Source: Whitmania pigra
Lineage: Eukaryota; Annelida; Clitellata; Hirudinida; Haemopidae
DNA length: 64,000 nt
Reading direction: 5' to 3'
NCBI GenBank assembly: GCA_021613335.1
Contig: JAJTWR010000185.1
Span: 1-64,000 of the forward strand
Below the pieces are notes generated by a model that saw nothing but the letters and a program-made list of their open reading frames with translations, did no database searches and was not told the origin of the DNA. This document shows, in pieces, positions 1 to 64,000 of this stretch. The translations under genes and the position numbers were made by a program. Position 1 is the first letter of the stretch. Every line of letters starts with the position of its first letter.

Positions 1-32
1 TAATTCTCGTTTATTTCGTTAATTTCTGAAAG

Positions 33-1388
<1,356 letters not shown>

Positions 1389-1542
1389 CGTTAATTGAGT
1401 GGCATCGTAGAAAATGACTTTCCTCAGAATATTATTACCATTGATACTTAAGTTTTCCTTCAAGTCGTATTTAATTTTAATGCAAAGTTATTATGTTAAT
1501 ATTAAACCCGTCAATCGCCACTGCTCTTTGAGAATTTGTTAT

Positions 1543-1556
1543 TTTGAGACGACCCC
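1543..1556 (+). promoter_or_regulatory. Shared upstream element, gene A
   Basis: Sense-strand TTTGAGACGACCCC. A TATA-like box (TTTATAAAAA) follows at 1591-1600 and the start codon is at 1609. Confidence 0.8.
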
Positions 1557-1608
1557 CAATATCGGACATATCGATGCGCATCATTTTTGGTTTATAAAAA
1601 GGTCACAA

Positions 1609-4109
1609 ATGTTGCTTCGACGGATGAAAACTTTGTTCGGGTTTCTGAAAATGTTTTTATTTTTGTGTTTAATTACAATGGTGGTCGTTGAGACGAAAGG
1701 AGATACCGGTTCGTTTAAAATTATTAAACACATTTAACTTATTGATTTATTCAAATGTAAAAAATATATTTCAATATATTAAATATATCAGAGTTAATTG
1801 TTGTTAACAAATTCTCTTTATCTTATTCGACGGGGCATGAAGCATTTTAAAAGCATTTTATCATTCTACAACCGTTTCAATTAAGACAAATGTTATTCGA
1901 ACGATTCAAAACTTCCGAACACACTTCATTTTGCTAGATGCTTCAGAAGCGGATAAGTTGAAAGAATACTGCCAAAAGGAAGTATTCAAACCTCGATGTC
2001 CAAACGGCGAGGTAATACTGATGAAAAAGGCCACTTACGGGAGAATGAAGACAGGACGATGTCTCATTTTGGATTCAGAGGAAGAATCCATGACTTCGAA
2101 TCCAAGATATCTCGGATGTTTTGCCGACGTTGCGAATGTTTTGGATGGAAAGTGCACCGGGAAAAGTACGTGCGATGTGGCCGTGTTTGACGATGATCTT
2201 CAGAAGCTGAACCCATGTTTTAAGGGACTAGTTTCATACATGGAGATCCAATATAGCTGCGTGGCTGGTAAGTTAAAGACTTTAGCTTAAGTCTGAAATT
2301 CGCAAAAAAAAAGTGTATACTTAACGTTCTTAATCAAACAAACTTGATAAATATAAAATAAACTACATGGTTATTTGTTAATTTGTGTAAACTTGTTTAT
2401 CTCGCGCCAATTTCTCCCTTACAAATGTTTTAATACCCAACAGTTTATGCAGAACATTCGGATTGTCGTTTAATGGCCAAATCAGCTTCAACTACTTACA
2501 TTCTAAGTTCATCTCTTTGGCGCAACAAATGTGGATCAGAGACTAATCCCTTGGTTGTTGAAGCCACATCTGGACAAAAAGTCAAAGTCGGGATCGTCAA
2601 TTTGAATAATAGCGATCAGAATATTATCTGTCCATTCAGTCTAGGACATATAAACGAAAGATCATCCAATAGGAACAAAGAATTTTGCGTCGACAACGAT
2701 GTTAGACATAAAATCATTTACACAAGCCATAAAAATAAGATCGACATTACTTTTGAGAAAGAGAAGGTCACTGATTTTAAACGATATCCCAATTTTGATA
2801 CGTTTCTGATCTCAATTGAAGGTAAATACTGTTGTTCATTTTTAAGTTACTCAAACCCGTTACTTAAAAAAAAAATATAAATATTCAGACTATTCAGTTC
2901 ACAAAGATTGCTTGTAACGCACTTAAATCATGTAGATACACTCAACCATTTATGTAGCGCAAGGTGACCAAAGAGCGCGGGAGAGACTGTTAACATAGTC
3001 TCAACATTCCTATCAGAATTTCTCAAATTAACTTTGCATAGAATAAAACAACAATTTGTTAATTCCAGCGGAAGGATGTTCAGACCTCATACCAGCTGAG
3101 GATTCGTGGCTGAATAGGAAAGACGATTTGGCCACTGTGGGGTGCTACTCGACGAGACAATCTTGGCAGTTAAAATGCGTAGGTAATCGGTGGGTTGGCG
3201 TCGTGGGAAATTGTTCAACCGGATTGATTCAGTCAGGTGATCAATTTATTTAAAAATGCATTTAATTGTTTGATTAAACTACTTATTTTCTTTATTTTTA
3301 AAATAAATATGTACTTCATGAAGCATATAATTGCTTGCTATTGCAGCCAATCCTTCAGACAAATCTTCTACTCAGGTCTTAGTCTCTAAGGACGGAAATC
3401 TCGAAGGTAAGATAAAGGAATGCCAAAATATTTGAACATCATTGGCAGATCGAGTTTCGTAAGAAAATTTACTTAGATTATTAAATTAATTTAATTGAGA
3501 CCTGAAACCTTATTAAGACTTATTCATTAATTAATTAATTATTAAATAATTAACGTTATTATCAAGTGTTAGGCATCTTCGCCATCTCTGGAGCTGGATT
3601 GGCTGTCTGCGGTGTCATCGTTGCTATTGGTTACATGTGTGGGAGGAGGTCAGAGTAATAATTATGCATCATCATAAATATTTTTACGTGTCTTTCAAGT
3701 ACTTCGATTGTAGTTAATTATTAATTAGTTAAGTATTATTAAAATGGTTTTTATATGGGTTCCGATAATAAAACTGTTCTCAAAGTAAATATTATACCAA
3801 TATCACCGTCACATCTGGCCGAATCAACCATCGTATTTGTTAAAATTTCTTACAATTTCTTAGGATTGTCAAAATAGCAATATTCTAATACTTGTTCACA
3901 ATGTCTTTAATGGCCACCTTCATTCCAGATATGAACGTAAAAACTCCAAGTTCTTTGTATCAAAAGAAAAAAGCAATGAAGCGTGTCGAGACACGAATTA
4001 TTACAACCAGCAGTTACAGATTGAGGAATCGAACGACAAAGACATCAGCAACTACGAAACCTCTGCTTATTTTGTACTCGATGAGGTCGCTGTTGATAAA
4101 AACCTGTGA
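1609..4109 (+). CDS. Receptor A: SUEL lectin / CUB-like / sushi-like / TM / YxxL tail
   Basis: Seven exons: 1609-1708, 1938-2267, 2444-2821, 3069-3236, 3347-3406, 3573-3648 and 3929-4109, giving about 430 aa. Exon 1 encodes a hydrophobic signal peptide (a second Met at 1624 is an alternative start). Exon 2 is a SUEL-type domain with YGRMKTGRC and its usual cysteines. Exon 3 is a four-Cys CUB-like module (CGSETNPLVVEA). Exon 4 is sushi-like (GCSDLIPAEDSW, then W-x-L-K-C, then GNCS). Exon 5 is a hydrophilic stalk. Exon 6 is the TM helix (GIFAISGAGLAVCGVIVAIG), followed by a basic stop-transfer. The tail ends SAYFVLDEVAVDKNL. Introns 1-5 are phase 1 and intron 6 is phase 2. This is the only intact family member on the plus strand. 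Its ligand is unknown; a cell-surface recognition role is inferred. Confidence 0.88.
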
Positions 4110-4670
4110 TGTGAATCGGCTATGACTAACATGCATTGCATGTCATTTTGTAATGACTTTCTTTATCTTGCTTTATCTCATGTTACACTAACTATTTATT
4201 AATGGGTAATTAATTTTAGAATTGCTGGTCTGGCTGTAAAACTTTAAACTATGTATTTTGAATACATAGCCAAAAATAAATTTTTTTCTTGAATATAATT
4301 ATTTAATAACATCTTTAGATTTTTTTTCTCGGAGAAAATGTAGTTCCTGTCATTTTTAAACGAATGACATTGATGACCTGATTGATTGGCTTTCGGGTTT
4401 ATAAGTGCTTGAAATGTTGATTTTGGATTGACATTGGAAAATGCAAATCATCGACAAAAACCTTAAATTTAGTTTTGGAATCACCAATTTTGTTACTATT
4501 AATAACAACAACAACAATAACAACAACATTATTAGAAAATGGCCCGTCTCTAAAACCGAGAGCACAAATTATAAACAAGGTGCAAAAGTCTCCTTACCCG
4601 ACAAAATCGAAACAAAAAAAAGCAAGCCAAACATAAACTCAAACATTAACTTCTTTGTCTAAACTAAATT
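4110..4670. other. Intergenic, no recognised gene
   Basis: 3' flank of gene A followed by AT-rich DNA. Short open frames overlap a small AAC repeat near 4503-4530 and match nothing I recognise. Confidence 0.5.
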
Positions 4671-5136
4671 CTATTGGCAAAAAAATCTGTCCAAGTTCCT
4701 CTTGAAGTTTTCAACATCCTGAAGCAAACTGTTCCATTCTTGAGACCTCACCAAAGACTTGTGCAAGTCCACAAAAGCAAAATCCGACAAATGCTTAAAA
4801 TGTCTTACTATTATACTTAGCATCAAGTTTGCGTTCTTGACTGCCTTAAGAGACTCCGTTAGCCACAGGTAACGAGTCTGACAACAACCCGCCAACCCTT
4901 GCCTTGAAGCACCGTCCCGACAAATAGTTATCAATCCACACAACAACAGTGTGATGCATCACATATCTCTCCAGCTTGAAGAGTAGCTTTTCATGCGATA
5001 TCTTATCAAAGGCTTTTTCCAAGTCAGAATAAATTGCATCGACTTCATCAACAGCCTCCACTGCACTGGTAAGATAATTCATAAATCTGAACAATTGGAG
5101 AATCATAGAACAAATTTTTTTATCAACCTGTTTCAC
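4671..5136 (-). mobile_element. Non-LTR (LINE) reverse transcriptase remnant
   Basis: The minus strand reads DAIYSDLEKAFDKISHEKLL, WIDNYLSGR and then VANGVS. This is the central RT core, in which V-x-x-GVPQGS would normally follow. A second frame closer to the 3' end reads VRHFKHLSDFAFVDLHKSLVRSQEW, which is a typical LINE RT C-terminal part. The YxDD region between the two parts is missing and the frames differ, so the copy is deleted and dead. A stretch around 5092-5110 also occurs near 9630-9650, so the two remnants probably belong to one family. Confidence 0.75.
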
Positions 5137-6284
5137 GGTTGAATGCTTTTAGAATTATTAATGAATCTTTTTCGATTTTCTTCAGTTTTATTTCAATGAC
5201 GATATTCATTGAATTTAGAAATTATATAATACAATATATATATATATATATAATTATATAGTAAACGCCTGACTTTATCTTATATGGTTTAATAATATTA
5301 ACTAATTAGTAATGTGCACGTTTTGTTGGTGATTTTACATCAACGTCGATAAATTCACCTGCAGATGATGTAAGACGGAAAGATGCTATAACAGAAATAT
5401 ATTTTTGCTGTAACAGTAATACGTTTTTACTGTAACAGTAATACGTTTTTACTGTAACAGTAATATGTTTTTACTGTAACAGTAATATGTTTTTGCGCAA
5501 ATTGTAATTGGTTGACCTTTGTGGATCCATTGATAGTCATGCGATTTGACCTGTTTCCATAAATTGCGATTGGTCACAAAAAATTTAGCGACGATAAAAT
5601 TTATAGTTAGATACAACATATAAAACATATAAATAAATATTACCATGCAATAAAATGTCTTCACAATCAAACGTTTATTGGCTTTATTAATATAATTATT
5701 ATTATTATTAATATTATCATCATCATCATTATTATTATTATTATTTTATTTTATTATTGTCAAGGAGTTAGGGGAGGCGCGCTTGGCTTCTAGTTTACTG
5801 GGATATGAGTAAACCAATAACTTACACTTTTACATAAAATATGCTTGATTGGTTAGACTTCAGGTACGAGAATGTTGAGGAATGAAATACAGATTTAAAA
5901 AAACTTAAATTAATCTTATTAATAATTTATTATAATTAATATGTTAATTTATTATTAAATTATTAATTACACAATTTGTATTAATTTAATTATAATGAGC
6001 ACTGCGTTGGTTATTTTACAACTAATAACATCATTGCTCAAAATACGTCATCTTAGCTTTGTGTTTTCATATCGACCTTAAATTGAATCTCACAAACTGA
6101 AATATAATTGCCGCCAAAATTTAAAAATAAAAAACACTTCAATGCTTTATTAGCTGTGTCTAACATGAAATACTTCACAAGTTAGTCGTGTTGCAAGATA
6201 TGCCTAGGAATTTCATATTGAAACGTAATCGTATGATGAAATTGAGCTACCAAAACCAATATTTTTGATTTTTAAATTAAACAG
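5137..6284. other. Repeat-rich intergenic DNA
   Basis: Contains a (TA)n run at about 5230-5252, four imperfect tandem copies of a ~20-bp unit (CTGTAACAGTAATACGTTTT) at about 5398-5492, and an ATT-rich run at about 5690-5758. No gene is recognised. The start of the FG-GAP gene may lie here but I could not find a convincing signal-peptide exon. Confidence 0.55.
5398..5492. repeat. Short tandem repeat, ~20-bp unit
   Basis: About four successive imperfect copies of CTGTAACAGTAATACGTTTT. Confidence 0.8.
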
Positions 6285-6598
6285 ATTTATTCGTGTTTCT
6301 GGCTTGGTACTTGGAGAAAATATCCGATATCAATGCTACAAGCATCACCCAGAAGGAACAGATTCAGAAACTGCAACTAATTGAAACGTGGCTCTCTAAC
6401 CTCTACGAAGGAGCTATGTTCTCCTTCAAAAGAAATATTCTACTCTTAACTGATTCAGATGCTTATATAATACACTCAGAAAACACGACCCGAATACTCA
6501 AAATAGAAAGGATTAGCATTGATTTATCATTTTCACAATTAATAATTCCAGGAGCAAATGTCCTTTTTCAATTCAATTGCATAGTATATCATAATTAA
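6285..6598 (+). CDS. Possible exon of unknown function upstream of the FG-GAP gene
   Basis: After a good acceptor (AACAG at 6280-6284) a frame stays open for about 104 codons, including LVFLAWYLEK-like and NATSITQKEQ stretches. Its acceptor phase (1) suits the family of exons downstream, but I find no donor in the matching phase. It may be an exon of the FG-GAP gene, another gene, or chance. Confidence 0.3.
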
Positions 6599-6703
6599 AT
6601 GCTGACTCATCCGTATCAATTCGTCATTAGAGCTTCGAACATTAGCAACATGTTGCTAACGACAACATAATATATTTAATGCAATTACTAAAATTAATTA
6701 TAG

Positions 6704-8546
6704 ATTACAATCAATTGACAGATGGCGCTTTCGATGTTCCGTCTGTCACGGTAACCAGTCAGGACAAAATATCTCAGCTCGACGTGTCTGATCCTATGAA
6801 GCCGACAATAGGGAGTGACCTCGCAACAGATAAGATTTTCTACTGTCATGTTTGGATTAACAAAAATGAATTCCTTGCTGTAAGATATGGTAAACGGCTC
6901 TTACAACATTTCTTGTCAGTTAAGATTGATATGGATAATGAACGTAACATTCTCGAACGATTAGGGACAGTGATAGCTTGAATTCAATTTTAAACTCATA
7001 TGACTGCATTTACAGGTGCAGTATCACTCTTTGAAAACCAAACAAAGGTGAAGCAAAAGAATGGAACAGTAAAATAATCGCAAGCGGCATATACTTCTTT
7101 TGTATTTTATACAAGCTCTAACAAACAAATACAATTAATATGGCCTGAAGATGCAGCTGGAAAACCTGGAGATTGGCGAAATGGGGAACATGTTAGAAAA
7201 TATTTGCTTAAAATTCTTATTTGAGAGAACCAATCAAAATATTGTGTTAAACTGAACAACATGAAATGAAGATCTCCCAAATAAATTGTGACTACCTATT
7301 ATATTTGATTTACTTAGTTAAATTTTACTTTTAAAGTTAGTTAATGCTTGTCTGTTAACATTTTCTCGTTGCACATTTACAAACTAGATTAGACAAAAAT
7401 ACATTGAATGCGATACCCGTTTCCTAACGACCGCCGACCTGAATAACGACGGGAAAACAGATCTGCTTGTTGCGCTTGATTTCGAGAAAGAAATTGATGG
7501 TGAAATGAAAAGCTTTGTCGAAGTAAGAGCATACGAGATTCCAGAAGAGTTCAAGTGAGATTTCCCGATGCGTTACTATCATTTGTTTACTTTTCTATTG
7601 TAGTTTTCTATTCAGCTAATTAATACTTTTATTCCATGCATAAAACAGTATAATGCTTTATAACATTATTAATTAAATAACTAATTGACATTAACAAATT
7701 AACATTACTTCATTAATTTTATCAATAATTTTGATGTTATAATTATATTATACACTGGAAACAAATTCTGTAAATGATTTGTTGCATAGCTCTGGAAATA
7801 ATAGGCGTTGGTTTGAAACTGGCTAAAACCAAAAATATGCCACAATTATTTTCATTTGTTTAAAAAATTGATTAAAAATTAAAGTATGAATTTGTAAAGG
7901 AATCCTGATAAATATGCAAAGCACGTGTTAAATTCAAGTGAAAAATTCAGACCTGACAAGATCTGTTTAAAACACTTGAAAGCATTCACTCCTTTTACCA
8001 GGTTAACAAATAGTTGAGTTACCAATGTTTTATTCTGGCTAGCTTATTAAATGCACAATAAATGTTAATTGACACTTGTAATTCACAAAAATACAAAAAT
8101 TAATGATGTTCGAGAAACGATGGAAACCAGTCCTTCATTGGCTAATTACTCACCTCAACCACGTAGAATATCATATTAATTATTGGTAGTTAACTTATTT
8201 TAACCATTAACCAATTTATATTTTATTAAGTTACAAAGGCAAACCGTGGATACTCGTCAGCCATAGTGGGTGCGGCGAAGCTTCATATCTTCGACCAGAG
8301 AGCGAAGAAGTTGGAAACTGGAATTACAAGATGATCAAGTTTCATTTCAACGGTGATGAAGTACACGGAATTGATGTTGCGGATATCAATGAAGATGGCT
8401 ATACGGAATTGTACATACTCGCAGATCGTCTTCATGAATATTCTTTCTCTAACTTTACAGTAACTGATCCTCCATCCGTCCCTTCCTCTTTATCGATTTT
8501 TTACATGGATTCAACACTTCTAATGTTCATCTGGCTTTTCCTTTGA
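6704..8546 (+). CDS. FG-GAP/VCBS-repeat protein with one in-frame stop (partial model)
   Basis: Exons 6704-6889, 7016-7191, 7388-7554 and 8231-8546 join with consistent phases (1, 0, 2). The third exon encodes TADLNNDGKTDLLVAL and the fourth IDVADINEDGYTELYIL; both are Ca-binding D-x-N-x-D-G FG-GAP loops. WILVSHSG precedes the second loop, as is usual in FG-GAP proteins. The C-terminus is hydrophobic (STLLMFIWLFL), so a GPI signal or TM anchor is possible. The exon at 7016-7191 contains a TAA at 7075-7077 although the frame, including IWPEDAAGKPGDWRNGEH, is otherwise intact on both sides. The gene is therefore a recent pseudogene, a read-through case or a sequencing error. The 5' end is not identified. 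Confidence 0.6.
7555..8230 (+). other. Intron of the FG-GAP gene
   Basis: AT-rich intron with a GTGAGA donor and a TTAAG acceptor. Nothing coding is seen. Confidence 0.55.
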
Positions 8547-8980
8547 GACTCCTGTAAACGTTGCAAGTAGTACAAATGCCACGAAATAATATATTAGACT
8601 AGCTGCGGAGTCTGTCGAATTTTGAACACAGATGACATCATTTACAATTACCAATTTATTTTTAAGAATGTTAAAAATCAAAAAAAAAGTGTAAAACGCA
8701 TTTAGACCTGCTTAGACATTTATTATGCTAAAGCAAATGCAGTAAATATAATGAATAACACCTGCAGTATGAGAAAATCATTGAATTTTATATCATTGCA
8801 CTGTATATTAAAACATAATGACCAATAGGGCAACTTACTTGGTAGCAAAATAGAATATTAAATATTATTAAGGAGATATTTTTGGGGCACATATATTCAT
8901 GGAGTCGTAATATGGTCATCTATTGCCTATTTTGACCTGTATAAATAATGACATGATTCGAGCTATCAGCTATACACGCC
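8547..8980. other. Intergenic, nothing recognised
   Basis: AT-rich sequence without a supported gene between the FG-GAP gene and the MULE-like remnant. Confidence 0.5.
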
Positions 8981-9402
8981 TTCATCATTTTCCAGCTTCA
9001 AAACAAAAATGTCATTTATTTTCATTTTTGTCAAAGTCTCTGGAGAAATATCCAAGCTAACGGATTGCAGAATCATTACGAGAACTATAAGGAAATTGCT
9101 ATACAGACGAGGATGATTTCTGCACCTGCTTTTGTACCTATGTTCGACTTGGCATCATCATTTTGAGGAGCTGATAGATTTTTAAAGTATTTATAGAATA
9201 TTTTGAGGACACTTGGATTGGGCGACCACATCGATGCGGTCGAAAACCAACCACCTCGATTCCCGCATCATCAGTGGAACTGCTATGATGATGTTTTGAC
9301 TGCTCGCCTAAATCTAATATTTTCTGTAAGGCTTGATACAGGGCTTTCGGTGAACCGAGTGAATCAAATCATTCAAATGTATGGAAATTTATCTAAACCT
9401 TG
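8981..9402 (+). mobile_element. Degenerate MULE-like transposase / FLYWCH-type protein fragment
   Basis: Plus-strand frames read SLWRNIQANGLQNHYENYKE, then ISAPAFVPMFDLA, then YFEDTWIGRP and PPRFPHHQWNCYDDVL. The order (S-x-x-LWR-x-x-Q, L-A-FVP, YFEDTWIGR, P-x-FP-x-x-x-WNCY) is that of MULE-domain proteins common in invertebrate genomes. It is broken by at least one stop and one frame change, so it is a remnant. Confidence 0.6.
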
Positions 9403-9603
9403 AAGAAGGAACAATATCATAATGAGTTTAAATTAGAGCAACTAGTGGCAGGAAAATATTTACCCGAAATAATTACAATGCAAAAACCATCTCTCTTCCC
9501 TTAATTACTCACTACAGCAATATATGTAATAAATTATTGGTAGAAAAGTTATTTTTAAATATATATTCAACCACTAGAGTTACAAGAGGATTCAGTTTTT
9601 CTC

Positions 9604-9850
9604 AACTGTTTCGAATGTAGATTGAATTGAAGTTGGAGAATCATAGAACGAGATGGTAAAACCAGTTTTGCTCAAAACCAGTTTGTTTCTTGAAAAGTGA
9701 GCTATCAGATGGTCTTCAATGATTTATTCAAATATTTTACAACATACACCAATGTCAACGACACAGGTCTACAGTGTAAGACTGCATTTTTTATTTCTTT
9801 TTTGAACAATTGCACCACATAACTAGATCTCCAGTCTTCTACCACTATTA
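9604..9850 (-). mobile_element. Second LINE RT remnant
   Basis: The minus strand includes HCRPVSLTLVYVVKYLNKSL, which resembles the conserved N/Y-RPVSLTS-V-x-K RT motif, followed by a stop. It shares a short DNA stretch near 9630-9650 with the remnant at 4.7-5.1 kb. Confidence 0.6.
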
Positions 9851-11220
9851 ATAATAATTTACTTGAATATCACCTAACACAAGAATGGTTTTTACAACTA
9901 TTGTTATTTAATAAATTAAATAATGCAAATAACTTATCAAATTCATATCGAACAATCTCAAGCACAATGCTCTGTGAACCATCATCGTCCAACGTAAAGT
10001 CATTCTAAACCCTAAATTAAGAACTAATTGTTTTTTTCTAAATTTGAAATTAAACATTTCTTTTGAAAAATTCCAATTAAAAAACACAAGGTGGTTGTTT
10101 AAAAATATAACCAATGTTTTACATTAATATGTGAATAATATTTTTTTATATTTTACATTAATATATGAATATTAATTCGTAATGCATTGCATTAATATGT
10201 GAATATTAATCCGTTTGTAATCCTCCACGTTGCCAGACCTTATCTAGTTAAGATCTGTTTCAAATGTATTCAGACCGAATCTATTCATTGCAAAACATTT
10301 ACACGACAGAATGAGGTTGATTGTTCAAACAAAGACTTCAAAGAAACTTTAAAAAAAAACAGATTTCCTTGCGACCTGTGAAATAAAAACATTCTCAGAA
10401 CAGCATTTTTACAAGAATGCCCTGAGCAATGGTAAACATTTTACATCGCCCTGTGCAAGCACAGATTGTTAGAAAATAATTTTTTTTTTTATGAAAAAGG
10501 ATAAAGTCAACGTCAAAAAATAAAAAAAAAGTGTGACTTTGAGTTGCCTTCATTATTATTATTTTCTTGCGTACTGTTCGGTCATTCGGAAATTGTAAAC
10601 ATTCTGCTAAGAAGGTTGAAAGTTGATCTTTTGATCAGCTCGAAATTAGAATATTTGCACCTGCTCGCTTTTTTTATACAATGAAGTGCACAATTTGCTA
10701 TTTATTTGCTGAATAAAATTATAAATAACAAAATCGATGATGATGATGATTATGATGATTATGATTATGATATTGATTATTACTTTACCATCAAGTATTA
10801 TCCATAAATCGTTAACTAAAATGAAGATTCATCACAAATTAGTTATGCTTTGATAAGCTTTCCATGTAAAAGCATCAATTGGAGTTCATAGAAAGTATGA
10901 AGTATTCATCGTTATGGCCGAATGCGTTCATTGGCTACCATTGTTTGCGAAGTTTAAAAAATTAGGTCAGTTATAAAACAAAATGTGAAAAATAACCCGA
11001 AAATACTACGAAATGAGGTCACTGTTTTTTATCTCTCTAATGATTGTTATTATTGCAATTATTTATTCAATTGCGACATACTTCAAAGCAATTTACACGC
11101 GTCAAAACTGCGCTCTGCGTTTATATAAACAGCTTTCTGAATCCGTCATCCGTAATATTAGCTCTGGTTTCGAAAGCTGGCTTTGAACTGTCAAAGATTA
11201 TTTTTAAATATCCAAATATA
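9851..11220. other. Intergenic region upstream of reeler gene R2
   Basis: AT-rich. It holds three imperfect copies of a TACATTAATATGTGAATA-type unit at about 10115-10215 and a GAT/ATT microsatellite at about 10735-10785. A TTTATATAAA stretch near 11120-11130 may be the R2 TATA box. No other gene is seen. Confidence 0.5.
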
Positions 11221-12372
11221 ATGTTCTCATTATTGATTGGCCTGCTGAGCTTGTTTGCTTCATTCGATTCCACGGCTGGTTATGGAAAAGGCGCCCTTAG
11301 CACCCACTGCGTCCCTATGGTACCCTGTCATGCCATACCGCAGTCCGGAGATCCTCCTGCAAATGTAACTTTCAGCTCCATTTGTTACACTCAGACAATC
11401 CCAGTAGACGGTAAGCTTGTATTTTCGGATTTAATTGTTTTCTTAACTTAATTTATCTTAACTTTTAATTTTTTTTATTTTCCTAGGAATAAATTTTAAC
11501 GACGCTTAATTGACGTAATTAATTTAACGCTTAATTAAATTAAAAATGATTTATGACTTGTTTCAATGAAAACTGCTAAGAATTGTTTCAGAATATTCTT
11601 GATCTAATGTAATTAGATTTCACATCTTTTGGTTGAAAAGAAATGAAAATTAAAGATTTATTATCATTTTCGCCGTTTTCAGTCAAAATTGAAGCTCGGA
11701 ACGGTTTCAGGGGAATTTTTGTTCAGATGAGGAGGGAGAACAAGATCCTCATCGCCAGAGGATCGTACAAGAACGTCGACCAGAAAAAATTTAAACTCAT
11801 CAGTTGCCGACCCGGCAGAGATGTTAGAAATGGTTGATGCACATCGTAATAATAAAGTTAATAATAATAATAATAAAATAAAATTAATTAATTAACGTAT
11901 GACAATGGATTTGAATAATAGTTTTAAAGTACACTCGTTGCTAGTTTTACTAAGTCATGATCACTCATAATTATCCATGGTATTACTTAACATATTATGA
12001 TAATAATGAATTTATGTATTTAAAGAACGCAGAACGCCCTCACTAACCGCCATCCCCATGAGATACAGGAGGCTTCGTTCACGTGGACACCTAATCCTGA
12101 GAACTCAGAGACTATTGAACTAGTGTGAGTAGAGAATTAACAGCCCATTGATTGATTGATTAACAGCCCATTGATTGATTGATTAATTAATTGATTGATT
12201 AATTAACTGATTAATTGTTTCATTGATTGATTGATTAGCTGATTAATTGATTGATTAATAAGTTACAGAGGTATTTGTTAATTGTGCTTGCTTTTAAAGT
12301 TACACCTTCGTCGAATCCTACTACAAGATCTGGATAAAGGCGAAGAAAAGTCTCCCCAAGTGCTCAAGCTAA
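11221..12372 (+). CDS. Reeler-domain secreted protein R2 (complete)
   Basis: Four exons, 11221-11410, 11683-11822, 12033-12124 and 12300-12372, give about 164 aa, the normal size for a single-reeler secreted protein. Exon 1 has a signal peptide (MFSLLIGLLSLFASFDSTAG) followed by CVPMVPCHAIP, the usual early Cys/His region of the domain. Exon 2 has NGFRGIFVQMRRENK and CRPGRD; exon 3 has NALTNRHP and ASFTWTP; exon 4 has YTFVESYYKIWIKAKKSLPKC. There is no TM segment. The gene is a paralogue of R1, with identical exon 2 and 3 lengths. It converges on receptor gene B, whose stop lies about 670 bp away on the other strand. A role in extracellular defence is possible by analogy only. Confidence 0.87.
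12140..12265. repeat. (ATTG/ATTA)n simple repeat in R2 intron 3
   Basis: Imperfect tetranucleotide repeat of GATT/AATT units. Confidence 0.85.
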
Positions 12373-13040
12373 CTCACTCGATCAGACTGCCAGCAATTGA
12401 ATGTTTAACAAATCAGCCGAAGATGAACGAGGATGGCGAGTCAGTTGATGATGCGATCGATCGGAATGTGCCCTCAAAAGACTTTGTGTGTGCCAGCATG
12501 GCCTCTTATGATTTTGTATACCAGTGTTGCAATGAAATGGGATTAATCGTCATCATCATCACCATCATCATCATCATTATCATTACCATCATCAAACGCC
12601 CTTCGCTTATTTATACCCTAACCTCGTATAAAATCATCTGGTTCGCTTTTCCTCATCAATGAATTTCCGTCTTTGTAAATGCTTATTTAACTATATCTTC
12701 ATGCATAGGAAATATAATCATTTGTTTTCTATGAAAGCATGACTTACATAATCTTAAGTAATAATTAGTAATGACATCGAGTTGATTATTCGGTAATTGT
12801 TATTTTTTTAATTTGTTGTTCTAAATCAAAATTGGAGACAACTTATTTTTAACGATATCTGTTATAAGTTATTAAATGTGAAGGATTTAAAAAAAAATAT
12901 ATATAAATAATAAAACTTTCAAAATTTCTCCATTAAAATCGAACAACTTCTCAATAATCGTTTCATCTCGATGGAACACATGAAAGTCAGAAAATAAACT
13001 TTTATCATCAGACGTCTGAACATTTCTCGTGTGCTAAGCT
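12373..13040. other. Convergent intergenic region between R2 and receptor B
   Basis: Contains a CAT/ATC microsatellite at about 12548-12595 and otherwise plain AT-rich 3' flanks. No gene is supported. Confidence 0.6.
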
Positions 13041-13554
13041 TTAATTTGGCGCCTTCAGCTCTTCACGGTCAAGAACAAAATAAGCAGAATCCTGTTCAGA
13101 TTTCAGGACGTTTTGAGGATCTTTGAAGATATTGTAATGAATTTTGTCGTCTGTAAGCGTTTGCTGAATGTGAGGCTGTATCTGACCTGTGACCTGACCG
13201 TAACAGTGGAAGTTATCCAAGGATTTCTTGTAGCCTTTTGAGATCCTGCTCGAAATAATCACGAGTATAATGCATGCAATACATAAACAATAATTTATCT
13301 TTTAATTAATAATTTATTAATTATTTAGTAAAATAAGTATTTAAATAAAAAAAGAAGAATAACAGATTATCAGATTATAAACAAGGGTTCGAGACCTTTT
13401 GACGCAGAATATTCCACAGCAGACGATGAAAGTGCAAACCACAAAACCAAATGCACATATCGATGCCAAAGCCAGAACTGAATCAACGATAAATTAGCAA
13501 TATAGTACATTGCTGAATGACTGGTGTTATGATTATTGTTATAGATGTTATTGA

Positions 13555-13640
<86 letters not shown>

Positions 13641-15322
13641 TTTTAAATTTGTTTACCTTGACCATTTTCGCCGCTGTCTTCTGGACTTGGATTATTTTCC
13701 GAAATTTGATTTTGAAATTTACCTAAATAATTCTAAAACTGTTATGAGAATCCAATGATGGTTGTAATACTGGTAATAACTAAAATGGACTAAACCATTT
13801 TAACATTTTAAACAAGGCTAAATAGTTATAAACTAATTGTATATAATTCTATTTTGACCACTGTTAAACGTATTAGATTTAAATAAATTAAAACCAGAGA
13901 GTGTCCTCGGATAGGTGGCGCCATATAGATGGTAGATCGATTAAATGAATAAGTCCGTCACATCCTATTCGGATACATAAGGCACTCAAAAGATCGACTA
14001 AATACAAATACAAATTTCTTAGAAATAATTAACCCAATAGTCCAAATCATCTCTGTTATGCAACGGACTATAATCAAGTAAATAAATAAATAAATAATTA
14101 AGCCACCCATGGAACAGTTTCCAACAACACCAAGCCACTGGTTGCCAATGCACCTCAGCTGCCATGTTTGTCTCGACGCATAACATCCTATTGTTGCCGT
14201 ATCTTCACTCCTTTTCAACCAAGCGTCCTCAGCTGGTATCAGGTCCAAACATCCAGATGCTAGTGAATAAATGATGAATGAATGAATTAATTTATTATTA
14301 TATGATATATTGCACTGAATTTAAGATTTAACTATTAGAAATAAAATATTTATAAAAAGAGGGAACAGTGGATCACCTGTCATTTCAATCATTACAAAAG
14401 ACTCGTTGCTTCTGATCGGTTTCGTCAGTATCAGTTCCACTGAATTGCTTTTCGACTCGTAATGAGAACTGATCTCCCATTTGCGATCCAGACAAAATTC
14501 TACAGAACTTCGTTCGCTTTTATCGGCCAGATAACCGATTTTGACCTGTGTACTGCGTCCGCTCAGACATCTTTCGTATGAATCGAACAACAGTGGGGAT
14601 GCTGTAAGTCTGCCCGTAATGGAAATCTTTTGCCCAGCGTGAGCTTCCAGTGTCCAGGGACGCTCCTTAGAGCCACAGTAATCTGCTCTGTTTAGAACTG
14701 ATGCAAAGGATATAAGAAACGAACCCTTTTCTGGTTTCACTTGTAGGTTGCAGCGATCGAATGGAGACAAAACTAAAAGTGAAATACCATTCATATTAAT
14801 TAATTTGATTACGCAACTATTACTTTTAAATTAAGTTACATTAAAATTAGTGTTGTAATTTACTGGACAAAAATTCTCGTTTATCTTACCTGTCATGCAC
14901 TGATATTTCACATTCAAATATGTCATGAGACCCTTATAGCAGGGACGTTCTTTGATTTCAAGATCCTTGTCTTTAATGGGAACACTGCACTCGGATCTTG
15001 CTGAGCATTTGCGTCTTAAAACGTCGGTAACGTCGACAAAACATCCAATCCACGATGGATCCTCGGAATGTTTTTCGTCAAGTTCCACGCATTTTCCGAC
15101 GTCCATCCGTCCATATTTGGCGGATTCTATGACGATGACCTCTCCATTTTGACAGCCAGGTTGAAAGATCTCATATTGACAGAGATCTGTAGGCGAAAAT
15201 AAGTCTGTAATATTCCGTCCAATTGATTCCAAATTAGTTAACAAACCCAAATCTATGATTTCTGGTTGACCAAACTTAAATACTTGAAATACAACGATTA
15301 TGGGAATGATAACGCAAAACAT
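13041..15322 (-). CDS. Receptor B: SUEL / CUB-like / sushi-like / TM / YxxL tail
   Basis: Exons, 5' to 3': from 15322 (donor near 15270 or 15243, both phase 1), 15186-14890, 14772-14377, 14259-14107, 13722-13657, 13477-13396 and 13245-13041. The signal peptide begins MFCVIIPIIVVF. The SUEL exon has CQYEIFQPGCQNGEV and YGRMDVGKC. The CUB-like exon has CGSKERPWTLEAHAGQKI. The sushi-like exon is GCLDLIPAEDAWLKR to GNCSMG. The TM runs VLALASICAFGFVVC. The tail ends SAYFVLDREELKAPN. The stalk-TM intron contains a long (ATT)n array. Its sequence is divergent from the E-P block and closest in style to A and C. Confidence 0.88.
13553..13638. repeat. (ATT)n microsatellite in receptor B intron 5
   Basis: Nearly pure run of about 29 ATT units. 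Confidence 0.97.
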
Positions 15323-15430
15323 TTTTATTAATACAATTATTCTGATGTAAACATACTCCAGCAAAACAAGAATTTGTTCTACCAAGTGTTTTATAGAAGA
15401 ATTACGCGTATGAATAACTGGATTGACGAA

Positions 15431-15444
15431 GGGGTCGCCTCAAA
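15431..15444 (-). promoter_or_regulatory. Shared upstream element, gene B
   Basis: Sense strand TTTGAGGCGACCCC. A CTATAAAAC box lies near 15390-15398. Confidence 0.75.
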
Positions 15445-15558
15445 AGAAGCAAATAAAGCTGTGTGATTTAATTAACCAGAACATCACATTTTATTTTGCC
15501 AATGAAGTTATTAAATATAAACTACTTAAATAAGTAAAACCAAAGTGCATTAATTTAT

Positions 15559-17750
15559 TTAAATAGCATTCGGATCCTTAATTAGATCTTCGTCCAGCAC
15601 AAAGTAAGCAGGGGAATCTGTGGAGTTGTGATTGTTCTTCATATCTCCGGCACTGTAATGCTCTGCCGACATGTTCAAGTTGTTACTGTTTCCATAATTA
15701 GGTCCTCTAATTTCGTTCATTGGTTTGAATGAGTTGTAAGTATTCAATCCTTCGACTGTCTTCTTGTAGTTGTTTGAGATTCTGCATTCAATTGATGTCT
15801 TTTATGCCAGTAAAATCGCCTATTAACTTGATTTACTAAATCGTTAAAATCAACTAAAACTCAAGTTGAATTTGAAAATTTCAAAAATATAAGAAAGTAT
15901 AATCGACAAACCTCTTTAAGCAATATATTCCACAGCAGACGATTACCATGCAAAGTGCCAAGCCAAGCCCGCATATCATCACAAGAGATAGTGCTGAAAT
16001 GAATAAGCACAAATGTGAATTGAATGAAAGATAATTACAACGTAAACATCACAACAAATAGCAGACTAACTTTGGAAATTCCCATCTTCTGATTTAAAGT
16101 GAACGTGGTCTTCAGGACTTGCGAAAAGGATTTTTCCTGTGCGTTAAAAGATTCATCTTAAATATATGAACATACTTTAAGGAATTGTCTATTTTATTAA
16201 AGAAAACTTTAATATTTTACATAATGTAATATAGGCGTAGTTCATAACAAATACACTTATTCATTATTCACATTATTAACATTCATTACCAACCCATGGA
16301 ACAGTTTCCAACAACTCCAATCCATTGGCTTCCGATGCACTTCAATAGCCAAGTCTGTCTAGAAGAATAACATCCAATGGTTGCCATGTCTCCGACTCTT
16401 TTAAGCCATGCATCCTCCGCTGGAATCAAATCCAAACATCCTGTAGCTGGAAAAAATTGGAAACTAAAATAAACTAAATTTTATAGATTTAAAGGAGATA
16501 TGACATCATCAATTTACGAAAATATCAATCTTAAATCTTTTGTTTGTAGTTTGCACCACAGAACTTGTTACCCAATACATTCAATTTTTCAAGTCTAAAG
16601 ACAGCCTACCAACGACTTCTATGACTAGAAATGATCCATTTTTATTGAAACTTCTCGCATTTGATAAAACCAGGTTGAGAAGATGATGTTTTGATTCGTA
16701 GTTGGATTCCCAGTCCCTGCTCAAACAAAGCTCTTCTTGTTTGCGGCTGTCATCAAACGTCACATATCCAATTAGGAAGCCTTTTGTCTCGCTTTCAGGA
16801 CGACATTTTTCAAATGCCTTTTCTTGACTTTCAGAAAGAACGAGTTTGCTAGTCAATTTGATTTTCTGACCCATGAGAGTTTCGAATGTCCAGGGTTGAT
16901 TAGACGATCCACATTGGTCTGACGTTGACACGTGTGCTCCTCTCAAGGGAACAAGAAATGATTTTGGCTCCGTTGATAACGGGATGATACAAGATGGACT
17001 GGAGTGTAAGACTGATTGGAAATCAAAATTTTAAAATTTAAGCAAGTTCAATAAAACATTGCTCTATTAACGTTATAAATTTGATGATTCATTAGCTAAA
17101 TTTTAACATGATTCTAAGTAACTGATTTATTTCTCATGACTGATTAATGTTATTACTGACAAAATGATTAATGCAACGTCAAATGTAACTGCGTACCAAG
17201 CATGCAGCGATATCTAACGTTCAACGCCATCAGTAAGCCTTTGTGACAAGGATGAGACGCTACTGAAAGCTCTTTATCTTTAACTGGCACATCACAATAA
17301 TGCTTTCCTGAGCATTTTTGCCTCACGACATCTGTAACGTCGACAGCACACCCCATCCACTTTGGATCGTCTTCGAGTTTTTCGTCGATTTCGAAGCATT
17401 TTCCGCTCCTGATTCTTCCATATTTTGCAGTATCAATGAAAATGGATTCGCCCACGGGACAATTTGGTTGAAAGTTTTCATTCTGACAAACGTCTAGGTA
17501 TTAAATTGTAGGAGGCATTACTATCTAGTTATACAGTTAATGTTATCCATTTAATGACATAATTAATTTAATTTAATTGAAATAAGTCACTGTAAAAAGC
17601 AATGAAATATTTATTCCTACTCATAACACCATCAACAAATTATTATTTATTAAATGAGACACCAACCATACCAATGTCTAGAAAATCTGCGAAGCAATTT
17701 GGCAATCCAAGGTTAAAAATAAAAATCGCGCTTATGACATAATTCGCCAT
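15559..17750 (-). CDS. Receptor C: SUEL / CUB-like / sushi-like / TM / YxxL tail
   Basis: The start at 17750 opens a signal peptide (MANYVISAIFIFNLGLPNCF). The SUEL exon (~17494-17200) has YGRIRSGKC and CAVDVTDVVRQKC. The CUB-like exon (~17012-16608) has CGSSNQPWTFETLMGQKI. The sushi-like exon (~16446-16294) has GCLDLIPAEDAWLKRVGD and GNCSMG. The stalk is at ~16146-16077. The TM exon (~15994-15913) reads LSLVMICGLGLALCMVIVCC. The tail (15781-15559) ends SPAYFVLDEDLIKDPNAI. The exon plan and phases are those of gene A. The tail upstream of YFVL is rich in Asn, Tyr and Ser. Confidence 0.87.
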
Positions 17751-17874
17751 ACTTTGATATATTTCTTATACTGAATATACTTCCACACAAGTTGGGTTCG
17801 ACTGAAATGATTTTGGTCACAGTATACTGTGGCCTTTTATTTAAGGATGCGTAAGAATATGAGACAAGTGTTCG

Positions 17875-17888
17875 GGGGTCGTCTCATA
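17875..17888 (-). promoter_or_regulatory. Shared upstream element, gene C
   Basis: Sense strand TATGAGACGACCCC, with one mismatch to the consensus at the 5' end. The AT-rich TATA-like stretch is near 17834-17842. Confidence 0.75.
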
Positions 17889-18030
17889 TTGATGTCGTTA
17901 TGCTTTCGACAGCTTTTTTCCAACAACTTGTAGCATTTACTGACTAATTGACATTATTAAAAATGGAAATAAATAGTAGACATTTGATAGTCAAGAAAAA
18001 AAAATATGTGAAATTGTTTTATAAATGTTT

Positions 18031-20216
18031 TCAGGACAGATTGGCCTGTTCATTGGTAGCTTGGTCGAGAACAAAATACTTTGATTCTTCGTATCGCTCA
18101 TTATTTTCCAAGTACGTTTTTGAGTTTTGCTCCAAAAACATTCCATGATTCATGGTGTGCTGTTCCGCCTCCCCCATGTTGATGTACTGAGTATCTTTAC
18201 TTACAGGAAGGGATTTTGCACTATAAAATCTAAAAACGAATTTTAAATAGATGTTAATATCAGAAATGTTGTTTTAATTTAGAATTTTAGTAGCTTAAAA
18301 AGCCAATAAAATCGAATAAACGACTAATTACCTGTTTACACAAGCCGCTCCGAGGCAAACAGTTACCAGACAGATGACCAATCCGAAACCAGCGATGGCG
18401 ACAATGATCAGTACTGAGATCAAACTTTCATTTAAATACTTTTGAATGTTCTGGTATAATTAATTTAAATAATTTATTTAAAACAAGTAAATGTTTGGTT
18501 ACCTTGCTGATCTTTCGGCATGTTGGACACTTCAACTTCATTTGAATGTTCTTTAGATGTGGGAATACTATCCAAACCTGAATAAAAACATAAAGATATG
18601 GCTTTATGAATTAAACAAAAACTTTGTTTTGAATTATAATACAATTGTTAGAGATACCTATGTAAAATGATCGAATATAATTTAGAGATACGTCCGATTT
18701 TCAGATTTTAGCCATATAACTCTGTTTTTATTTAAATAATAAATTAAAAATTACCATGTGAACAGTTTCCTAGTGATCCAACCCATTTTTCGTCTTCGCA
18801 AAGCAAAGTCCAAGATTTTCTCGAAGAATAACATCCGACTACCAGGCTATTTCCATCTCTTTTTATCCACGAATCCTCTGCTGGTAGAAAGTCCGAACAT
18901 CCAATGGCTGAAGTTGTCAAAGTGCATTGAAAAAGTTATTAATTAATTGCTTTAGTAAGACAACTAACCTCTGAATCTAAGCAAATAAGATTTCGAAAAT
19001 GATAGATCGCCGTGTGAGAATAACATTTCAACGTTACTTCCCTTTGATTTCAATAGATTCTTGAACCTTTTCCCATCAGCGCAAAGAGGGATTTCTTGTT
19101 TGCTATTTGCATCAATTAACGTCCCAATCCTCAGACAAGTCGAAGGCTGAACTTCACCAGCAGACCTTGGGGTTGAACCCGAAACCTTCGGATCATTTTT
19201 GAAGTTGTACAGGTCTACTTGGATTGTTTTACCAAGTGATGCTTCTATGATCCAAGGTTTCGTGTTTTTTCCACAGTTTCCACGGGCATCAGCGATATTC
19301 AGGTGTCTGAAGGAGGTGCCCGCGCTTAACCGACATGAGTGCTGCTCTGAACTTTCGATGACTGCGGAGAGATGCAAATTAATTTGATAATAAATATTAG
19401 TAAAACGTTATTCAATAAATTACCATTATTAAGTATTTATACTTTATTAATTTGCTAAGCAAAACAAGGTATTACCTGTCACGCATTCATAGTCTGCTTC
19501 CAAGTACATTTTCAATCCTGGGTAACACGGCATTGTTTCTTCGAGATCATTATCAGGTATCCTCACTTCACAGCGGTTCCTTGTTGAACATTTGAAATCC
19601 ATTAAAAAGAGTACGTCAGAGGAACAGCCTAAAAATCCTTTATTGTTCTCATCTTGTCCAAAGACAGCTATTTCCTTCGACGATACGCATCTTCCGATAT
19701 TCATTCTGCCGTAAACTGCCTTTTTCATGATTATCACCTCGTTTGAGCGACATTCAGGTTTAAACGTTTCCATGAGGCAGTAATCTTTGACTTGAAAGTT
19801 AAAAAGACTTAAGTTAATAGATGTAAATAAGACTTACACAATGTAGAGAAACCAACTTATAGCATATTTTATTATGTCATAGTATTAAAAGTAAATCCAT
19901 GTACAAGTACAAGTAGTAAACGTAGCAAAAGAAGTAGTTAACATCAGCAGTAGACATGTCGAATACAATTAAGAATTAAAATAAATTACTTCTTGATGCA
20001 TCGAAATTTTATTTAAAACATGTTTAGGATTTAACAAATCTGATTATTTTTCATTTTATACAAAGACAAATCGGCGTGATATCACAAGAATGATAACAAA
20101 TAATATCTGATGTGAAAATAATTGTACAAACCCTGGTTATTGGAATCTGCGTACGAATCTTGAATTATTTGTAAAATCGAAATTACCAAAAATACTCTCA
20201 AAGTGAACCTAAGCAT
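18031..20216 (-). CDS. Receptor D: SUEL / CUB-like / sushi-like / TM / YxxL tail
   Basis: Exon 1 (20216-20132) encodes MLRFTLRVFLVISILQIIQ, a clear signal peptide. The SUEL exon (~19790-19478) has CLMETFKPEC and YGRMNIGRC. The CUB-like exon (~19362-18971) has CGKNTKPWIIEASLGKTI. The sushi-like exon (~18907-18757) is GCSDFLPAEDSWIKRDG to GNCSHG. The stalk is at ~18577-18506. The TM (~18414-18333) is VLIIVAIAGFGLVICLVTVC. The tail (18220-18031) has YINM and YLENNERYEESKYFVLDQ, giving several tyrosines before the conserved YFVLD. The tail is not collinear with any other tail class in the array apart from that motif. Confidence 0.87.
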
Positions 20217-20321
20217 TATTTTATGCAATACAGCCAAAGACAATTTGAACATTTAGTCTGCAAGACTTTCTTTTATACTGCTGCATAAATATTATGATTA
20301 TGTATTGCATGCCAAAATTCA

Positions 20322-20336
20322 GGGGATCGTCTCAAA
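20322..20336 (-). promoter_or_regulatory. Shared upstream element, gene D
   Basis: Sense strand TTTGAGACGATCCCC. AGTATAAAAG lies near 20272-20281 and the start codon is at 20216. Confidence 0.8.
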
Positions 20337-20650
20337 ATAAGCAATTCAGCTCGCAAATTTTATTTTATTTCAATAAATGGAACGAGCAATTTTTTAAATT
20401 AATTTATCGGAGATTAACTTTTTAATAAAGCAGTAATTTAATCTATTTGTACTATAGTTTTAACTGACTTTTACAGTAGCTTATAAATGAAGTACTTAAA
20501 ATTAAATTAGCGGAAAGTTTTGCGGCATCCTTTCTTATACTTTATTTTTCATAGATTTGAATTATTTGTAAACTCGTTTAAGGTGAGAAACAATTTCTAC
20601 ACTCTAGGTGTTTCAAATTTTATTCGCCATCATTATCCATGCATGTTTTA

Positions 20651-22478
20651 TTAAACCATAGGACTTGAACATTTATTAATCTCCTCTTTGTCCAGTACAA
20701 AGTACTGACCCTGAAAATTAGGATTTTCATCAAAAGAATGTTTTTTCTCAACTTCATTGTACATTCTTCCATTTGCAATGTTTCCATTACTTTCCATGTT
20801 AGGAAAGGGTGACTTAAGAAGAGTTTGCTGCTTTTCCTTGAGTAGCGATTCTGCTAGTTTCGATTCGCTTGTAAACCTGTGAGAATTATTTTAAAATAAA
20901 TGTAGCTAACAAAACATATAATAAATTCAAAACAAAGCAATTTTATATAATATAGAATAAATAGGAATAGGATATATAAATTAAAAACCTTTTTATGCAG
21001 ACAACACCGACGCAGACAATGATGCAACAGAGAATGAATCCAATGGCACACACAATGGTTATCGTAAATGCTTAATAAAAATTGTTACCATTATTAATTT
21101 TATAGATATTACAATACGGTATTAACAGGAGTAAACGATGAATAACCGACACCTTGGCTATAATCGTGGTTTTCAGACGTATGAGAACTGGAATCATGAA
21201 CTTCTGTCTCCTGCTTAATATCTGCCACTGGTCAAATAAATACTCAATATTAAATAACAAACGTGAATGTAATTTGAAGTGGTATTACCATAGCTGCAGT
21301 TTCCAATGACGCCGATCCAACGTTGTCCAAGACATTTGAGTTGCCATCTGAGTCGAGTGGAATAACATCCGATGGTGGCTTCGTTCTCAGTTCTCTTCAA
21401 CCAGGCATCAGCTGGAGGAATCAGATCCGAACATCCTGTGGCTGTTCAAATGAAAAATCAAAAAGTTTAAGTTACGTTTCCAAGCGTTCACCGAACATTC
21501 AATTCCGACCTTCCAGCTTTATAAATAATATCTCTTCAATTCCCGAAGTCAAAGCAATTTCTATTTGGTTGGATTTAGAAGTGTAATGAAACTTTTCATT
21601 ACAGATTGCAACTTTATTCTTTGCTTCTGAATCGTATATATATCCATCGATGGCATTTTCTGAGCTGCAGACTCTCGGCGAGTTTCCAGTGGCCATTGCA
21701 ATATCTTCGTCTAAAGTCTGATTAAGCCTGCTAACTCTTATTGTTTGACCTTTCAAAGTTTCCACAATCCAGGGCTGTTTTAAAGTGCCACAAAAGTTCT
21801 CTTCGGATTTGCTGTTTTTCACCATCAAATGCTGATTGTTATTTGAACTGAGCGACACCAGACACTGTCGGTTTTCTTGAACAACTTAATTAAATTTGAA
21901 GTCAATTATCAAATAGTTATGCTTCAGTAGAAGAGTAACATTTAATAATTTATTAATAAATATTTCAGAAACTTGCTTAAAATATTGATGAAATTAGCAA
22001 GCATTTACTTGGTAAACATCTGTAGTCCACTTCCAGGTACATTACGAGATTCTCAGAACATGGCGCCTTTTTTTCCACACTTAAATCTATCACTTTTACA
22101 ACGCAATTTTTGCTACCTATGCATCGATCATTAAGGTCCTTCTTAACATCAACAGAACATCCGAGATATTGAGGATTATTTAAAAGCGATTCAAATCCAA
22201 GTTCCTTTTTGATGCATTTACCAAATTTCATTCGACCAAATCTTGCCTGAGTTATTATGACCGCTTCAGATGATGGGCAGCTAGGTTGAAATACTTCAGA
22301 CAGGCAGTATTCTCCTCATAAATTTAAAATTAATCTTTAATCATTCATTCGAGCTTCTAATATTCTAAAATGGTGTATAATTACACAAAACAAAACACAA
22401 ACCTGTGAAATCGGAAATAGTTAAAGGTAACCCAACTAACAATAAATATACAACACGAATTATACTAGTTCTAGACAT
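20651..22478 (-). CDS. Receptor E: ectodomain class alpha, tail class 1
   Basis: Exon 1 (22478 to ~22403) is MSRTSIIRVVYLLLVGLPL. The SUEL exon (~22316-22011) has CLSEVFQPSCPSSEAVIITQ and FGRMKFGKC (F replaces Y in YGR). The CUB-like exon (~21884-21510) has CGTLKQPWIVETLKGQTI. The sushi-like exon (~21441-21291) is the near-invariant GCSDLIPPADAWLKR version. The stalk (~21227-21145) contains DSSSHTSENHDYSQ. The TM (~21072-20990) is FTITIVCAIGFILCCIIVCV. The tail has MYNEV and ends QYFVLDKEEINKCSSPMV. Its ectodomain matches F and H; its tail matches H only. Confidence 0.87.
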
Positions 22479-22653
22479 TTTTAGAGAATGATTTTAGAAA
22501 TTGTTTTTACTACTAGTTATTACCTTTATTTATTTATTTGATTAGCGTCCGTTGCACAACTAAGATGATTTGGACTAAAAGCATTACCTCAGCGTTTCCT
22601 TATTATAAACGAATTCAATTCGGATGAACACAACATTGAATTAAAATGTGTCA

Positions 22654-22667
22654 GGGGTGTTCTCAAA
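22654..22667 (-). promoter_or_regulatory. Shared upstream element, gene E
   Basis: Sense strand TTTGAGAACACCCC. TTTATAATAA is near 22602-22612. Confidence 0.72.
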
Positions 22668-22707
22668 ACGTTGAAAATAAGCATTTATGACTGAATATAC
22701 CGTGTTA

Positions 22708-24517
22708 TTAATTGCTAAATGAATTGTTCGGTTTTTCTGCTTTATTGTTGACAACATCTTTGTCGAGTACAAAATATTCTCCTTGTAGTCGTGACAACCC
22801 ATTTGGAACTTTGCCAACCTCTGCATCATCGTAATGAGAGTAAGGAGTTTGTTGTAAGGGATTTGAGGCTTTTATCAATGATCCGTTGGTGACAATCTTT
22901 TCTTTAAGAATCGATTCCACAATTTTAGATCGATTACTATATCTGACAAGGTTAAAAATTGAAGGAAATTTCTAAAGAACAGATGATGTCTACAATGAGT
23001 TGGTGTTTTCGTTTCTTACCGTCTGAGACAGATTATGCCAATGCATACAATGAGACTACACAAAATAATTCCACATGCACAAATGACAGTTACGGTGAAC
23101 ACTGTTGATAATAAAATTGTAACATTCTTAATTTCTAATAGTGCAAATATAATCCAATCTTTACACAGCAACGTTAACCTACTCTGATTATTATGATCTA
23201 AATTCTCTGCGTTAAGTGAGTGCTTCGTTTTTGTTGCTTCTGGTATGTAGTCCATAACTTGACACAGAAAGATTATACATTACAAAATTATTCATCAAAG
23301 TAATATCCTGAATAATGCTACCATAGCTGCAGTTTCCAATGACGCCGATCCAACGTTGTCCAAGACATTTGAGTTGCCATCTGAGTCGAGTGGAATAACA
23401 TCCGATGGTGGCCTCGTTCTCAGTTCTCTTCAACCAGGCATCAGCTGGAGGAATCAGATCCGAACATCCCAGAGCTGTTCAAATGACAAACCGACTTTTT
23501 TTAAAATATTGCTTTCAAATCATTAAATGATCATTTAATGAGACTATTTATTCAACCAAACCTTCCAGTTTTATGAGTAACGTTTCTTCATGTTTTGATG
23601 TCCAAGTAAGCTCTATTTGATTGGATTTGGATGTGTAATAAAAACTATCCTCACATATTGCAATTTTATTTTTTGCTTCTAAATCGTAAACATATCCATC
23701 GACTGAATTTTCAGAGCTGCAGATTCTTGGCGGCCCTTTATTGGTTATTGAAAGATCTTCATCTAAGGTCTGACTTAGTTTGCTAACTTTGATAGTTTGA
23801 CCTTTCAAAGTTTCCACAATCCAGGGCTGTTTTAGAGTACCACAGAATCTTTCGTCAGACTTGCTCTTTTTCTCAACCAGATGTTGAATATTATTTGAAC
23901 TTAGAGACACCAGACACTGCCGGTTTTCTTGAACGACTTAATGAAATGAGAATGGATTATAAATTATGTATTAATTTCTAAGCAGTACTAAAATTATAAT
24001 TCAAAAATCTAATAATGAAAATTTACTTGGTAAGCATGTATGTTCCACTTCAAGATACATTACAAGATTTTCAAAGCATGAAACCTTTTTCTCCATGCCA
24101 ATATCAGTAACTTTAACTAGGCAATTTTGTCTTCCAAGGCATCTGTCGTTGAGATCCTTTGTTACATCAACATAGCAACCAAGATATTGGGGATTCGTTA
24201 AAAGGGATTCAAATCCAAGTTCCTTTTTGATGCATTTACCCAATTTCATTCGGCCGAACTTCGCTGTACTTATAATAACAGCTTCAGATGTTGGGCAACT
24301 GGGTTGAAATACTTCGAATTGGCAATATTCCCCTTTCAATGCCAAATATAATTTCACATTTCAAGAAGCTCAGTTGTTTGGTATTTAAAATTGTATTAAT
24401 TTTTAATTAATTATAGAATAAGTTCCAAATAATACTCAAACCTCTAGAATCCGACATCGACATAGAAATCGCAGTTAAAAATGGCAAAGCTAGTAATAAT
24501 GCATTGGGTCTAAACAT
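22708..24517 (-). CDS. Receptor F: ectodomain class alpha, tail class 2
   Basis: Exon 1 (24517-24444) is MFRPNALLLALPFLTAISMS. The SUEL exon (~24343-24029) has CQFEVFQPSCPTSEAVII and FGRMKLGKC. The CUB-like exon (~23937-23562) is LSSNNIQHL to CGTLKQPWIVETLKGQTI. The sushi-like exon (~23474-23323) is the near-invariant version. The stalk (~23256-23179) starts MDYIPEATKTKH. The TM (~23105-23022) is VFTVTVICACGIILCSLIVC. The tail (from ~22941) reads NRSKIVESILKEK, DAEVGKVPNG, then GEYFVLDKDVVNN. Its ectodomain belongs with E and H, but its stalk, TM and tail belong with G and I. Confidence 0.87.
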
Positions 24518-24628
24518 TTTTTAAAGAAATTTTTCTCAAATACCATGTACAGTAACTATTTCATATTCGTGAAACGCTTATATTCTTAATAAAAATGTAG
24601 GAATACAAAATTTGTTTAAACTATGTAA

Positions 24629-24642
24629 GGGGTGGTCTCAAA
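24629..24642 (-). promoter_or_regulatory. Shared upstream element, gene F
   Basis: Sense strand TTTGAGACCACCCC, a single change from the consensus. Confidence 0.78.
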
Positions 24643-24873
24643 TATCTAAAAACATTGCTCTAATATTTGTGAAATATAATATTTCAAATATTAATGTTAA
24701 ACTGAAGATTTAAACTAGGTTATATATAACTATGGATAAATTCAAAACTTAATTAAAATATTTAGAGTATAGATTGGCATAAGGTTTATTTCAAAACAAA
24801 GCCGTTTAGACGATTTTTAACATCTACCACTCCTTAAACGAAACTTAAATGTGATAATGTCACAACAATAAAA

Positions 24874-26632
24874 TTATTTTTCTTGTTCATTATTGACAAC
24901 ATCTTTATCGAGTACAAAATATTCTCCTTGCACTTGTGATACCCCATTTGGAACTTTATCAACCTCTGCATCATAATAATGAGAGTAAGGGGCTTGAGGA
25001 ATTGACGTCTTCATCAATGATCCATTGGCTACAATCTTTTCTTTAAGAATAGATTCCACAATTTTAGATCGATTACTATATCTGACGAGATTAAAAATTA
25101 AAGAAAGTTTCTAAAGAACAGATGATGTCTAGAATGAGTTGATGTTTTCGTTTCTTACCGTCTGAGACAGATTATGCCAATGCATACAATGAGACTACAC
25201 AAAATAATTCCACAGGCACAAATAACGGTGACAGTGAACACTGTTGGTAATAAAAATGCAACATTCTTAATTTCAAATACTGCAAATATAATACAATATT
25301 TATGCAAAGATGTTAACCTACTCTGATTGTTATGGCCTAAATTTTCTGGGTTAAGCGAATGCTTCATTTTTGTTGTGTCTGGTATATGGTCCATAACTTG
25401 ACACAGAAAGATTATACATCATAAAATTATTCATTAAACATTTAGTAATATCATAAATAAAGCTACCGTAGCTACAGTTTCCAATGACGCCAATCCAACG
25501 TTGTCCAAGACATTTGAGTTGCCATCTGAGTCGAGTGGAATAACATCCGATGGTGGCCTCGTTCTCAGTTCTCTTCAACCAGGCATCAGCTGGAGGAATC
25601 ACATCCGAACATCCTGTGGCTGTTATATCCGGAATACCATTGCAATAAAATTAACATATATTTTTAATAATAAAATGTTTTTATGATAATTGATCAACCT
25701 CTCAAGTTAAGAAACAGAGGATTTCCTTCGATCTTATGCAAAAACACTATTTCGATGACGTTTGATGTGGAGTTATATTGGTAAGAGTCTTTTTGAGATG
25801 AGCAAAGGGTGATGTTCTTATTTACATATTTATCCAAAATATATCCCTCAACCCCATCTTGAGAGCACGTGTGTCTCTGTTGAACTATTATCTTAGGTTC
25901 TTCATCCTCTGGTGATTTCATACTTATAGAGTCTACCGATATCGTCTGCCCCTTCATGGTTTCAACAATCCATGGTTGTCGTTTGGTTCCGCAGCCTTCT
26001 TCTTGCTGCTGCCTCATCACATGAATATCCCCATAGCTTTCCAAGGTGATTGCACATTGGCGATTGTTTTGGGCGACTTAAATAAATATTTTTTAATTTT
26101 ATTTCAACAATTGGACACGTTCTCTAACAATTATTTAAGAAATTTAAATTAATAAGTTTCTGCAAAAATAAATACCTTTGATGCAGGTGTATGACACATC
26201 CAGATACATTTTTAAACTTGCGTAACATGAACCATATTTATCCAGTTCAGGATCTGACACTTTCACCTGGCAGTTTCTTTTTCCTGTACAATATTTTGAA
26301 ACAAAATTGCTGACATCTGTGCTGCAACCCAAATACTGAGGATCATTCCAAATAATTTTAAGCTGTTGCTCTTCTTTGACGCATTTTCCAAACTTCATCC
26401 TTCCGTAATGGGCTTTCGTGATCAGTATCACCTCGTCTAATAGACAAGATGGAGCGAATGTCTCAGATTGGCAGTATTCTTCGGCTTTCACTTCGTAAAA
26501 CATTTATCATAAATTAAACTTTGTTTTAAGGTAAATTATAATTATGCATTATTTGTAATCATAAGTAATAGAAAATTCGTGCTTACATGTCATGGAAAAC
26601 AAAAACATAAAATAACAAATTTCTATTTTCAT
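24874..26632 (-). CDS. Receptor G: ectodomain class beta, tail class 2
   Basis: Exon 1 (26632-26586) is short: MKIEICYFMFLFSMT. The SUEL exon (~26490-26176) has CQSETFAPSCLLDEVILI and YGRMKFGKC. The CUB-like exon (~26078-25700) has CGTKRQPWIVETMKGQTI and YQYNSTSNVIEIV. The sushi-like exon (~25620-25468) is the near-invariant version but reads GCSDVIPPAD. The stalk (~25396-25319) starts MDHIPDTTKMKH. The TM (~25243-25160) is nearly identical to that of F. The tail is SHYYDAEVDKVPNG then GEYFVLDKDVVNNEQEK. Confidence 0.87.
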
Positions 26633-26734
26633 ATTTATAAATCTCTTTCGTGAAGCAAAAGTTAAGCACTGATAATTCAAGAAGTCAGTCAAGTTTTATC
26701 AAGATTTTCAGGCGTAAGATTACAAGAACATCCA

Positions 26735-26748
26735 GGGGACGTCTCAAA
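26735..26748 (-). promoter_or_regulatory. Shared upstream element, gene G
   Basis: Sense strand TTTGAGACGTCCCC, about 100 bp upstream of the start codon at 26632. Confidence 0.78.
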
Positions 26749-26974
26749 ACGTTCAAATCTAACAAATGTTCTGAAAATTTGTTTAGTTGTAGCAATAAAC
26801 AAACATAGTAGTAAAGGTACAACAATTTTAAATAGCGATGTTTGTACAATGAAGACTTCCTATTAATAATTTGAGAGTCAAACATAAAAATGAATGAAAC
26901 GATTATGTCAAACAATCAAAGCGTCATCAATGACAACTTCAACAGATATCTCTACAGTTTAATCCATAAGTATG

Positions 26975-28795
26975 TTAAATCAACGGATCGGAACATTTAT
27001 TAATCTCTTCCTTGTCCAAGACAAAGTAATGGAGGTCAGGGTTTTCCTCGAAAGAATGCTTCTCCCCAACTTCGTTGTACATCCTTCCATTTGGAATGTT
27101 TCCATTACTTTCCATGTTAGGAAAAGATGCTTTGGAAAGCGTTTGTTGTCTTTCCTTGAGTAGCGATTCCGCCAATTTAGATTCGTTTGTGAACCTGTAA
27201 AAATCGTTCCTGTTATTTGTAAATAAATGCTATTTGTGTTGATAGAAAAACATGAAACCTTTTCATGCAGACGACTCCGATGCACACAATAACGCTGCAG
27301 AGAATAATACCTACGGCACATACCATAGTTATTGTAAAAGCTAGAAAAGCAAATGAAAATTTAAATTGATAAACAAATTAATTACATGTGACATTAAAAC
27401 AATTGCTTTATTAATAATAGACCTATTTAATTTATCTCATACCTTGGCTATAGTCATTATCGTCCGATGTTGAAGGAAATTTTTGATCAAGGACTTGCGA
27501 TTCAGGGTGATTATCTGCCACTTGATGAGTTTCAAAAACAGTTTAAGATTTTCAATGATAATTGTTAGTATTCTTAAATCCTACCATAGCTACAGTTTCC
27601 AATGACGCCGATCCAACGTTGTCCAAGACATTTGAGTTGCCATCTGAGTCGAGTGGAATAACATCCGATGGTGGCCTCGTTTTCAGTTCTCTTCAACCAG
27701 GCATCAGCTGGGGGGATCAGATCAGAACATCCTGTGGCTATGAAAACGGGAAATTATACATTTTAAAATTAACTAACTACTTTATTATTTATTATCTCAA
27801 AACCTTCCAGTTTAATGATCAATATTTCTTCTTGTACAGGCATCAGAACAATTTCTATTTGATTAGATTTTGAAGTATGGTAAAACCTTTCTTCACAAAT
27901 TGCAACTTTATTTTTTTCTTCTGAATCGTAAATGTATGCTGTCATTTCATTTTCAACGCTGCATATCTTTGACGATTTGTCTTTGACCATTGATATGTCT
28001 TCAATTAAAGTATGTCTGATTCTGCTGACCTTTATTGTTTGACCTTTTAAAGTTTCGACAATCCAAGGCTGTTTCTGAGTGCCACAAAATCTGTCTTCCG
28101 ACTTGTTTTTCGTCATTAGATACTGAACATTGTTTAAAGCAAGCGAAACGAGACATTGTTTATTTTCTTGAACGACTAAATTGAATTAACAAATAGTCAA
28201 ACATCAACACCAGGACTCAGATATTTAAATAATTAAAATATATAACTTAAATGACGAACAATTACCTGACAGACATCTGTATTCCACTTCAAGGTACATC
28301 ATTAGATTTTTAGAACATGGCGCCTTTTTTTCTATACTTAAATCTGTTACCTTGACAACGCAACTTCTTTTACCAATGCATCTGTCGTTAAGATCCATCG
28401 TAACATCAACGTAGCATCCGAGATATTGTGGATTAGTTAGAAGAGATTCGAATCCTGCTTCTTTTTCTATACATTTGCCCAGCTTCATTCGACCGAACCT
28501 TGCTTGGGTTACAATGACCGCTTCAGATGCTGGGCAGCTAGGTTGGAAAGCCTCAAATTGGCAGTATTCTCCTTCCAATGTCAAAATTACCATTATTAAA
28601 CTTTTAAAATTTGTTGATGTTATTCATTGACTGATTATTGATTAACCGATTAACTGATTTGCATTTACCTCAAGATTTATTATGCAGTTGTTAATAAATT
28701 ACGTAAAAAAGACTCTTACTTGAAATATCCGAATTACATGAGGCTGCAGCGATTAACAAAAATAAAACATAATTAACTACAATGTGTTTTATCAT
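26975..28795 (-). CDS. Receptor H: ectodomain class alpha, tail class 1
   Basis: Exon 1 (28795 to ~28720) is MIKHIVVNYVLFLLIAAASC. The SUEL exon (~28578-28266) has CQFEAFQPSCPASEAVIVTQ and FGRMKLGKC. The CUB-like exon (~28175-27804) has CGTQKQPWIVETLKGQTI. The sushi-like exon (~27738-27586) is the near-invariant version. The stalk (~27522-27444) has QKFPSTSDDNDYSQ. The TM exon is at ~27341-27259. The tail is NESKLAESLLKERQ, RMYNEV, then HYFVLDKEEINKCSDPLI. It matches E along its whole length. Confidence 0.87.
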
Positions 28796-28913
28796 TTCTT
28801 ATGAAGTATCTTCACTCGACAGTTCACAGCAAATGTAGTTTTTGCTGATAGCCTTTATATCTTATAAAAGGGGATAAGATCGCAAGAATACAAGATTAAT
28901 TATAAATGCGCGA

Positions 28914-28927
28914 GGGGTTGTCTCAAA
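28914..28927 (-). promoter_or_regulatory. Shared upstream element, gene H
   Basis: Sense strand TTTGAGACAACCCC. A GATATAAAGG box lies near 28850-28860. Confidence 0.8.
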
Positions 28928-29110
28928 ATGATTCAAAATGTTACGTAAACTCGAAAATTTGAACTAAAAATATTTCTGAAGTTTAAAAATAGGCAGTGAA
29001 AAAATGTTTTATTTTATTAAATTATTGAATTAACGTAATAAACGTTGAATTAAGATTTTTTTTAATATATATAATTAATATTTAAAGTACGTAAGTGTAA
29101 GGTTAATCAA

Positions 29111-30899
29111 TCAATTGATCATTTCATTATTCTTGAAGTCATTGGAAGCATCTTTATCGAGCACAAAATATTCTCCATGGACTTGTGGCATTTCATTAGG
29201 AACTTTGTCAACCTCTGCATCATAATAATGAGGGTAATGAGATTGTTGAGGGTTTTTAGCTTTCATCAATGAACCGTTGGCGGTTACAATATTTTCTTTA
29301 AGAATCGATTCCACAATTTTAGATCGACTGCTGTAGCTGAAAATATTAAGTAATAGAAGAAGTGTAAAGTTTCTAAACTTTCTAAAGAGCAGCTAATATC
29401 TTTAAAGTGTTGTTTGTTATACGACACACCTTTTCAGGCAGACGATGCCAATGCAGACAATAAGACAACACAAGATAATTCCACAGGCGCAAATGACGGT
29501 TACGGTGAACACTGTTTGTGGCAAAATGTTTTGTCGTTAAAATAATCAGAAACTATTAAAATCTCTATTAGAAAAAATCATTTTTTACATTACTTTGATT
29601 GCTGCTTCCAATATTTTCGGGTTTACTTAAATGCTTCTGTTCGGTTGATTCAGGTATGTAATCCATAACTACACCAAAATTTATATTAATTTAAATTCGC
29701 TAATAAAGTACATTCAACACCTACCGTAACTACAGTTTCCAATGACGCCGATCCAACGTTGTCCGAGACATTTGAGTTGCCATCTGAGTCGAGTGGAATA
29801 ACATCCGATGGTGGCCTCGTTCTCAGTTCTCTTCAACCAGGCATCAGCTGGAGGAATCAGATCCGAACATCCTGTGGCTATTAGATTTACAAAGTGTACA
29901 ATAATTTGGATCGTATTATTAAAGTTAAATCCTTCATATCATTACCTCTCAGTTTAAGAAACAAGGGATTTCCTTCTATTTTATGGGAAAATACAACTTC
30001 TATCATATTTGATGTGGAGTTATACTGATAGGATTCTCCAACGTGTGAGCAAATTTTAATATTCCTGTTTATTGACTTGTCCAAAATATATCCTTCGATT
30101 TCGTCTTCGGGACAATTTACTTTGCCTTTCAAAGATATTTTGATATCATCATCTGAGGCTGGTGTTGTTAAGCCTACTGATATTGTCTGTCCCTTCATGG
30201 TTTCGACAATCCATGGTTGCTGTTTGGTTCCACAAACGTCTCCATTCGTTTGCTTCATGACATAAATATCCACGTAGCTTTCCAGTGTGATTATGCATTG
30301 ACGATTGCTTTGAGCAACTTCAAAATTAAGCATGCATTACATTCAAAAAACAATAATTAATTATTTCTAATAGTTAAATATCTACGATAAAAATTATTTT
30401 TGATTAGTTAAAATGATACCTTTTATGCAGATGTTAGAAACTTCTAAGTACATTTTTAGACTTGCGTAGCATGGACTATATTTTTCGAACTCAGGATCTG
30501 GAACTTTTAGTTGACAGTCCTTTTTTCCAGTACATTGTTTACCCACAAACTTGATGACATCAGTACTGCATCCCAAATATTGAGGATCATTCCACATTAT
30601 TTTAAATTGCTGTTCCTCTTTGACGCATTTTCCAAACTTCATCCTACCATAATGGGCTTTTGTGATTAGAATTACTTCGTCTGATAGACAGGACGGTTTG
30701 AATGTTTCTGATTGGCAGTATTCTTCTGTTTTCACTTTAATTATTTAAAATATGCCATTATTTCAAATTATTTAAAACACTTATAGCAGAAAATCATTCG
30801 TGTTTATGAAATGAATGAATTTAACAGATGTAACTCACTCTTATGAAACAGTAACATTATGAAAATTATAAACATAAACATGCATATATTTATAGACAT
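29111..30899 (-). CDS. Receptor I: ectodomain class beta, tail class 2
   Basis: Exon 1 (30899-30840) is MSINICMFMFIIFIMLLFHK. The SUEL exon (~30735-30423) has CQSETFKPSCLSDEVILI and YGRMKFGKC. The CUB-like exon (~30318-29946) has CGTKQQPWIVETMKGQTI and YQYNSTSNMIEVV. The sushi-like exon (~29880-29727) is the near-invariant version. The stalk starts MDYIPESTEQKH. The TM exon is at ~29513-29432. The tail is HYYDAEVDKVPNE then GEYFVLDKDASND. It is collinear with G throughout. Confidence 0.87.
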
Positions 30900-31003
30900 A
30901 TTTAAGGATCCTGTATTAACACTACTCAACGCTCGTATGGACAAAACGATTTTGAATAATGGTTTATAAAGTCTTTACTAGGCGTAGGAATACGACGATG
31001 CTC

Positions 31004-31018
31004 AGGGATCGTCTCAAA
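31004..31018 (-). promoter_or_regulatory. Shared upstream element, gene I
   Basis: Sense strand TTTGAGACGATCCCT. CTTTATAAACC lies at 30961-30971, about 35 bp downstream. Confidence 0.8.
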
Positions 31019-31282
31019 ATGTTTAAATCAAACCATTATCATATTTCATCAAAGCTTCAAAATTTGAAAATTGTTTACGAGTAACGGAATTGTATTTAAC
31101 AACTAAATTCCAAAAATCATGACGCGTAAACTACATTGGAAATTAAAAAAATCCATTTTATATGTTCCATTCATGTAATGCAGAAAATCTTGCGAATGAG
31201 AACATTCACTTTTTACAAAAAATTATATCTGACATTCCTAATAGTCCAAGTCCTATTATACAATGTCGAAGACAATGAAAGT

Positions 31283-33176
31283 TCAAACAAGATGTGCGCT
31301 TTCTTTAGCCACTTCATCTTTATCCAAAACTTGATATCTTTCATCATCAACTCCTCCGGATAAATAAGACTGAGCCACGTGACATGGACCGAATGGCATG
31401 TTGTCAGCTAGCTGTTCTTGTTGTTTGTAAGTTTGGAACATGGGATTTCTCTGATTGAGTGTATTAGCATTACCCCCACAAACATTGAAGTATTTAGTTT
31501 CTGTCGTATCTTTTGATTTATATCTATCAAATAAATACAATAAATTATCGACAAAATAATTTATATCAAAAAAAAAAGAAGATAATGATGACCTTTTAAG
31601 GCAGAGACCTCCAATACAGATTATGGCAAGACAGGCGACTAATCCAAATCCGCAGATGGCGATAATTATTAAAACTAAAAGAAAAGAAATTATTAACGTT
31701 TTTTTTGCGATTTTTATTTAAAATTGTATCAATTATAAATGTACGTTGCTGTAATGAGGACATTTTAATCTTATCTCCATCCACCAAAACTGACTCGTCT
31801 AGGATGTCTACCTGGTTTTGAGATGCTGGATACAATTAATTATTTTTATTAATAATCTCTAAATCTAAATATTTTATTAAAAATCTTTAATTCTCCAAAT
31901 GAATCCTCGTTCATAATTTAGTTTCAGAATGTTTGCTTATTTAGAGTAAGTAAATGTCAAAATTCTAACCAGGAACAGAACAGTTTCCTATAGCTCCTTT
32001 CCACTGTTTGTTCTCGCATCTGAGATACCAATTCTGCTTGGATGAATAACATCCGATAACAATGTCGTCATTTGTCCTTTTCAACCAAGCATCCTCAGGG
32101 GGTATAATGTCCAAACATCCATCGGCTATAACATATAAAAATTAATTAATTAATTATTTATTTATTATTAGAAATTTCTTTCCTAAAAAAATTCCTTTAC
32201 ATTAAATCTAAAATTGTTTTACTTGTTTAAAATACAAAATGAACTTATAAAAATGTGACCTTCAATTTTCAATAATGTCAGAGCCTTGACATCTTGGAGG
32301 ATGGAAATACTGATAAGATTCCCCTTGGACACCAAGTGACCACTAGTTCTTGTTCGGGCCTTTTGCTCTCTAAGTCCTTCTTGGCAGATGGTGAAGTTGT
32401 TGTTGTTAATTTTATCCGAAACAATTCCTACTTCAGACGTACAGAAAGAAGAATCTACACTACTGTCACTGATATGTTGAGAAAGTCTTTCGATTGACAC
32501 TTTTACTCTTTGTCCTTTGGATGTCTCAATCAATAACGGTTTTCCTTGTGAACCACACAATGGTTTGTAAGCCGATTTTGGACTGAGGTATCTTGGTCTG
32601 CCGTTGACAAAAACATGGCAACTGTCTTCCAGTTCTATAACTGAGATATTTTAAAACGTATGTCAAATTGACGCGATTATTATGTCTCATGCTGTACGGC
32701 CTTCTTACCTGGCAAACAGGAATATTTGACCTCCAGATACATTTTCAGTCCTAAATGACATGCAATGTTTTCTATATTTTCCAAATCGCTAATTTTAATT
32801 TCGCAAGATTGGTTCAACCCGCATTTGACATTGAGGACATCCGTAAAGTCGTTATGACAACCAAAAACTCGCGAGTCTTGCCTTTGGCTTCCAAAAACTT
32901 CCATTTCTTTCTCAGTCAAACATTTTCCAATATTCATGCGACCGTATTTTGCCTGGTTGATAACCAACACCTCTCCAACTGGACAATCAGGTTTGAAAGT
33001 TTCCCATATGCAATACTCACCAGATTTTTCTAAATTATTTTATTAGATATCATTGAATTATAAGTAAATTTGAATTGTAAGCTTAATGGCAAATTACCTC
33101 CATTATCTTCTGCTCTCGAAATTGTACTAAAGTTAATTACTTTTAAAATTAGCAAATACAAGTAAAGATTTGTCAT
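31283..33176 (-). CDS. Receptor J: ectodomain class gamma, tail class 4
   Basis: Exon 1 (33176-33097) is MTNLYLYLLILKVINFSTIS. The SUEL exon (~33028-32710) has CIWETFKPDCPVGEVLVINQ and YGRMNIGKC. The CUB-like exon (~32640-32262) has CGSQGKPLLIETSKGQRV. The sushi-like exon (~32126-31971) is the second subtype, GCLDIIPPEDAWLKRTND to GNCS. The stalk (~31827-31748) is QNQVDILDESVLVDGDKIK. The TM exon is at ~31676-31595. The tail has TKYFNVCGG and ends DDERYQVLDKDEVAKESAHLV, so the YxxL motif is YQVL here. L and M are its closest relatives. Confidence 0.87.
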
Positions 33177-33306
33177 GTTTAAATCAAATTTTGTAAATTT
33201 TATTCAGACCTGTTCTATTTATCTGTGCGACTTAAATATTATGGTCTTTGCTAGTTTAAGATGCTTTATATAACGTTTGTAACATTTTGTATTCGTGCGC
33301 CTGCCA

Positions 33307-33320
33307 GGGGTTGTCTCAAA
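33307..33320 (-). promoter_or_regulatory. Shared upstream element, gene J
   Basis: Sense strand TTTGAGACAACCCC. GTTATATAAAGC is near 33262-33273. Confidence 0.8.
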
Positions 33321-33487
33321 GCGATGTAATCCGATAGCTAAGATTATAATGAGTTTCCTACTTAAACTGATATTTATTATTATTATAAAAAATAAAAGCA
33401 AACTTTCTCTCTTTTATCAATATTTGAACATTAATAAAATGTTTTTCAATAATATAAATTTATATAGTCAGGTCTGAAATGAAACAA

Positions 33488-36400
33488 TTAGTTGCTGAGA
33501 TCCTTTTTCTCGTATTCAGAGTCCAGCACAAAATACTGGTTATTTCCAGCATGATATTTTCCATCTTGTCCAAATTCACAATCAGAGTAAACAGACTTTC
33601 CCACTTCTTGAATTCCATTTTCCAGACATGTCTGGCCAGATTTTAAGTTATCGTTTTGTAGACGCAAGGTTGATTGGCGCTGATGAAATAGTTTCGTTGC
33701 CAGCTTACATTTTGCATTGTATCTAAAAATATCAAATTGACAGGTAAATATCATATTCATTTCATAATAAATAATCGGAAGCAATAGCAGGATGATTTTC
33801 ACTACCTCTTGAAGCAAACGATTCCTAAACAAGAGATGACAGTACACAAAGTGATCCCAACGATGCATATAATCACAATGACCACCACTGTAACACAATT
33901 ATTTAATTAGTTTAATACAGTGATGGGCAAAATAAATCGCGATTGCGATTTGAAATGATTTGAATCGTGATTTAGGCAAGGTTGCGATTTGATTTGAACA
34001 TTGTTGGATTCGATTTTTGCCTCAGTGATTTTGATTCGATTAGATTTGCCTTTTTTGATTTGATTTGCTTTTTCAAATCAAATCATTGAAATAAAGATGG
34101 AATGAAGAGCTCCAGAAAAAATCAGATGGTTTGACTTTGTTAGCCGCTGAGCCTACCAGATGGAACTCTAATCTGATAATGATAAGAAGATTATCTCAAG
34201 ATGCAGTATGGAAGGCGGTTAATGAAACTCTAGTTAAAGCCAGGGAAGTCAAATTCAGCTCAAGTGCACGTGTCCCTCGAATCACGGTTTCACGTTCTTT
34301 GCTGCTTGAGCTTGTCTCTTTACTTGAGCCATTTGAAGAAGCAACACAGGTGCTGCAAGGTGATGGTGTCACAATTTCTCAAGTGATACCTGCATTAATT
34401 GGGATTGATGAAGCAATTGAAAATTGTAAAACTCAGTTAATTGCTCTGAAAAAAAACCTTCGTGCAGCTCTTCATAACAGATTCCAGGAATCTATGAGAA
34501 GACCAGAGTATGTGGTCTCAACTGTGTTGGATAGTCGTTTCAAACTAGTTCCTTTTGGTACCACCCCGCTGTTTGATTCGCATTTTACTGACAGTGACTC
34601 ACAGAAAAGTCCTACATTAATAATCCCATCAGCCAATGAGGCAAGATCTCTTCTTCTTCACATGATGAATTCAATAAAGTCAGATGAAATAACAGGGTCT
34701 CACACTGCACAGGCTAAAACCTCATGCCGAACAGAAAAGAATCTACCTGAACCAGCTACCAGTTCTGGTCGGCGGAGCATTTTTGCAAAATACCATTGTC
34801 CTCAGGTATAAACAAATTATATTGGATTGGAAATGTACGTTAATTGTTAAATAATATGTATATATTGCAGGTTAGTGACGAAGAGGATTCAGTGTATCTT
34901 AATGCTCCAACGGATCACAACATCACTGCTGAACAATTTTGGGCAGCTAATGGTCAACGCTTTCCAAAACTACAACGACTTGCGCGTAGACTTCTAAGCA
35001 TCCCGGCATCATCTGGAAGTGTGGAGAGACTGTTTTCAATTTCAGGTGCTTTCGTCTCTGCCAGAAGAAATCGATTATCAGCACCAACTGTGGAGTCACT
35101 GTTGCTCTTGAGGGAACAGAAAACTGAGTTTTAATGATTTTTTTAAACGGTAATATGTACTGATTATCTATATGTACTGGTTATCAGACACCTCTTTTTG
35201 GTTTCAATAAATAAATAAAAAAAAAAAATAAAACTGTAAAAATGTTGGCTGTTAATTTCATTGTGTTTTGCTCGAAAAAATTTGCGAAGATAGGGCAGCA
35301 GGAAATTTTCGGAAGATTTGATTTGATTTGGTATTTGGGCGTTTGGGATTTGATTTTATTTGGAATTTTTTGATTCTATTTGAGATTTGGTAGTTGAGAT
35401 TTAAATCATTTTACAAATGATTTGAGATTTGACCATTGAGATTTGATTTGATTTGTGCCCATCACTGGTTTAATAACATTAACAATTGCTAGCATTAATT
35501 AATAATTAATTAGCTTGTAATAGTGATTGTTACAAAGTTTTCTGCAAGAACCTTTAGAATTATTAATAATTAGTTTAACGCTTAAATAATCTTACCTTGA
35601 GGTTGGCCTTCTGCGGAAGGTTTTTCCACCAAATGAACTTCCAATTTGTCGTTATTTATTGACGCTGGCAAATCCGATTTTAAGGATGTAAATTTAAAAG
35701 ATAAATGTAGATAATTTTAACGGTATTCCAACAATACCATAGCTGCAGTTGCCGATGACGCCGATCCAACGTTGTCCAAGACATTTGAGTTGCCATCTAA
35801 GTCGAGTGGAATAACATCCGATGGTGGCCTCGTTCTCAGTTCTCTTCAACCAGGCATCAGCTGGAGGAATCAGATCCGAACATCCCGTGGCTGTTAGATT
35901 TACAAATCTTAAAAAGTGAATGTAACCTAATTATATCAGTTAATGTAATATTTTTCAATTTGCTACCTCTAACTTTAAGAAAGAAAGGACTTCTTTCTGT
36001 TTTATGAAGAACTACAATTTCTATCACGTGTGATGTTGAGTTATACTGATAAGGAATTCCTCCAACGTGCGAGCATATTGTAATGTTCCTATTTATTAAC
36101 TTGTCCAAAATATAGCCTTCGATTTCAGTATCAGGGCAATTTATTTTTCTTCTCTGTGATGTATTAAGCTCATCATCAGATGTCATTGAGCTTACGGATA
36201 TCGTCTGTCCCTTCATGGTTTCAACAATCCATGGCTGTCGTTTGGTTCCACAGCCTTCTTCCTGCTGTTGCCTCATCACATGAATATTCCCATAGTTCTC
36301 TAACGTGATTGTACATTGACGAGTGTTCTTTGCAACTGCAGAAATTATAAGGTTTATTTAGTGTTCCATTTATATAATCCACAATACAGCTGATTTAATT

Positions 36401-36897
36401 ATTTAATAAATATTAAATTTATATTCTAAAACACCAAAATAGTTACCTTTAATGCAGGTATATGAAACGTCCAAATACATTTTTAGACTTGCATAGCATG
36501 GGCCATATTTCTCTAAATCAGGATCTGATACTTTTAATTGGCAGTTGTTTTTTCCAGTGCAATGTTTTGAAACAAAAGCGATGACGTCTGTACTGCACCC
36601 CAAATATTGAGGATCATTCCACATACTTTTGAACTGCTGTTCCTCTTTGACGCATTTTCCAAATTTCATCCTGCCGTAATGGGCTTTTGTAATTAGAATT
36701 ACTTCGTCTTGTAGACATAAAGGTCTGAATATCTCTGATTGACAGTATTCTGTGGCTTTAGCTTTAAATATTCGAAATTTTGAACAATTTCTAAATGTTG
36801 AAATCATTTCATTCCACGAAAACGAGAAATGAACAAACAGATAAAACTCACTCATCGTGACAAATAAAATCATACAACAGAAAATATTTATTTTCAT
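33488..36897 (-). CDS. Receptor K: ectodomain class beta, tail class 3, interrupted by a hAT element in intron 5
   Basis: Exon 1 (36897 to ~36853) is MKINIFCCMILFVTMS. The SUEL exon (~36760-36448) has CQSEIFRPLCLQDEVILI and YGRMKFGKC. The CUB-like exon (~36336-35968) has CGTKRQPWIVETMKGQTI. The sushi-like exon (~35892-35741) is the near-invariant version. The stalk (~35668-35597) has NNDKLEVHLVEKPSAEGQPQ. A 1.55-kb hAT insertion follows. The TM (~33888-33807) is VVVIVIICIVGITLCTVISC. The tail has KLATKLFHQRQS and ends NQYFVLDSEYEKKDLSN. The coding exons are intact, so the insertion may be tolerated. The 5' half belongs with G and I, the 3' half with N. Confidence 0.86.
33910..35475 (+). mobile_element. 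hAT-family DNA transposon with 8-bp target duplication
   Basis: The element spans 33918-35467. Its ends are CAGTGATGGGCAAA on the left and TTTGTGCCCATCACTG on the right, forming imperfect terminal inverted repeats. It is flanked by perfect 8-bp duplications GTTTAATA (33910-33917 and 35468-35475), which is the hAT signature. Subterminal AT-rich repeats of GATTTGATTT type lie on both sides. It sits in receptor K intron 5, on the strand opposite to the host gene. Its length is about half that of an autonomous hAT, and the transposase N-terminus is absent. Confidence 0.93.
34092..35134 (+). pseudogene. Truncated hAT transposase (C-terminal half)
   Basis: An open frame starts without ATG after a stop near 34090 (EELQKKSDGL, then AAEPTRWNSNLIMIRRL). 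It continues to 34805, then an intron (GT at 34806, TTGCAG ending 34870) joins QVSDEEDSVY to the hATC dimerisation domain: RLARRLLSIPASSGSVERLF, SGAFVSARRNRLSAPTVESL, stop 35134. The TRWNS and hATC motifs are standard for the family. The BED zinc finger and the first catalytic Asp region are missing, so this copy cannot be autonomous. Confidence 0.88.
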
Positions 36898-36994
36898 ATT
36901 TCAAATTCCTTTAGCATTAAATCGATTGTATTAAACACAATTTTGGTTCAGGCTTTATAAACTTTTTACTAGGCGTAATAATACGCTGATGTCC

Positions 36995-37009
36995 AGGGAT
37001 CATCTCAAA
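36995..37009 (-). promoter_or_regulatory. Shared upstream element, gene K
   Basis: Sense strand TTTGAGATGATCCCT. GTTTATAAAGCC is near 36949-36960. Confidence 0.76.
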
Positions 37010-37256
37010 ATGCTGAAATCGACGAAATGCTTTGTCTGTTTATTTTTAAAAACATTCGGATCAAAATATAAAAACCATGAAATAACATTGATGTTTTATC
37101 CAGCATCTGTATTCCTCAAACCATGACGCATAACTTAAGATCACTTTAATTCATAAAATTCTCAATGCACAGCGAATGAGAAAATACACTTTTAATACAT
37201 TATATTTTATAGCAATTTTAATGTGTCAAGTCCATTTATCTAACGATAGAGACTGC

Positions 37257-39242
37257 TTAATTTAAAACAAGATGTGCGCTTTCTTTAGCCACTTCGTCTT
37301 TGTCCAAAACTTGATATCTTTCATCATCAACTCCTCCGGATAAATAAGACTGAGCCACGTGCCCTGGACCAAATGGCATGTTGTCAGCTAGCTGTTCTTG
37401 TTTGCTAGTTTGAAACATGGGATTTCTCTGATTGAGTGTGTTGGCATTGCCTCCATAAACGTTGAAGTATTTGGTTTCCATTGTATCCTTCGATTTATAC
37501 CTTTCAAATAAAATTCAATGCAACAAAATATGGAGTCTAAGCATGTAAATATTGAGCAAAATAGTTGCGAAGAATCGAGGCAAACCTCTTCAGACAAAGA
37601 CCTCCAATACAGATTATTGCCAGACAGGCGACCAATCCAAATCCGCAAATGGCGACAATTATTAAAACTAGGTGATTAGAAATTATTATTACTTTTAAGA
37701 TTTAATTTAAAAATAAAATAATATTTGCAGTAATATACCTTGCTGTGATGAGGACATTTTAATCTTATCTCCACTCACCACAACTGAGTCGTCTGGAATG
37801 TCTGCATGATTTTTGGATGCTGGATACAATTAAATATTTTTATTGATTCCATTTAAAATAATTTAAAGTTCCCAATGAACCTTCGCTAATAACATAATAA
37901 AAAATGCACATTTCAGTTTAATGACAACTTAAATATGAAAATTCTAACCAGGAACAGAACAGTTTCCTATAGCTCCTTTCCACTGTTTGTTCTCGCATCT
38001 GAGATACCAATTCTGCTTGGATGAATAACATCCGATAACAATGTCGTCATTTGTCCTTTTCAACCAAGCATCCTCAGGGGGTATGATATCCAAACATCCA
38101 TCGGCTGTAACAAATGCAACATAAATGTTTAAATAGGTTTTTCTTCATATAAAAAAAAGTATTCAGTTAAATCTGAGGCAGTTTTGTTGGTTTTTTTTAT
38201 AACAAAAGTTGTAAAATGGAGGTGACCTTCGAGTTTCATTAATGTCAGAGCCTTGACGTCTTGGAGGATGGTGATACTGATAAGATTCCCCTTGGACACC
38301 AAGTGACCAGTAGTTCTTGTTCGAGCTTTTAGCTCTCTAAGTCCTTCTTGGCAGATGGTGAAGTTGTTGTTGTTAATTTTATCCGAAACAATTCCTACTT
38401 CAGACGTACAGAAAGAAGAATCTACACTACTCTCACTGCTATGTTGAGAAAGTCTTTCGATTGACACTTTTACTCTTTGTCCTTTGGGTGTCTCAATCAA
38501 TAACGGTTTTCCTTGTGAACCACACAAGGTTTTGTCAATCGATTTCGGACTGAGATATCTTGGTCTGCCCGTCACAAAAACATGGCAACTGTCTTCTAGT
38601 TCTATTACTGTAATGTTATAAATTATTTTGAGACTTCTATAATTATTTGTTAATCAAGGTGCATGGGTGTGCTTATATTTATTAATTTACTTACCTGGCA
38701 AACAAGAATACTCGACCTCCAGATACATTTTCAGCCCCAAATGACATGCGGTATTTTCTGTATTTTCCAAATCAATAATTTTAATTTCACAAGATTTTTT
38801 CAAAGCGCATTTAGCGTTCAGAACATCCGTAACATCGTTATGGCAACCAAGATAGCGAGGGTCCCGACTTTGGCTGCCAAATCCTTGCATTTCTTTCTCA
38901 GTCAAACATTTGCCAATGTTCATGCGACCGTATTTTGCCTGGTTGATAACCAATACCTCTCCAGCTGGACAATCTGGTTTGAAAGCTTCCCAAAAGCAAA
39001 ATTCACCTGACGTGCCTTTAATTTAGAATTAATTGCAATGTTTTATAAATTTATTAGGATATTGTGCAATGATGTATATTTGTTAAGGCATGTCCCTTGA
39101 TTTACTGTTGCATCGTAATACTGAATTTTTAATTTAATTAAAAAAGCAAAATGATTAACATACCTCTATCATTTTCCACTCGGGAACTGGTACCAAAAGT
39201 CATAGCTTTTACAATTAGCAAATACAAGTATAGATTTGTCAT
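37257..39242 (-). CDS. Receptor L: ectodomain class gamma, tail class 4 (recent duplicate of M)
   Basis: Exon 1 (39242 to ~39165) is MTNLYLYLLIVKAMTFGTSS. The SUEL exon (~39016-38695) has YGRMNIGKC and CHNDVTDVLNAKC. The CUB-like exon (~38608-38222) has CGSQGKPLLIETPKGQRV. The sushi-like exon is at ~38106-37950, the stalk at ~37820-37740, the TM at ~37668-37588 and the tail from ~37502. The tail ends RYQVLDKDEVAKESAHLVLN. The stop used by J and M is changed to a Leu codon here, which adds two residues. Exons and introns from 37.25 to 39.0 kb are nearly identical to 39.6-41.4 kb. Confidence 0.88.
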
Positions 39243-39373
39243 GATTAAATCACTTTTTTTTACAGTTTTATTCATTTCATTTCTCTACCTATTCAAATTA
39301 AATATTATGGTCTTATGCAGTTTGGATTCAGCTTTATATAATGAACTTACGCTTTATATTCGTGCGCCTCTCA

Positions 39374-39387
39374 GGGGTTGTCTCAAA
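39374..39387 (-). promoter_or_regulatory. Shared upstream element, gene L
   Basis: Sense strand TTTGAGACAACCCC. CATTATATAAAGC lies near 39331-39343. Confidence 0.8.
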
Positions 39388-39623
39388 GCGACGTAATGCG
39401 GAGGCTGATTGTAATGAGTTTCTGCTTCGTAATCAGATATTTATTATTATAATGTGTAAACAACAAAGGCATTCCAAGTATTGATAGTATTTAAATTACG
39501 ATCTCTTTGATTCATGCAATTCTCATCAGTTAGCGAATAAGAAAATATACTTTTAATACATTCTATTTGATAGCAATTTTAATGCGCCAAGTCCTTTAAT
39601 CCAAAGATGGAGACTGCTTAATT

Positions 39624-42600
39624 TCAAACGAGATGTGCGCTTTCTTTAGCCACTTCGTCTTTATCCAAAACTTGATATCTTTGATCATCAACTCCTCCTG
39701 ATAAATAAGACTGAGCCACGTGCCCTGGACCAAATGGCATGTTGTCAGCTAGCTGTTCTTGTTTGCTAGTTTGAAACATGGGATTTCTCTGATTGAGTGT
39801 GTTGGCATTGCCTCCATAAACGTTGAAGTATTTGGTTTCCATTGTATCCTTCGATTTATACCTTTTAAATAAAATTCAATGCAACAAAATATGGAGTCTA
39901 AGCATGTAAATATTGAGCAAAATAGTTGCGAAGAATCGAGGCAAACCTCTTCAGACAAAGACCTCCAATACAGATTATTGCCAGACAGGCGACCAATCCA
40001 AATCCGCAAATGGCGACAATTATTAAAACTAGGTGATTAGAAATTATTATTACTTTTAAGATTTAATTTAAAAATAAAATAATATTTGCAGTAATATACC
40101 TTGCTGTGATGAGGACATTTTAATCTTATCTCCACTCACCACAACTGAGTCGTCTGGAATGTCTGCATGATTTTTGGATGCTGGATACAATTAAATATTT
40201 TTATTGATTCCATTTAAAATAATTTAAAGTTCCCAATGAACCTTCGCTAATAACATAATAAAAAATGCACATTTCAGTTTAATGACAACTTAAATATGAA
40301 AATTCTAACCAGGAACAGAACAGTTTCCTATAGCTCCTTTCCACTGTTTGTTCTCGCATCTGAGGTACCAATTCTGCTTGGATGAATAACATCCGATAAC
40401 AATGTCGTCATTTGTCCTTTTCAACCAAGCATCCTCAGGGGGTATGATATCCAAACATCCATCGGCTGTAACAAATGCAACATAAATGTTTAAATAAGTT
40501 TTTCTTCATATAAAAAAAGTATTCAGTTAAATCTGAGGCAGTTTTGTAGGTTTTTTTTTATAACAAAAGTTGTAAAATGGAGGTGACCTTCGAGTTTCAT
40601 TAATGTCAGAGCCTTGACGTCTTGGAGGATGGTGATACTGATAAGATTCCCCTTGGACACCAAGTGACCAGTAGTTCTTGTTCGAGCTTTTAGCTCTCTA
40701 AGTCCTTCTTGGCAGATGGTGAAGTTGTTGTTGTTAATTTTATCCGAAACAATTCCTACTTCAGACGTACAGAAAGAAGAATCTACACTACTCTCACTGC
40801 TATGTTGAGAAAGTCTTTCGATTGACACTTTTACTCTTTGTCCTTTGAGTGTCTCAACCAATAAGGGTTTTCCTTGTGAACCACACAAGGTTTTGTCAAT
40901 CGATTTTGGACTGATGTATCTTGGTCTGCCCGTCACAAAAACATGGCAACTGTCTTCTAGTTCTATTACTGTAATGTTATAAATTATTTTGAGACTTCTA
41001 TAATTATTTGTTAATCAAGGTGCATGGGTGTGCTTATATTTATTAATTTACTTACCTGGCAAACAAGAATGTTCTACTTCCAGATACATTTTCAGCCCCA
41101 AATGACATGCAGTATTTTCTATATTTTCCAAATCAATAATTTTAATTTCACAAGATTTTTTCAAAGCGCATTTGGAGTTGAGAACATCCGTAACATCGTT
41201 ATGGCAGCCAAGATAGCGAGGATCCCGACTTTGGCTGCCAAATCCTTGCATTTCTTTCTCAGTCAAACATTTGCCAATGTTCATGCGACCGAATTTGGCC
41301 TGATTGATAATCAATACTTCTCCAGCTGGACAATCCGGTTTGAAAACTTCCTTTAAGCAAAATTCACCTGATGTGCCTAAAAGATTTTATTCATCATTGA
41401 AATATTTTGTAATTTGAATAGTTTATTACTCAATAATATTAGTAGCATATTCCTTCTTAAGCATGTCTCTGGCTTTACTCTTGTATTGTAATGCCTAGTT
41501 TCAGTGATGGGCAAAAGTTAACTTTTATCAAAAATTTACTAACTATTAGTTAAACTAGTTTTAAACATTGATCGATAAACTCCTATTCAAAATTAACGGA
41601 ATACTAAAAAAGGATGACAATATATCACAGAATATTACAACGAAGAAAAATTAATAATGCTGGAAGAGTTGGCAGAGAACTATAACACACGCCTCCTCCC
41701 TTGGCACAAACTCATTTCTTCCTTCCTCATCAAAGTATCTGATCCTTTAATATTTCTGTATAGTTGAACAACCTTTGTGGACTTCTTGAAACATACCTTG
41801 GCCTGTCCCTGTTTGTCGCAGTTCTTGCATCTACTCGACTCGAAATAGCGTATGTCTGTCCAATATGTCCTTTCCACCACATCCAATGCATCTAATACAA
41901 GATCCTGATGAGGAGCAAAATTTGAACTCGACTTTCCTGCTTGTGGTAATGAGTTGTGCTGCGTCTCGTCCTTCAGACGTTTGTTGTTGTTTGTTGGTGG
42001 CTTCGACATGAAGAAGGGCGGAAATTGGATGTTGACTGTGTTGATAATAGTGTTTTCAATTTGGGTAAATTTTTTCGACGCGTTAATCAAGTCCTCCACA
42101 ATAGATGCTTTTCTCTATCTACGATGCCTTCCTGTACTTAACTGATTCATCATCTTAGCCTTCTCATAGTTACTTTGTTAACTGAATTTATAATTACTTT
42201 GTTGACTGCTTGTAGATGCAAAAAGGCTGATATGCTGATTTTCTTCAAACAAGATTGAAATCAGAAAATTCAGTCTATATATTATCACGTCATAAAACAA
42301 ATTTTGGTTTCTCCTTGCAGTCTTAATGATGTAAAATAAACATATATAACATTGAGTCATCTTTTCAATTGTTATTTAATGAAATAAATATGATAAACAT
42401 TTTGCGGAAAAAAGTGGAATTTATTTAGTTTAGTTGACAACTTTTATAAAGTAGTCGAAACTAATAGTTTAACTAAGATTATTCTGTTGATATTTAGTTA
42501 AATTTTAATTATAAAATTTAGTTAGTGCCCACCACTGTTGAGTTTTCAATTTAATTAAGAAAACAAATGATTAAAATACCTCTATGATCTCCTGCTCTGG

Positions 42601-42658
42601 AACTGGTACCAAAGGTTATAGCTTTTACAATTAGCAAATACAAGTATAGATTTGTCAT
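39624..42658 (-). CDS. Receptor M: ectodomain class gamma, tail class 4 (recent duplicate of L)
   Basis: Exon 1 (42658 to ~42582) is MTNLYLYLLIVKAITFGTSS. Intron 1 is enlarged by a ~1-kb transposon at 41.5-42.5 kb. The SUEL exon (~41377-41056) has FGRMNIGKC (YGR changed to FGR relative to L). The CUB-like exon (~40970-40583) has CGSQGKPLLVETLKGQRV. The sushi-like exon is at ~40467-40312, the stalk at ~40182-40102, the TM at ~40029-39949 and the tail from ~39863. The tail ends DDQRYQVLDKDEVAKESAHLV. The coding frame is intact. Confidence 0.87.
41502..42537. mobile_element. hAT-like element (non-autonomous or decayed) in receptor M intron 1
   Basis: The left end CAGTGATGGGCAAAAGTTAA and right end TTAGTGCCCACCACTG form terminal inverted repeats very like those of the hAT copy at 33.9 kb. 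Flanks CCTAGTTT and TTGAGTTT look like a decayed 8-bp duplication. The paralogous intron of gene L lacks the insert (GTAATACTGAATTTTTAATT around 39115-39135), giving an empty-site comparison. A minus-strand open frame (41680-42099, with SSRCKNCDKQGQ) has no hAT feature I recognise. Confidence 0.78.
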
Positions 42659-42781
42659 GATTATATATCCTTTTCAGTTTTTCAGTTCACTTCTCTATCT
42701 AATCAAATTAAATATTGTGATCTTAGGCAGTTTGAACGCTTTATATAACTTTACATATTTTTTGTATTCGTGAGCATGTCA

Positions 42782-42795
42782 GGGGTTGTCTCAAA
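42782..42795 (-). promoter_or_regulatory. Shared upstream element, gene M
   Basis: Sense strand TTTGAGACAACCCC. GTTATATAAAGC is near 42739-42750. Confidence 0.8.
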
Positions 42796-42958
42796 GCGAC
42801 GTATTTTTAAGGATAATTTTGAGGCTTCTTAATCTAATCTTTATCGTTGTACTATTTAAAAAAGGCAAATGCTATCCACTTTGTTGTTAATATTTAAACA
42901 TTAATAACATGCTTTTCAAGATTTTTATTTTATATAGTCATGTCTAAAATGAAAAAAG

Positions 42959-45011
42959 TTAGTTGCTAGTATCCTTCTTCTCGTATTCCGGGTCCAGCAC
43001 AAAATACTGGTTATTTCCAACTTGATATTTTCCATTTTGCCCAAACTCACAATCGGAGTAAACGGGAAGTCCAGACTTTACCATTTCTGGAATTCCATTA
43101 TCTAGACATGTTTGGCCAGATTTTAAGTTATCATTTTGTGGACGCAAGGTTGATTGGCGCTGATGAAATAGTTTCGTTGCCAGCTTATTTTTTGCATTGT
43201 ATCTAAAAATATCAAATAGACAGATAAATTTTATATTCAATTCATAATAACAAATCGGAAGCAATAGCAGGATGATTTTCACTACCTCTTGAAGCAGACG
43301 ATTCCTAAACAAGAGATGACAGTACACAAAGTGATTCCAACGATGCATATAATCACAATGGCCACCACTGTAACGCAATTAGTTAATCAGATGAATAAAA
43401 AAACTATGAGCATTAATCATTTGCGTGTAACAGTGATTGTTATACCGGTTTTTGTTAAAAGCATTCATATTTTATTTAAATCATCTTACCCTGGGGTTGA
43501 CCTTCTTTGGAAGATTTTTCCACCAAATGAACGTTCAATTTGTCATTATTTATTGACGCTAAAGAATTCGATTTTAACGATGTAAATTTAAAAGATAAAT
43601 GTAGATAATTTTAACGGTATTCTAACAATACCATAGCTGCAGTTGCCGATGACGCCGATCCAACGTTGTCCAAGACATTTGAATTGCCATCTGAGTCGAG
43701 TGGAATAACATCCGATGGTGGCCTCGTTCTCAGTTCTCTTCAACCAGGCATCAGCTGGAGGAATCAGATCCGAGCATCCTGTAGCTATTATGAATGGAAG
43801 GTTTAGACATTTGCGGTTTTCCATTAACAAAATAATCTTAAACTAGTTACCCGTTAATCTCAGAATGCCATATTCGCTTATAAGTTTATCTTCCGATTTC
43901 TTTGGATTAAAAAATATATGAACTGTATTTGATGATGTTACAAAGAATAAGCTGTTGCCTAATCTTCCATTTCCACAAATCGGTACCTTCCTTTTCTCAT
44001 TTGAATCCACAATGTAGCTTTCAAATAAATTGTTCAAACATACTTTTGGCTCATGATCAAAATTGCTTTTAGATGTGTCGCTTTCATTGATCAATAAACT
44101 GATGTTAATTGCTTGACCTTTATAAGCTTCCACCTTCCAAGGGAAATCCTTCGAACCGCAAGTTGATGATGATTTCAATGAAGTTGGGAAAACATGAAGT
44201 TCTCTATCGGAGTTTAATGTGATTGCACATTGTCGGTTGTCTTGAGCAACTGTAACGTAATGTAAATATTCAATATTGTATCTTAAAAGCGATACGCCCG
44301 ATAAAAATTTAAATAAAATAAAAATTATCTGAGATAATGTCACATTAGGTTTTTTAAGAATCAAGTTGCTACTAAATATTTTTAACAATTAAAACTTTTC
44401 ACTCAAACCTTATATCACACTGACATAATGTTCTGATCAAATAGTAATTTTTGGAAATAATAATAATTAAATGATAAATTAATAATAACCCCTGAGGCAG
44501 CTGTAAGAGACATCCAGATACATGTAAAGTTCAGCATAGCAAACACTTTCAGTCACCACTTTTAGGTCAGGTATTTTGATCTCGCATTCTCTCTTCCCAA
44601 AGCACTTCTTTGAAACAAAGGAAGTAACATCAGTGAAACATCCGATGTATTTTGGATCATTTACGAGTCCAATTCCTTGGGTTTCCGTGATGCAGCGACC
44701 AAATCGCATCCTTCCAAATGATGCTTCATGGATTATTATCAACTCATCGTTTTGGCATTGTGGGTTGAATGTCTCAAATAGGCAGAATTCTTCACCACCT
44801 AATTGTTAAATTATTTATTTTAATGATGCTACCTTATTCTATAATTTTTTTAATGAACTTAAAATAATCTAACAAATAACTTCATTTAAAAGGATCTAGA
44901 CGTTCAATTGTCTTCATTATCAGCATGTTAGTTCGAAATTTCAGACAAATACTAACCGATATAATTGACGATGAAAATCTGACAGAGCAAAACAAACTTA
45001 AAATTGTTCAT
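42959..45011 (-). CDS. Receptor N: ectodomain class delta, tail class 3
   Basis: Exon 1 (45011-44959) is MNNFKFVLLCQIFIVNYIG. The SUEL exon (~44799-44490) has CLFETFNPQCQNDELIII and FGRMRFGRC. The CUB-like exon (~44249-43853) has CGSKDFPWKVEAYKGQAI; its sequence differs from all neighbours. The sushi-like exon (~43784-43631) is the near-invariant version shared with E-I and K. The stalk (~43561-43490) is NNDKLNVHLVEKSSKEGQPQ. The TM exon is at ~43370-43288. The tail ends NQYFVLDPEYEKKDTSN. The 3' half, including introns, closely matches gene K. Confidence 0.87.
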
Positions 45012-45101
45012 GATGACTTAATTCTTTAGCAGACATGACAATGCATGGTTTTATAAGTTAAATTTTCAATGAATTCATGCGCGGATCATTACTGAAATCT
45101 G

Positions 45102-45115
45102 GGGGTCGTGTCAAA
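45102..45115 (-). promoter_or_regulatory. Shared upstream element, gene N
   Basis: Sense strand TTTGACACGACCCC. ACTTATAAAACC is near 45049-45060. Confidence 0.76.
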
Positions 45116-45117
45116 TT

Positions 45118-45633
45118 TACAAAACTTATTAGCTAAAATGACTCAATTTCAAAATTTAAAACATTTTCTGGTCAATCTCGCAAACTTTTTGCAACACATG
45201 TTATTAGTATTAACAAATAAATAATACTCTATTTTTTTTTTTACATTTGAAAAATTGCTTTGAATGGAGTGAATAGTTTGCCAGAATAACTATCAGCTAT
45301 TAGATTGATATGAAAGTTCTAAATATTGGTAACTTGTGAGTTATAATTGTTGTTTAATTGTCAACGACGACGACAACGTTTAGAAATTATCCAAAGATCT
45401 TAGAAATATTAAACGTTTAAAAATTATTAACTTTAAAATATTTAATTAAAGCATTACCATGACACACACAAAAAAGAAATATCGAAATTGTTTAGCTCAG
45501 AAAGAAGCATTGAACTCGATGATGACGAAAGTTATGTAGCGAACATTTCGTTTTTGATACGGACAACAGGAGGTTTAAATATTGTAGCTAAAGTCGCCAA
45601 ACGCAAAAAAAGTTTCAAAATAAAAATTTAAAG
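45118..45633. other. Intergenic region between receptors N and O
   Basis: AT-rich 3' flank of gene O. No gene or named repeat is recognised. Confidence 0.5.
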
Positions 45634-48107
45634 TCATTTTAAAGCTGCACACTCTTTTGCCACCTCATCTTTGTCCAGCACTTGATATCTTTCATCGCCA
45701 TCCAGATCTGCATTTTCAGGCATAAAAGGAAGAGTTTGCTTATTAAAAGTCGATGAAGCCATAAATTGTTCTTTAAATCCAATGGCTTGCTGCATGTGAT
45801 TGAAATGTCCGTAAGCAGAATTTCCATTTAAATTTGCTCCATCGCAATAATAGGACTGACTCTTGCCTTGCCTGTGAGCCATTCTAAGAAGCATTATTTT
45901 ATTAACATTACTTTAAAAAAAATAAAAACGCTTTGTCGTCTTTTCGCTAAAATATTTTTTTTTTAAATTCATTTAATTTATGGCTATTTGTTTTGAATAT
46001 CTTACCTTTTTAAATAAATAGTGCCAAGACATACAATCGCTAGACACACGATGACCCCAAATGCTCCGATGGCAATAATGATAAAAGCTGTTCAAAGTAG
46101 TTTAATAATTCTTTACTCATTTACTTCACTAGCATAAAGTTGTTATTATTTAAATGTTGTCATAATTATACTTTGCTGAGTTGAGGACAGATTGAGCTTT
46201 TCGTTTTTGGTCACATCGTCTTTATCAGCTGGTGTGTTTTGTCCTGTTTTAAGGTATTCATAGAACAAGGTTATTATTTTTAAATAAAAGTTATTTCACT
46301 TAATAAATAAATTGTTCATAATATTTATTCCAAAATTAAAAATATTGTAATGAAATGTAACCTGGCTTCAATTTGAAAGTGTCAGGATTAGAGCAGTTGC
46401 CAATGCTGCCTGTCCATTGACTGTTTTCGCATCGAAGATACCAGGTTTGTTTGGATGAATAACATCCGATCACAATGTCCTCATTGGTTCTTTTTAACCA
46501 CGTGTCCTCAGGAGGTATAATGTCCAGGCATCCATCAGCTGATAACATCGGCATAACATGAAGCCACATTATTTATTAATAAAAACAAATATTCTTAATT
46601 TAACCTTAAAATAACAAATCATGTTCACCTTTCACCTCAAGTAGCATTTTGTAATTTCTTTCAAATCTGTTAAAAACCACGCTTATGTGATTTTCCTTGG
46701 ATATGTAGCCATTTGTTACATGAGAACGTGTGCTAGGATTATAAATTCCGTTGTCGCAAAGAGTAGCATTGACTTGACTTTTTCTGTCGATTATGACGCC
46801 TATTTGTCTCTGACATTCGCCTTTTCCAGCTGTTTCGATTTCCCTCAACTGTTTCACTGTGATATGGATGCGTTGTCCTTTAGAGACGTCTACCTTTAAT
46901 GGGTTTGCTTCAGTTCCGCAGAGGATGTTATGACTTGATGTGATGGACAAATACTTTGAGGTTCCAGTCAGGAAAACATGACATCCACTAGATAAATGGT
47001 CGATGACTGGTCGGAAACACAAATTATATGATCAATGTCACGACTGGGTCTAGAAGACCGTCGTGACAAGTTTAATATCCTCTTTTTTTTTGTATTATAT
47101 TATCTATGGCTCGTTGGACATATTTAATTAATTTTGTTATCGTTGAATAATTGTTTGTAAAATAAGTTAACAGAATTATTAATATTTGCTAGGCTCTTAG
47201 TTGATCCTTAATGAACCTAATTTCGTGAATTTTAATTGGTTGTTTTTGTGCGCAGTAACCTATTTACATGTGTTGTGATTTGTCAATATTTATGTGCTTT
47301 GGTTAATGATTGGCTGTCGTCATGGACACGAATAATTTTGAATAATTAACTCGATGAGAATGATATAAGTCTAGCCCGAATAGCGGGAAAGGGAAGAGAG
47401 CTAGTTAGTTAGAGTTAGAGTTAAGAGTTAGTTTGAGGCCGGTTATCTGCAGTTGATGTGTTAAGAAGTGTGAATAAAGCTTGTTTTTACAATTGCTATT
47501 AGCTAGTTCAGTATTCTTTGTGGTAGAAGTGGCGTCGACCACGGTCACGGAGCATCGGTCGTGACAATCAAGAAACAACATCCTATTACTTTTAAAATTA
47601 AAATTCATAATAATTAATTAATCAAGAATTACCTGAAAGGCAAGAATATTTAACTTCGAGATACATTTTCAATCCTGGGAAGCATTCAGTATTTTTTAGT
47701 TGCTCGAGAATTCCTACTTTCATTTCGCACTGTCTTTCGAGAGAACAATTTCTGCTTACAAACGCAGTAACATCGTGATAGCAGCCAAACATTTTGTGAT
47801 CCAAGCTTTGAGATCCAAAAGCATCAATTTCAGACTGAGCCAGACACTTTCCTATTTGCATCCTTCCATATTTTGCATCCTCAACAAACACTACTTCATT
47901 TGAGGAACATTCTGGTTTAAAAGCTTCCCACAGACATAACTCTGTCAGCTTCTCTACATAAAAGTTAAACGATTTAAAATTTTGGAACTCGACAAAGACT
48001 GTTAAAATATTCAAATTTCAATTTTAACCTTTTCCATCCAATGAATTCGAAAAGCATACGATGACTGGTAAAACAATGGTAATAAAGATCACTTTGGCAA
48101 TGAACAT
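45634..48107 (-). CDS. Receptor O: ectodomain class gamma-like, tail class 4, with a solo LTR in intron 2
   Basis: Exon 1 (48107 to ~48029) is MFIAKVIFITIVLPVIVCFS. The SUEL exon (~47952-47634) has CLWEAFKPECSSNEVVFV and YGRMQIGKC. The CUB-like exon (~47006-46630) has SGCHVFLTGTSKYLS and CGTEANPLKVDVSKGQRI. The sushi-like exon (~46540-46375) has GCLDIIPPEDTWLKRTNE and GNCSNPD. The stalk is at ~46243-46172 and the TM at ~46091-46010. The tail (from ~45885) has QSYYCDGANLNGN and ends GDERYQVLDKDEVAKECAALK. The tail upstream of YQVL differs from J, L and M. Confidence 0.86.
47031..47571. mobile_element. Solo LTR (531 bp) with 5-bp target duplication
   Basis: The LTR at 47036-47566 begins TGTCACGACTGGGTC and ends CATCGGTCGTGACA, giving TG...CA termini within short inverted repeats. 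Perfect ATCAA duplications flank it (47031-47035 and 47567-47571). An AATAAA signal occurs near 47472. No internal retrotransposon sequence is present, so it is a solo LTR left by LTR-LTR recombination. It lies in receptor O intron 2, between the SUEL and CUB-like exons. Confidence 0.9.
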
Positions 48108-48259
48108 TTTATCCAAAAGTGCATGAAAATGCTTTAAGATCTAAACTTATATATTATTTTTGAGGCAGGAGTCGTTATTATGAATTTCTAAAGTGCTTCT
48201 CCACAAAGTTATATTAGAGCCAACCTTAGGTAAGGTAAGCATACGCGCTGCAATTTCAA

Positions 48260-48273
48260 GGGGTCGTCTCAAA
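48260..48273 (-). promoter_or_regulatory. Shared upstream element, gene O
   Basis: Sense strand TTTGAGACGACCCC, a perfect match to gene A. Confidence 0.82.
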
Positions 48274-48554
48274 AAAAAGTATTTAAACGTGGAAAACATG
48301 TGATTTAATTGTATTTCTTTAAAATGAATTGTCTACTTAAATCACTCAAAATAAAAATTAATACAACGACAGTAAATTTTATTCATACTTATAGAACTTG
48401 TTCTCCTGATATATCTTTAAGAAAAATCCGAAAAAAGCATGTAATCTAATGCAATTATCAGTCTTTATTTAATTAATGAATGAATAAATAATAATATAAA
48501 TAATTTACATAAATTTTAGAAAAGTAACAATTTAAGAATCAAAACACATGACAT

Positions 48555-50533
48555 CTAAGCGAAAGCAGGACATTCTTTGGCAACTTCATCTTTGTCCAGC
48601 ACTTGATATCTCTCATTTCCAGTTCCTCCATCGTCGGAATGTGGAAGCTTATTAAATGTCGATGGAAAAAGAGATTGGCCTTTAAAACCACTGTTATCTG
48701 GATAGCGGTTAACATGCCCATAAGTCAAATTGCCGTACAAACTTGGTTCATTTATGTATCCTTCTTTTTTAGCTTCTTTTACTTTCATACTAAAAATAAT
48801 TATAAAAATAATCGTTAAGAAACATTTATTTTATCTCTAAAGAGCATTTTTGTTACTTTTTTAGATAGACAAATCCGAGGCAGACAATTGCTAAGCAAAT
48901 TACCAGTCCAAATCCGCAGATTGAAATTATGATCAGTGCTGAAATGGTTGGTTAGTGGGTTAGGATAGATTGAAAATTGCTAAAATAGTACAAACTTTGG
49001 TGACTTGCGGACATATTCAATTTAAAATTTGTAACGCCTTCACTGTTTTCATAATTACCATCTTAAAATCAGGTATTGTTGATGTTGAATTGCATATAAA
49101 ATTGTAACAAATACTTGCATTACCAGATCTTGTAATAAATGAGTTAGGATTGGAACAATTGCCAATAACTCCTGTCCATTGACTATTTTCGCATCGAAGA
49201 TACCAGGTTTGTTTGGATGAATAACATCCGATCACAATGTCATCATTGGTTCTCTTGAGCCACGTGTCCTCAGGAGGTATTATGTCCAAACAACCTTCAG
49301 CTGGTTTTAAATAATGAGTCAATGATGTTGCTCATCGTTAAATCTCATAGTTTGTAGGAAAGTATATAAAATAAATTACTATCACAAAATGTTCAGGTTA
49401 AATAGTATACGATTATTAATCGTTAATGGGAAAATTTGAAGGTGGAATGATGTTGTTTGCTTACCTTTCATTCCCAAAAGAACATTTTCGTATTGCTTCA
49501 GTCGATAGAGAATTACGTGTATTGCATTGCCTTCAGATGTAAAGCTTTGTTTAATATGTGATGGACTAATGGGGCTATAAAATCCTGTTTCGCAAATGGT
49601 TATATTTATGTTGTTTTTCTTCAAAACTATCAACCCAAGTTCTTGCTTGCAATCATTATGTTCCTCGAGTTGGTTGTTATCAAAAGCTTTGTAAGTGAGT
49701 TTAATTCTTTGTCCTTTCGGAACTTCTATGGAAATCGGAGTACCAGCGGTGAAGCATGGCATATTTTGCATGGTTGAAATTGACGAGTATTTTGGAGATG
49801 ATGATAAAAACACTTCGCAATTATCAGATTGATGAAGTACTGCAAAAGATCCAGTGGTGGAACAATATTTTAGTTATAATCTTAATTATAAATAACTAAA
49901 TTATTTATATCGTTACTCAATAGGAATATTTAAACTTATACAAATGATCATTCTATAACTCTTTTGAAACAAACGTATATTTTTCTTAAATTCTTAACAG
50001 CAATATTTTCGAGATTTTTATCAATATTTGAAAAAAAAACATCTACGAAATGCAATTTTACCGGGTAAGCAGACATATTCTACTAGCAAGTACATTTTTA
50101 GTCCAGGAATGCATGACGAGTGTTTCAACTGCTCCATATCTGCAACTCTGATTTCACATTGTTTTTCGTTGTAACATCTTTTGTTCAGAAACCCTGTGAC
50201 GTCATCATAACAACCAAAACTTCGGGGATCTTGGCTCTGAGGACCAAGAGCTTCGACATCAGACTTTGACAAACATTTCCCGATGTCCATTCTCCCGTAT
50301 CTTGCATCGTTGATTAAAACAATCTCATTTGAAGCACACTCCGGTTTAAAAACTTCCCAGAGACAGAGTTCTGCTTAATATTTGGTGACGTACAGTCAAA
50401 TGGAAAACGACACCAACACTACACAAGAAAAAAAGATAAATAATTAAGTCAAACCTTTCGTTGTTTCAGAATCGATGTATTTCAAATTGTTTATGAAAAC
50501 GTATATCATGATGGCATTTATATGACCAAACAT
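48555..50533 (-). CDS. Receptor P: ectodomain class gamma-like, tail class 4
   Basis: Exon 1 (50533-50456) is MFGHINAIMIYVFINNLKYI, a weaker signal peptide than in other members. The SUEL exon (~50373-50064) has CLWEVFKPECASNEIVLI and YGRMDIGKC. The CUB-like exon (~49843-49464) has CFTAGTPISIEVPKGQRI; the usual CG is replaced by CF. The sushi-like exon (~49302-49130) is GCLDIIPPEDTWLKRTND to GNCSNPN. A stalk lies near 49060-48996 (less certain) and the TM at ~48942-48860. The tail (from ~48788) reads MKVKEAKKEGYINE, then GNERYQVLDKDEVAKECPAFA. O is the closest relative. Confidence 0.84.
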
Positions 50534-50717
50534 AATTTCTTCACAGCAAATTAGTATTAAACTGTTAAGCCAAAAATTAAGTTTTTATGATTCTCAAGCT
50601 CATACAAGAATGTTACGACCCCAAATTACTATTCAGCATTCTGAATTCTGAAAAGTTTTCATATACTGCAGATACCAATTGATTATGATAAGCGGGTTAT
50701 TACGCGACGCAATCGAA

Positions 50718-50732
50718 GGGGACTGTCTCAAA
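50718..50732 (-). promoter_or_regulatory. Shared upstream element, gene P
   Basis: Sense strand TTTGAGACAGTCCCC. It lies about 185 bp from the start codon, the longest spacing in the array along with gene E. Confidence 0.72.
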
Positions 50733-50880
50733 ATGTCCAATTTAGCGTCCTAATTTGCGTTAGAGCAGCTCTTGTAATAAGTACCCGATTAGCGAAATAA
50801 ATACACTATTTAAAATAGATGTATTATATTTATGCTAAATAATTTATCTATTACAAAATCTTCATTAAACATTTGCTTGT

Positions 50881-51250
50881 TAAATGTAATCGGCGAGAAG
50901 CAAAGACTCCTTAGCGACTTCATCTCTGTCCAAAACATGGTATCTTTATTGATCTGCAGATTCATCCAATTTTGAGGTTGATTAAGATTTGATTGATTAA
51001 AAGGTCTGACAGTTCTATTAAATTTTGGATTTTCACAATACGTATAGTAATGCATTGATCCTGGTAATTTTTCTTCAGCTATTGGAATATCTTTCTTTAT
51101 AAATCTAACATTGCACAAAGTATTTGTTATTCAGAAAAATTCTAAAAATCATCTCTTCGTTACCTGTTCAAACAAATCATTCCCAAACATACGATGGCTA
51201 AGCATACCACCAAACCAAAAATCCACATATAGCAATTATGTCGATAACTA
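50881..51250 (-). pseudogene. Receptor Q remnant (TM and tail exons only)
   Basis: The tail exon still encodes RYHVLDRDEVAKESLLLADYI-stop, clearly tail class 4. A TAA lies immediately before this stretch, and the upstream tail (SMHYYTYCENPKFNRT) is in another frame. The TM exon (~51250-51165) reads VIDIIAICGF, then needs a frame change to give GLVVCLAIVCLGMICLNR. I find no sushi-like, CUB-like or SUEL exon directly upstream. This is the decayed end of the array. Confidence 0.8.
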
Positions 51251-51560
51251 TTGATGCAAATTATTTGAGAAGTTTTAATTAATATCAATTTTAAAAAATA
51301 TCTTTATATATTTTGACTGTTTTCAGACATTGTTATTATTCCTCTTATTATTACTTTCTTCTTCATATAAAGTTGCACCCCTTGTTGCTGAAAGTAATGT
51401 GGGTTATTTTCAAACAAATGCAATGGCTTGAAATTTTAAATATTTGGAGAATGTTGAGAACAATTTCCATAACATAAAATTTACAATGTTTAAAAAATGT
51501 CAACCTTCCAACAACCTTCTATTTTCAACAGTCATGGCTTTTTCTTTATCCTACTTAGTT
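51251..51560. other. Flank of receptor Q remnant
   Basis: AT-rich with no recognisable receptor exon. A stalk exon could be hidden near 51310-51400 but I cannot support one. Confidence 0.4.
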
Positions 51561-51569
51561 ACTTGTTAC

Positions 51570-51998
51570 TGGCATAACAGCCCGGCGACAAAATAGCCCC
51601 GTCAAAACTGCCCCGACAAAACAGCCACGTCAGTATAACCCGGCGACAAAATAGCCCAGGACAAAATAGCCCCGTCAAAATAGCCCTGTCAAAATAACGG
51701 TAGAATTGGTTCTTTGTGGATGTGTTACATGTCCACATGACGTGATGATAAGGTGAGGATAATTTATATTAAATATCAACTTGAACAGTCCATGTAAAGT
51801 GAGGAAGTAGCCGGAATCCTAATAATATTTTAGACGATAAATCTTCAAACCACTAATTTCGAATTAAATTTGGAACCAGTTATCGGTAAATGTATTCAAC
51901 CCACAAAATTTTTTTAAATACATTGACGGGGCTATTTTGTCTTGGGCTATTTTGTCGGGGCTGTTTTGTCAGAGCTATTTTGTTATGACGGGTTATGA
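51570..51998. mobile_element. Foldback-like element with repeated GACAAAATAGCCCC units
   Basis: Left arm 51570-51706: about seven variants of the unit GACAAAATAGCCCC (some CTGCCCC or CAGCC). Right arm 51924-51998: the same unit inverted (GGGGCTATTTTGTC) about four times. The arms flank about 215 bp of unrelated AT-rich DNA. The layout is that of a foldback or MITE element. No protein is encoded. Confidence 0.75.
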
Positions 51999-52069
51999 CC
52001 ACTTAGATCCTTAGAGGAGTTTCCCCCTTCTTCAAACGTTTCGGCTATTTGAGTCTTCTTATGTTTCAG

Positions 52070-52140
52070 GGGGCGGGACGCATCCGGTGATCAGCCGGAT
52101 GTCCCGGTCGCTTTGGTCTTGCTGGACCCAACTCAATTTC
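52070..52140. other. GC-rich hairpin of unknown origin
   Basis: A GC-rich island in AT-rich DNA. CATCCGG-TGATCAG-CCGGATG forms a perfect 7-bp stem, extended by GGGAC/GTCCC with a small bulge. It could belong to a mobile element or a structured RNA. I see no match to a known ribozyme core. Confidence 0.4.
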
Positions 52141-52745
52141 AAATTCCTAAAGTTTTAAACTTGATGACCTGTAAAAACTTGAAATTCTGATGTAATTACA
52201 CATCCGGACTAAGTTTCATGCAAAAAACTGAAACTGTGGACTTGATGACCTGTTTAATAAAGTTTTCGACAAATGAGATATTTTGACAGATGATTGTCAG
52301 ATTTTATACGAAACTTAATCGACCAAATTAAAAAGCTTTTGAAGTTCATATCAAATTTCAAATCATTAAGTATCAATCATCTGGACTTTGCTGACTTTTA
52401 TGACATGTGTAAAAATTCCATGCTGAAAACTCAAATTTTAGACTTAATGACCTGTACAATATTATTGGACAGATGAGATATTTTGACAGATGACTGTCAG
52501 ATTTTATGCAAAAAATAATTGATCAAATTAAAGGACCTGTGCAAAAATTGCTAGCCACTGTTCCGTGCAAAAAAAAAAACTCAAATTATACACTTAATGA
52601 CCTGCGAAAACTTGAAATTCTGATGTAATTAGACATTCGAACAATGTTCCATGCAAAAAATTCAAATTATACATCTGACTACTTGAAAAAACTTCAAATT
52701 CTGATTTAATTAGACATTCGAACAAAGTTCTAGAGTCTAACAATT
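52140..52745. repeat. Degenerate tandem repeats, ~80-bp period
   Basis: Imperfect copies of a unit containing ACTTGATGACCTG, CTTCAAATTCTGATGTAATT, GACATTCGAACAAAGTTCC and ATGCAAAAAACTCAAAT. The same unit recurs at 57.2-58.35, 62.34-62.69 and 63.4-63.85 kb. Confidence 0.8.
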
Positions 52746-52842
52746 TCAATTCTTTATGAATTGACGGTTTGACATCTGGAAAAAAGTTATAAAACATAAA
52801 GAGTTCATTGCATCATATGTCTCTAGTCGGTTGAATTTTAAG

Positions 52843-55800
52843 ATGGTTTTGTTAATACTGCTGCTTTTTTTTACAAAAGGTTGGCAAACATTACAATATT
52901 GGCTAACAAGTTGGCTCAATGCAAAGATGGTAAAACTAAAAGTCGTTAGGTGTCGCGTTCTCAATCGCAGCTTGCACCCTGGGATATGGCGCTATACAAA
53001 TTGTTGGGCGCCTTTGATGCTTAAGCGTATTGTAATACACAATTATCAGCTTCCATGTGGACCGTGATAATGGCGGAAGAAAACGTGGCTTATGGAAAAC
53101 TTTGCAACCAGAGTTCTTTCACTGGAAGTGAATCAGCCTTTTTGGCCGTTGATGGAAATATTAAAACATGTTTTAAATCGAACTATACCGGATATCAGTG
53201 GATGTCAGTGGATCTGTTGTGGAGATACAATGTGCAAAGTGTGACCCTTCACGGAGTTCCGACCTCTGGTAAATATTATCTATGTGTTATATATTACTAT
53301 ATTTGGAATTGTTTGTTGAATTTGAAAAAAAATAAATCTAACACTTTGAAGCAATTACAAAGTTTTATTTTTTACTTGATTTTTTTTAAATACAAATATT
53401 TTGCAATTTGTAAATTTAGATTATCTGCAAGTTTTTCTTACTAATGTGGAAGATATTACAAGAGAAAGGTACATTACAATAAATTGCTCTTTAGTGTCCA
53501 ATGGTTCTTATCCAGGTGGAAAAATATCAAAATTTAACTGTTCAAACTTGTCATGGAATATGATGAGATACCTGTTTATTGTTCAGTCAAAAGTGTCTTT
53601 GTATCCATTGGTAATTTGTGAAATCGACGCAATCGGATCTTGGGCTGAATGTAAGGATATAAAAATTATGGTTTTCTTTTAAATTGTTAATGTTTTATAT
53701 ATATTTTTAATTTTTTTGCATTTTTGAATTTTAAAATCAAATGCTAAAATATCAATTAAAAACACAGTTAGTCCAAGAAGGGATAATGTTCTTTACAAAA
53801 AGTCAGCAAAAAATGACTTTGATGGCTCCTCAATAATCAATGTTGTGGATGGGTTAAGAGACACTGATTCAAATCATGGTTTATGCTACAAATATAGATA
53901 TGTGATGAGTGATATGTGGATAAAAATTGACATGTTGAAAAATTATATAATTGATTATGTTGCATTCACAGTCCGGATTTTTACTAAAGGCAAGTTTGCT
54001 TTAACACATAAAATCATTTTTTATAAAAATTTAAATAGCGGTTAGCATAATTAAATTAATGTCTTGTTTACTTCCTTGTTTGCTTTTAGTGGATCAGATA
54101 AGCTTCTCCATCAGTTTCAGTGGTGTTCCCTCTTATGGAAGTGGATATTGCGGATCCTTATCGGATATTAAAACTAGGAACACTTGTCAATGTAATGCCA
54201 ATCTGATGGCCTATAGAATCTTGTATATTGGACAACATGGCAACCGAAATCAATTCGTTGATATATGTGAAGTTGAGGCCTACGCAGCTGTAAACAAAAG
54301 TAGGTGTAAAACACGCTGATGAATACAGTAAAAGTCAGGACACCTTAGAGGTGTTGCCAAAATGTCCTCTTTGTATTTTTTAACACATTCGGTAACACAC
54401 GGTTTGAATAATTGTTTATTGGCATATAAATCAGTAATCTTCCGGGCACTCCCAAGCTTTTTAACAACCTGCATTTTTTGTTCTAAATCTAAATACTTTC
54501 TATAACTAGACACTTATGCATTTCGAAATTCACGAAAAAAAGGTCAATCCACGCCTATCAGTTGATTAAAGTAATTGTCTTAAAAATCATAATCATTAAT
54601 TTAAATTACCTTCCCCAGGAGTTTAAGAATAACACTGGCTAGCTTAAACAAATAATCGATATCTAACGAAATGCACTCGCGAGCCATAAATCATCCTATT
54701 AATAGCAAATCTAAGAGACCATGCCAATGTATTTTTAAGAAGGTATTTAAATAGTGAGGAACTGTTTAAAGAAATAAGGGATGATGGCAGAGAAGAAAAC
54801 AAGGTTGGACCATTACAACATATGAAGAACTTGTTGAAGGTTATACGGAAAAATTTAGATCTGAATTGAATGGATGATCTAAGATTGTAAGAGTGGATAT
54901 CTGAAGATTTGGAAAACATATTATGAAAGGACGAAGGCAGCAAGTTATGTTCGTAAATAAATATAAAAAGGCTAGTTTGGAATTTATTGATCTGATAAAT
55001 ATTCAGAAATCCACTTGAAAGAAAGAAGTCCTTTACATCAGCACGTGGATGGAGACTTAACATAATACGGATTATAATTTTTTGAAAAGTGAGTAAAGGG
55101 ATAATATAGAGGCATATTTTACAAGATCTATTTGATATTTTTTTTTAATTTTGCAAGATGTTTTTGTCAACAATAAAATGATATTATGTGTAAAATTAAG
55201 CAACATCAAATTTATATTTAACTAGTTAAACAGAAAAATATAAGGTTTCCGTTCGGACTGTATTTTGAGTGATTTTTTTTCGAAATCCGGATTGTTTGTT
55301 ATTAAGAAGACTAAACCTTGATAAGAAACTTTCAACTCGACGATATACGACCTTTCGAATTTTCTAGAAAAGTATGGCTAACATCTCATTGATTTAGCGT
55401 TTTACTGAGTTAAAAATCACTTTTTATTCATTTTTTGGAGTATTTTATTTTGAAGGCTTATTTAAACACAATTAACTTAAAATTATTAAATCAAAACAAT
55501 CTAAAATATAAACAATCAACTCCCCAACCACCCCAGCGGGCCGAGGTAAAATCATGAAACATTGACCGGTCCTCGGCAAAAAAAAATAAGATGGGGATCA
55601 CTGCTCTAGAGGCATTTTACTGTAAACAAATTTGTTCAATGAGTTAAAATCAATGGCAATATATTCTGGAATATGTTTTGTAAATATTTGGGTGAAGACA
55701 GTATGTTTTGAATACTAAAAATGAGTTTGATCAAAGTATGATTTAAATCTTGCAGATTCAAAAATTTGGAAGTTAGCATATAAAAGCAAAAGAGTGGTTT

Positions 55801-56000
55801 TGTTATTTTGTATAAAGGAATTGGCCTCTTCGACTGCTGCTCAGTGTTCTTTTTATTGTGACAACTACAAGTGCGATTCTTTCAGTTATAATGCTCAAAA
55901 GCACTTGTGTCAAATTAACGAACACAGAAATGGATTGCGGCATGAGGCATTGTTGGAAAATAGTCCCATGTGGAACACGTGGATGTCTGTATATGCTTGA
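52843..56000 (+). CDS. Secreted fucolectin-fucolectin-PAN protein S1
   Basis: Six exons, 52843-52879, 53026-53268, 53420-53650, 53768-53989, 54090-54299 and 55756-56000, give about 395 aa with consistent phase-1 introns. Exon 1 is a signal peptide (MVLLILLLFFTKG). Exons 2-3 form a fucolectin (F5/8-type) domain: ENVAYGKLCNQSS, FLAVDGNIKTCF, WMSVDLLWRYNVQSVTLHG and LVICEIDAIG. Exons 4-5 form a more diverged one, ending VDICEVEAYAA. Exon 6 is a PAN/Apple-like module (TAAQCSFYCDNYKCDSFSYN). No TM segment is seen. The His/Arg positions typical of fucose binding are not evident, so sugar binding is uncertain. Intron 4 uses a GC donor (AAAG/GCAAGT). Confidence 0.86.
54310..54513 (-). mobile_element. 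Tigger/pogo-like transposase N-terminal remnant in S1 intron 5
   Basis: The minus strand reads YRKYLDLEQKMQVVKKLGSA, DLYANKQL and VKKYKEDILA. This resembles the N-terminal helix-turn-helix of Tigger/CENP-B-type transposases. The rest is absent. A related copy sits in the same intron of S2. Confidence 0.6.
54644..55063 (-). mobile_element. LINE C-terminal remnant in S1 intron 5
   Basis: The minus strand reads NIYQINKFQTSLFIFIYEHN, LLPSSFHNMF and IHSYNLRSS, then LFKYLLKN. This is the recurrent C-terminal region of LINE ORF2 proteins. A more decayed copy lies in S2 intron 5. Confidence 0.7.
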
Positions 56001-57180
56001 ATTCGATTAAGTAAATATCAATTATAAGCATTTTCCTATGAAACAAATCAAATTATCAAAAATTTATTTAAATGTCTAAGGTAATTGACATTGCTTTTGT
56101 GATTTTGAAATACTTTTATATCTTGATAAAGTTGTACATAAGAATATTCTGATGTTCTTATTTCGTATCTGGAAATTGCTGCAGCTGCTAAAATTAACTG
56201 TTTTGTAACGATGTAACAGTTACATTATACTATATTTATTGCTTGTGTATTCATTATTGATGAATCAAAAATTAATGTTTAAATCACATTTTCTTAAATG
56301 CATGCAATTTTTTAGCTTTCTCATTTTCACTTTGATCTCTTTGCACTTGTAACAACATTAGGTAAAGCGGAGATCTTCATTCAAGTTGGAATATTGGGAT
56401 GTCGAAGTCGTGAAAATGCCAACGATACGAAGAAACAGACAAATGACACCTATTGATTGAAAAATAATCTTGCACTCGCTAACTTCTGATGATATGTGAA
56501 AGTCGCATGCAATTTTTAATTGCATAGTTTTTGTTGTTTTTTTTTTTTTTGATTTTTCAATTTGATAATTAAACTTCTTTATAAAACTTTATAAAGTTGT
56601 TCGAAAATATTTCTCAATAAAAATATGATTCTATCATTTTGTAATTGTACTCGTCGCTTCTTGAAACCATTTATATAGCGCTCCTTCGCAAGGGCGCTTA
56701 TGGCGATGCAGGCTGGGTGTCGAACACGACACAATACGACTGTTCCATTGCCGCAGTATGCAGGCAACCGTACAGCCAACCTGAACGCCAATAACTTAAA
56801 CAACTGGATTATCAATAATAAAAATTTATGGGAACTGACACAACGAAATATTGCAAGATTCTGCTATATTTGATAAGCCTCGGCTTATCTCTAAATATTA
56901 ATATAAATTGAAATTGCCTTTAATTTGATGACTTGCACCAAACTATAAGTGTTGTAAAAATTACCTCATTTCAGTAATTAAGTAAAAGTAAAAGTAATAC
57001 CTCAAAAAGTTACTTAAGTATAACTCAAATTATTGTCTAAAAAATTTACTGAAGTAAAAGTAAAAAGTTACAGCATTAAAAAATGACTTTTAAGTAAAAA
57101 TTACAAGTAACTTTGATGCTGCCATTATTGTGATCATACATTATTCCGTATTATTTAATAGGAATTGTTTTTATGTATCG
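56001..57180. other. 3' flank of S1 and intergenic repeats
   Basis: 56000-56830 is repeated downstream of S2 (61545-62330), so it belongs to the duplicated unit. 56940-57110 is a low-complexity stretch of AAGTAAAAGTAA and its inverse TTACTTAAGTATAACT, of a type often found at the ends of DNA transposons. No gene is seen. Confidence 0.6.
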
Positions 57181-57189
57181 TTAAAATAA

Positions 57190-58350
57190 TTGTATCAATC
57201 ATCTGGATTTTGTTTCTGCTGCTGCTTTATCCAAAAAACTGAAATTTTAGACTTGATGACATGTTCAATAAAGATTTCGACAGATGAGATATTTTGACAG
57301 ATGACTGTCAGAATTTATACGAAACTTAAAACTCAAATAAAAGGGCTTTTTACGCTCATTTCAAATTTCAGATCGTTAATTATCAATCATCTTTTGACAT
57401 TAAATTCTAATCAAAATTTCATCAAATTAGACATCTGAACAAAGGATGCAAAAAATTTAAATTTTAGACTTGATGACCTCTAAAAACTTAAACTGTAGAA
57501 GAACAATTGCCAATGGTTGTGATCAAATTAAAAGGCTTTTTAAGCGCATTTCAAATTCCAAATCGTTAATTATCAATCATCTTCAGACATTAAATCCAAA
57601 TCAAATTAGACATCTGAAAAAAAAACAAAGGATGCAAAAAATTTAAATTTTAGACTTGATGACCTATAAAAACTTAAACAGTAGAAGAACAATTGCCGAT
57701 ATTTCCGCTCCAACTCTTGTCTTCGCATCGAAGGTACAACATCTGTTTGAATGAATAACATCCGATTACGATGTCGTCACCGTTTCTCTTCAACCATGTA
57801 GCCTCAGGAGGTATGATGTCCAGACTTCCATCAGCTTGTTACAAATTGTAAACAATATCAGCAGTTATAATTAAATAGAATTCACTAAACAAGCTTTGTC
57901 CAAATCATCTTTTGTATTTTGATTTCACAAGTCGGTTTCAAAAAGCATTTGCTATGCAATAATTTCTGAATATCGCTTTATACAAAACTTAATCGATCAA
58001 ATTAAAGGACTTCATTTTAAATTTAAAATCGTTAATTATTAATTATCTGGACATTTTATGACAAGTACAGAAATTGCTAGCCACTCTTCCATGCAAAAAA
58101 CTCAAATTATACACTTAATGACCTGCAAAAACTTCAAATTCTGATCAAATTCGACATTCGAACAAATTCCATGCAAAAAATTCAAATTATACACTTGACG
58201 ACCTGCAAAAACTTCAAATTTTGATGTAATTTGAAATTAGAACAAAGTTCCATGCAAAAATTCAAATTATGCACTTGATGACCTGAAAAACTTCAAACTC
58301 TGATGTTATTTGACACCTGAAAAGAGTTCTAGATTCTAACAAATTCATTT
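57190..58350. repeat. Degenerate ~80-bp tandem repeats upstream of S2
   Basis: Same repeat family as at 52.14-52.75 kb. It is interrupted at 57.69-57.97 kb by receptor exon fragments. Confidence 0.78.
57690..57970 (-). pseudogene. Orphan receptor exons (sushi-like exon plus a SUEL fragment)
   Basis: 57690-57838, minus strand, reads DGSLDIIPPEATWLKRNGDD, IVIGCYSFKQ, LRCEDKSWSGNIGNC. This is the second sushi-like subtype with its first Cys changed to Ser. About 60 bp further 5' in the same orientation (~57895-57965), SKCFLKPTCEIKIQK matches the SUEL segment KCALKKSCEIKI of L and M. The CUB-like exon between them is missing. These are the remains of an eighteenth family member, now inside the lectin-gene array. 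Confidence 0.82.
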
Positions 58351-58524
58351 CTTTTTTAATTGACGGTTTGACATCTGGAAAAAAGTTATAAAACATAAAC
58401 AATGAACTCTTTATAGTTCATTACTTCATATGTCTCTGGACGGTTGAATTTTATAATCGACATTAGGATTAATTATTATATTTTTGAAGTTATTACTTTA
58501 ATTTGTAGTGAATCATAATTTAAG

Positions 58525-61500
58525 ATGGTTTTCTTAATGCTGCTGATGTTCTTTACAAAAGGTTGGTAAACATTTCAATATTGACTAACAAGTTGGCTCT
58601 ACGCAACGATGATAAAACCAAAAGTCGTTACGTGTCGCGTTCTCAATCGCAGCTTGCACCCTGGGATGTGGCGCTACACAAATTGTTGGGCGCCCTTGAT
58701 GCTTAAGCTTATTGTGATACTAAATTATCAGCCTCCATGTGGACCGTGATAATGGCGAAAGAAAACGTGGCTTATGGAAAACTTTGCAGCCAGAGTTCTT
58801 ACAGTGGAAGTGAATCAGCCTTTTTGGCCGTTGATGGAAATATTACCACATGTTTTAAATCGAACTATACCGGGTATCAGTGGATGTCAGTGGATTTGTT
58901 GTGGAGATACAATGTGCAAAGTGTGACCCTGCATGGAGTTCTGGCCTCTGGTAAATACTGTTTATGTGTTATACATTACTATAATAGGAATTGTTTGTTG
59001 AATTTGAAAAAAAAAATAAAATTTAACACCCTTAAGCAATAACAAAGTCTAATTTTTTACTTGATTTTTTTTAGATACAAATATTTTGCAATTTTTAAAT
59101 TTAGATTACCTGCAAGTTTTTCTTACTAATGTGGAAGATATTACAAGTGAAACATACCTTACCATCGACTGTTCTTTAGTGTCCAATGGTTCTTATCCAG
59201 GTGGAAAAATATCAAAATTTAACTGTTCAAACTTGTCATGGAATATGATGAGATACCTGTTTATTGTTCAGTCAAAAGTGTCTTTGTATCCATTGGTAAT
59301 TTGTGAAATCGACGCAATCGGATCTTGGGCTGAAAGTGAAAATATTAAAATTATGGTTTTCTCTTAAATTGTTAATGTTTTATATATATTTTGAATTTCT
59401 TTGCATATTTCAATTTTAAAATCAAATGTTTTTGACATTTAATCAATTAAAAAACAGTTAGCCCAAGAAGGGATAATGTTCTTTACAAAAAGCCAGCAAG
59501 GAATTCCTATGATAACTCAATAATCAATGTTGTGGATGGTATAAGAGACACTGATTCAAATCATGGATTATGTTACAAACCTATAAGAACGATTTTTATT
59601 TGGATAAAAATTGACATGCTGGAAAATTATATAATTGATTATGTTGCTATCACAGTTCGGATTTCTTCTAAAGGCAAGTTTACTTTAACACTTGTTATTA
59701 AAATTTAAATCGCAGTTAGCACAATTGAATTAATGTTGTGTTTACTTCCTTGTTTGCTTTTAGTTGATCAGATAAGCTTCTCCATCACTTTCAGTGATGT
59801 TCCCTCTTATGACTCTTTTCCAAATTGCGGATACTTAATATTTAACATTAGAACTAGGATCACTCGTCAATGTAATGCCAATCTGCCTGCTTATAGATAC
59901 TTGCACGTTCAACAAAATGGCTACACAAAACAATTCGTCAGTGTATGTGAAGTTGAGGCCTATGCAGCTTTAAACAAAAGTAGGTGTAAAACACACTGAT
60001 GATTACAGTAAAAGTCTGGACACCTTAGGGGTTCGACCCTCTTTGTATTTTTAACACATTCACATGGTTTGAATAATTCTTCATTGCCCATATGAGTGGA
60101 CAAATCAGATCAGATCTATCCACTCTCAAGCTTTTTACAACCCGCATTTTTTGTTCTAAATCTAAATACTTTCTTTTACTCGACGATGATGTTATTATTC
60201 TAAAACTAAGTAATGACAACAAATTTTAAAATTTACCGAAACTTTCAACTGCGCTGTTTTTACATAACATCTTTTTATTATATACATATGTCCTATAACA
60301 TTTCAAATAAAATTAAAAAGTAAAATTTGTAAAATATGTAAAATAAACCATGAGCTTATGTGATATAATTTATATCCGACAAAAAACTTGAAATTTTGGA
60401 TAGTCACGCAATCGAAATGCACTTTATGCATATCGATATACAAACCCGAAAACATGTAAAAATTATTTAAGGAGAGAAACAGATTGAGGCCTTTAAACAA
60501 GCACTTTGTCCGTTCCACGGTGCATAAAAAGCGATTTGTACCTAAAAGCCTGTTGGAGTGGATATCTGTAGATTTGGAAAACATATTATTAAAGCTATGC
60601 AGAAAGCTATGTACATAATTAAATATAAAAAGGCTAGTTTGGAATTTAATGATCTGATAAATATTCAGAAATCTACTTCAATGAAAGAATTCCTTCACAT
60701 GAGCACGTGGATGGAGACAAAACATAATACGAATTATTATTTTTGGAAAGTGAGTAAAAGGACAAGTTTAGAGGGTTAGTTAGATGCCCAAGCTACATTA
60801 CAATAAATAGTAAATAGTATAGCATAATAAGAATTTTCCAATGAACAAATGAACTGATCTTTGATATGACACCAATCAAAGACCAATTTAATTTCTCATC
60901 GATAATAATGCCGTTGTAATTTCAAATTTTATAGGATATAAGTAAGGATTTCCTCAATGTTTTCAAGTAGCCCTAAAATGCTATTTTGCATATTTTACAA
61001 GATCTACTCGCTAAATTTTTTTAAAAATTTTTCAAGATGCTTTTGTCTACAATAAAGAGATATTAAGTATAAAATGGAGCATATTGAACTTATATTTAAC
61101 AAGTTATTGGAAAAATATAGGGCTTCCTTAAGGTTTCCGTCCAGACTGTAGGTTGAGGACTTTTACTGTATACAAATTTGTCCAATGAGTTAAAATCTAT
61201 GGCAATATATTCTGGAATATGTCTTGTAAATATTTGGGTGAAGACTTATTTTTTTGGATACTGAAAATGAATTTGATCTAAGTATGATTTAAATCTTGTA
61301 GATTCAAAATTTTGGAAGTTAACGTTTAGAAACCAAAGAGTGAAATTGGATTACTCAGTAAAGGAAATGGTCTCTTCGACTGCTGCTCAGTGTTCTTTTT
61401 ATTGTGACAACTACAAGTGCGATTCTTTCAGCTATAATGCTCAAAAGCAATTGTGTCAAATTAACAAACACATTTATGGATTGTATTTAATATTGTTGGA

Positions 61501-61543
61501 AAATAATTCCATGTGGAACACGTGGATATCTGTATATGCTTGA
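58525..61543 (+). CDS. Secreted fucolectin-fucolectin-PAN protein S2 (tandem duplicate of S1)
   Basis: Six exons, 58525-58561, 58708-58950, 59105-59335, 59458-59673, 59764-59979 and 61302-61543, give about 394 aa. The domain order equals S1: signal peptide MVFLMLLMFFTKG; fucolectin 1 with ENVAYGKLCSQSSYSGSES; fucolectin 2 with DNVLYKKPARNSYDNS and VSVCEVEAYAA; PAN with TAAQCSFYCDNYKCDSFSYN. Intron 4 keeps the GC donor. Domain 1 is almost unchanged from S1, while domain 2 and the start of the PAN exon differ more. No TM segment is seen. Confidence 0.86.
60000..60222 (-). mobile_element. Tigger/pogo-like remnant in S2 intron 5
   Basis: The minus strand has KRKYLDLEQKMRVVKSL, collinear with the copy in S1. 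The insertion therefore predates the S1/S2 duplication. More degraded than the S1 copy. Confidence 0.55.
60440..60760 (-). mobile_element. LINE C-terminal remnant in S2 intron 5 (decayed)
   Basis: DNA is collinear with the LINE remnant of S1 intron 5; FSKSTDIHS is still readable on the minus strand. Frameshifts are present. Confidence 0.55.
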
Positions 61544-62340
61544 ATCCGATTAAGTAAATATAAATTATAAGCATTTTCCTATGAAACAAATCAGATTATC
61601 AAAAAATTATTCAAATGCTTAAGGCAACTGACATTGCTTTTGTGATTTTGAAATACTTTTATATCTTGTTATCGTTGCCCATAAGAATATTCTGATGTTT
61701 TTATTTCGTATCTGGAGATTACTGCAGCTGCTAAAATTAACTGTTTTGTAACAATGTAACAGTTACATCATACTAAGTCTATTGTTTGTGTTTTCATTAT
61801 TGATGAATCAAAAATTAATGTCTTAAATCACATTTTCTTAAATGTTTAGCATGTAATTTTTTAGCTTTTTCATTTTCACTTTGATCTCTTTGCACTTCTA
61901 ACAACATTAAGTAAACCGGAGATTTTCATTCAAGTTGGAATATTGGGATGTCGAAGTAATGAAAATGCCCAAGATACGAAGAAACAGACAAATGACAACT
62001 ATTGATTGGAGAATAATTTTGCACTCGCTAACTTCTGATGATACGTGAAAGTCGCATGCAATTTTTAATTGCATAATTTTTTTTTTTTTTGGATTTTTCA
62101 ATTTGATAATTCAACTTCTTTATAAAACTTTATAAAGTTGTTTGGAAATATTTCTCAATAAAAATATGATACTTTCAATTAATCATATGATTAATCATAT
62201 GAGTGATGATTAATATTGCCATGATTGTACTTGTCGCTTCTTGAAACCATTTATATAGCGCACCTTAACAATGACCCGATACGACTGTTGCCATTACCTC
62301 AATATGCAGGAAACCATTCGGCCAACCTGCTCTTATGACA
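61544..62340. other. 3' flank of S2, duplicate of the S1 flank
   Basis: Nearly the same sequence as 56001-56830. No gene is seen. Confidence 0.65.
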
Positions 62341-64000
62341 TGTGTTAAAATTCCAGGCTAAAAACTGAAATTTGAGACTTGATGACCTATACCATATAGC
62401 TTTTGACAGATGACTGACAAATTTTATACGAAACTTAATCGATCAAATTAAAGGGCTTTTTGAGTTCATTTCAAACTCCTAATCGTTAAGTATCAATCAT
62501 CTGGACTTTGACGACTTTTATGACATGTGCAAAAATTGATAGCCGCTGTTCCATCCAAAAAACTCAAATTTTAGACTTGATGACCTGTAAAAACCTTAAA
62601 TTCTGATGTAATTACACATCCATGCAAAAAACTGAAATTTTAGACTTGATGACCTGTTCAATAAAGTTTTCGACAGATGAAATATTTTGAGAAATAGTGA
62701 GAAAGGTAAAGGTTTAAACAGTTTCAGATTTATTGTATGAAAAATTTATAAATATTTATTAAAATATTATACTACATAATAACATAACATTTTTCAGTTA
62801 ACAATTAAATAATTTATGCAAACGAATGCTAAACAAACTATAACCAAGCATATCACCTTCTGTAGTCCACAAATGGATACATTATAAATGCAAACATAAC
62901 TGTTGAGCAAAACTAAAAATTAATTTTTACAACTGAACACCTACTTAAATATTTCTAACAATTTATTACCTTATTTTTTTAAAAGCCAGTTTATTAAGCC
63001 TACTTTGATTTATTCTATGTTAATTAAAATAATAGTTTAAAAGTAAAAGTATGAGCTGATATAATTCATGCTGTCATAACCTTCAGAAATTTAAGGATTA
63101 ATTACTTAATTTATTATTATTGCTGTTCTTAAATATATCAGCAAATGTTTTCAGTCGATCTAATACAAAATAAGTACAGTTTCAAAAAATTTGGGAACAG
63201 TTGCCAAATATGTGGGGTGGTCAAGCCAGGCCGTTACAAAGGGACAGACATTTAAAAATTTACAGCTATTTCTGGAATAAATAAATAAATTAAACAAAAA
63301 TAAACTCCTCTCTAATTGTAAAATGTTTTTGAAAGGCTTATATTATGATTTATTAACCATAGATTTCGATTGATAGAAGACCATGATGATAGTTTTGACT
63401 ATTTTGTCGCCGAGCTACTTTGACTGTTCATTGTCAGATTTTGTACGAAACTTAATCGATCAAATTAAAGAACATTTAATGCTCATTTCAAATTCCAAAT
63501 CATTTAATATCGATTATCTAGATTTTTATAACTTTTGTGATATGTAAATCAAATTTTAAACTTGATGACCTGTTCAATATAGTTTTCAACAGTTGAGAGA
63601 TTTTGACAGATAACTGTAAAATTTTAAGCGTAACATAATCGATCTAATTAAAGGACCTGTGCAAAAATTGCTAGCTGCAATGCAAAAAAAAACCTCAAAT
63701 TATACACTTGATGACCTGCGAAAACTTGAAATTCTTATGTAATTAGACATTCGAACAATGTTCCATGCAAAAAATCCAAATTATACATTTGATGACTTGC
63801 AAAAACTTCAAACTCTGATGTAATTTGACACTCAAAGTTCTAGAGTCTAACAAATAGATTTCCTTTTGCATTGACGGTTTGACATCTGGAAAAAAGTTAT
63901 AAAACAAAAAGTTCATTGCATCATATCTCTGGCCGGTTAAATTTTATAATCAACATTAGGATTAATTATTATATTTTTGAAGTTATTACTTTAATTTGTA
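62341..64000. repeat. Degenerate ~80-bp repeats and 5' flank of a third lectin copy
   Basis: 62340-62690 and 63410-63840 carry the ~80-bp repeat family. 63840-64000 is collinear with 58320-58506, the segment just upstream of the S2 start codon, including the AAAAAAGTTATAAAACA TATA region. A third S gene should therefore start a few tens of bases beyond the window. Confidence 0.75.

Follow-up and report, generated by a model that had tools for sequence, protein, structure and literature searches.

A tandem array of predicted type I membrane receptors in Whitmania pigra whose largest group has a near-uniform sushi-like exon between discordant heads and tails

The 64,000-nucleotide stretch of Whitmania pigra DNA analysed here (contig JAJTWR010000185.1, positions 1 to 64,000; the window) contains 16 predicted genes in tandem, gene A on the plus strand and genes B-P on the minus strand. 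Their predicted order of modules is common to all 16: signal peptide, SUEL domain, CUB-fold domain, short sushi-like module, stalk, transmembrane segment (TM) and tail, encoded by exons 1 to 7 (E1-E7). Profile scans of splice-bounded open stretches revealed 16 SUEL exons, 16 CUB-like exons and 16 sushi-like exons in the window and, together with the gene models, bear out the array and shared architecture described in an earlier note on this DNA. The features are as follows, with the class of exon 4 (type I or type II) and the head and tail groups.

1542..1556, plus strand: upstream element TTTTGAGACGACCCC of gene A, exact
1609..4109, plus strand: gene A; E1 1624-1708 (upstream ATG 1609), E2 SUEL 1950-2267, E3 CUB-like 2444-2821, E4 sushi-like 3069-3236, E5 3347-3406, E6 TM 3573-3648, E7 3929-4109 (SAYFVLDE)
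13041..15322, minus strand: gene B; E1 15247-15322, E2 14890-15204, E3 14377-14772, E4 14107-14259, E5 13657-13722, E6 13396-13477, E7 13041-13245
15559..17750, minus strand: gene C; E1 17672-17750, E2 17197-17493, E3 16610-17011, E4 16294-16446, E5 16071-16136, E6 15912-15993, E7 15559-15781
18031..20216, minus strand: gene D; E1 20132-20216, E2 19476-19790, E3 18969-19361, E4 18755-18907, E5 18503-18577, E6 18332-18413, E7 18031-18229
20651..22478, minus strand: gene E, type I E4; E1 from 22478 (donor unsettled), E2 22009-22314, E3 21510-21884, E4 21289-21441, E5 21153-21227, E6 20989-21070, E7 20651-20876; head group 1, tail group 1
22708..24517, minus strand: gene F, type I E4; E1 24436-24517, E2 24027-24332, E3 23562-23936, E4 23322-23474, E5 23183-23257, E6 23020-23101, E7 22708-22942; head group 1, tail group 2 (mosaic)
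24874..26484, minus strand: gene G, type I E4; E1 not placed, E2 26176-26484, E3 25699-26076, E4 25467-25619, E5 25322-25396, E6 25159-25240, E7 24874-25081; head group 2, tail group 2
26975..28795, minus strand: gene H, type I E4; E1 28720-28795, E2 28266-28571, E3 27804-28175, E4 27585-27737, E5 27443-27520, E6 27259-27340, E7 26975-27194; head group 1, tail group 1
29111..30899, minus strand: gene I, type I E4; E1 30839-30899, E2 30420-30725, E3 29946-30317, E4 29725-29877, E5 29594-29668, E6 29430-29511, E7 29111-29327; head group 2, tail group 2
31283..33176, minus strand: gene J, type II E4; E1 33098-33176, E2 32709-33029, E3 32260-32640, E4 31970-32125, E5 31745-31825, E6 31593-31674, E7 31283-31523 (DDERYQVLDKDE)
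33488..36897, minus strand: gene K, type I E4; E1 36852-36897, E2 36447-36755, E3 35967-36335, E4 35738-35890, E5 35596-35664, E6 33806-33887, E7 33488-33722 (E6/E7 boundaries by hand); head group 2, tail group 3 (mosaic)
33918..35467, no strand assigned: transposable element, hAT-like, within intron 5 of K, with the ends CAGTGATGGGC...GCCCATCACTG and flanked on each side by the 8-bp duplication TATTAAAC (by eye)
37257..39242, minus strand: gene L, type II E4; E1 39164-39242, E2 38695-39006, E3 38227-38607, E4 37949-38104, E5 37739-37819, E6 37586-37667, E7 37257-37500; recent duplicate of M
39624..42658, minus strand: gene M, type II E4; E1 42580-42658, E2 41056-41367, E3 40588-40968, E4 40310-40465, E5 40100-40180, E6 39947-40028, E7 39624-39861
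42959..45011, minus strand: gene N, type I E4; E1 44957-45011, E2 44490-44798, E3 43851-44249, E4 43632-43784, E5 43490-43558, E6 43286-43367, E7 42959-43202; own head, tail group 3, as K
45634..48107, minus strand: gene O, type II E4; E1 48029-48107, E2 47633-47953, E3 46629-47006, E4 46362-46538, E5 46172-46243, E6 46006-46087, E7 45634-45883
48555..50533, minus strand: gene P, type II E4; E1 50455-50533, E2 50062-50373, E3 49465-49839, E4 49124-49300, E5 48996-49061 (weak splice sites), E6 48857-48938, E7 48555-48789
15431..50733, minus strand: TTTTGAGACGACCCC upstream of genes B-P, 0-3 mismatches, low coordinates 15431, 17875, 20323, 22654, 24629, 26735, 28914, 31005, 33307, 36996, 39374, 42782, 45102, 48260, 50719
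57691..57834, minus strand: degenerate extra exon 4 (sushi-like) copy

Hydropathy was the sole basis for the exon 1 and TM calls. Exon 1 candidates were obtained for 15 of the 16 genes, a search in gene G yielding none, and stalk exon candidates for all 16, with weak splice sites in P. TM and tail exons were taken from a script listing for 15 genes, some candidates being picked by hand (e.g. the TM of C), and were read by hand for K. Intron phases (phase 1 before exons 2-6, phase 2 before exon 7) were required by the search and are, thus, consistent with genes but no independent finding. The spliced models contained only the final stop in 14 of 16 cases, with G counted without exon 1; the model of gene E breaks at the chosen exon 1 donor. 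Taken one by one, exons 2-7 were open in all 16 genes after hand correction of the E7 boundary of K. Near the degenerate extra exon 4 copy, no E2 or E3 match was found from 51 to 69 kb. On the strength of these models, the 16 genes, which belong to a larger tandem array, are predicted to encode type I membrane receptors, in support of the membrane layout proposed earlier.

The element TTTTGAGACGACCCC was present upstream of all 16 genes, with 17 matches in the window versus 0.89 expected; the 17th match lies inside the transposable element in intron 5 of K. From its ends and the duplication length, we take the latter to be of the hAT class; a Pfam scan of its 238-aa ORF gave no match. The shared upstream element, the homogenisation of exon 4 and the head/tail re-pairing are points that the earlier note had missed. 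Its secreted lectin and reeler neighbours proved weaker than claimed, as the scanned F5/8-like exon scored under Pfam's cut-offs and the ORF at 11044-11451, taken as 'reeler', had no Pfam match.

All 16 SUEL exons in the window scored above Pfam's curated cut-off (PF02140), and SUEL, matched by all ten aligned members (10 of the 16 genes), was the only credible match in Pfam, NCBIfam and PDB sequence searches, with latrophilins as the best PDB matches (E 6e-9). The exons keep (Y/F)GR and the Cys of the DPC site; the Asp of DPC is lost in all 16. In latrophilin-1, rhamnose is contacted by Glu42, Tyr63, Gly117 and Lys120, according to an excerpt of PMC3269628. The Lys120 position is M, S or T in 16/16 SUEL domains, so that the contact Lys is lost, and the Glu42 position (aligned via C. 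elegans LAT-1) is Q, L, F or I in 16/16; Gly117 is retained in nine, and the Tyr63 position is kept throughout (Y in 11, F in five). Since the rhamnose contacts are largely lost, canonical L-rhamnose or D-galactose binding by these domains is doubtful, judging from their residues. The description of the proteins as lectin-headed, hence, holds for the SUEL fold and fails for the canonical sugar-contact set. Exon 3 showed a CUB fold with four Cys and C1s CUB2-CCP1 among its structural matches, which supports the CUB-like module proposed for it, and the sushi-like fold of exon 4 was modestly supported. Profile searches of each module succeeded for SUEL, while the Pfam CUB and Sushi profiles gave no match to exons 3 and 4, the sequences being too distant. 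The dN/dS values speak against an arms race: among the 14 of 120 gene pairs for which they were computed (K E7 values excluded), there was no sign of diversifying selection on heads and no usable case of dN > dS, the sole instance among comparisons with both values, E5 of G/K, having both saturated. The close pairs L/M and J/L are under purifying selection.

All 16 tails (E7, ~60-80 residues) end in a YxVLD-type motif, Y-x-[VEI]-L-[DE], which confirms the YxxL tail noted before. Of 50 sampled genes, 48 have Y-x-x-L close to the C-terminus, the two exceptions (C6a_635916 and C6b_668485) lying at the ends of fetched stretches. An ITIM follows [SIVL]xYxx[LIV] and a hemITAM, by the rule applied here, has two acidic residues just before a single YxxL. 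Four of the 16 window tails fit the ITIM pattern and 12 do not, three are hemITAM-like, and neither pattern holds for the family; nine carry the Y-x-x-L core alone, also compatible with an endocytic YxxPhi motif. Read as an AP-2 type YxxPhi signal, the single C-terminal YxxL, so widespread among the sampled genes, would make these proteins endocytic or scavenger receptors whose array widens the cargo or microbes taken up; we regard this as possible, if rather unlikely, as the D or E directly after L in all 48 motif-bearing tails and the acidic residues before Y in several (DDERYQVL, GEDKYYVL) exceed YxxPhi.

The array continues on contig C6, with 37 sushi-like exons in 92 kb, and the cluster extends over three contigs (C6, C94 and C191), the first of which terminates inside it. 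Numerous innexins in the genome, and five matches to the erythrocruorin linker C-terminal domain, which is not known outside annelids, four of them above the cut-off, fit an annelid source; the four COX1 hits turned out to be bacterial. C94 is 94-99% identical to C6 and C191 at 66-74 kb, had only short repeat matches elsewhere at 9.65-12.9 kb (40 of 579 candidates scored) and carries a gene-like stretch of a multicopy family at 6.2-8.6 kb. The three contigs may be haplotypes or successive segments; we lean tentatively towards C94 running on past the end of C6. Off the array contigs, 35 sushi-like exons were found, 18 of them with a SUEL match on their own strand no more than 10 kb upstream. 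The combination of SUEL with the sushi-like module may therefore not be confined to the array. It seems to occur again in dispersed genes of the genome, a sign of a receptor family that has no name yet and reaches beyond the array. A 10-gene alignment searched against 5.8 billion predicted proteins gave no homologue at E ≤ 0.001 among 2002 candidates, and the layout was not named in the titles or abstract openings among the papers listed in literature searches (20 of 981 for one of them), where subscription journals were thinly covered. Portions of a rotifer lectin paper place SUEL in large membrane-associated proteins of bdelloids, and portions of an Olavius annelid paper list SUEL lectins and do not contain the word CUB.

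The type I subset comprises 27 exon 4 copies on two contigs, and none was found outside these. Type I exon 4 (153 bases) is ~96% identical in DNA among genes with diverged exons 2-3 and flanking introns; mean amino-acid identity of type I pairs is 46% for E2, 30% for E3 and 96.5% for E4. Among conserved residues, 9% have different synonymous codons in type I exon 4 versus 55-57% in exons 2-3; the value for type II exon 4 is 46%. Identity falls at the exon edges, the introns on either side being mostly unrelated, and E4 diversity increases toward both ends of the exon. Among 20 copies, 16 distinct sequences were counted (mean 5.0, maximum 9 differences per 150 bases), and the E4 peptide is identical in 17 of 50 sampled genes.

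On either side of this exon, the trees of the head (E2 + E3) and the tail (E5-E7) reject each other (AU p 8e-10 and 1e-5). Several different head/tail pairings occur within the type I group (head groups 1 and 2; tail groups 1-3), with E7 of K and N 86% identical. Flanking similarity changes side across exon 4 in several gene pairs, and some flanks are shared on one side only, e.g. in K/N and C6 644791/647156. Of 20 discordant pairs, only seven stand out clearly, as the other 13, at 70-73%, lie near the highest value obtained in 40 shuffles (68%). In longer windows, the side switches could still be seen, if less distinctly, since AT-rich introns aligned with gaps reach ~52-73% on the 'unrelated' side.

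Constraint on DNA or RNA (a splicing element, an overlapping antisense gene or structure) might instead keep exon 4 uniform, with an older head/tail conflict; the identity drop at the exon edges and the recurrent identical peptide would fit. This is improbable, as the same exon in type II, as a control, shows the high synonymous difference given above, the one-sided shared flanks point to exchange across E4, and the rise in diversity at both ends is expected of short conversion tracts bounded by non-homologous introns. Collapsed or chimeric repeats could mimic a uniform exon and swapped heads and tails, and the division of the cluster over three contigs, one ending within it, would suit such an artefact. 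We hold it to be very improbable, given that the E4 copies are uncollapsed, that two contigs show the same pattern and that collapse would yield identical long flanks rather than similarity changing at an exon of 153 bases.

Recombination centred on exon 4 probably keeps type I exon 4 uniform and re-pairs heads with tyrosine-motif tails. The introns and heads of type I genes would be too diverged to pair and the E4 core of ~140 bases would be their longest common stretch of homology, so that ectopic conversion and unequal crossing-over would resolve there. Every event would homogenise exon 4, and crossovers would bring the promoter, signal peptide and head of one gene to the stalk, TM and tail of another. 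More tentatively, exon 4 might be a built-in recombination joint, i.e. a 150-base module kept uniform by its own recombination, with germline re-pairing between haplotypes.

Recognition heads would thereby form a repertoire linked to tails for signalling or endocytosis, with co-regulation through the element found upstream of each gene. The most likely putative role of the array is immune or self/non-self recognition. Reproductive genes are commonly tandemly expanded, and SUEL and CUB might be used here as in egg or sperm proteins, in receptors for fertilisation or reproductive recognition; this seems unlikely, since cytoplasmic tyrosine tails are unusual in egg lectins and nothing in this analysis points to germ cells. 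If exon 4 is a built-in joint of this kind, an annelid would rapidly re-pair promoter-plus-recognition heads with signalling tails into new recognition-to-output combinations, comparable, on the innate side, to modular receptor assembly but needing no dedicated enzymes. In this locus, the outer heads diverge, a membrane-proximal exon stays uniform with edges at its splice sites, and heads and tails are probably re-paired across it. It offers a compact setting for asking how animals that lack adaptive immunity might connect novel recognition with a particular output.

Several known systems resemble the array in part. Latrophilins and rhamnose-binding lectins share the SUEL domain, including its (Y/F)GR and its Cys at the DPC site; latrophilins, however, have a GPCR part, whereas the array proteins have one predicted TM and have lost the sugar-contact Lys and the DPC Asp in 16/16. 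C1r, C1s and MASP have a CUB fold followed by a CCP-like module in the same order, but the array, membrane-anchored by model and too distant for Pfam CUB and Sushi, had no Pfam match to a protease domain in the 10 aligned members. From the sections of PMC12065747 on Botryllus FcoR (fuhc locus), these are likewise type I proteins with a signal sequence, a sushi domain and one TM, present in several copies in one locus, with tails bearing an ITIM, a hemITAM or a lone Y-x-x-I/L/V core, as in the array, and with tail motifs swappable through alleles and splicing. FcoR is a tunicate receptor with Ig domains, whereas the annelid array has SUEL and CUB, the list of ten Pfam families for the 10 aligned members (E ≤ 5) having no Ig-type domain, and its swapping would be genomic, at E4, rather than allelic or by splicing. 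Siglec-11/16 (PMC5701461) and the CEACAM1-related genes (PMC2832619) are, in the extracts concerned, nearby immune receptors with exons homogenised by conversion and differing signalling, as is proposed here. There, the ligand-binding part is homogenised; in type I pairs of the array, E2 and E3, presumably the ligand side, are only 46% and 30% identical, and the membrane-proximal sushi-like exon would be homogenised as a joint. As far as these sources describe known recombining receptor arrays, conversion homogenises the ligand-binding part, whereas in the present array the heads appear to diverge around a uniform exon 4.

One layout was common to all 16 window genes (A on the plus strand, B-P on the minus strand), which encode putative type I membrane receptors from seven exons, namely E1 (signal peptide), E2 (SUEL), E3 (CUB-fold), E4 (short sushi-like), E5 (stalk), E6 (TM) and E7 (tail). 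Profile scans of splice-bounded open stretches in the window revealed 16 SUEL, 16 CUB-like and 16 sushi-like exons, with a degenerate additional sushi-like copy at 57691. The exon searches accepted only a phase 1 intron ahead of each of exons 2-6 and a phase 2 intron ahead of exon 7. TM and tail exons were present in 16/16 genes; 15 sets came from script lists, where some candidates were picked manually, and those of K were read by hand, because a hAT-like element (33918-35467; 8-bp target duplication TATTAAAC) occupies its intron 5. Stalk exon candidates were found for all 16 genes, that of P being weak. In 14/16 genes the spliced model contained the final stop alone, E and K being the exceptions; with the E7 boundary of K hand-set to 33722, exons 2-7 were each individually open in every gene. 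The models are least secure at exon 1; E is interrupted at the chosen exon 1 donor, and for G no exon 1 candidate was found.

Genome searches indicate that the array extends beyond the window. At least 142 SUEL matches were obtained genome-wide (best 150 of 172 candidates scored), along with 110 E4-peptide matches (all 135 candidates scored), of which, by manual count, 37 were on contig C6 at 619-711 kb, 20 on the window's own contig, C94, and 11 on C191. C68, C93 and C192 jointly held seven, close to their SUEL copies, and other contigs held the remaining 35. A same-strand SUEL match lay within 10 kb upstream of 18 of these 35, as compared by eye for SUEL and E4 only; on these grounds dispersed genes also seem to pair SUEL with the sushi-like exon, and the array probably arose through expansion within a broader family.

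The sequence examined comprised C94 to 74 kb, C6 617-637, 640-670 and 704-714 kb, C191 in its entirety, and pieces of C93, C68 and C192. C191 carries two tandem copies, 98% identical, of a 6.6-kb block that includes several array genes (C191:6108-12734 and 27672-34282), implying that segmental duplication also enlarges the array. Gene comparisons used 50 genes with E2, E3 and E4 from C94, C6 and C191; C191 copies past 27 kb were excluded because they are part of this duplicate block, and near-duplicates remain, e.g., C6 704063 and C191 10339. C6 ends 60 bases past a perfect match to the upstream element described below (C6:719415-719428), which is spaced 7.5 kb from a partial E2 match, equal to the spacing on C191 ahead of its O-like gene. 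Given this element and spacing, the array probably continues past the end of C6; we lean towards C94 being the continuation.

Two types of array gene, I and II, are distinguished by E4, and E4 is homogenised in type I. Among 20 type I genes, E4 differed on average at 5.0 of 150 bases, and the 120-base flanks on each side were 26-41% identical position by position. None of 300 pairs from 25 genes had both flanking introns similar at a 70% threshold; in 280 of them both flanks fell short of it, and there E4 identity averaged 95.9% (minimum 92.8%), with a mean E3 identity of 62% for such pairs within the first 150. Diversity was about 0.65 in the introns and 0.00-0.07 across the E4 core, with a renewed rise at the exon ends. 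Searching the genome for type I E4 DNA yielded 27 matches, all of them on C6 (20) or C94 (seven).

Synonymous codon difference at conserved residues in type I was 54.7% for E2, 57.2% for E3 and 9.3% for E4 (321/325 pairs, near-duplicates above 85% in E2 removed). The same comparison in type II (183/190 pairs) gave 54.2% for E2, 58.3% for E3 and 45.9% for E4. Constraint on E4 as such does not account for type I uniformity, since type II genes, with the same exon and layout, show this high E4 value.

Sequence comparison further indicates that heads (E2 and E3) have been re-paired with tails (E5-E7). Window heads grouped as E, F, H / G, I, K / N, and tails as E, H / F, G, I / K, N; head and tail alignments each rejected the other's tree (AU p 8.2e-10 and 1.2e-5). 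On C6, genes 644791 and 647156 were 93% alike in intron 3 and 38% in intron 4, and genes 640110 and 644791 were 97% alike in intron 4 and 37% in intron 3. One-sided intron similarity was likewise seen in C6 653874/656701 and K/N. Of the 20 pairs discordant at the threshold, seven were clear and the other 13 (70-73%) were close to the highest value reached on shuffling, 68%.

An upstream element, TTTTGAGACGACCCC, has 17 occurrences in the window when up to 3 mismatches are allowed, where 0.89 would be expected. Every one of the 16 genes is preceded by a single match on its own strand; the 17th match, weak with 3 mismatches, sits inside the hAT-like element of K. In the wider sample, an 11-base core (up to 2 mismatches) was present in the 900 bases before E2 in 41 of 47 genes, three of the 50 being without enough upstream sequence; controls gave 0/50 downstream and 3/47 in reverse complement. 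Exact 14-mers numbered 14 genome-wide, nine on C6, C94 or C191 and five on other contigs, and the reversed 14-mer had no genome-wide matches.

Direct support covers the layout (by model), the homogenised E4, the conflicting head and tail histories and the shared upstream element. In the mechanism we propose, the E4 core would be the only long homology remaining between type I genes, ectopic conversion and crossing-over would work through it, and crossovers would join heads to new tails, yielding receptors whose tails may serve in signalling or in uptake. In 16/16 heads the rhamnose-contact Lys is missing and the Glu42 position altered; their ligand may therefore be a protein or something else. 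No usable case of dN > dS was found among 14 gene pairs tested.

Further features were observed in the window and assembly. The plus strand carries repeated F5/8 type C-like exons at 53025-59400, of which one was scanned and scored just under Pfam cut-offs; related stretches occur at C94 63-66 kb and on C191. A gene-like stretch at 6200-8600 with a weak FG-GAP match belongs to a multicopy family (C6 564-585 kb, C192, C193, C93, C68; 71-84% identity). On C26, C376, C202 and C220, some SUEL matches were partial, as if over two exons, or contained stops, pointing to additional SUEL gene types in the genome. Gene content and base composition mark the COX1 matches on C115, C49, C360 and C47 as bacterial; the assembly therefore includes several bacteria alongside the host, which is probably an annelid.

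Among the systems compared, Botryllus FcoR appears to be the closest functional analogue. FcoRs are described as type I receptors that combine a sushi domain with a tail bearing an ITIM, a hemITAM or a lone Y-x-x-I/L/V motif (PMC12065747). By simple pattern, the same three tail kinds occur in the window genes, with four ITIM-like, three hemITAM-like and nine core-only tails. However, FcoR has Ig domains, whereas no Ig domain match was found in the 10 window proteins searched; we therefore regard this as likeness, not membership. In the Siglec-11/16 and CEACAM families, as far as the sources consulted describe them, conversion homogenises the ligand-binding part, whereas in this array the reverse is seen.
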